From: a virus
Reading direction: 5' to 3' (one strand)
DNA length: 30,968 nt
Virus record (IMG/VR): IMGVR_UViG_3300020204_000236
Coordinates: 1 to 30,968 of that record
Shown piece by piece: positions 1 through 30,968 of the stretch (position 1 is its first letter; each line of letters opens with the position of its first letter). The translations under genes and the position numbers were made by a program. The notes below the pieces were generated by a model. That model was not told where the DNA came from. It saw nothing but the letters and a program-made list of their open reading frames with translations, and made no database searches.

Positions 1-3000
1 GTTGCGCTTGTACCGCTTGTTCTTGCACCAGTACCGCTTGTACCATTATTACCACTTGTACCACTGCTACCAGTACTACCACTAGTAGAACTTACAGTAC
101 TTGTACCACCTGTAGCAGCAGCACCACTGGTACCGCTGCTACCAGTACTACCACTGGTAGAACTTACAGTACTTGTACCACCTGTAGCAGAAGCACCACT
201 GGTACCACTGGTACCACTGCTACCACTGCTACCACTTGTACCGCTGGTAAAACTTTCAGTACTTGTACCACCTGTAGCAGAAGCACCACTGGTACCGCTG
301 CTACCAGTACTACCACTGGTAAAACTTATAGTACTTGTACCACCTGTAGCAGCAGCACCACTGGTACCGCTGCTACCAGCACTACCACTAGTAAAACTTA
401 CAGTACTTGTACCACCTGTAGCAGAAGCACCACTGGTACCACTTGTACCACTGCTACCACTGCTACCACTTGTACCGCTGGTAAAACTTAAAGTACTTGT
501 GCCACCTGTAGCAGAAGCACCACTGGTACCACTGCTACCACTGCTACCACTGCTACCACTTGTACCGCTGGTAAAACTTAAACTACTTGTACCACCTGTA
601 GCAGAAGCACCACTGGTACCGCTGCTACCAGTACTACCACTGGTAAAACTTATAGTACTTATACCACCTGTAGCGGACGCACCACTGGTACCACTGGTAC
701 CACTGCTACCACTGCTACCACTTGTACCGCTGGTAAAACTTAAACTACTTGTACCACCTGTAGCAGAAGCACCACTGGTACCGCTGCTACCAGTACTACC
801 ACTGGTAAAACTTATAGTACTTATACCACCTGTAGCAGAAGCACCACTGGTACCACTGGTACCACTGCTACCACTGCTACCACTTGTACCGCTGGTAAAA
901 CTTTCAGTACTTGTACCACCTGTAGCAGAAGCACCACTGGTACCGCTGCTACCAGTACTACCACTGGTAAAACTTATAGTACTTATACCACCTGTAGCGG
1001 ACGCACCACTGGTACCACTGGTACCACTGCTACCACCTGTACCACTTGTGCCACTTGATGATCCACTTAAACCACTGGTACCAACCAAACCACTGCTACC
1101 AGCAGTACCGCCTGTACCACTTGTACCACTGGTACCACTGCTACCACTGCTACCACTTGTACCGCTGGTAAAACTTAAAGTACTTGTACCACCTGTAGCA
1201 GAAGCACCACTGGTACCACTGGTACCACTGCTACCACTGCTACCACTTGTACCGCTGGTAAAACTTATAGTACTTGTACCACCTGTAGCGGACGCACCAC
1301 TGGTACCACTGGTACCACTGCTACCACTGCTACCACTTGTACCGCTGGTAAAACTTTCAGTACTTGTACCACCTGTAGCAGAAGCACCACTGGTACCACT
1401 GGTACCACTGCTACCACTGCTACCACTTGTACCGCTGGTAAAACTTAAACTACTTGTACCACCTGTAGCAGAAGCACCACTGGTACCGCTGCTACCAGTA
1501 CTACCACTGGTAAAACTTATAGTACTTATACCACCTGTAGCGGACGCACCACTGGTACCACTGGTACCACTGCTACCACTGCTACCACTTGTACCGCTGG
1601 TAAAACTTTCAGTACTTGTACCACCTGTAGCAGAAGCACCACTGGTACCGCTGCTACCACTTGTACCGCTGGTAAAACTTAAAGTACTTGTACCACTTGT
1701 TCCGCTTACACCACTGGTACCAGCAGTACCACCTGTACCACTTGTGCCACTTGATGATCCACTTAAACCACTGGTACCAACCAAACCACTGCTACCAGCA
1801 GTACCGCCTGTACCACTTGTACCACTGGTACCACTTGTACCACTTGTACCACTGGTATCACTTGTACCGCTTGTACCATTATTACCACTGGTACCACTTG
1901 TGCCACTGCTACCACTTGTAAATGCACCCGAACCACTTGTACCACTTGTTCCGCTTACACCACTGGTACCAGCAGTACCACCTGTACCACTTGTGCCACT
2001 TGATGATCCACTTAAACCACTGGTACCAACCAAACCACTGCTACCAGCAGTACCGCCTGTACCACTTGTACCACTGGTACCACTTGTACCACTTGTACCA
2101 CTTGTACCACTTGTTTGGCTTACACCACTGGTACCAGCAGTACCGCCTGTACCACTTGTACCACTTGTTGATCCACTTAAACCACTGGTACCAACCAAAC
2201 CACTGCTTCCATTAGTTCCTCCAAATCCACTTGTACCACTTGTACCACTTATACCACTTGAAAAACAACTGTTACCACTTGTACCATTTGTACCATTTTG
2301 ACCACTGCTACCACTGGTACCAGTGGTACCGCTTGTTCTTGCACCAGTACCACTAGTGCCATTTGTACCATTTGCACCACTGCTACCACTGCTACCACTT
2401 GTACCACTTGAAAAACAACTGCTACCACTTGTACCATTCAAACCACTTGTACCATTTGTACCACTTGTACCACTTGAAAAACAACTGCTACCACTTGTAC
2501 CACTTGTACCATTTGCACCACTGGTACCACTGGTACCACTGGTACCGGTAGTACCGCTTGTTCCTGAACCACCACTAGTGCCATTTGTAGCAGATAATCC
2601 GCTGCTACCACTCGTACCATTCAAACCACTTGTACCATTTGTACCACTCGTACCACTTGAAAAACAACTGATACCACTTGTACCACTCGTTCCGCTTTTA
2701 CCACTTGTACCACTTGTACCACTGCTACCACTGCTACCACTAGTGCCACTTGTACCACTCGTTCCGCTTGTACCACCCGTACCATTTGTACCACTCGTTC
2801 CGCTTGTACCACTCGTTCCGCTTGTACCAGATGTACCACTTATACCACTAGTACCATTTGTACCAAATATACCACTTGTACCGGAAGTACCGGTTACACC
2901 ACTAGTGCCTGACGCGGGTGCTATAAAAACTTCTTTTGTGATATTATCTATGGCTAAAACATGAGTTAACGGAAATGGACCAGCGCCTGTACCTGACGGA

Positions 3001-3197
3001 AGATTAGTATATAGATTATTGGAAACATATATTTTTGAAGCAGTTATTTCGTTTAGGTTTTTTGAACCTGTTAAAAGGCCTTGTGCGTTTGTAATAATTA
3101 ATAAATTGCTACCAGAAACCACCCTTTCTGTAAAATTATTTCCAGAGGAGTCACGTTGAGTAAAAAGAGATGCAAATCTATCGATACTACTACCCAT
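1..3197 (-). CDS. giant collagen-like (Gly-Thr-Ser)n tail fibre/structural protein, 3' partial
   Basis: Reading the minus strand from the ATG at 3197 gives one uninterrupted frame to the window edge (about 1065 codons, C-terminus outside). The first ~95 residues are non-repetitive (start MGSSIDRFASLFTQRDSSGN) and resemble the N-terminal attachment part of a phage fibre. After that, glycine occurs about every third residue as GTS, GSS and GIS triplets, with almost no proline. I checked that GGT codons stay in the same phase near positions 3, 1023 and 2283, so the frame is held through the repeat. An ATATTTATT motif precedes the start (3207-3215). It lies just downstream of the neck genes, as expected for a late structural gene. 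Collagen-like repeats are common in phage fibres. Whether this low-proline version forms a true collagen triple helix is uncertain. The long forward-strand frames over the same region are shadows. Confidence 0.88.
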   Translation of the reverse strand, partial: MGSSIDRFASLFTQRDSSGNNFTERVVSGSNLLIITNAQGLLTGSKNLNEITASKIYVSNNLYTNLPSGTGAGPFPLTHVLAIDNITKEVFIAPASGTSGVTGTSGTSGIFGTNGTSGISGTSGTSGTSGTSGTSGTNGTGGTSGTSGTSGTSGSSGSSGTSGTSGKSGTSGTSGISCFSSGTSGTNGTSGLNGTSGSSGLSATNGTSGGSGTSGTTGTSGTSGTSGANGTSGTSGSSCFSSGTSGTNGTSGLNGTSGSSCFSSGTSGSSGSSGANGTNGTSGTGARTSGTTGTSGSSGQNGTNGTSGNSCFSSGISGTSGTSGFGGTNGSSGLVGTSGLSGSTSGTSGTGGTAGTSGVSQTSGTSGTSGTSGTSGTSGTGGTAGSSGLVGTSGLSGSSSGTSGTGGTAGTSGVSGTSGTSGSGAFTSGSSGTSGTSGNNGTSGTSDTSGTSGTSGTSGTSGTGGTAGSSGLVGTSGLSGSSSGTSGTGGTAGTSGVSGTSGTSTLSFTSGTSGSSGTSGASATGGTSTESFTSGTSGSSGSSGTSGTSGASATGGISTISFTSGSTGSSGTSGASATGGTSSLSFTSGTSGSSGSSGTSGTSGASATGGTSTESFTSGTSGSSGSSGTSGTSGASATGGTSTISFTSGTSGSSGSSGTSGTSGASATGGTSTLSFTSGTSGSSGSSGTSGTSGTGGTAGSSGLVGTSGLSGSSSGTSGTGGSSGTSGTSGASATGGISTISFTSGSTGSSGTSGASATGGTSTESFTSGTSGSSGSSGTSGTSGASATGGISTISFTSGSTGSSGTSGASATGGTSSLSFTSGTSGSSGSSGTSGTSGASATGGISTISFTSGSTGSSGTSGASATGGTSSLSFTSGTSGSSGSSGSSGTSGASATGGTSTLSFTSGTSGSSGSSGTSGTSGASATGGTSTVSFTSGSAGSSGTSGAAATGGTSTISFTSGSTGSSGTSGASATGGTSTESFTSGTSGSSGSSGTSGTSGASATGGTSTVSSTSGSTGSSGTSGAAATGGTSTVSSTSGSTGSSGTSGNNGTSGTGARTSGTSA
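95..1640 (-). repeat. tandem 24-30-residue module array inside the collagen-like gene
   Basis: About 18 copies of a module marked on the plus strand by ccacctgtagc (near 107, 180, 268, 341, 411, 502, 592, 664, 751, 826, 916, 988, 1189, 1279, 1369, 1459, 1531 and 1621). On the minus strand each reads GASATGGTST-x-SFTSG followed by several GTS/GSS triplets, where x is E, I, L or V. Spacing alternates between about 90 and about 72-75 nt, so there are two module lengths. The x position and the triplet count are the main variables, which suggests growth by unequal recombination. Confidence 0.85.
1042..2212 (-). repeat. four copies of a GLVGTSGLSG-containing block in the collagen-like gene
   Basis: A second repeat type encoding roughly GGTAGSSGLVGTSGLSG followed by a serine-rich tail appears near 1042-1118, 1738-1814, 1987-2062 and, as a diverged copy, 2160-2212. 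It interrupts the regular GTS run and separates the tandem array from the simple (GTS)n part nearer the N-terminus. Confidence 0.75.
2254..2670 (-). repeat. four cysteine-bearing SSCFSSG interruptions in the collagen-like gene
   Basis: The plus-strand string cacttgaaaaacaactg occurs near 2255, 2405, 2471 and 2654. It encodes SSCFSSG on the minus strand. These are the obvious cysteines of the repeat region, and each breaks the Gly-every-third register by one residue. Confidence 0.8.
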
Positions 3198-3206
3198 ACA
3201 TTATTA

Positions 3207-3215
3207 AATAAATAT
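3207..3215 (-). promoter_or_regulatory. ATATTTATT start-proximal motif (collagen-like gene)
   Basis: The minus strand reads ATATTTATT, 9 nt before the ATG at 3197. No Shine-Dalgarno sequence lies between. It is one member of the recurrent ATAYTTATW motif of this window. Confidence 0.55.
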
Positions 3216-3248
3216 AAAATAGTTTGTTTAACACGGTAGTCTTATTAT

Positions 3249-4658
3249 TTAATATGACTGAAACAATGATGTAACTATTCTTCTCCATTGACCCGCGCTA
3301 TAAATATAAAAATAATTACCATCATAGCTTATCCAACCATCTTGACCATAATCATTTGATTGAACTGGTGTTTGTTGATAAAACTTATCTGGGAATCGTT
3401 GAAATACTCTAAATGCTGTATTTATAGGTCTACGAGAACTTGTTGTATATATTGGATTATTGCATTCATCATAGCCACTTATATAGGTACTGGTAGAAGG
3501 ATCATAATCGAACACAGAAATAGCTCTTCTCATCCAACCGAGAGGGTATTGATATATATAGATATAATTTGAATCGTATGCGAGCCAACCATTTTCTCCA
3601 TATTCGTTTGAACTTTTTGGCGGTGGGTGAAATGGAATCTTTGTGATAGAAACAGATTTCTTTTCAGTTGGATATACATCCTTTATAATATTTTTATCTA
3701 TAGGCTGTACACCCACTCCATCAACATAATCAAAATCTTGTTGTTTATCTTTAATAGCTGTTGTATCTTCGAAACCATATTGTTTTGCATTATTCTTAAT
3801 ATTATCCATCTGTTCAGCATCTACCGCAGCCTCCATCAACTTAATCTTTCTGATGGTAAACATCTTTTGGGTAGTATTCTTGATACCTTCTAGGCCAGGT
3901 ATAAACGATGGATTCAACAAATAACCATTTACGGTTAAATTGAATGTGGTTTTAACATTTCTATCATTGGTATCATCCAACTCAATATCGGTGGTAAAGT
4001 TATCAGCTTTTACCAAAAACTTAAATCTTTCTTTATCACCCCAATAATCATTGCAAGCGTAACTTATTTCTTCTAAAAGTTTGTTATTTTGATCAACATA
4101 ATCGGTCCAAATTACGCATTCATATGTAACTATGACTTGTTTAGGCAATGTTACGGTGAATATTTGTTTGGTTGGTCTAGAATTAAACAATATGTTGCTG
4201 TTTAAGATGTTGAATCTGTCATACTTATTTTTTTCTGAATAAGGTACAATAGCTTGATATGCCAAATAACGATTAAACGTAGCACGATCCTTATTATCCG
4301 CAACTTCTGAGCGTCTCATCATAAATGCAGGCAATAGTATTTTACCTTGATTATCTCTAATATACCCATCTTTTTTCATAGCGGCCCATCTTTCTGGACT
4401 ACCATATATGATAGGTACTTTAACCAATTCACCATTATCCATCACTTGTAGATTGATCTTATTATTGATAAAACCCATAATGGTACTATCAATGTCCATC
4501 AAATCTATCGTGAGATTTTTTACTTCATCTGTATCACGACGTATAGCAAATTGGCGCTTATATGTGATATCTTTGTCAGATTGTGCCATTGGATCTTGCA
4601 CCATGTTTGGTACAGGATTTACTTGATTATTAGATATTGAACTTACTTGCCATGGCAT
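3249..4658 (-). CDS. 15: gp15-like tail sheath stabilizer/tail completion protein with duplicated C-terminal module
   Basis: A 469-residue protein, third gene of a gp13-gp14-gp15-like neck cluster. Residues ~70-250 contain KVPIIYGSPERW, then LPAFMMRR and a block with LPKQVIVTYECVIWTDYVDQ, which resembles the gp15 tail-completion family. That family caps the tail and joins it to the head in T4-type phages. T4 gp15 has about 270 residues, so about 150 are extra here. In that extension residues ~349-380 and ~433-465 are two copies of one module (YGENGWLAYDSNYIYIY...WMRR and YGQDGWISYDGNYFYIY...WRR). The gene starts 2 nt after the stop of the gp14-like gene, so the two are co-transcribed. The gp15 call rests on synteny plus weak sequence resemblance. 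A different neck protein is possible. Confidence 0.65.
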   Translation of the reverse strand: MPWQVSSISNNQVNPVPNMVQDPMAQSDKDITYKRQFAIRRDTDEVKNLTIDLMDIDSTIMGFINNKINLQVMDNGELVKVPIIYGSPERWAAMKKDGYIRDNQGKILLPAFMMRRSEVADNKDRATFNRYLAYQAIVPYSEKNKYDRFNILNSNILFNSRPTKQIFTVTLPKQVIVTYECVIWTDYVDQNNKLLEEISYACNDYWGDKERFKFLVKADNFTTDIELDDTNDRNVKTTFNLTVNGYLLNPSFIPGLEGIKNTTQKMFTIRKIKLMEAAVDAEQMDNIKNNAKQYGFEDTTAIKDKQQDFDYVDGVGVQPIDKNIIKDVYPTEKKSVSITKIPFHPPPKSSNEYGENGWLAYDSNYIYIYQYPLGWMRRAISVFDYDPSTSTYISGYDECNNPIYTTSSRRPINTAFRVFQRFPDKFYQQTPVQSNDYGQDGWISYDGNYFYIYSAGQWRRIVTSLFQSY

Positions 4659-4660
4659 AA

Positions 4661-5233
4661 TTAATTTTGTCTTTGTATGATATTTAGTTTACTTAATCTC
4701 GTATAGTGAGTATTGACTATTAAACTCCAAGACTTATCTGGGTGACCTCCAAGGAATTGTTCTTGTACAACATTATCCATTTCATAAAATCTTTCGTTAT
4801 ACAAAACAACATCTCCAATTTCTGGAAAAAAGTTTGTAATAATACAATCACGTTCTCTGAACTTAAAAATTGTGTTTTGGTTTCTGTCAGGACCAAATTT
4901 TGATGCATTTTCACCAGTTATATCTTCACGTTCGGCTAAACATGAAAGATTAATTGCCGGATAAAACATTTTACCTTGTGAAGAAACTGATTCACCATAC
5001 ATGTTTACGGTAGTTTCGTTAATAGCAATCTTAAACACTTGTACAACTATTTCAGCGATATCACCAAAAAATTCTGCGTTAACAGAACTTAATAAGTTCA
5101 TATCTCTTTTTGAATAAAATCTACCTGGCAAATAATTTGGATTATAAATCCCAACATCTTTTCTTCCTTGTGTCCAATATTCTTTAAACGCAGGATTTTG
5201 CTGTGGATATTGTGGTGAATTTGGGATAGCCAT
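4661..5233 (-). CDS. 14: gp14-like neck protein
   Basis: A 190-residue protein between the gp13-like and gp15-like genes. The C-terminal half has FKFRERDCIITNFFPEIGDV, then YNERFYEMDNVVQEQFLGG, then HYTRLSKLN. This pattern is seen in gp14-type neck/head-completion proteins, which bind the portal-neck interface after packaging. It is shorter than T4 gp14 (about 256 residues). The ATG at 5233 lies 3 nt after the stop of the gp13-like gene, so they form one operon. It could be a generic head-tail connector rather than a strict gp14 orthologue. Confidence 0.72.
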   Translation of the reverse strand: MAIPNSPQYPQQNPAFKEYWTQGRKDVGIYNPNYLPGRFYSKRDMNLLSSVNAEFFGDIAEIVVQVFKIAINETTVNMYGESVSSQGKMFYPAINLSCLAEREDITGENASKFGPDRNQNTIFKFRERDCIITNFFPEIGDVVLYNERFYEMDNVVQEQFLGGHPDKSWSLIVNTHYTRLSKLNIIQRQN

Positions 5234-5236
5234 AAA

Positions 5237-6454
5237 TTATCCAATATAAATGTGTAATGGAACTTTAGATAGCATTTTGTTCATAGACTCAGATTCTTTA
5301 TCCTTGTTTTCTAATTGGTTGACACGTAAACTTTTCTCCAACATTTCTCGTAATTTCTCGATAAGATTGCTTGTTTCCTCCTTAGCCTCAGCACGTAATT
5401 CAGCACCATCTAAGGTAACTTCGCCACCTGGAATTGGAACCGTGCTATACTTTTGAAGTATACGACCAAGTGTTTCTTTACAAAGTGCTAAGAAATACTT
5501 TTTAATCCATTGTTTTCCTGACTGATTAATTTTACAATATGTACAATATTCGTAAGGGATATCACTCGGATCACTAACATATTCGTATCTTGAACCACTA
5601 AAAAAATTGGTAATATTTTTATCATTTTCTAGATAATAATCAATCCAAATTTTTACATCATTCATTGGTATTGGGAATATTCTGAGTTTATTATTACCAA
5701 CTATTTCAAAACTATATTGACTCTTACGTACCATATCATTGAATTCAATAGCTTGAATACGTTCTAAGTCTTCAAATATCGGAGTCATCAAGAATTGAGT
5801 TGCCGGACTATAAGCACTAAAACCAAGTTCTGATAATATGTTACTATAACTCATACCAGTCATGCTGAATGGATCGTATATACGAGCAACAGCCGGTGTT
5901 CTAAAATGAAATACTCTACGAACTTCAATTCTTGATCCGGTCAAGTGTTCTATATCTTCACCAATCAATTTGTTTAAATCGTATAATTGTTCACTACCAC
6001 TTATACTTGCAGATACGTTTATATAATTTCTCTTTAGTGGTGTTTCACCATTCACTAGAGCTTCACTACCATATTGTTTACTAAGTTGTACAACAAATGG
6101 CAAACCAGTGCTTTTTACGCCCAGTCCAGTTAAATTTGGATATTGATCTTGTGGTAAACCAGTTAAATCTGCCATGTTGTTAACAATATTAAACTCGTTA
6201 ACTACACGATTATATTCAAGAACGGATTCTTCAAAACAAGCATAGAAATTTTCATCTATCATTTCTATATCAACAATTGGATACCCAAGACGTTTCGCAG
6301 CCCACATTGCACTGCTACTACAATCATTTTCAAACGTGGTCTCACCACTATTACAGATCTCGTCCAAATAATAACCAAAAGGAACGTTGCTAGACGTTAC
6401 AGCACTACCACTGCCGGGCCATCTTATCCTATCTTGATCTAAATTAGCACTCAT
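5237..6454 (-). CDS. 13: gp13-like neck protein
   Basis: A 405-residue protein. The N-terminal part has AKRLGYPIVDIEMIDENFYA, then CFEESVLEYNRVV, the helical domain typical of gp13-type neck proteins. The C-terminal part has QWIKKYFLALCKETLGRILQ, then VPIPGGEVTLDGAELRAEAK, again typical of that family (terminal helices that close the head). T4 gp13 is about 309 residues, so this one is larger. It is the first gene of the neck operon. The motif ATATTTATA lies only 4 nt before the ATG (6459-6467), so no Shine-Dalgarno site can fit. Confidence 0.75.
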   Translation of the reverse strand: MSANLDQDRIRWPGSGSAVTSSNVPFGYYLDEICNSGETTFENDCSSSAMWAAKRLGYPIVDIEMIDENFYACFEESVLEYNRVVNEFNIVNNMADLTGLPQDQYPNLTGLGVKSTGLPFVVQLSKQYGSEALVNGETPLKRNYINVSASISGSEQLYDLNKLIGEDIEHLTGSRIEVRRVFHFRTPAVARIYDPFSMTGMSYSNILSELGFSAYSPATQFLMTPIFEDLERIQAIEFNDMVRKSQYSFEIVGNNKLRIFPIPMNDVKIWIDYYLENDKNITNFFSGSRYEYVSDPSDIPYEYCTYCKINQSGKQWIKKYFLALCKETLGRILQKYSTVPIPGGEVTLDGAELRAEAKEETSNLIEKLREMLEKSLRVNQLENKDKESESMNKMLSKVPLHIYIG

Positions 6455-6458
6455 TTAT

Positions 6459-6467
6459 TATAAATAT
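6459..6467 (-). promoter_or_regulatory. ATATTTATA start-proximal motif (neck operon)
   Basis: The minus strand reads ATATTTATA, 4 nt upstream of the ATG at 6454. It is the candidate late promoter core for the gp13-gp14-gp15-like operon. Confidence 0.6.
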
Positions 6468-6511
6468 CGAATGAATGGTAATTTCACTATTTTAATGGTA
6501 TATATGTAATT

Positions 6512-6649
6512 TTATATAAAAGAATCCGCAATTATCTTATATACAGATGGTTTTGGTTTTGATTGTAGTTTTTCTTTAAGAAGCAACGCATCTTTCTTTT
6601 TCTTGGTGTCCAACACCTTTTTTAGAATATTTTTTACCTTTTTGTTCAT
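6512..6649 (-). CDS. small basic protein, 45 aa
   Basis: A short frame starting MNKKVKNILKKVLDTKKKKD and ending IIADSFI, very lysine-rich. The ATG at 6649 overlaps the stop of the cupin-like gene as ATGA, the same coupling used twice upstream in this cassette. That is the main reason to believe it. No recognised family. The basic charge would suit a nucleic-acid-binding or head-internal peptide, but this is only inference. Confidence 0.6.
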   Translation of the reverse strand: MNKKVKNILKKVLDTKKKKDALLLKEKLQSKPKPSVYKIIADSFI

Positions 6650-6915
6650 ATAAATTTGATTATTTTAACAACAAGATTTCCTGTTCCTTTGATAACCCTA
6701 TGATATGTTTCTTTTGGTATAAAAATTTTTTTATCAAAAGAAACTGGTAGCGAATTATCTAATTGTATTTGCCAATTACCTTCATTTTTTACCACTTCTA
6801 TCAGCCTATCTTCTTTATCCAAATGCCATTCTAATTGATGAATATCTACATTTGAATTGAATTCACGAATATATTCATTATTTCCTAAATTTGTTTCGTT
6901 ATATGGTAAACTCAT
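6646..6915 (-). CDS. small cupin-like protein
   Basis: An 89-residue protein. It has REFNSNVDIHQLEWHLDKED, then a strand-rich middle (NWQIQLDNSLPVSF), then KIFIPKETYHRVIKG near the C-terminus. This is the layout of the short single-domain cupin-like proteins found in T4-type phages: WHxDxED plus a later IPxxxxHRV histidine. The histidines could bind a metal, but no substrate can be assigned. It overlaps the HAD-metallopeptidase gene by ATGA (6912-6915) and the 45-residue gene downstream by ATGA (6646-6649), so translation is probably coupled. Confidence 0.6.
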   Translation of the reverse strand: MSLPYNETNLGNNEYIREFNSNVDIHQLEWHLDKEDRLIEVVKNEGNWQIQLDNSLPVSFDKKIFIPKETYHRVIKGTGNLVVKIIKFI

Positions 6916-7928
6916 ATTTTAATGATCTTACTAGCAGACCCTTTTTCTCTCATATATCTATTGAATTCAACAAATAAATCTTCCGCATTCATTCTGGCAT
7001 CTACTTCCCAAGGTAGAGTTTTTTCTTTTTCTTCATCGTCATATTTAGGATATTCTTTACCATCCCAACTATTATCTACAATGTTGTATCTACCATCTTC
7101 AACTTGTTTGATGTGCCAGCATTCGTGTGCTAATGTTTTAATTTGATTATCGCTACTATGAGGACTGTTTGTTCTCATAATAATCTTATAGCTGTCTACT
7201 TTATATGGTTTACTCTTACCTTTAACATCTACCTTACCCTGAACTTTTCCATCTAAATTACCAAACTCTAATTTGATTTTACCGGTGGGTAGATTTAATC
7301 TTTTAGCAAAAAATTTATACGCAGTTTTAAGTCTTTCTTTATCAACGATATTTTTTAGTATTTCATTTAAATTAGTACCAAATTTAGGTAAATTATCAAC
7401 CTCATGTTTTAAAGGTGTAGACAAATCAACCAATTTATACTTGATTGGCAAATTCTTAATTGAATTGAAAACTGTATTAACATTCTTTGGACTATCATCG
7501 ATAAAAAATATATCATTAAATCCTTCGTTATTAATTTTATCAACAATCCAATCCGCTTTAGCCTGCGGATTACCAGTTCCAAGAGTTATAACCGGCAAAT
7601 CAATTTTAAATATCTTATTGATAATATTCTTGATGTGCTTATTAGCTTCATCTCCTCTAGCCGTCAGTATGACAGTCAACCTATCTTTAACGCCTGCATT
7701 TACAATTTTATAAAATCGTTTAGCAACTGGCTTAATGATTTGAGGATTAATAATTGTTTCAAATTGACTGAAATCAAACTCATCTCCTGGTTTTGGTTCA
7801 TAGACTGCATATTCAGCAGGTGTAAGATATGAAAACTTACCAGGCCCTTGCTTTAATAATACCTTTGCGGTTGTATGAAAAAGTGTATCGTCAAAATCAA
7901 ACACCCTTAATTTTTTGGTTTGAATCAT
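6912..7928 (-). CDS. HAD-family phosphatase fused to an HExxH zinc metallopeptidase domain
   Basis: A 338-residue protein with two domains. Residues 8-15 are RVFDFDDT, the DxDxT motif of HAD phosphatases (nucleophile D11, acid D13). Then come VILTARGD (motif II threonine) and IFFIDDSPKNV (motif IV acids). The C-terminal third has LAHECWHIKQ, a zinc metallopeptidase HExxH (H268, E269, H272), followed by PWEVDARMNA. E308 there is a plausible third zinc ligand, as in minigluzincins. The gene is joined to its neighbours by 4-nt ATGA overlaps on both sides. The phosphatase could act on nucleic-acid ends, nucleotides or protein. The peptidase target is unknown. Both active sites look intact. Confidence 0.75.
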   Translation of the reverse strand: MIQTKKLRVFDFDDTLFHTTAKVLLKQGPGKFSYLTPAEYAVYEPKPGDEFDFSQFETIINPQIIKPVAKRFYKIVNAGVKDRLTVILTARGDEANKHIKNIINKIFKIDLPVITLGTGNPQAKADWIVDKINNEGFNDIFFIDDSPKNVNTVFNSIKNLPIKYKLVDLSTPLKHEVDNLPKFGTNLNEILKNIVDKERLKTAYKFFAKRLNLPTGKIKLEFGNLDGKVQGKVDVKGKSKPYKVDSYKIIMRTNSPHSSDNQIKTLAHECWHIKQVEDGRYNIVDNSWDGKEYPKYDDEEKEKTLPWEVDARMNAEDLFVEFNRYMREKGSASKIIKI

Positions 7929-9205
7929 AGTAAAGCCTTAATAATTTTTTTGTAAATTGATTCTTTCTTAACTAATTGATCCAATGGCACACCTCTATAT
8001 TTTTGTCTTATTTGCGCAATAGGCATACCATATTGTTTTTCAGCCTGTGCTGCTAAACTATATCTATCAAGCTTTTCTTTTTCTTTAGCATGTAGTTTAC
8101 GTGATACACTAGCCGCAACAACACTTTTTACATTGTCGGTATAATACTTTTCACCCGAATTCAATAAATCATTTAGTATCTTAATTTCAATTTCTAAACT
8201 ATCCACTTCACGTTCCAAATTGGCTTTTTCAGCAGTTGTAAACTTTGCTCCTGTTGTATGTAATTTGCCTCTCTTTTCAACAAACTCTTGGGTCTTATCA
8301 TCAATTACTTTTTCTAATGATATACCAGCTGGTTTATTATCAGGTTCCAAAAATGCATAGGAAATAGTTTTTTCAGAATCTATTGGTGCCATTGTTGGCA
8401 TATCTGTATCAGTTATTACTATAGTAACATTATTACCATCAATGAATAATACATCACCGAAAATTTTCATGCCTTTTAATTTTACTTTGTCTCCAATCGT
8501 AAAATACTTTGTAGCTTCATTATCATCAGATTGTGATTTAGGTGTTGTAGGTGTCGTTGGTTCTTTCTTGGGTTCATCAATACCATACAATTCATTGTAG
8601 GTATAGATTTTGCTGCCTGGTTCATATAATACTTCTTTTACATTATAACCATTGAATTCTATGGCATATTCATATTCTTTCTTAAACGGCATCAATTTAG
8701 ACAAATTAGATGTCCAAAATGATACAATAATAGCTTTACCTCTTGGAATAGCTGATTCAATTTTTATATCTAAATTTGTAGTTGTTGTTTCTTCAGAATC
8801 ATCATCTACTTCGAATATCCTACCCTTTAGTAGTGGATCGGCATAAGGACCAAATCTACCAAGACCTTTTAATAAATTTTCTAGTTGTAAATGACCACCG
8901 CCATTATTTCCGCTCTTTAATTGTCTTAATGCTTTTTGTGCCCAATAATCAAGTTGATCACGATCAGATGTATATTGTATATCAGGAGCTTTATCCAATT
9001 CATCAATCTCTTTTAGTACATCCGGATCATCACAAAGAAATACTTTTTTAATAACGCTATATCCAAATACCAAATTCTTATTTGCTTTTTCATCTTTATA
9101 AACAAGAAAAGCACATTTATTAGCTGGAGTAGAGTAATTATAAGTCTTTTTCTTAAAATATACGGTATCTGGATTTTCAATCAAAAGTCGGTTTAAACTA
9201 ATCAT
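7925..9205 (-). CDS. unknown protein with capsid-targeting-like N-terminal leader
   Basis: A 426-residue protein of no recognised family. It starts MISLNRLLIEN, which ends in LxE (L-I-E before N) like the leaders on several other proteins here. A Thr/Pro-rich linker (EPKKEPTTPTTPKSQSDDNE) near residues 210-230 separates two parts. After it, YFTIGDKVKLKGMKIFGDVL looks like a small SH3/KOW-like barrel. The last ~130 residues are charged and probably coiled-coil or helical. It heads a coupled cassette (ATGA overlap with the HAD-metallopeptidase gene) and has ATATTTATA 5 nt before its ATG. Likely a virion-internal protein (inference). Confidence 0.6.
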   Translation of the reverse strand: MISLNRLLIENPDTVYFKKKTYNYSTPANKCAFLVYKDEKANKNLVFGYSVIKKVFLCDDPDVLKEIDELDKAPDIQYTSDRDQLDYWAQKALRQLKSGNNGGGHLQLENLLKGLGRFGPYADPLLKGRIFEVDDDSEETTTTNLDIKIESAIPRGKAIIVSFWTSNLSKLMPFKKEYEYAIEFNGYNVKEVLYEPGSKIYTYNELYGIDEPKKEPTTPTTPKSQSDDNEATKYFTIGDKVKLKGMKIFGDVLFIDGNNVTIVITDTDMPTMAPIDSEKTISYAFLEPDNKPAGISLEKVIDDKTQEFVEKRGKLHTTGAKFTTAEKANLEREVDSLEIEIKILNDLLNSGEKYYTDNVKSVVAASVSRKLHAKEKEKLDRYSLAAQAEKQYGMPIAQIRQKYRGVPLDQLVKKESIYKKIIKALL

Positions 9206-9210
9206 ATAGT

Positions 9211-9219
9211 TATAAATAT
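9211..9219 (-). promoter_or_regulatory. ATATTTATA start-proximal motif (accessory cassette)
   Basis: The minus strand reads ATATTTATA, 5 nt before the ATG at 9205. It lies in a 51-nt divergent intergenic region shared with the hydroxylase gene. Confidence 0.6.
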
Positions 9220-9241
9220 TATTTGTAGGATATATCGTTTG

Positions 9242-9250
9242 ATATTTATA
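9242..9250 (+). promoter_or_regulatory. ATATTTATA start-proximal motif (hydroxylase gene)
   Basis: The plus strand reads ATATTTATA, 6 nt before the ATG at 9257. The minus strand of the same site reads TATAAATA, the T4 late core, facing the other gene, so the site may serve both directions. Confidence 0.55.
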
Positions 9251-9256
9251 TGAAGA

Positions 9257-9808
9257 ATGATATTAATGACATTTTTAACCATATTGCTACTAATTCTCTG
9301 GTGTAGTATATTTGAGTGGCTATTACATAAATATTTGATGCATAAGTCACTTTTCAAGTTTGAATACGCGTATAAAGCTCACACCAAGGTACATCATAAT
9401 ATTTATAAGTACGACGAAACTTATCACGCTCAAAATGGAGATGATGGTAAAAAGATTCCTATGGCTTGGTGGAATGGCGTGGTAATCTCATTACTAGCTG
9501 CATTACCTATGTTTATATTTGGATATAAAATATTCTTGTTAACATTTGTTGTGTCTATGTGTTATTACGGAATGTATGAATTTATACACTGGTGTATGCA
9601 TTTTCCAAAAAGTAGAAATGTAGAATATAGATTATGGTTTAAGAAACTAAACGGACACCATTTATTACATCATAGATATATGCATAAAAACTATAATGTG
9701 GTACTGCCATTTGCTGATTGGTTATTTGGTACTTTATTAATAAAAAGTCCAATTAAATTTGGTCAATGTAAACCATCTTATTGTGTACCAAATGTTCAGC
9801 CAGAATAA
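9257..9808 (+). CDS. membrane fatty acid hydroxylase/sterol desaturase superfamily enzyme
   Basis: A 183-residue integral membrane protein of the di-iron fatty acid hydroxylase/carotene hydroxylase superfamily, which uses O2 to hydroxylate lipids or carotenoids. The histidine clusters are HKYLMH (H24, H29), HTKVHH (H42, H46, H47), HWCMH (H111, H115) and HHLLHHRYMH (H134-H143). Hydrophobic helices lie at ~5-20 and ~74-108, and the C-terminus has PFADWLFGTL, as in hydroxylases of this fold. The length fits the short carotene-hydroxylase-like branch. ATG 9257 is chosen because the ATG at 9250 soon meets a stop. The gene stands alone on the plus strand and overlaps the P-loop kinase gene tail-to-tail by 13 nt. 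The substrate is unknown. A host-envelope lipid is plausible. Confidence 0.82.
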   Translation: MILMTFLTILLLILWCSIFEWLLHKYLMHKSLFKFEYAYKAHTKVHHNIYKYDETYHAQNGDDGKKIPMAWWNGVVISLLAALPMFIFGYKIFLLTFVVSMCYYGMYEFIHWCMHFPKSRNVEYRLWFKKLNGHHLLHHRYMHKNYNVVLPFADWLFGTLLIKSPIKFGQCKPSYCVPNVQPE

Positions 9809-10605
9809 TTACTTCTAGGACGCATTGGTTCTATATTAGGATAAACCAAGTCTAGATGATCAAAATCGTCTTTAGTAGTGTCTACTTTTTTGACATTATT
9901 ATAATAATTTTGCAACCACATCTTACCGATTGGATTCTTAACAGGACTCTTCAAGAATTGAATCACACTTCTCAATACACTTTTATCGATTGGCTCACCA
10001 CTTTTTGTACGATCAACAATCTTGAAATTGTTCCCAAATATGTTTTGAAAATGTCCCATGTTATTTTGACAACTGAACCACATTTGCGACAATAAATCTT
10101 CAGGTATTTTACGAGGTCTTTTATTGTTTCGTTCGATTGCTACTTGCAAGCTTGTGTTTACAAATATCATATAACAATCATAACCATATTGCTCCATAAT
10201 TCTTTTCTTTATTTGTATGGATTGTATACTATCACCTGTACCATCTATGATAAGACCCAATCGGGAGTTTCTATACATGACCAATTTTTTATTTGTTATT
10301 TGTTTTGCTTTTTCTCTAGTAGATTGTGGGCCGATTGTCAATTTTTTAAATTCATCTGGACTCAACTTACTCAAATCAGATGAAATCTTCATTTTCTGAA
10401 GCATTTGTTCAAATTCATTATCACTGTTGATTAACTTTAACCCATACTTGTTGACCGAGGAATCAGACGGTAAATCAAACAATTCATTTGCAACTGTGCT
10501 TTTACCACTACCAGGTCCACCCGCCATAAATATACATTTGAGTGTAGATGGATCGTCTACACCTTCTGTCAATCTGTTTTTTTTAAGTAATTCAAGTAAG
10601 TTCAT
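9796..10605 (-). CDS. P-loop kinase (zeta-toxin/polynucleotide-kinase-like) with LxE leader
   Basis: A 269-residue protein. Residues 1-14 (MNLLELLKKNRLTE) look like a capsid-targeting leader ending in LTE before G15. The kinase domain follows: Walker A GGPGSGKST at 29-37, INSDNEFE, RLGLIIDGTGD (Walker B-like strand), then RNNKRPRKIPEDLL, an arginine-rich lid. This layout is common in P-loop kinase-like proteins of T4-type marine phages and is close to the zeta-toxin and polynucleotide kinase groups. The phosphorylated substrate cannot be told from sequence. The start is preceded by an imperfect version of the AT motif (ATATTTAAA). If packaged, the enzyme would act on entry into the host (inference). 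Confidence 0.75.
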   Translation of the reverse strand: MNLLELLKKNRLTEGVDDPSTLKCIFMAGGPGSGKSTVANELFDLPSDSSVNKYGLKLINSDNEFEQMLQKMKISSDLSKLSPDEFKKLTIGPQSTREKAKQITNKKLVMYRNSRLGLIIDGTGDSIQSIQIKKRIMEQYGYDCYMIFVNTSLQVAIERNNKRPRKIPEDLLSQMWFSCQNNMGHFQNIFGNNFKIVDRTKSGEPIDKSVLRSVIQFLKSPVKNPIGKMWLQNYYNNVKKVDTTKDDFDHLDLVYPNIEPMRPRSNYSG

Positions 10606-10620
10606 ATATTTAAATATAAT

Positions 10621-11454
10621 TCACATTACGAATATATCGCCTATATTAGCTCCTAAAACATCTTCAATTAGATATGGTATTGTATTTGCAATATTATCTA
10701 ATTTTTCTTGTGCTTCTTCTAAATTTTGTGTGGTTGCTATAGTTTTGCTACCATAAGGACCAAATCCTACCAAAAGCTTTTTGGTAAGAGGATTAAATGT
10801 AATTTTACCGTCTTTTAAATATTGTACAAACAATTCATAGTAAAATTCGTAGTATCTACGATGTAGTTTACCTTCTCTGGCACTACGCATTGTACCAATA
10901 TGGTTAAACAATCTACCTTTGGCTAAATCAAATGTTCTGGATTTTTTATAATCATCACTGCCATATCTTGTGTTTTCTTTGCTTTTACCGTAAATCTTTA
11001 ACAGTTCATTAAATTCTTTATCAACCCAGTCAGTATATTCTTTGAATTGATGTGTTTTATTCATTACGTGACCTACTCTATGAATTATAGTCCACGCAGT
11101 CATAGGAATTTTATCAGCGGCTGTATTGCTTACAAAGAATACTGTGATGTTATCACTATTGATTTTGAATTGGTTAGGATCTAAACCCAAACCTTCTGGA
11201 TATGGTTTTACGAGAAATTCGTATGGTACTCTACCTTTTTCGCTGAATTGTCTTAAACCAGGCTTGTTAACAAAATAAAAATCAAAGTTGACTGATGTAT
11301 TTTTTAACATATCCTTGACTTTTTGTATGGTTACTGGATGACTTAGTGCAGCTCTGTCCCTTGGATCTTTGTATGAAGCGCCTTTTTCAAATCCGCCTAA
11401 TGTTGTATATGCGCCTAGGGGGGCTTCGTTTAGTATATCTTTAAATTTGATCAT
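10621..11454 (-). CDS. protein with capsid-targeting-like leader and degenerate metallopeptidase-like HRxGH motif
   Basis: A 277-residue protein starting MIKFKDILNE before A11, a clear LxE leader. Residues 18-36 are TLGGFEKGASYKDPRDRAA. In the middle, AWTIIHRVGHVMNKTHQF contains HRVGH (125-129), which matches an HExxH zinc helix in position but has Arg in place of the catalytic Glu. The rest is mixed alpha/beta with no recognised domain. It is coupled to the upstream gene by an ATGA overlap (11451-11454). It may be an inactive peptidase-fold virion protein. A genuine fold match needs structure prediction. Confidence 0.6.
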   Translation of the reverse strand: MIKFKDILNEAPLGAYTTLGGFEKGASYKDPRDRAALSHPVTIQKVKDMLKNTSVNFDFYFVNKPGLRQFSEKGRVPYEFLVKPYPEGLGLDPNQFKINSDNITVFFVSNTAADKIPMTAWTIIHRVGHVMNKTHQFKEYTDWVDKEFNELLKIYGKSKENTRYGSDDYKKSRTFDLAKGRLFNHIGTMRSAREGKLHRRYYEFYYELFVQYLKDGKITFNPLTKKLLVGFGPYGSKTIATTQNLEEAQEKLDNIANTIPYLIEDVLGANIGDIFVM

Positions 11455-12386
11455 AGAGGAGGTGGTGTTGGACTTGGAAATGTATGTGTAGCTGTTGGAA
11501 TATTTAAACTGGTAAACACAAACTCTCTTTCAAATAAACCGGCTGAATTAATTACTATTCCATTGTAACTATCAATAAACAAATATTGACAGGCTTGATT
11601 GTTCAAACTACCATCACTTGTTAGCGAGTATCCAACGCCTAAATTACTTTGTGTTTCCCAATAGGCATCATTTTTAGAATTTTTGGCAGATTCGTACACC
11701 CAAGTATTATAGTAAGCTAGATTTTTTCCATAAAAACTTGCAGCATTGTTCTGCATATCTTGTTCAGTAAATTGTGAAGTAACATACTCTTGGGATGGTT
11801 GATATGATGTAATTACAAACCTCTTTAACAATACTGACCAAATAGATTGATCCAAAGCATATGTAGCTGTTTCCAATAAACTATTGAATAGTGGATCATC
11901 TTGGCTTGGAAATAAATTTGGTGTAGCCAAATCAGAAACATTGCCAGAAATTGTCGTAGTAGCAAATGGAGTGATTAATTGTCCACTATAAGTATTGTTC
12001 CACAATCCAGATGTATTGGCATACAAATTTTGTAAATCACTACCACATTGTAGTGATGTTTGTTCAAATCTACTCATAAGATCAGCAAACTCTCCAGCCA
12101 AACACGGTGGTGTAGTTGTAGCATATTGAGCTACCATAGAAGCAATAAAATTACCAGCTAATGCTCCTCCAAATCCAATACAACCACCCAATGCTGATGT
12201 TGCACTTGTAAGAAGATTTACACCTATTTGTAAACCCAGATCTTGATTATCTGTTTGTTGTAACAAGGCATATGCATTTAATATCTTAGAATTACCATAC
12301 GAGTAAAACTGGTTATTGAATATTATCATGTTATTCAAATTAACTTGTGCATTAGCTATATCAGTTGAAGAAGGAGTTGTTGTCAT
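11451..12386 (-). CDS. unknown 311-aa protein, possibly virion or surface protein
   Basis: No recognised family. It is rich in Asn, Gln, Ser and Thr, with a hydrophobic small-residue stretch (LGGCIGFGGALAGNFIASMV, residues ~66-85) that could be a membrane or packing helix, and a Pro/Thr-rich end (PTATHTFPSPTPPPL). It has no signal peptide. It is preceded by ATATTTATT 5 nt before the ATG and is coupled by ATGA to the HRxGH gene, so the pair is one late unit. The composition is more like a structural or host-contact protein than an enzyme. Confidence 0.55.
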   Translation of the reverse strand: MTTTPSSTDIANAQVNLNNMIIFNNQFYSYGNSKILNAYALLQQTDNQDLGLQIGVNLLTSATSALGGCIGFGGALAGNFIASMVAQYATTTPPCLAGEFADLMSRFEQTSLQCGSDLQNLYANTSGLWNNTYSGQLITPFATTTISGNVSDLATPNLFPSQDDPLFNSLLETATYALDQSIWSVLLKRFVITSYQPSQEYVTSQFTEQDMQNNAASFYGKNLAYYNTWVYESAKNSKNDAYWETQSNLGVGYSLTSDGSLNNQACQYLFIDSYNGIVINSAGLFEREFVFTSLNIPTATHTFPSPTPPPL

Positions 12387-12391
12387 CTGTT

Positions 12392-12400
12392 AATAAATAT
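12392..12400 (-). promoter_or_regulatory. ATATTTATT start-proximal motif
   Basis: The minus strand reads ATATTTATT, 5 nt before the ATG at 12386, between the pseudopilin gene and the two-gene late unit. Confidence 0.55.
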
Positions 12401-12423
12401 TAAAAAAACTCACTTGGAAAATA

Positions 12424-13080
12424 TCATAGAGAGTAATTAGTTCTGTAGGATTGGACAATTGCCCACTTATTTTCGGGTTGAAATATTTGAGGATACTTTA
12501 AATACGAAGCATGTCCATCTGCATATATATATGATGCTCCATTGTTGTGCTTTTTAAAATCTAATTCAGTTTGATCATTACCTTTTCCTTCAAATATATC
12601 CATATAAAAATGTCTTGAATTTCCTAACTTTTCCCCAAATATTACTGTTTCACTTACCAATGGAATGGAACTAGACTTCAATGGTTCCTCTAAAATGTCC
12701 CAATCCGCGTCAAAATATTCATAATAATAATCATTAAATCCATTGATTATAAAACTACGATTTGCTTTGTTAATGTTTGTTTCAACTAGATTATTTGTAA
12801 ATTTATCGACAGGGCATCTTAATACACCAACATTTTCATAATATGGTTTTAATGCTAATGGCCACTGATTTGTCAAACTACGTGGCGGATATATGTCATT
12901 ATAATCTAACTTATATTGTTCAGCTGAAAGACCCAATTGCCTAGAATTGTTTAAACATTGTATTTGAAGCGCTTTACTTTTTGCTTTACTCAACGATGGT
13001 AATAAAAGACCGGCTAATATTGCAATTATAGCTATTACCACTAGTAATTCAATCAAAGTAAATGCTTTTTTATTTTTCAT
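12424..13080 (-). CDS. type II/IV pseudopilin with H-X9-DG motif (host-derived)
   Basis: A 218-residue type IV pilin-like protein. Residues 1-24 are [15 protein letters not shown] followed by an IAIIAILAG membrane helix: a class III prepilin leader with cleavage before Phe7 (Ala, not Gly, at -1) and the conserved Glu5 of the mature protein. [13 protein letters not shown] follows, a sequence style typical of Verrucomicrobiota/Lentisphaerota pseudopilins. The globular part has C42 and C89. It ends with [21 protein letters not shown], an exact H-X9-DG (H178 to D188-G189), the processing-associated motif of Planctomycetes and Verrucomicrobia pseudopilins. Export and assembly would need the host prepilin peptidase and T2SS/T4P machinery. 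It lacks the late AT motif directly upstream. A 35-codon frame overlaps its start. Confidence 0.88.
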
Positions 13081-13177
13081 AACTAATTGTTTGTTTTTTT
13101 AAATTATACTTACCAATTCTATAATAACCAGTATTAGCTGTAAATTTTATCAGATAATTGTCTGTTTTAATAGTCAT
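13070..13177 (-). CDS. possible small protein, 35 aa, overlapping the pseudopilin start
   Basis: The frame begins [20 protein letters not shown] and ends [10 protein letters not shown] purine-rich AAGAAGAAG run lies just before the ATG, and the stop falls 11 nt inside the pseudopilin gene, as in translational coupling. The composition looks protein-like. There is no known family. It could be only the pseudopilin leader. Confidence 0.3.
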
Positions 13178-13197
13178 ATCTTCTTCTTACATTCTTC

Positions 13198-13302
13198 TTA
13201 CATTCTGGTTCTACTCGATCTTATAACATGTAATCCGCATGTAGGAATTACTTGTGTCATCAAACAACCACACTTAACATGTCTATTTTTAGTTAATATC
13301 AT
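13198..13302 (-). CDS. possible small Cys-containing protein, 34 aa
   Basis: The frame MILTKNRHVKCGCLMTQVIP continues with a third cysteine in TCGLHV. It is supported mainly by CTATTTATA 5 nt before its ATG, the usual spacing of the window motif. No Shine-Dalgarno site and no known family. It may instead be the leader of the pseudopilin transcript. Confidence 0.3.
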   Translation of the reverse strand: MILTKNRHVKCGCLMTQVIPTCGLHVIRSSRTRM

Positions 13303-13307
13303 ACTCT

Positions 13308-13316
13308 TATAAATAG
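13308..13316 (-). promoter_or_regulatory. CTATTTATA motif upstream of the small ORF/pseudopilin unit
   Basis: The minus strand reads CTATTTATA, 5 nt before the ATG at 13302. It sits just after the terminator of the EF-hand-like gene and could drive the pseudopilin unit. Confidence 0.45.
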
Positions 13317-13341
13317 AAAATCCCGCCAGAACCTAGCGGGA
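13317..13341 (-). terminator. rho-independent terminator after the EF-hand-like gene
   Basis: On the minus strand TCCCGC and GCGGGA form a 6-bp stem around a 9-nt loop (13321-13341), followed by TTTTCTATTT. It lies 25 nt past the stop of the 13366-13653 gene. Confidence 0.75.
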
Positions 13342-13365
13342 CTTTGTCATAAATTTATTATTTGA

Positions 13366-13653
13366 TTAAACCTTATTTCCAAGTCTCTTGTTAACAATAG
13401 ATTGGACTTTCCTTAAAAAAGCAGCATCATCTGTTTTACCATCTCTTTCAGCAGCTGCTGCTTTTCTGGCAGCAATTACAGCATCACCAGTAGTAATCTT
13501 GCCATCACCGGTTTGATCCAATTTCTTGGTAACCTTTGGAGCTGGTGGTGATTGTTTCTTAGGCGCTTCTTTCTTAGGAGATTCTTTTTTAGCTTCTAAT
13601 TTAAGTTCTTCTAGTATTTCTTTGATTAAATTTTTAATTTCGTTACGCGTCAT
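13366..13653 (-). CDS. small protein with EF-hand/dockerin-like calcium loop
   Basis: A 95-residue protein. The N-terminus MTRNEIKNLIKEILEELKLE is an amphipathic helix containing LEE, perhaps another capsid-targeting leader. A Lys/Pro/Glu-rich linker follows (PKKEAPKKQSPPAPK). Residues 46-57 are DQTGDGKITTGD, which matches an EF-hand loop (D46, T48, D50, G51, I53) with Asp at position 12. Then come an Ala-rich helix and QSIVNKRLGNKV. It has a strong Shine-Dalgarno site (GAGGAG, 13661-13666) and ATATTTATT further upstream. Calcium binding is a fair guess. The partner is unknown. Confidence 0.62.
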   Translation of the reverse strand: MTRNEIKNLIKEILEELKLEAKKESPKKEAPKKQSPPAPKVTKKLDQTGDGKITTGDAVIAARKAAAAERDGKTDDAAFLRKVQSIVNKRLGNKV

Positions 13654-13668
13654 ATAATTTCTCCTCTT

Positions 13669-13677
13669 AATAAATAT
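13669..13677 (-). promoter_or_regulatory. ATATTTATT motif with a downstream GAGGAG ribosome site
   Basis: The minus strand reads ATATTTATT, then AAGAGGAGAAATTAT, then the ATG at 13653. This is the best example of the motif followed by a normal leader with a Shine-Dalgarno site. Confidence 0.6.
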
Positions 13678-13692
13678 ATTTTAAAATTTAAA

Positions 13693-13841
13693 TTACCAAT
13701 ATTTTCTTTTACCTTTATTGCTCAATGATTTCATTCTATGACTTCTATAAAGCCAATATCCAGCTGTTGTTTGATCTTTTGAGCACATATACGTCTTAAT
13801 TCAGTAAGAACTGGACGTTTTTCAACCTCAAACTTAACCAT
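13693..13841 (-). pseudogene. frameshifted partial copy of the C-terminus of the 14260-14862 gene
   Basis: From the ATG at 13841 the frame reads MVKFEVEKRPVLTELRRICA, then QK, and soon stops at 13731. In the next frame 13693-13776 reads DQTTAGYWLYRSHRMKSLSN and ends KGKRKYW-stop. The intact gene upstream reads CAQKKDRTTAGYW, then SCRSHRMRSLGNKGRGRFW-stop. The two match closely if about 4 nt are lost after CAQ. So this is a duplicated and broken copy, or a short gene that has drifted out of frame. Confidence 0.72.
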
Positions 13842-13914
13842 ATTATATTTGTCGTTTTTAAACGTAGTTTATTTTTTTGTCTTTTAAAAGACAATAAATT
13901 TTACCATAAAAAAT

Positions 13915-14256
13915 TTAATTAAAACTTTTACCACAACCACAAGTGCTTGCTGCATTTGGATTAATAAATTTAAAACCTCCGCCCATTAATTCATAAGAAT
14001 AATCTAGTTCAGCCTCTTTAATATAATTCGCACTAAAATTGTCTATGACTACACTCACACTTTCATATTCATATACCAAATCATTGTCTCTGATTTCATC
14101 AAATGTCATACCATACTGTAAACCACTACATCCACCTGCTTCTACAAATATTCTCAAACTTTTGTTTTTATAATCCTCTGTATTTTTAACTAAATTATTT
14201 ACTTCGGTTAAAGCATTATCAGTTAATTTAATTATTGAAGTTTCTAATTTTATCAT
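13915..14256 (-). CDS. A-type iron-sulfur carrier (IscA/SufA/ErpA/HesB family)
   Basis: A 113-residue protein of full family length. The three Fe-S ligand cysteines are present: GGCSGLQYGM (C43) and TCGCGKSF (C106, C108). The conserved NPNAA precedes the CGC pair. The family receives Fe-S clusters from a scaffold and passes them to client enzymes, and such genes recur in marine phages as host-metabolism genes. The start is 3 nt after the stop of the basic head-type gene (14260), with GAGGT in that gene's last codons as a possible ribosome site. Possible clients include phage or host enzymes needed for nucleotide supply (inference). Confidence 0.9.
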   Translation of the reverse strand: MIKLETSIIKLTDNALTEVNNLVKNTEDYKNKSLRIFVEAGGCSGLQYGMTFDEIRDNDLVYEYESVSVVIDNFSANYIKEAELDYSYELMGGGFKFINPNAASTCGCGKSFN

Positions 14257-14259
14257 AAT

Positions 14260-14862
14260 TTACCAAAATCTACCTCGGCCTTTATTACCTAAACTGCGCA
14301 TACGATGACTACGACAACTCCAATAACCGGCTGTTGTTCTGTCTTTCTTTTGAGCACATCTATGTCTAGCAGCAAAACTTTTTCGACGAGCTTTATTGCC
14401 TGCTCTACTTCTCATATTTGGATCTCCGAATGTTACTTTCTTGATTTTACCATTTTTACCTTTGACGTAGACAGCATATTTTTTTGGTCCACCTGGAGTT
14501 CTAACTGGTCTATTAAGTGTAACACTTCTGCCACGATGTTTAGCTTCAATTATCAAATCTTCTTCAATTTCAATCGGAGCATCCAAATAAACTTCTCTAC
14601 CCTCAAAAATTTCTTTTTTACCAAGGTCACTCTCAACCAATTCAGCGTCTGGATCACATAGTTCAATTAAATTATTGTAATATAACTTACGAACTTCTTC
14701 AATTAACTCAAAATAAGATTCACTATAAGTTCTAAAAATGTTTTCCATTAATGGAATTTGTTTTTCTAAATGATAATTTAAATTAGCTGTAATTACTGTA
14801 TCTTGCAGCATTTTCATCGGACAAAGTTCTTGATTTTCAAATAAATCGATTAATTTAATCAT
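14260..14862 (-). CDS. basic protein with capsid-targeting-like leader and phage GDPNM...ARxxC domain
   Basis: A 200-residue protein starting MIKLIDLFE before N10, very similar in style to the T4 Alt leader. Residues ~15-110 are helical and acidic. Residues ~127-200 form a strongly basic domain: KKYAVYVKG, KKVTFGDPNMRSR, KARRKSFAARHRC, DRTTAGYWSCRSHR and GNKGRGRFW. This arrangement (VTFGDPN, RRKSFxARHxC, YWSCR) recurs in many large phage genomes, including head-associated proteins. Its role is unsettled. The basic domain may bind DNA. A broken copy of the end lies at 13693-13841. ATATTTATA sits 4 nt before the ATG. Confidence 0.68.
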   Translation of the reverse strand: MIKLIDLFENQELCPMKMLQDTVITANLNYHLEKQIPLMENIFRTYSESYFELIEEVRKLYYNNLIELCDPDAELVESDLGKKEIFEGREVYLDAPIEIEEDLIIEAKHRGRSVTLNRPVRTPGGPKKYAVYVKGKNGKIKKVTFGDPNMRSRAGNKARRKSFAARHRCAQKKDRTTAGYWSCRSHRMRSLGNKGRGRFW

Positions 14863-14866
14863 ATAA

Positions 14867-14875
14867 TATAAATAT
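14867..14875 (-). promoter_or_regulatory. ATATTTATA start-proximal motif
   Basis: The minus strand reads ATATTTATA, 4 nt before the ATG at 14862. It touches the stop codon of the upstream lipoprotein gene (14875-14877). Confidence 0.6.
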
Positions 14876-15801
14876 TATTCATACTTGTTTGTTAGTTTTA
14901 ATTCGCCAATTAGTCTCTTTTCGTTGTCATTTAAGTTTTTATCCAATTCAACACCTAAATCCTTTAACGTATAACTAACCCCAGTCTTTTTCTCTACATT
15001 CTTCATTATTTCTATAGTATCCACAACACTATCCAAAGTGGTCTTGTATTTACCAAATTCAACCGAAGAAGTCAAATTACTAAAATCAACAGATCTAGGA
15101 GCTATACCCTTTATTATTGATATTGCATATGAAGCAATATGTTCAAATACACTAAATATCGCGCTTGCAATTGGATTTGTAGCTGCCAAAAATCTCAATA
15201 CCATAAAGCATATCAAGAATATTAATATGCCAGTAACCCCTATTGTCACAAACCTCTTCAAACCATACATGACACCGCCTAGACCCATCCAACTGTTTAC
15301 TTCATTCACGGTAACCTGAAGGGCGTCTGCCTTTTTTGCCACCTGCGAAGCCTGTGTTTCCAATCCTTTTATTTGTTTTTCATACACATCTTCAATTTCT
15401 TTTTGTCTTACTTGAAGAGTCATAATCTCATCATCACGTTCTTTGAGTAGTTTACCGCCCTTTTGTTTTTCCTTTTCAACTTCACTATTCAATAGATCTG
15501 TGAGTTCTTTTATTTTGTTCAAATCATCGATATTTGGATTACCAGTGATGTTCAAAATTCTACCATTAAAGTCTATAGCAGTCTTGACTTGGACGGGCGG
15601 ATTTGTAACAGATTTAAGAGAATAGTCAGTTCCACTAGCTAGTGTAGCAACTTGTTGTAACTTTTCACCTTCGTTTTTTGCCATTTCAACTCGGGTATTT
15701 GCAAGAACATCTTTGGTCTTTTGGACCTTTTCTACATTCGTAGATTTGCATCCGCTGACCAATAAAAATGATGTTAAAAATAGTGTAAATAGTTTTCTCA
15801 T
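14875..15801 (-). CDS. coiled-coil lipoprotein with internal membrane segments, spanin-like candidate
   Basis: The start is placed at ATG 15801, because the longer frame would use a TTG and the AT motif lies between. The N-terminus MRKLFTLFLTSFLLVSGCKS is a signal peptide with lipobox VSGC, so Cys18 should be lipidated. Next comes a long charged region, probably coiled coil (KEKQKGGKLLKERDDEIMTL and on). A hydrophobic block FVTIGVTGILIFLICFMVLRFLAA is followed by a weaker one (ASAIFSVFEHIASYAISII). A soluble tail of ~90 residues ends TNKYE. A lipid anchor plus coiled coil plus membrane segment fits a unimolecular spanin that fuses inner and outer membranes at lysis, but the long tail is unusual. 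A surface or exclusion lipoprotein is an alternative. Confidence 0.62.
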   Translation of the reverse strand: MRKLFTLFLTSFLLVSGCKSTNVEKVQKTKDVLANTRVEMAKNEGEKLQQVATLASGTDYSLKSVTNPPVQVKTAIDFNGRILNITGNPNIDDLNKIKELTDLLNSEVEKEKQKGGKLLKERDDEIMTLQVRQKEIEDVYEKQIKGLETQASQVAKKADALQVTVNEVNSWMGLGGVMYGLKRFVTIGVTGILIFLICFMVLRFLAATNPIASAIFSVFEHIASYAISIIKGIAPRSVDFSNLTSSVEFGKYKTTLDSVVDTIEIMKNVEKKTGVSYTLKDLGVELDKNLNDNEKRLIGELKLTNKYE

Positions 15802-15804
15802 GTC

Positions 15805-15813
15805 TATAAATAT
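15805..15813 (-). promoter_or_regulatory. ATATTTATA start-proximal motif (lipoprotein gene)
   Basis: The minus strand reads ATATTTATA, 3 nt before the ATG at 15801. It supports the shorter start. Confidence 0.6.
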
Positions 15814-15832
15814 CAATCCATACTATAAAAAC

Positions 15833-15861
15833 TTGTATATTTCACCACTATAATATATGAT
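15833..15861 (+). promoter_or_regulatory. sigma70-type promoter candidate for the Mom-like gene
   Basis: TTGTAT (15833-15838), a 17-nt spacer and TATGAT (15856-15861), 6 nt before the ATG at 15868. A transcript from it would be leaderless or nearly so. An alternative -10, TATAAT at 15849-15854, has no good -35. Confidence 0.45.
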
Positions 15862-15867
15862 ACTAAC

Positions 15868-16641
15868 ATGTCAAAATATTGTGATACATCGTTAATTGAC
15901 ATCAAAAGTATCAATAAAAATGTTGCAAAAACACTTATTGAAAAAAATCATTACACTCACAAATGGAGTTTATGTACTGTAGCTTATGGTGTTTATCATA
16001 AAGAATATATAGAAAGCACATTCTTTGGTGGTTATAACGAAAAATTAATTGGCGTATTGATATACGGAAATGCAGTAGGTAGAAATGCCAGTACAAGCAT
16101 ATCTCCACTACTTACTAACAACAATGTACTAGAACTTACAAGACTGTGGATATCTGATGGTTATGGCAAGAATATTGAAAGCTATTGTATTGCTGAAAGT
16201 TTTAGATTATTAAACATCGAATATCCCCACATAAAATGTATATTAAGTTACGCTGACAGCGAGGTGGGTCATAAAGGTACAATATATCAAGCAACAGGAT
16301 TCCTATATCAAGGGGATAATTATGTAGATATAGCACTAATGCCTAACTATAGTGTTAGTTTAAACGGTCCTCCTAATTATGAGTGGATACATAGTAGAAG
16401 TGTTTATGCTAGATGGAAAACACATAGTGTGGATAAACTAAAAGAACGTATAGGTAGAACATTTTGGCGCAAACGTGAAAGCGGTAAACATCGTTATATC
16501 AAGTTTATTGGCAACAAGATAGAAAATAAAAAGTTAGCTAAATCACTAAAACATAAAGTTCTACCTTACCCAAAAAATACTTCGTTCAAAGAAGAAGTAA
16601 CGGAAATCCTTGTGGAAAATATCAATCAATTTTTTGAATAA
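15868..16641 (+). CDS. mom: Mom-like adenine modification enzyme (GNAT-fold)
   Basis: A 257-residue protein resembling the Mu Mom family, GNAT-fold enzymes that modify adenine in phage DNA and block host restriction enzymes. Landmarks: IEKNHYTHKWSLCTVAYGVY (residues ~28-47), KLIGVLIYGNAVGR, VLELTRLWISDGYGKNIES (core strand and helix), ILSYADSEVGHKGTIYQATG, then YEWIHSRSVYARWKTHS. The ELTRLW and SYADSE blocks are the ones I rely on. The C-terminal part is basic (GRTFWRKRESGKHRYIKFIG). The gene stands alone on the plus strand with its own sigma70-like promoter and a strong terminator. Early expression would suit DNA protection. Confidence 0.78.
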   Translation: MSKYCDTSLIDIKSINKNVAKTLIEKNHYTHKWSLCTVAYGVYHKEYIESTFFGGYNEKLIGVLIYGNAVGRNASTSISPLLTNNNVLELTRLWISDGYGKNIESYCIAESFRLLNIEYPHIKCILSYADSEVGHKGTIYQATGFLYQGDNYVDIALMPNYSVSLNGPPNYEWIHSRSVYARWKTHSVDKLKERIGRTFWRKRESGKHRYIKFIGNKIENKKLAKSLKHKVLPYPKNTSFKEEVTEILVENINQFFE

Positions 16642-16674
16642 AAAACCCCCAACCTTTCGGAAGGGGGTTTGTTT
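16641..16674. terminator. bidirectional terminator between mom-like and ppa genes
   Basis: AACCCCC (16644-16650) pairs with GGGGGTT (16663-16669), with extra CC/GG pairing around TTTC. T-rich tails lie on both sides (TTTGTTT on plus, TTTTTTATTC on minus). It separates the convergent genes. Confidence 0.85.
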
Positions 16675-16682
16675 AATTAAAA

Positions 16683-17216
16683 TTACTTATTAGAATTGAC
16701 TTTAAAATTGTTATGACACCCAATTACATACTTTTGAGCCTCTTTATTATGAATCCATCCCTTTACTTTAATAGGATTGGGTTTTTTATTAACCTTCTTA
16801 TACAACCTAAAAAAGTCTTCACACACTGTTAAAAACATAGAATCTAGATCATCTATATCTTCGTAATTATTTGGATTATATGTTGGAACTCCTAATATTT
16901 TATAGTCTTTCTTATCGTAATCATATGTTACTAATCCACCCACAATCTTAACCGTTATAAGAGATAAAGGTATAAGAGGTACGGTGTTATATATTAAAAT
17001 ATCGGTTGGATCTCCATCCTCGGATAAAGTTTGGGGTAAAAATCCATAACTGGCTGGATATTGAAGTGAACTAATTAAACATCTATCCAATCGTAACATG
17101 TTTAATTTAACATCATATTCATATTTTGCATTTGTATCTTTTGGTATTTCTACAATAGCATGAGCCTCAGTTGGAAACAGTATGGGTTGCGAAACATTAA
17201 TTAAATTTTGTAGCAT
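16683..17216 (-). CDS. ppa: family I inorganic pyrophosphatase
   Basis: A 177-residue protein with the whole catalytic set of soluble family I pyrophosphatases, which split PPi to two phosphates with Mg2+. Using E. coli numbering by motif: VEIPK (E23), AKYEYD (K31, E33), LDRC (R45), PASYGFLP (Y57), SEDGDPTDILI (D67, D69, D72), YDYDKKDYK (D99, D104, K106) and KGWIHNKEAQK near the end. The length matches the bacterial enzyme. Removing PPi pulls DNA and RNA synthesis forward, so it probably supports phage replication. It has a TTGACA-17-TATACT promoter nearly identical to that of the homing endonuclease gene, pointing to early expression. Confidence 0.93.
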   Translation of the reverse strand: MLQNLINVSQPILFPTEAHAIVEIPKDTNAKYEYDVKLNMLRLDRCLISSLQYPASYGFLPQTLSEDGDPTDILIYNTVPLIPLSLITVKIVGGLVTYDYDKKDYKILGVPTYNPNNYEDIDDLDSMFLTVCEDFFRLYKKVNKKPNPIKVKGWIHNKEAQKYVIGCHNNFKVNSNK

Positions 17217-17231
17217 AAAACGGAGAACTAA

Positions 17232-17264
17232 TATAAGTATATATAAATTTTATGATAATGTCAA
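17232..17264 (-). promoter_or_regulatory. sigma70-type early promoter of ppa
   Basis: On the minus strand TTGACA (17264-17259), a 17-nt spacer and TATACT (17241-17236). The -10 overlaps ATACTTATA (17240-17232). The ATG at 17216 lies 15 nt past the motif and has no clear Shine-Dalgarno sequence. Confidence 0.8.
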
Positions 17265-17295
17265 ATATATAAAAAACAAAAAAAACAAAAAAAAA

Positions 17296-18033
17296 TTAAT
17301 ATTTTCTTTTATGTAATTTAATCGTGGTTAGTGATACACCATACTTTTCACTCAATTCGTTATTACTAAAATTACCACTCTTCAAATCATCAACAAATTC
17401 ATTTTTTCTAAGCGCAAAGTTTCTCTTTTGTTCACTAATCTTACGTTTCATTTCATCACTCATAGCACCACGCTTTTTGCCTTTTAAGCCGTTATCATAA
17501 CTGTAATTAATATTGCGATTAGCCAACTTTTCATTTCTCTCCTTATATTTAAGTGTACCAACGTCAGTACCATATTTAGCAACAAACCACTCTAATGTAT
17601 AACGTCCTACAGCACGTTCTCGCTGTCTCTCCTTAGCCTCATCACTATGTTTTTTACCATGCATATGACCCACATTATTTGCAGCAGTCATATTTTCTAA
17701 GATTTTTTCTTTATTAGGATTATATGTAAAATTATCTCCACCGTTAGCTATTGGACTGATATTATAACCAATATCACGCATATAAGGTTTAAATATATCT
17801 AAATAAAATTGTTCTCGTTTAAATAATTCACTTTCATTCACATTCTCCAAAATAACAAATTCAAAACCAGACTCTCCATAAAAATCCCACGCATGTTGCA
17901 GCTTAGGATTGATATGTTTATTTTGCTTTAAATCGTTTTTGTGTTCCCACCAACGACGGTCAATATCTTTAGCAGAGCCAATGTAAAACTTACCATTTTT
18001 AATATTTGTTATTTTGTATACACCACTTTTCAT
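17296..18033 (-). CDS. GIY-YIG homing endonuclease
   Basis: A 245-residue free-standing homing endonuclease of the GIY-YIG type. The N-terminal nuclease has GVYKI (residues 4-8) and KFYIGSA with Arg26-Arg27 and EHK after it. The middle carries NUMOD3-like motifs (GKKHSDEAKERQRERAVG and GAMSDEMKRKISEQKRN). The C-terminus has a helix-turn-helix (NNELSEKYGVSLTTIKLHKR) for DNA recognition. It sits right after the major capsid gene, a usual place for phage homing genes, and has its own sigma70-type promoter. It is probably selfish and not needed by the phage. Confidence 0.9.
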   Translation of the reverse strand: MKSGVYKITNIKNGKFYIGSAKDIDRRWWEHKNDLKQNKHINPKLQHAWDFYGESGFEFVILENVNESELFKREQFYLDIFKPYMRDIGYNISPIANGGDNFTYNPNKEKILENMTAANNVGHMHGKKHSDEAKERQRERAVGRYTLEWFVAKYGTDVGTLKYKERNEKLANRNINYSYDNGLKGKKRGAMSDEMKRKISEQKRNFALRKNEFVDDLKSGNFSNNELSEKYGVSLTTIKLHKRKY

Positions 18034-18037
18034 ATAA

Positions 18038-18070
18038 TATAAGTATATACAAATTCTATGGTAATGTCAA
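18038..18070 (-). promoter_or_regulatory. sigma70-type early promoter of the homing endonuclease gene
   Basis: On the minus strand TTGACA (18070-18065), a 17-nt spacer and TATACT (18047-18042), 8 nt before the ATG at 18033. The transcript would have almost no leader. About 40 nt are near-identical to the ppa promoter (3 differences). Confidence 0.8.
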
Positions 18071-18090
18071 ATATTTTATTTATGTGCAAC

Positions 18091-18118
18091 AAAAAACCCC
18101 AACTTTCGTTGGGGTTTT
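18091..18118 (-). terminator. rho-independent terminator of the major capsid gene
   Basis: CCCCAAC (18097-18103), loop TTTC, GTTGGGG (18108-18114). The minus strand then runs TTTTTT (18096-18091). It lies 25 nt past the capsid stop. Confidence 0.88.
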
Positions 18119-18142
18119 GAGTTATTTTAATTGAACCAAGAA

Positions 18143-19909
18143 TTATACGGTGTCAAGATCACTGATAAGAACTTTTCCATAGAATTCGGGGCGCACTACC
18201 TTCTTAGCGTAGCGGGTCATTACGCCTCTACGTGGTGTGAAGTTAGTTGGGTCATAAACCAATGGAGTTTGGATTAGTGGAATATATGGAGCATATACTG
18301 CACCGGTTTCTAGGAAGTTGCTTCCACGGAAACCAACCAAGATTACGTTATCAGTCATGTATGGGTTCTTGTAAACTTGGAAGCGACTTGCGAAGCTACC
18401 AACACGACTTACACCCATTGCGAACTTAGCTTGATCACCATCTGTGTTAACAACATAACCTGGGATTGATTCCAAGATAGTTGCTACGTCTGGTGAACAT
18501 ACTAGGAAGTTTGCACCACCACGTAGAGTCAATTGGTGAATCTTGTTTGAGACCTTTTGGATCTTGTTACCAAGAGTTTGGAACCAAGTGCTCTTAACGT
18601 AAGCAGTACGATTTGGTGAGCTGTTAACTACACGGGTGAAGTTAGCAACCGGAGTACCTGTTGTACCACCACCTGCAAAGCTTAGAGTCTTAGTGAACTC
18701 AGTACCAATTTGGGCTGACCAAGCTTCGGTAGTAGTACCAGTTACGGACTCGTTCAACATGTCTAGGATTTCGAGGTCGATTTCCATAGATACATATTCA
18801 CTCAATAGAGCAGTAAGTTCTGCTTCTGCATCGATGGAATGATATGCGTTCAAGTCTTGAGCCAATTCTGGAGTCCAGACTGCTTTCAACTTACGGGTCT
18901 TAGCAACTATTGGTTCGCTGTTTAGTACCAAGTTTACTTCAGGAATACTGATATCGTCACCGATAGGTTGTGTAGCGGTACCAGCAGCATTACCAGAACC
19001 TTCACCTGCGGTCTTACCAGCTTCAAAGTCACCACGGCGATTATCTGTAGGTTGAATTGTGTAGTTCAACTTTGGAGTTTGTGCTGGGGTAGCAGCGGTA
19101 CTTGATTGACTTACGAACAAGTTAATTACGTAGTTTGGTGCAGCAATAGTACCTGTATTTACTACGTTGGCGTAGGTGTTTAATACAGTTAGGCCTACGT
19201 TACCCGTAGTTTGCAGACCAAATGAACGTACTGCGTTCAAGTCAGCATTCCATACATAACCAGTAGCGGCTAAAGATCCGTTTGTGGCTTGAGTATTGTC
19301 GTTAATATCTAGAGCAATCTTGAAGACACCCTTAACATTAGTGCCTGACAATGAGGAGCTAAATGCTGAATCAAATTGTAGATCTTTCCAGCTTGCGGAA
19401 GTTACAGTTGCGTTTGCGGATGTGAATGCTGAACTCGTTACTACACGTTCAGAGTAAGCAAAACGACCTTGACCGTATAGACCATTTACTGCTGCATCGG
19501 TTGAACCGAACTTAGCAGAATTGGTACCACCGAACAAGCTAGTGCCTGGGGTTTGACCCAACTTACCAGTACCATACTTAAAGTCTAAGTAAAATACTAG
19601 ACCGGATGGTAAATTCATTGGTTGAACGCTTACGAATTCCTTAGCAGCAATTTCAGCGAATACACGGCGAACTAATGGTAGAGCAACGCCAGCCCATTGT
19701 TCTGAACTGGTTGATGTACCAGTTGTAGAAGCTTCATCTAGCAATTGCTTTGCTTGGTTTTCTAATAGGATTGACATGTGTGCCTTTTCAACACCAGTTA
19801 CGCCTTCAAGAAGGCCTGTCTTTTCCCACTTAGTTTGTAATCCACGGGTTTCGGCCATCAATTTGGCTTGTGGATTCATATTATTTGTTAATAGACTTTT
19901 TACATCCAT
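18143..19909 (-). CDS. 23: major capsid protein, gp23-like
   Basis: A 588-residue precursor of the T4 gp23 (HK97-fold) major capsid protein. The N-terminus has MDVKSLLTNNMNPQAKLMAE, then ILLENQAKQLLDEASTTGTS, then WAGVALPLVRRVFAEIAAKE and GLVFYLDFKYG, all typical of gp23. The C-terminal part has RRGVMTRYAKKVVRPEFYGK. The propeptide is probably cut by the gp21-type protease; LLDE before A60 fits LxE and is my best guess for the site. The Shine-Dalgarno site is AAAGGA before the ATG. It is preceded by the scaffold gene and followed by a strong terminator, as expected for the most expressed gene. Confidence 0.95.
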   Translation of the reverse strand: MDVKSLLTNNMNPQAKLMAETRGLQTKWEKTGLLEGVTGVEKAHMSILLENQAKQLLDEASTTGTSTSSEQWAGVALPLVRRVFAEIAAKEFVSVQPMNLPSGLVFYLDFKYGTGKLGQTPGTSLFGGTNSAKFGSTDAAVNGLYGQGRFAYSERVVTSSAFTSANATVTSASWKDLQFDSAFSSSLSGTNVKGVFKIALDINDNTQATNGSLAATGYVWNADLNAVRSFGLQTTGNVGLTVLNTYANVVNTGTIAAPNYVINLFVSQSSTAATPAQTPKLNYTIQPTDNRRGDFEAGKTAGEGSGNAAGTATQPIGDDISIPEVNLVLNSEPIVAKTRKLKAVWTPELAQDLNAYHSIDAEAELTALLSEYVSMEIDLEILDMLNESVTGTTTEAWSAQIGTEFTKTLSFAGGGTTGTPVANFTRVVNSSPNRTAYVKSTWFQTLGNKIQKVSNKIHQLTLRGGANFLVCSPDVATILESIPGYVVNTDGDQAKFAMGVSRVGSFASRFQVYKNPYMTDNVILVGFRGSNFLETGAVYAPYIPLIQTPLVYDPTNFTPRRGVMTRYAKKVVRPEFYGKVLISDLDTV

Positions 19910-19960
19910 AATATTTTTTCCTTTTTTTATCTTTTTGGTTTGTTAATACTCGCAAACTAA

Positions 19961-21082
19961 TTACTTCTTAATTCCTGCGAGCTTTTGGAATCTTGAAGCC
20001 ATCACATCAGCTTGAGGTTCTACAATGGTAGATTCAGGCTTTGTGCTGGATACTGGTTTGCTTGCCAAACCTTCGGTGATAGTACTTACAGTTGCATTTG
20101 TCTTCTTTTTAACAACTGATCCACCTCCATTAATTGATTCGGCCAAAACTGTATATGCCAACTTGACTTCACGAATATTTTTAGTCAAGTCGAAAGTGTT
20201 AATAATCTTCAACTTTTGTTCTTCGGTCAAAGTCTTGCCCTTGAACAACTTGTTGGTGTATAGCAACTTAGCATTTAACAAATTGGTTTCTGATAGAACA
20301 CCTTTCAAATACTTGACAGTTTCTACGTGTTCACTCAATTGGTTCTTCAATGCTTCGTTTTCTTCATTAATAGCTACTAGAGCTTCTGCCATTTCTTCAC
20401 AGGTTACATCCCCTTCAGATGGTGATGGAACTTGACCTGGGGCAGGAGCTGCGGATGCGGCTGGAACTGCTTCTGGAGCAGCTGCAGCTGGAGCAACAGG
20501 AGCGGCTGGAGCTGCTGGAGCTGCTACGGCAGCAGCGGCTGGATCGACGTTTTCTTCTTCAGTTTCTAGTTCTGCTAGAAGTTCATCTAAATTTACTGTT
20601 TCATCCATATCATCCATTTCCTCCAGGCCATCCGCATCTTTATTGATGCTTTCGTCTTTCTCTGGTTTGTCTGTGTCATCATGTCTGTGTCCGACCTCAC
20701 CTTCTAGCTCTGCTAGAATTTCTTCAAGTTCTTCGCTGGTTACTTCGGCACCCTCTTCTTCTTCAAGCTTAGCAACTTCAGTTTCGTTACCACTTGTTTC
20801 GGTTGATGTCTTGTTAGCCGAAGCAGATGGAGATTTTGGATGTTGCGTATCAGCAGTATTACCCTTTTCACCGCCGATACCGGATGAAGCTAACTTTTCT
20901 TCAACTTTACCTTCTTTAGTTTCGGTGTTTTCTTCTTCAACCATTTCTTTCTTGAGTTGGTCTGCGAACATTTCTTTCATGCTCTTAGCAAAATTTTCCT
21001 CAAGAAAAGTTTTTGCATTAGCAATTGCAGTTTCACGAACTGCCTTTGCGTCTGCGATGCTTTCCTTTAATAGATCGCTCAT
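19961..21082 (-). CDS. 22: prohead scaffold/core protein, gp22-like
   Basis: A 373-residue protein just upstream of the major capsid gene and downstream of the protease, the gp22 place. The N-terminus MSDLLKESIADAKAVRETAI and the next ~50 residues are helical. A very acidic region follows (EVAKLEEEEGAEVTSEELEE), then an Ala/Pro-rich linker (~180-215), then a helical coil and an end MASRFQKLAGIKK. An acidic, helical, low-complexity core protein is what T4-type scaffolds look like. It should form the core around which gp23 assembles and then be cut up by the protease. MSDLLKE could also be a cleavage site. It has GAAAGG as ribosome site and overlaps a 25-codon frame by ATGA. Confidence 0.78.
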   Translation of the reverse strand: MSDLLKESIADAKAVRETAIANAKTFLEENFAKSMKEMFADQLKKEMVEEENTETKEGKVEEKLASSGIGGEKGNTADTQHPKSPSASANKTSTETSGNETEVAKLEEEEGAEVTSEELEEILAELEGEVGHRHDDTDKPEKDESINKDADGLEEMDDMDETVNLDELLAELETEEENVDPAAAAVAAPAAPAAPVAPAAAAPEAVPAASAAPAPGQVPSPSEGDVTCEEMAEALVAINEENEALKNQLSEHVETVKYLKGVLSETNLLNAKLLYTNKLFKGKTLTEEQKLKIINTFDLTKNIREVKLAYTVLAESINGGGSVVKKKTNATVSTITEGLASKPVSSTKPESTIVEPQADVMASRFQKLAGIKK

Positions 21083-21156
21083 ATTAATTTTACCTTTCTT
21101 ATATTGTTTGTGAAGTTATTATAGAACTCCAAAGAAGATTGATTTTTTGTAGACAT
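21079..21156 (-). CDS. possible 25-aa peptide coupled to the scaffold gene
   Basis: The frame MSTKNQSSLEFYNNFTNNIR ends KVKLI. Its stop overlaps the scaffold ATG as ATGA, and an ATATTTATT motif lies 22 nt upstream. No Shine-Dalgarno site is visible. It may be a leader peptide or chance. Confidence 0.3.
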   Translation of the reverse strand: MSTKNQSSLEFYNNFTNNIRKVKLI

Positions 21157-21178
21157 CAAATGATTGACGTATTTAATA

Positions 21179-21187
21179 AATAAATAT
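21179..21187 (-). promoter_or_regulatory. ATATTTATT motif upstream of the scaffold-capsid unit
   Basis: The minus strand reads ATATTTATT about 97 nt upstream of the scaffold ATG and 22 nt before the small frame. It is the only copy of the motif between the scaffold and the divergent gene. Confidence 0.45.
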
Positions 21188-21218
21188 AATTAAAATGCAT
21201 AATATATTAAAAAAAATC

Positions 21219-21227
21219 ATATTTATT
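21219..21227 (+). promoter_or_regulatory. ATATTTATT start-proximal motif (+ strand pair)
   Basis: The plus strand reads ATATTTATT, 4 nt before the ATG at 21232. It supports that ATG over the upstream TTG at 21226. Confidence 0.6.
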
Positions 21228-21231
21228 GTAT

Positions 21232-21843
21232 ATGCCTGCTAAAAGTGAAAAACAAGCAAGACTATTCAGATTAGTACGTGGATTACAAAAAGGTGATATA
21301 TCACCAAATAAAGTATCTCCACAAATTCTTAAAATGGCAAAAACAATCAAACCAACTAGTGTGAATCATTTTATCAAAATTAAAGAAATACTTCACAAAT
21401 TAAAAGAAGGATACAAAGAAAGTGGATCTGAATATACTCTTAGTAAGGCAAAAGAAATCATTGATAAACCGTTTGACCAAGTATTAAGAGAAAATGTTGG
21501 TCTACCATTTAATCAAAAAGAATTATTAGTATTTCAATCCAAACAAAATGGATTTGCTGGGTTTGGAAAAACAAATTTTATACACAAAAGAAGCACCGGT
21601 GAAATCATCGCGGATATACATAGTAATGATTCTTCAAAAAAATTTGTCTTCAAAAAGTTAGCCAATAATCAAAATAAAGGTCTTTATAACTATGCTTGTT
21701 TTATCAGAATTATGTCAGATGATACAGATAAACCTGAAGATAAAGTGTTTTATACACTAAGTAATATTTTTGAAGATGATGAATCTGGGAAAACCAAAGT
21801 CTTATCAGACTTTATTGATAGAATTAACTCATATGGCCTATAA
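21232..21843 (+). CDS. unknown phage protein with MPAKSEKQARLFR N-terminus
   Basis: About 204 residues from ATG 21232. The N-terminal block MPAKSEKQARLFRLVRGLQK, then GDISPNKVSPQILKMAKTIK, resembles small phage proteins that begin MPAxSxKQxRF, of unknown role. The middle is helical and basic (IKIKEILHKLKEGYKESG), and the rest is mixed, with KKFVFKKLANNQNKGLYNYA. It is one of two genes on the plus strand inside the otherwise minus head module, inserted between the protease-side and scaffold genes. This suggests a late insertion. Confidence 0.6.
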   Translation: MPAKSEKQARLFRLVRGLQKGDISPNKVSPQILKMAKTIKPTSVNHFIKIKEILHKLKEGYKESGSEYTLSKAKEIIDKPFDQVLRENVGLPFNQKELLVFQSKQNGFAGFGKTNFIHKRSTGEIIADIHSNDSSKKFVFKKLANNQNKGLYNYACFIRIMSDDTDKPEDKVFYTLSNIFEDDESGKTKVLSDFIDRINSYGL

Positions 21844-22264
21844 TTATAATCCAAAATTTAAAAATTACATTGAATCACAAGATAGTAATTTGAAATTTAT
21901 TATTAATAAAGATAGAGATAATCATGATTTTAACTATAGACCTACAACTATGAAAATGAAAAACTTTCTTAATGTAGAAACTGAAGATAATCCTAAATAT
22001 AAAATAATGGATATCGATAATCCAAACGGATGGTCATTTAATGAACTTGATACATTAGGTCACATGGGGTTCAAAATGGATAATGACTATGATATGACCT
22101 GCGAAGTAGAGATTCCATCACTTGAAATGGAAAATGAAAAACAATTTGTTAAGATTTATAAAGAAGAAGACGGATATGTTTTAGAAACAACTCGTCGTTA
22201 CGTATTTGAAAGTTTTAATAAACTATTGGAATTTATTGATAATATTCCAACAAAGATATTTTAA
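21833..22264 (+). CDS. unknown 143-aa acidic protein
   Basis: The start is set at ATG 21833 (MAYNYNPKFKNYIESQDSNL), which overlaps the end of the upstream gene by 11 nt. The longer frame from 21770 would overlap by 74 nt and has an unlikely N-terminus. Acidic and rich in Asp and Asn, with DMTCEVEIPSLEMENEKQFV and a closing helix ESFNKLLEFIDNIPTKIF. No family is recognised. Its stop shares the palindrome TTAA with the stop of the converging minus gene. Confidence 0.55.
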   Translation: MAYNYNPKFKNYIESQDSNLKFIINKDRDNHDFNYRPTTMKMKNFLNVETEDNPKYKIMDIDNPNGWSFNELDTLGHMGFKMDNDYDMTCEVEIPSLEMENEKQFVKIYKEEDGYVLETTRRYVFESFNKLLEFIDNIPTKIF

Positions 22265-22725
22265 TTAGGTTGGTCGATATCTCTTGAAGAAACAATGCTA
22301 ACTGAATCAGGTCTACCTTGTACTTGATACGATTGAGGAGATTCCGTAATTGGATCCGCAATCTCAAAATAACGTTCTAGTTTCATACCGATTTCTTCAT
22401 AAAGCATTTCAAGTTTGTGTTCTATTTCTTTAATCTTTTGTGATTCTTCGTAAAGTTTACCGGCCATCCTCTTTACTTCTTTCATATCACGTTCAACCAT
22501 CTTAGCTTCCATCCAATCACCACACTCCTTTAGTGTGTAACGCTCGGCTAAATTAATCACATCAATAATTTTATGTGCTGTTTCATAAATAGATTCAGCC
22601 TTTAAGCTCTTGCGATATTCATTATAAGCTTTGATGGTTTCATATAGCTTTACTTTTTCTTCTTTTGTAAGAGGAGTATAAGCAACTTCGGTTGAATTCT
22701 CTACTAGATGTTTTAGCTTTATCAT
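22261..22725 (-). CDS. helical protein with capsid-targeting-like leader
   Basis: A 154-residue protein starting MIKLKHLVE before N10, an LxE leader. The rest is nearly all helix and coiled coil (KEEKVKLYETIKAYNEYRKS, ...EIEHKLEMLYEEIGMKLERYF), with a short tail QVQGRPDSVSIVSSRDIDQPN. It sits between the protease and scaffold genes, so it is probably an internal core or head-packaged protein, comparable in place to the small core proteins of T4-type phages. ATATTTATA lies 5 nt before the ATG. Confidence 0.62.
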   Translation of the reverse strand: MIKLKHLVENSTEVAYTPLTKEEKVKLYETIKAYNEYRKSLKAESIYETAHKIIDVINLAERYTLKECGDWMEAKMVERDMKEVKRMAGKLYEESQKIKEIEHKLEMLYEEIGMKLERYFEIADPITESPQSYQVQGRPDSVSIVSSRDIDQPN

Positions 22726-22730
22726 ATGAA

Positions 22731-22739
22731 TATAAATAT
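22731..22739 (-). promoter_or_regulatory. ATATTTATA start-proximal motif
   Basis: The minus strand reads ATATTTATA, 5 nt before the ATG at 22725. Confidence 0.6.
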
Positions 22740-22747
22740 TAGTTAAA

Positions 22748-23350
22748 TTACAATTCGGAAAGAATATTATGAATTAATCTTTCTGCATTTGTATAAGGAT
22801 TTACGATAATTTTATTATCTACACTTTCGTTGATTTTACCTTGTGGATACATGAATGCACCTTGTGTGCTTGGATTGCTTACAAAGTCAAAAGCAATTAA
22901 ATCAAAATCATCTTGTACAATATCAGCACCTTCACGCATATCTTTCTTTACACTACCTAGACCACGACTACTAATACCCAATAGAATACCAGATTGTAAT
23001 AGATCTTTTAAAATATTACCACTGGGTGTAGGAAGAATTTCTACAGTACCAACCAAATCTTTACCATCCCATCCCATGTCAACAATGTTATGGCTAACAT
23101 TCTTTAAATTAACAACGGACGATTCTGGATGGTCAAGTTCGCCCATAGCACGACGTTGCTTTACAAAGTTTTCCATATACTTGTCAGCTTCACGTTTTAA
23201 TACGTCTTCTGGATATAAACGACCATTTTGGTTCTTTGCGTCAGCACGTTGTAATACTCCACTAACTAATAATTTGCCGTCTTTTAAAGACTCATTTAAT
23301 GAAGTTTTTTTAAATTTGAATGGTAATACATCAATTAATATTTGTTTCAT
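22748..23350 (-). CDS. 21: prohead protease, gp21-like
   Basis: About 200 residues from ATG 23350, which lies 1 nt after the stop of the upstream gene. An upstream ATG would add 18 residues inside that gene and is less likely. This is the serine protease of T4-type proheads that cuts core, capsid and packaged proteins after LxE-type sites. MGELDHPES carries the catalytic His; GILLGISSRGLGSV carries the catalytic Ser. NGRLYP near the N-terminus and DLIAFDFVSNPSTQGAFMYP further on are family landmarks. Its own N-terminus has KTSLNE before S, a possible self-cleavage site, and the C-terminus is LIHNILSEL. Confidence 0.93.
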   Translation of the reverse strand: MKQILIDVLPFKFKKTSLNESLKDGKLLVSGVLQRADAKNQNGRLYPEDVLKREADKYMENFVKQRRAMGELDHPESSVVNLKNVSHNIVDMGWDGKDLVGTVEILPTPSGNILKDLLQSGILLGISSRGLGSVKKDMREGADIVQDDFDLIAFDFVSNPSTQGAFMYPQGKINESVDNKIIVNPYTNAERLIHNILSEL

Positions 23351-23351
23351 A

Positions 23352-24440
23352 TTAAGCAGTAGGTTGAGTTCCTGGTGGCTTTTCACCAGCGGTTTGTTTA
23401 GCAACTGCAGGCTCGTCAGATGTTACAACATTTGATGGTTGTGTAACAACTTGTTTATTTGGATCAACCAAAGCCTTTGATTTAGCAATTTGATATTGAT
23501 CTTTAGGTTTCACATCTGCCTTTCCTAAAATTCTGATTTTAAATCCTGGTTTAATAAAGAACTTAGCAACTTTTTGTTTACTTTCTTCGCGACCCGTTAT
23601 TACAATTACATATCTATCATAATAATAATCAATATTTACTCCTGTAACGTTGATTGTATAATCTGCTTCTGGTTGTTTATATCCCTTACTAGCACGCACA
23701 ACTATCTTTTTATCCAAAATAGCATCTTGAATTTTTCTTTGTAAATTAGTCTTTAATTGTTCAGTACTATCCTTTAATTTTGAATCAAAATCTGTAAAAT
23801 CGGTTTGTACATTATACGATTGAACATTTATATCTACATTTGATGTTTTTGGTTTTGTTGCGACTGGATTAGGTTGAGCTGTTGACGCAGCGGTTGCTGG
23901 TTCCGCAACTGGTTGACCTTCAACTTCATGTTGTAATTTATAAATTAAACCACCAACGCCTTCTTTACGTATTTTTTTGACAAGTTTAATAGCTTGTTCG
24001 GTCATTGGCAATTGACCTTGTTCATGACCTGCTAAACCAGGATCCAATTCAGGATCACCATGTTGTACTAAACCATTTTGATCTCTATAGGTAGATACTG
24101 GTTCAATATTTTGAGCAGGTGTTACATAAGCTGGTTCACTATACATTTGATTTTCCAACTTATAATTTTGACTTTTTTTAACTTTCTTAGTAGGTGTAAA
24201 TCCGGCTTGATGTACAACGCTTGGTCTAGCACCTTTTCTATTAAAAGCAAATGGTGTAGTACCAATATCACCACCCATATGCGCTCCGCCTGTAGCAACG
24301 CCCATAGTGCCCGTTGTACTAGCCTCATTCTTCTTTAACTCGGCATCTACCTGATTTTCTATTTTTTCACGATAAATTTGAGCATATTTTTTTACAACTT
24401 CTCCAAACGAATCGCTAGACTTTTTAAGATGATTTTTCAT
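23352..24440 (-). CDS. head core-region protein of unknown function
   Basis: A 362-residue protein between the portal-side gene and the protease, the region of T4 genes 67 and 68. The N-terminus is helical and charged (EVVKKYAQIYREKIENQVDA). The next part is Gly- and Pro-rich with little structure, then an Ala/Pro/Thr linker (~180-200). A folded-looking domain follows with VVRASKGYKQPEADYTINVT, YYYDRYVIVITGREESKQKV and KPGFKIRILG. The end is Ser/Thr/Pro-rich. It overlaps the upstream gene by 17 nt. No family is recognised; a prohead core role is inferred only from position. Confidence 0.55.
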   Translation of the reverse strand: MKNHLKKSSDSFGEVVKKYAQIYREKIENQVDAELKKNEASTTGTMGVATGGAHMGGDIGTTPFAFNRKGARPSVVHQAGFTPTKKVKKSQNYKLENQMYSEPAYVTPAQNIEPVSTYRDQNGLVQHGDPELDPGLAGHEQGQLPMTEQAIKLVKKIRKEGVGGLIYKLQHEVEGQPVAEPATAASTAQPNPVATKPKTSNVDINVQSYNVQTDFTDFDSKLKDSTEQLKTNLQRKIQDAILDKKIVVRASKGYKQPEADYTINVTGVNIDYYYDRYVIVITGREESKQKVAKFFIKPGFKIRILGKADVKPKDQYQIAKSKALVDPNKQVVTQPSNVVTSDEPAVAKQTAGEKPPGTQPTA

Positions 24441-25299
24441 TTTGAATCTTATTCAGTTCCTCAATTAATTCATATGCAGTTAAGAGTGATGTCAATTGGT
24501 TTTCTTTTACCAATCCATTTATGGTTTTATTTGAAAGTTGTGTAATAGTCTCGTTTAATTTAATCTTAATAATATCATTATTAACAATCTTAGATGAACT
24601 TTCTTTCAATATACCAGATACTCTTTTGTATTCAAGATTCACAAATTCAGTAAATTTATTTGTATTTGATACATTTGTGATATATTCTTTCAACAAACGT
24701 TTTTGGTCAGGTAGTAAATTACTATACTTTTTGTTGAAGTTTTCAATTAGGAACTTATAAGCAATCAAACGAACTTCAGCAGTTTGAGAACTATACAAAT
24801 CAAGTGGTTGTGATTCATTCTTTTTTATCTTAGTCAAATTCTCAACAACATATTCTCTTGATTCGATTAATTCTTCCACCCCAAACTTTACCTCATTAAC
24901 ATTTTCATTTTCAAACAATTTATATATTGATGCATACAACTTATAATTTGGAATCTTATTCTTTAGGAACTCATCGATATTATACTTTTCTTTTATTTCT
25001 TTTACCAAATTATACTTTTGTTTATTTAATTCACGACTATTAATCTTAGAACGAGTCTGCAAAACAACATCTAAAATACGATCTGCCGATTCTGGATTCC
25101 TAGAAGATTGTGATGATATAAAGTTGTATAATTGGAACTCTTTACCCAACTCCTTTGACTCGTTGAAATAATTGAACATTAGATTTTTCGTGAATGTTTC
25201 ATCACGTCCGGCAAGAATATCAGACGTTATTTGTCGGGTAAGTAATTCAAATAGCACTCCGCTATTTTTAAACTTAGAATGTTTCGCTTTCTTATGCAT
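24424..25299 (-). CDS. helical head-module protein in the gp67/gp68 position
   Basis: The start is set at ATG 25299 (MHKKAKHSKFKNSGVLFELL); a TTG at 25308 would add 3 residues. GGAA lies 6 nt upstream of this ATG. About 291 residues, nearly all helical and charged: LLTRQITSDILAGRDETF, LDVVLQTRSKINSRELNKQK and TAYELIEELNKIQNEKSS at the end. Proteins of this look follow the portal gene in several marine T4-type genomes. Role unknown; probably a core or assembly factor. It follows the portal and runs into the next gene by a 17-nt overlap. Confidence 0.58.
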   Translation of the reverse strand: MHKKAKHSKFKNSGVLFELLTRQITSDILAGRDETFTKNLMFNYFNESKELGKEFQLYNFISSQSSRNPESADRILDVVLQTRSKINSRELNKQKYNLVKEIKEKYNIDEFLKNKIPNYKLYASIYKLFENENVNEVKFGVEELIESREYVVENLTKIKKNESQPLDLYSSQTAEVRLIAYKFLIENFNKKYSNLLPDQKRLLKEYITNVSNTNKFTEFVNLEYKRVSGILKESSSKIVNNDIIKIKLNETITQLSNKTINGLVKENQLTSLLTAYELIEELNKIQNEKSS

Positions 25300-25313
25300 A
25301 AGTTCCAATTAAA

Positions 25314-25322
25314 TATAAATAT
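25314..25322 (-). promoter_or_regulatory. ATATTTATA motif downstream of the portal gene
   Basis: The minus strand reads ATATTTATA, 14 nt before the ATG at 25299. A TATAAATA (T4 late core) also lies further upstream at 25353-25346. Confidence 0.5.
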
Positions 25323-25345
25323 ATGTAAAGATTAAAATTATTCGC

Positions 25346-25353
25346 TATTTATA
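25346..25353 (-). promoter_or_regulatory. TATAAATA, T4 late promoter core candidate
   Basis: The minus strand reads TATAAATAG about 46 nt before the ATG at 25299. It is an exact match to the T4 late -10 element. Confidence 0.4.
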
Positions 25354-25361
25354 CTTTTCTT

Positions 25362-27239
25362 TTATTCTTTTATATTATTTTCGTCCATAAAAGATGGTTT
25401 TTTTACAGACTCTTTCAAAACTTCCTTGGTTTCGAAATCTTTTAACAAAACCGACAATGACTCTAGCGACAACGGTGATTTATTTTTATATTTGTGCGTT
25501 GGTGATAAATCGCTAACTCTCTTGTTTTCTAAATTACCAAATGGGTCTTCTCCGAATGGGTATTTACTAGCATCCTTTCTACCAGTTTGATCTCTTTTCT
25601 TTTCAGTTAATTTTGGAGTTTCACTTCCACCACCAGATGATTCTGGGGGTGTACCACCAGCCTCACTGCCAGACTCAGTTCCTCCAGTTTCGCCACTACC
25701 CGCATCTCCACCAGTATCAGTGCCTCCAGATTCTTCTCCCTTTGATTTTAAGAATGCTAAAGCTGGATCATTACCATCTTCTTCAATTTGTTTAAATCTA
25801 TAAATTCCTTTAGCATCATCGATTAATTGTTTTTGTAAATTAATCATATCTTGCTCAGACATGCTAAATACGTTATCATAAATCCATTTTTTGCTGAACA
25901 ATTTTTGTTCTTGCATGTCTTTGGCTACTTCTACTTTGCTTTTCCAAACATCAATCTTTTCCTTTTCAAAGATAGTAGATGGGTTTGTTAATTGTAAACT
26001 AAAGTCTACCAACGATTCATCTCTATATCCTTGACTATACAAATGAATTACCGCAATCTTGTTCAATTCACTAACAATAATACGTTGTACACGTTGAATT
26101 GTTCTAGCAAAACGAATATCTTCAGCCGCCAATGTAGCCTTACCAGATAATGATTCATCATACCCCAAGAATGCCTTTGGAATCTTAAGTGCTGACATCA
26201 TCTTATTGCGTAGATATTCAATATCATCTGTACCTGTCCATTCTAGTCCAGGCAAATTATCAATACTTGTACCACTATCGCCACCACGAACTGGTAGGAA
26301 AAAGTCTTCAACCATGTTTTGAAGGTTAAAACGTAAATTATAGTCACCAGTTTGTTGATCCAAATATGGAGTCTTTTTCATTTGCGCAATAATTCGTTCC
26401 ATGTGATTATCAACTTCATTTGGAGGAATATTACCAATATCGACTTTAAAAATACGTTTTTCTGGAGCACGCATGATGCGATGAATCAACATTGCATCTT
26501 CCATTAAACTCAATTGTTTCCAAACACGGCGAGCACCTTCTAACATACTCTTACCATAAGGTAAGAAGTTACTATCACTCAGTAAACGAAAGTGTGCAAT
26601 TTGATAGTTCTCAAGATCTTCAATTTTATTACCATATGGAAGATTAACTTGAAACTTAACAAAATTCTTATTTTGTAGATGTGCATTTTCAATACGAGTA
26701 ACATAATATGAACTAAGTGGTTCAACCATGTATACGCCATATTCTGGACTGATATGTAACCTTAAATAAAAATCGCCATACTTGACCATGCTACGAGTCC
26801 AAGACCAAAGATTAAACTCAATATTAAGAATATCATAAAATAAATTGTTTAATATTTGTTTGATATCATCATTCGAAGATTGAACAGAGATAATGTCACC
26901 CAATTCATTTTTACTTGTACATTCATCCGAATAAATGTCTAATGCAGATGCGAGAATTGGATCCATATCCATTGTATCATAATCGCGAAATAGTTCTACA
27001 CGACTACTTTGATAGCTAAGATTAAAGTCACGGGTATATTGATTATATGCGGTAGTTCTAAGACGATTAAAACGATCTCTTAAACTATTACGATCTGTAG
27101 CATATTGAATTTCATCAGTGTCAATTACCTTTAATTTCTTACCACCAATATTACGTACAATAACATCATTACTAAAAAGACGTTTTAATCTTGCAAAAAG
27201 CGATCTATTCTTTAATTCTTGAAATGATTTATCAGTCAT
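25362..27239 (-). CDS. 20: portal protein, gp20-like
   Basis: A 625-residue portal vertex protein, the ring through which DNA enters the head. Landmarks: MDMDPILASALDIYSDECT (~95-113), LWSWTRSMVKYGDFYLRLHI, YMVEPLSSYYVTRIE, FRLLSDSNFLPYGKSMLEGA, LMEDAMLIHRIMRAPEKRIF, YLRNKMMSALKIPKAFLGYD and GKATLAAEDIRFARTIQRVQ, all gp20 signatures. The last ~130 residues are a Gly/Ser/Thr-rich linker (GGTDTGGDAGSG) and a charged tail, longer than the core fold needs. Directly upstream are TATAAATA, ATACTTATA and GGCGGTAAG as ribosome site. It follows the terminase with 25 nt between. Confidence 0.96.
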   Translation of the reverse strand: MTDKSFQELKNRSLFARLKRLFSNDVIVRNIGGKKLKVIDTDEIQYATDRNSLRDRFNRLRTTAYNQYTRDFNLSYQSSRVELFRDYDTMDMDPILASALDIYSDECTSKNELGDIISVQSSNDDIKQILNNLFYDILNIEFNLWSWTRSMVKYGDFYLRLHISPEYGVYMVEPLSSYYVTRIENAHLQNKNFVKFQVNLPYGNKIEDLENYQIAHFRLLSDSNFLPYGKSMLEGARRVWKQLSLMEDAMLIHRIMRAPEKRIFKVDIGNIPPNEVDNHMERIIAQMKKTPYLDQQTGDYNLRFNLQNMVEDFFLPVRGGDSGTSIDNLPGLEWTGTDDIEYLRNKMMSALKIPKAFLGYDESLSGKATLAAEDIRFARTIQRVQRIIVSELNKIAVIHLYSQGYRDESLVDFSLQLTNPSTIFEKEKIDVWKSKVEVAKDMQEQKLFSKKWIYDNVFSMSEQDMINLQKQLIDDAKGIYRFKQIEEDGNDPALAFLKSKGEESGGTDTGGDAGSGETGGTESGSEAGGTPPESSGGGSETPKLTEKKRDQTGRKDASKYPFGEDPFGNLENKRVSDLSPTHKYKNKSPLSLESLSVLLKDFETKEVLKESVKKPSFMDENNIKE

Positions 27240-27255
27240 ATCTTACCGCCATATA

Positions 27256-27269
27256 TATAAGTATTTATA
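27256..27269 (-). promoter_or_regulatory. late promoter candidate of the portal gene
   Basis: The minus strand reads TATAAATACTTATA: the T4 late core TATAAATA (27269-27262) overlaps ATACTTATA (27264-27256). The leader to the ATG at 27239 is 16 nt long and carries GGCGGTAAG. Confidence 0.55.
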
Positions 27270-28878
27270 ACAACCAAGTTAAACTTTCTTTTTTACTGTT
27301 TATATTAGCATTTGGGTTGAAATCCCACCCTTCTGTAGGAGAACCAAATGGTTTTGTTAATATAGGAGAATTATGAACGCTGGATACTTTACTAATGCCT
27401 GCTAACATTTGTCTATTGTAAGCAATCTGATCATTTCTAAGTCTAAGTGCAGTTTCACGTACCCATAATCCTATTCCCATAGACATTACCAAATCATCAT
27501 TGTAGCCACGTAGTGCTTCTGCTTTTGGTCCATTCCAAATAAAAACATTCAACTCTTCATATAATCGTTTCGATTTAATAATTACTTGTTTTTGTCTAAA
27601 AAATAACTCCAAATTACTTACAACTAATGGTCTGTTTTTAGTAGTTGTAGTAAATCCAGCAACCATCTTTTTATCTTGTGCATGTAATTTGTTGCTATAT
27701 GTTTTTTCCACATCCACAATTGTGAGATCACTTGAACTATAAAACGTATGAGGATAATTTCTGTCAATAATCTGTTGAAGTGTACCCCAACCAACGTTAT
27801 TGTTTTCTACAACTAATAGTGCATTATTATATTCAGTAGCAATAGTTACTAATAGATTGCCATAATCTTTTGTAGTTAATTGCCCTTTATATTCTGCAAC
27901 TTGTTCCATAGTATCAACATCTATAACATGAAAAGCGCTGAAATCTGCACCATCGCCTCTAGCACAATCAGCTGTCACTAAATAATTCTTGCTATAATTT
28001 GGGTAATCCCATATCCATAAATCTTGATTATTACCTCGCCTTTCTATAGGATCTTTTATGTATGTTTGTTTATAAAATTCCAATACATCAACACTAACTA
28101 CTTGATTGCCTGATGTACTAAAATCACAATCACATTCTTGCGCAGCACCCTTTACACCTGATAATTCTGTCTGATTATCTCTCCACGATTGATCTCTTTC
28201 TGGATGTAAATGCCATGGCAATTTTATTGTTTTGAATCCTTTTTTACCAGACTTTTCGTTTTCTTCCGATTCAATCCATGTTTTATGAAAAAAGTTACCA
28301 ACGCCGTTCGGTGTACTTAATATAATCGATCTACCACCAGTAGATAAAGTATATTGTGATGATAACCAAATTTCTTCTATACCATCAATAAACGCAGCTT
28401 CGTCTATAATTAACAATGATAATGCTGATGAACGACCTGCTGTGCCAGCCGATGAGACAGCTTTAATTTGTGATCCATTCTTTAATCTCAGTGACAATCT
28501 ATTATCTTCCACACATGGCACTTTTAACCAACTAGGAAGATTATCATTAGCAAATCTTACCTTGGTAACGATTTCCTTTGCGGTTTCCTGTGTTATACTA
28601 ATACATAAAATATTCTTATCATTATGGAATGTCATTAACCATAAACTATAAGCAGCAGTAAGAGTGCTAATACCCATCTGACGACTTTTAAGAACAATGT
28701 TCAATTGATTATCAACAAAGTCTTGTAATGCCTTCTCTTGAAATGGATACAATTCAAATCCAACTGTACCACGTATGGGATGTTGAATCTTTACATACTT
28801 CTTTATGAAGTATATAGGATTTTCAATACATTTTTTATATTCTTGCTTTATTATCTCTCTTAAGTTTTGCTGACTCAT
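27265..28878 (-). CDS. 17: large terminase subunit, gp17-like
   Basis: A 537-residue DNA packaging motor. The ATPase half has VLKSRQMGISTLTAAY (Walker A), then LLIIDEAAFIDGI (Walker B and catalytic Glu), then SRSIILSTPNGVGNF-like motif III (GGRSIILSTPNG). The nuclease half has YLVTADCARGDGADFSAF (first acids), ALLVVENNNVGWG and GYNDDLVMSMGIG (last acids), an RNase H-type headful nuclease. The length matches the T4-type family. It overlaps the upstream zinc-finger gene by 44 nt, and the portal gene follows at once, so T4 genes 18 and 19 are not between them here. Confidence 0.97.
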   Translation of the reverse strand: MSQQNLREIIKQEYKKCIENPIYFIKKYVKIQHPIRGTVGFELYPFQEKALQDFVDNQLNIVLKSRQMGISTLTAAYSLWLMTFHNDKNILCISITQETAKEIVTKVRFANDNLPSWLKVPCVEDNRLSLRLKNGSQIKAVSSAGTAGRSSALSLLIIDEAAFIDGIEEIWLSSQYTLSTGGRSIILSTPNGVGNFFHKTWIESEENEKSGKKGFKTIKLPWHLHPERDQSWRDNQTELSGVKGAAQECDCDFSTSGNQVVSVDVLEFYKQTYIKDPIERRGNNQDLWIWDYPNYSKNYLVTADCARGDGADFSAFHVIDVDTMEQVAEYKGQLTTKDYGNLLVTIATEYNNALLVVENNNVGWGTLQQIIDRNYPHTFYSSSDLTIVDVEKTYSNKLHAQDKKMVAGFTTTTKNRPLVVSNLELFFRQKQVIIKSKRLYEELNVFIWNGPKAEALRGYNDDLVMSMGIGLWVRETALRLRNDQIAYNRQMLAGISKVSSVHNSPILTKPFGSPTEGWDFNPNANINSKKESLTWLL

Positions 28879-29482
28879 ATTTTGTTTCTAATTCACTAAT
28901 CTCAGCATCTATATTTTCTAATCTTTTTACTACGGCTGTTAAGTCTAACTCTATATTTTCACGGATTTTTGACATATCTGGCACTCCTTCCCAATGTTCT
29001 ATAGATCCATCTTCTTCAAGAAATTCAACTGGTTTATTATGATTTTGGTCACACCAGTTTTTAGCCTCTTCAAATTTATTCTTATAATCCAACAATGCTG
29101 ATTTTATATTCTTGAGTTCACGGATTTTGTTGAATGTATCCCAAATACCCAATTTTTTAAGATGAGTTTCTTCATTTATAAAACATTCATAACATAATCC
29201 AGACTTTGGCCATGTTCTATCATCCAAATAACTACCCCATCGAACATCCATATTGCAGTGTTTACAACGTTGTTCCACAACGATTGATGCTCGTTTTGAA
29301 ACACGGCGTTTACTACCATTTTTCCAAATCCACTTCCGTCCCTGCCCATCCTCCCACTCATCACCTTCTTTGCGTTTACTATTTTCAAGATTAGAATCAT
29401 AACCAACTTGCACGAATGGACGATTACCATCCACGTAATCTTTAATAATATCGAGATTGCTTTTACCTAATGCTCTTTTCAT
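28835..29482 (-). CDS. zinc-finger and coiled-coil protein, possible small terminase or packaging factor
   Basis: A 215-residue protein overlapping the large terminase gene by 44 nt. The N-terminus is MKRALGKSNLDIIKDYVDGN; GDEWEDGQGRKWIWKNGSKR follows. A four-Cys zinc finger comes next, with CKHCNMDVRWG and CYECF about 22 residues apart. The second half is helical, with a closing coiled coil (AVVKRLENIDAEISELETKY). Small terminase subunits often precede the large one, so this gene may do that job, but a Cys4 finger is not typical of T4 gp16. No -10/-35 promoter is evident. ATATTTGTT abuts the ATG. Confidence 0.55.
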   Translation of the reverse strand: MKRALGKSNLDIIKDYVDGNRPFVQVGYDSNLENSKRKEGDEWEDGQGRKWIWKNGSKRRVSKRASIVVEQRCKHCNMDVRWGSYLDDRTWPKSGLCYECFINEETHLKKLGIWDTFNKIRELKNIKSALLDYKNKFEEAKNWCDQNHNKPVEFLEEDGSIEHWEGVPDMSKIRENIELDLTAVVKRLENIDAEISELETKYESAKLKRDNKARI

Positions 29483-29500
29483 AACAAATATGTATTTATT

Positions 29501-30553
29501 TTATTTACCAAAACCACTTTGTAGTCCCCTAATAATGAAACTACCAGTTATTTTAAATGGCTTACTATGAATACTTGGATCTCTTACAACAATGCCTTCA
29601 TGTTTTTCTAGATCACCAATTTCACTAGTAGCATTCTTGAGAATTTCATCGCCCAACTTGATTGTAGTAATATAAACAATAATATCATTAACTATCTTGT
29701 CTATGTCTTGACCCTCAAAATCTCGCGTAATATTTTTACTTGCAGCTGCTTTCTGAAATTGTTCACGGGTAATTAACGGTGTTTGAATAGTCACATTAGT
29801 CAACCAATCTTTCAAACTCTTGGTTACTGGTTTTCCTTGAGGATACAATGTAACTTTTTCGCCCAATGGTTTTGAAAGATTTGGACGAGTTTTGAATTTA
29901 GTATCAACACTTCCTAATACTTTAAATCCATATTTCTTAGCAACCAAATTCAACTTATTGATATAAGATTGCATTGCGGTTTTATCATAAGAAATTTCAG
30001 TAGCTACTCTTGATTTGACACTACCGTCTTTACCAAATGTCTTTGGCTTTATTTCTTTTAAACCATGAATTGCCAAAAAGTTACCAATGTCTTCGTATCC
30101 AAGAACGTTTGTTTGTCCTTCAACATATTCAATGTTCAACAAAATGTTTGGATTGTTCAATAACCCAAGAGCTTTCAATTCGTTTTGAGTTGTTGGTATA
30201 GCTTCATCAAATATTTGAATGACTCTGGTACCAATTTTAATGAACCCATGTTCTGAACCTGTTTCTTGATTTGGTAAAAATCTAGCACTTAGATCTTGTG
30301 GGCGCATTCCCTTAATGTCTAGTGGTTTCGCACTACCACGGTCCATCACAAATTCTCCATTGACTAAACGAATACTAGCATTGACACCATCAATCTTGAC
30401 ACTACCAGTTCCTTTCTCCAACGATGCGATTGACTTTTGAAAAACGTTTATAAATTCTTTTGCAGTAGATGTAAAATCAAATGGATGCTCCATATGACCA
30501 CCAGCACCACCTTCTTTGAGAACTTCCGACAAAATATTACTTAGCTTTATCAT
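29501..30553 (-). CDS. nucleotidyltransferase/ligase-fold protein with capsid-targeting-like leader
   Basis: A 350-residue protein starting MIKLSNILSE before V11, an LxE leader. The body has ligase-superfamily motifs: motif I SVKIDGVNASIR (KxDG at 53-56, Lys53 the expected nucleotide-binding lysine), then LLNIEYVEG (~138-146), NFLAIHGL (motif IIIa-like), HEGIVVRD (motif IV, 318-325) and KPFKI (motif V, 331-335). So it is probably an ATP-dependent DNA or RNA ligase, or an enzyme using the same covalent-AMP step. A Gly/His-rich stretch (EGGAGGHMEHPF) follows the leader. It overlaps the flavodoxin-like gene by ATGA. If packaged, it would enter the cell with the DNA and could seal or repair ends (inference). 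Confidence 0.72.
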   Translation of the reverse strand: MIKLSNILSEVLKEGGAGGHMEHPFDFTSTAKEFINVFQKSIASLEKGTGSVKIDGVNASIRLVNGEFVMDRGSAKPLDIKGMRPQDLSARFLPNQETGSEHGFIKIGTRVIQIFDEAIPTTQNELKALGLLNNPNILLNIEYVEGQTNVLGYEDIGNFLAIHGLKEIKPKTFGKDGSVKSRVATEISYDKTAMQSYINKLNLVAKKYGFKVLGSVDTKFKTRPNLSKPLGEKVTLYPQGKPVTKSLKDWLTNVTIQTPLITREQFQKAAASKNITRDFEGQDIDKIVNDIIVYITTIKLGDEILKNATSEIGDLEKHEGIVVRDPSIHSKPFKITGSFIIRGLQSGFGK

Positions 30554-30968
30554 GGTTTAATAAATGTTTTTTCAAATGTAGACACACCCTTCAAATAAGA
30601 ACGAGCAGTTTCATCAAGCGCGTTATCTGTAAATTGCCAATTCCAAAATAATTGATCAGGCGTTTTAAATCCAAAAAATTCTAGAACATTTTTTTGAATT
30701 TCTGCTACATCTTTACCATTCCAATTTTGTCCCACAGCAATAAATCCGGCGTCAATATCTTTTACAATATTTTTTTCTCCTAGAGTTGAATGTCTATTTT
30801 CAATCCAAGTTAGTCTTTCTATAAGTTTTTGATAATAACTATTAGCTTGACCCCATCTTATACTAGCAAAAAATACTACACAATCGCTTTCAAATAATTC
30901 TTTACTAATTTTCCATAATTCATCACTTTTATCATTGTAACTTGCCCAACAACGATGATATCCACTTG
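30550..30968 (-). CDS. flavodoxin-fold NAD(P)H-dependent FMN reductase-like, N-terminus outside window
   Basis: The minus-strand frame is open from the right edge, so the start is outside the window; the GTG near 30735 is not the real start. The visible ~138 residues include ISKELFESDCVVFFASIRWG, then QANSYYQKLIERLTWIENRH, a typical FMN-reductase/WrbA-like segment (strand, ASxxWG loop for FMN, helix). After it come DIDAGFIAVGQNWNG and VLEFFGFKTPDQLFW. The end is FEKTFIKP, with TGA overlapping the ligase-fold gene ATG. It probably carries FMN and transfers electrons from NAD(P)H. Whether it serves the Fe-S or lipid enzymes of this phage is open. Confidence 0.72.
   Translation of the reverse strand, partial: SGYHRCWASYNDKSDELWKISKELFESDCVVFFASIRWGQANSYYQKLIERLTWIENRHSTLGEKNIVKDIDAGFIAVGQNWNGKDVAEIQKNVLEFFGFKTPDQLFWNWQFTDNALDETARSYLKGVSTFEKTFIKP

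Follow-up and report, generated by a model that had tools for sequence, protein, structure and literature searches.

A short leader shared by unrelated phage proteins is probably a T4-type capsid targeting sequence

Six otherwise unrelated proteins encoded on the minus strand of a 30,968-nucleotide stretch of DNA from a T4-related bacteriophage (IMG/VR record IMGVR_UViG_3300020204_000236, referred to as the window herein) begin with a similar short leader that has leucine at P3 and glutamate at P1. We consider it likely that the leader is a T4-type capsid targeting sequence removed by an S77 protease, and that the cargo stays in the head and is probably ejected with the DNA. We favour this reading because of the junctions found in orthologues, the fusions that retain them, the presence of a Peptidase_S77 protein, and the detection, in virions of cyanophage S-SM1, of a leader-bearing enzyme from a different family. 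An earlier note on this DNA had proposed such a head-packaged set; its six N-termini matched exactly on re-reading, with the LxE end in 6/6, and its overall interpretation is in part supported and in part corrected below. The leaders and their proteins are as follows.

9176..9205, minus strand: leader MISLNRLLIE/N of a 426-aa protein
9796..10605, minus strand: polynucleotide-kinase-like P-loop protein, proposed head cargo
10564..10605, minus strand: leader MNLLELLKKNRLTE/G of this kinase, placed by orthologue junction and model
11425..11454, minus strand: leader MIKFKDILNE/A of a 277-aa protein
13606..13653, minus strand: MTRNEIKNLIKEILEE, leader of the second type on a 95-aa protein, a weak case resting on a second pattern
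14836..14862, minus strand: leader MIKLIDLFE/N of a 200-aa protein, from the N-terminus as read
22699..22725, minus strand: leader MIKLKHLVE/N of a 154-aa protein that adjoins the protease, present in 8/8 family members
29501..30553, minus strand: ATP-dependent ligase-fold protein, 350 aa, proposed head cargo, with K53-I-D-G and E-G-I-V-V-R motifs
30524..30553, minus strand: leader MIKLSNILSE/V of the ligase-fold protein, with a second candidate cut after residue 14 (to 30512)
30550..30966, minus strand: C-terminal part of another leader protein, truncated by the window edge; 255 aa, starting MISLSDLLIE/A in L003 and G002

The best evidence for a leader that can be cleaved comes from orthologues: across related viruses the probable cut site is conserved, and the rest of the tag varies. 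For the kinase family 136 loci were given, some of which were the same contigs fetched twice; 20 loci without a P-loop by pattern on the scanned strand were dropped from the count, and the rest yielded 87 distinct upstream sequences. The junction E/G[VLIFYM]xD was kept in 81 of the 87, with P3 being L in 54, I in 20, V in 5 and M in 2, while P2 took 14 residue types and 79 distinct leader strings occurred; the P1' glycine is a product of the search pattern, whereas P3 and P2 are not. A methionine was in view in 69 of the 79 strings and in none of the other 10, and the leader lengths of 7-29 residues, being counted from the nearest methionine, are lower bounds; for the Atu_ph07 kinase that methionine falls within a fusion protein. 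Outside the pattern, L342, L351/L363, L368 and L376/L377 have LxE before a variant start, the outlier L318 (26% identical) has LFE at a different spacing, and L399 is truncated.

The other families likewise constrain P3 and P1 and leave P2 free. The 426-aa family has an LxE/NPDT junction behind five different leaders in 7/7 distinct sequences (24 of 25 loci read), and the 277-aa family has L/I-x-E/xP in 6/6, two of which are fused behind other domains; in all, two cargo families were also found fused downstream of other domains, and hydrophobic-x-E marks the point of fusion. Among 33 distinct ligase-fold orthologues, chosen for having a GGAGGHM block, 18 leader variants occur, every one with L/I/M-x-E directly before GGAGGHM and a further LxE four residues upstream of it. 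The corresponding second candidate site in the window protein, MIKLSNILSEVLKE/GGAGGHM, lies after residue 14, and the real cut in the 30553 protein may be there (xE/GGAGGHM). The same junction behaviour was seen in 20 of 21 distinct starts of DUF6267, certain of which leave just 4-6 residues, and the cyanophage cytidylyltransferase leader MK[KNS]F[SN]AFL[TNSIV]E occurred in 75 of 80 loci; the domain patterns matched 75/80 cytidylyltransferase and 72/80 DUF6267 loci, the start being taken as the methionine nearest the domain. The HTVC008M cytidylyltransferase start, MKTLKELLRKKVG, has no LxE. It could be argued that the glutamate has a structural role in each of the folds and that the leader is a plain N-terminal helix that is not cut, as E and G are (nearly) invariant in kinase alignments and the leaders are predicted to be helical. 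We regard this as very unlikely, since the same rule holds across unrelated folds, P3 is constrained and P2 free while the leader varies in sequence and length, the site is kept in fusions, and the kinase of Bacillus phage G, compared by kinase sequence alone, has no such junction.

The kinase matched Pfam AAA_33 (1.9e-11) and Zeta_toxin, and its model (pLDDT 82) had a bacterial polynucleotide kinase as best PDB neighbour (Foldseek E 3.9e-8). Bacterial polynucleotide kinases held Foldseek ranks 1-5 and 7, with the T4 kinase 1ly1 at rank 36, and the model also matched adenylate kinases and zeta toxins. On the model, the 10605 protein is a predicted kinase with a P-loop fold nearest known polynucleotide kinases. 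In the ligase-fold protein, the KxDG and EGxV motifs, which we take to be nucleotidyltransferase motifs, did not vary among 20 sequences that are 75-89% identical; model and alignment numbering is one lower than that of the protein because Met1 is missing. Of the top 36 Foldseek rows for its model 35 were ligases, at a best E of 0.024 with 0/179 matches reaching 0.001; the best Z was 6.8, with none at 8 or more, and the neighbours, all weakly scored, were mostly RNA/DNA ligases. AlphaFold pLDDT was below 50 for kinase residues 1-6 and for the ligase-fold leader, and low confidence extends beyond the leaders in both proteins. The ligase-fold protein had no match in the named-phage collection, the protein described earlier as peptidase-like had no Pfam match, and a PADLOC run on eight proteins gave no match. 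The first domain of L298 had appeared GNAT-like, an impression only, which was set aside with no Pfam support.

Predicted head-related features of the window include the following.

14263-14544, minus strand: 94-aa basic domain of the 200-aa protein, downstream of candidate site LIIE/A (residue 106)
19733..19909, minus strand: propeptide of the major capsid protein, with a predicted cut at LLDE/A (residue 59)
19961..21082, minus strand: probable scaffold protein, from its position before the capsid gene and its LxE richness
22748..23350, minus strand: prohead protease, Peptidase_S77 (PF03420, 2.4e-29)
23291-23350, minus strand: candidate N-terminal protease site SLNE/S after residue 20, from alignment

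The claim that a gp21-type protease is present was borne out: the protein has GELxHP and SSRG blocks in common with T4, and these His and Ser blocks are presumably catalytic. At its SLNE/S position, put forward earlier as a weaker case, 10 of 11 aligned proteases have hydrophobic-x-E and RM378 does not, the window, G006 and G011 proteins being close kin among the 11; the other weaker case, 13653, stays weak. The capsid LLDE/A aligns with FLTE/A of T4 gp23, which we take to be the gp23 cut site. For the T4 protease itself a different site, LIE-9, has been proposed (PMC9026906).

The proposed set of packaged proteins needs to be divided. The window as a whole is LxE-rich (134 versus 92 expected), and its most LxE-rich proteins are the 200-aa protein (L/I-x-E, 9 versus 2.69 expected), the scaffold candidate at 19961..21082 (LxE, 16 versus 6.82 expected), the 154-aa protein (L/I-x-E, 9 versus 3.69 expected) and the product of 24424-25299, a richness like that of the T4 core proteins, which the protease breaks down into fragments (PMC9026906). 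All leader proteins might then be targeted to the prohead and cut there as parts of a disposable core or scaffold, with little or nothing injected. We judge this unlikely for the whole set, as the LxE excess of the kinase is not significant (4 versus 2.05 expected, p 0.1), the ligase-fold, 277-aa and 426-aa proteins fall outside the twelve strongest, and fragmentation would destroy the kinase and ligase-fold enzyme folds. Part of the packaged set proposed earlier is retained: the kinase, the ligase-fold protein and the proteins of 277 and 426 aa are probable intact cargo. The 22725 and 14862 proteins look instead like core proteins and more likely undergo further cutting as part of the core. 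The 94-aa part of the 200-aa protein has 29 K+R versus 2 D+E, and the protein perhaps releases it as a basic domain. The scaffold candidate, which had no PHROG match, is the likely docking partner of the leaders.

Leader genes cluster with head genes. In eight relatives, 36/244 genes near the head block had a leader versus 6/775 far from it, and counted by families these were 9/76 versus 4/467, leaving 67 of 76 near-head families without a leader and four far families with one; the Fisher p-values for these comparisons take no account of common ancestry. Together with the leaders, the protease and the cut-site rule across orthologues, this clustering is read directly from sequence.

It was also considered that the pattern is chance, or that AT-richness of the genome biases the composition of N-termini in general, the pattern being fitted post hoc. 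The strict leader pattern occurred in 5 of 30 window genes against a mean of 0.29 in column-shuffled N-termini (p 0.001, 1000 shuffles) and at 0/131 internal methionines; having been derived from the window's own leaders, it gives a p-value in the window that is partly circular, and the tests on relatives and orthologues are the fairer evidence. It was enriched over shuffles in the window and 7/8 relatives, with p 0.09 in G006. A second pattern, made post hoc once such sequences were known and fitting the leaders at 10605 and 13653 that fall outside the strict one, occurred in 2 of 30 window genes (0.006 expected). By a pattern-free measure, non-homologous window proteins gave five pairs of similar N-termini versus 0.71 expected (p 0.003), with three signal-like proteins of the 30 set aside. 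Such an excess was also found in G002; the outcome was mixed in G011, G012 and Melnitz-2, the excess in Flavobacterium phage immuto and in Atu_ph07 is partly due to non-leader pairs, and there was none in G008, nor in HTVC008M or RM378, though both have the protease. Plain LxE in the first 18 residues was found in 16/30 window genes versus 31/129 internal methionines and in 23/72 versus 52/260 in G002, and gave no signal in G006 (54/404 versus 253/1436). As the plain count fails in G006, LxE alone is weak, and the signal lies in the amphipathic pattern taken as a whole; tests of specific patterns therefore replaced the count. A broader pattern, T4-plus, proved too loose for single genomes: it reached significance in the window, in seven relatives and in Atu_ph07, but not in T4, immuto, HTVC008M, Melnitz-2, Mel-JY01, RM378, SPO1 or G006. 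Although the origin of the strict pattern, the plain LxE result in G006 and the several T4-like genomes without enrichment speak for chance, position-preserving shuffles and the pattern-free test do not reproduce the window signal, leader families cluster with head genes and orthologues conserve the junction; we therefore hold chance to be extremely improbable.

Virion data come from other phages, and the proteins detected there by mass spectrometry include no orthologues of the window proteins. The S-SM1 gene for cytidylyltransferase T4-GC190, detected in virions (PMC3037559), starts MKKFSAFLNE/A. In Atu_ph07, CDS 31-76 holds 29 virion proteins detected by mass spectrometry (PMC6102473), and a short LxE leader is found in 10/46 called genes of this stretch versus 10/754 elsewhere, detection being known per stretch and not per leader gene; the ten are mostly paralogues from which the pattern was drawn. 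A second detection-rich stretch, CDS 170-215, has the leader in 0/48 genes (two of three stretches covered). In the literature covered, no published cleaved N-terminus was found for any of these leader families.

The leaders resemble the T4 capsid targeting sequences of IPI, IPII, IPIII and Alt, which are also short and hydrophobic, sit on unrelated proteins, and are cut at L/I-x-E by a related protease, gp21; L/I-X-E is the published rule for them (PMC9026906). The T4 IPIII map places targeting at hydrophobic residues 4 and 7 and processing at L/I 8 and E 10 (PMC9026906). The 30553, 11454 and 9205 leaders match this register in full, those at 14862 and 22725 are shorter by one residue (L4, L7, E9), and the 10605 leader has 14 residues. 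The spread of one tag over unrelated proteins, presented earlier as novel, has been published before for T-even phages, whose internal proteins are highly diverse with only the targeting sequence conserved (PMC3012670). What differs is the leader consensus, MI[KS]LxxLLxE, and the cargo: small inhibitors in T4, and here proposed kinase and ligase folds, while relatives also have polyproteins in which leaders are fused. As with the short DUF6267 starts, just six residues are removed from T4 Alt. In the giant phages SPN3US and phiKZ a divergent relative of gp21 likewise cleaves head propeptides behind a glutamate (PMC5694885, PMC10052503, PMC9026906), but several of these propeptides exceed 100 residues with A-x-E or S/A-x-E, compared with 9-14 residues and L/I-x-E here. 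In Atu_ph07, adjacent proteins of a YRG-motif array start with M[KR]WxQL[TN]E leaders, and one of them is fused to the same kinase, but the leader sequence is another one and the array is mostly a single paralogous family; predicted sites in this phage include MKWNDLNE and a VTE ahead of the kinase; we read these proteins as ADP-ribosyltransferase-like, and the array member and fusion protein scanned had no ADP-ribosyltransferase Pfam match. Among the papers listed in an incomplete literature search, none reports a kinase with such a leader, or a polyprotein of this type, from a T4-like phage.

For the window phage we infer the following course. The amphipathic leader, of about 9-14 residues, would dock its protein on the phage's own scaffold core in head assembly; the S77 prohead protease would then cut the leader after L/I-x-E; and the matured protein would remain in the head with the DNA, with which it would probably be ejected. 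More tentatively, the T4 superfamily head might be a general injection vessel with a phage-specific leader code, into which any domain or hydrophobic-x-E-joined polyprotein could be loaded, part of the cargo here being an end-repair pair (polynucleotide-kinase-like and RNA-ligase-like) delivered with the genome. The packaged kinase-ligase repair pair is a new idea here; if true, the pair would mend RNA or DNA cut by host defences, such as anticodon nucleases, before phage gene expression. If this reading is right, a free leader followed by hydrophobic-x-E before a conserved domain would predict T4-related head cargo from sequence across lineages, many unknown genes of environmental phages would become candidate injected effectors, and pre-emptive repair or counter-defence at DNA entry would be directly testable.

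The 30,968-base virus record covers part of a T4-superfamily phage, with PHROGs matches in the window to terminase, portal, protease, capsid protein and head-tail adaptor. Comparison of capsid proteins placed Microcystis phage Mel-JY01 and Flavobacterium phage immuto closest among named phages (~50% identity). The gp21-type prohead protease claimed in an earlier note was confirmed by a match to Pfam Peptidase_S77 (2.4e-29), and alignment revealed that its GELxHP and SSRG blocks are common to the T4 protease. A hydrophobic-x-E was found at the N-terminus of 10 of 11 aligned proteases, and the T4 gp23 site FLTE/A aligned with the predicted cut of the window capsid protein, LLDE/A. Genes of other kinds also lie in the window.

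Other genes in the window (the four marked Pfam are interspersed among head genes)
3-3197, minus: highly repetitive GTSG-type protein, extending past the window edge
9257-9808: fatty acid hydroxylase (Pfam)
12424-13080, minus: protein within the head block with a prepilin-type N-terminal methylation motif (PF07963, 3.2e-9)
13915-14256: Fe-S cluster assembly protein (Pfam)
15868-16641, plus, opposite to the head genes: Mom family protein (PF25680, 2.2e-43), a DNA-modification gene
16683-17216: inorganic pyrophosphatase (Pfam)
17296-18033: GIY-YIG nuclease (Pfam)

On the related 303-kb contig G006 (23004-28882; L098-L099), the terminase ORF spans just 277 aa; after it comes a separate ORF of 402 aa, for which a Pfam search returned no matches. 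The G006 portal ORF, at 1266 aa, is twice the size of the window portal; insertions such as inteins are a possible explanation for these ORF sizes.

The earlier note had reported six unrelated proteins with N-terminal leaders ending in LxE. All six N-termini were correct, with leucine at P3 and glutamate at P1 (the residue before the predicted cut) in 6/6.

Leader proteins (start position, strand)
30553, minus: ligase-fold protein
22725, minus: 154-aa protein
14862, minus: 200-aa protein
11454, minus: 277-aa protein
10605, minus: kinase
9205, minus: 426-aa protein

A strict pattern derived from the window's own leaders was found in 5/30 window genes versus 0.29 in shuffles preserving position-specific composition, and at none of 131 internal methionines. 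It occurred in 6/71 genes of G002, which carries the same genes on a longer contig, and in the related contigs G011 (8/118), G007 (7/83), G012 (6/115), G008 (5/98), G010 (4/102) and G003 (3/55), each with p <= 0.009; immuto had 5/216 (p 0.02) and G006 3/377 (p 0.09). Across eight relatives, leader genes made up 36/244 genes within 15 kb of the head block versus 6/775 outside, and a family-wise count that removes most shared ancestry gave leaders in 9/76 families near the head versus 4/467 far from it (p 6e-6). The leader was present in 8/8, 8/8 and 7/7 members of the three largest leader families.

The window, G002, immuto, Atu_ph07 and T4 showed a clear excess of similar starts among non-homologous proteins, some of which comes from non-leader pairs in the case of immuto and Atu_ph07. 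The excess was weak for G007 and for Mel-JY01; results were mixed for G011, G012 and Melnitz-2, and no excess was seen in G008, HTVC008M, RM378 or SPO1. Since HTVC008M and RM378 have an S77 match (SPO1 does not) yet no excess, this test is supportive rather than decisive. The consensus reads MI[KS]LxxLLxE in the window, MENFDLKKFLVENKLT and MKKSQLRxIIKEEL in immuto and M[KR]WxQL[TN]E in Atu_ph07, and the T4 leader is MKTYQEFIAE; judged from sequence, the leader code looks phage-specific, as expected if leaders dock on each phage's own scaffold. Immuto (L082, L084-L086) carries a third leader family, MKKQILSEQFRRMQKLAG, beside its other two, and some of its leader genes are distant from the head block.

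Conservation at the junction was assessed in the kinase family (window 9796-10605) using 87 distinct upstream sequences from IMG/VR, cellular genome contigs and named phages. E|G[VLIFYM]xD was kept in 81/87, behind 79 different leader strings, with L (54), I (20), V (5) or M (2) at P3 and 14 residue types at P2. The conserved junction behaves as a protease cut site, and it matches the gp21 rule L/I-X-E given in PMC9026906. Likewise, LxE/NPDT was found in 7/7 distinct sequences of the 426-aa family, behind five leaders, and LxE or IxE precedes xP in 6/6 of the 277-aa family. Outside the window clade, a cyanophage cytidylyltransferase has MK[KNS]F[SN]AFL[TNSIV]E at 75/80 loci, P2 being the most variable position, and DUF6267 proteins have hydrophobic-x-E before [DE]KNT in 20/21 distinct starts; in HTVC008M the Pfam DUF6267 match starts at residue 11, beyond the leader. 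Bacterial and archaeal genome records, nearly all of them MAGs, also include contigs with kinase orthologues (L299-L319), many of the orthologues having leader and junction; these contigs are probably mis-binned phage sequence.

The site also persists away from the N-terminus, as hydrophobic-x-E occurs at internal joints of three polyproteins. Atu_ph07 gp053 has the leader MKWNDLNE, a YRGM domain and a kinase joined at VTE/GVND. Two loci carry a leader, then an unrelated domain (roughly 120-150 residues) and finally the 277-aa domain (L297 2605-3804, MIKLKNIIQE, joint IKE/API; L298 2560-3825, MIKLRSLLKE, joint ITE/APV). By eye the first L298 domain is GNAT-looking; a Pfam search gave no match. 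The nine Atu_ph07 proteins gp053-gp061 (L157 325-9593) are encoded in tandem; they have leaders of the M[KR]W type and a YRG motif that, by our reading, resembles ADP-ribosyltransferases.

Published virion data bear on such proteins in other phages. The cytidylyltransferase T4-GC190 was detected by mass spectrometry in S-SM1 virions (PMC3037559); its gene product, SSM1_190, begins MKKFSAFLNE/A and is not orthologous to any window protein. In Atu_ph07, 29 of the virion proteins detected by MS fall within CDS 31-76; just two of these had earlier been predicted to be structural (PMC6102473). Short-leader genes, counted by stretch, number 10/46 there versus 10/754 elsewhere, with none of the latter ten in a second MS-rich stretch (0/48). 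T4 Alt loses just six N-terminal residues, at ITE-6 (PMC5694885), so very short leaders are possible.

Taken in outline, the capsid-targeting and cutting mechanism proposed in the earlier note is very likely right. Its list of head cargo held in part. L/I-x-E sites exceeded expectation in the 200-aa protein (9 versus 2.69), scaffold (16 versus 6.82), 154-aa protein (9 versus 3.69), 24424-25299 protein (11 versus 5.9) and capsid protein (7 versus 3.45). By this density the 200-aa and 154-aa proteins, like the scaffold, resemble T4 core proteins, which get cut to pieces; at its predicted internal site, I/L/V-x-E in six sequences, the 200-aa protein would free a basic 94-residue domain (29 K+R, 2 D+E). 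Enrichment was insignificant in the kinase (p 0.1), and neither the ligase-fold protein nor the 277-aa and 426-aa proteins ranked in the top twelve for density, so these four are the better cargo candidates. The spread of leaders over unrelated folds, which the earlier note called novel, is not new: PMC3012670 presents the internal proteins of T-even phages as highly diverse, with the capsid targeting sequence (CTS) alone conserved, and PMC9026906 suggests that the CTS may let T4-like phages incorporate a variety of proteins. Among the literature matches listed, none described the exchange of leaders on a conserved kinase, polyproteins that carry a leader, or the packaging of a kinase together with a ligase.

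The kinase model (pLDDT 82) was nearest to the bacterial polynucleotide kinase 4gp6 (E 3.9e-8) and also matched adenylate kinases, zeta toxins and T4 polynucleotide kinase. For the ligase-fold protein, the model (pLDDT 70) gave weak but consistent RNA and DNA ligase matches, including T4 Rnl2 (Foldseek E 0.024) and T4 Rnl1 (Z 6.8 over 171 residues), and KIDG and EGIVVR-type motifs are invariant across the 20 aligned sequences of its family. The leader is of low confidence in both models, as are other stretches. A leaderless protein at 6912-7928 (minus), whose gene overlaps the 426-aa leader gene, starts FDFDDTLF, is HAD-like by our reading and matches a polynucleotide kinase PHROG at 3-151 (2.1e-5); it might act as a phosphatase alongside the kinase. 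We hypothesize that a packaged kinase-ligase pair could perform repair at DNA entry.
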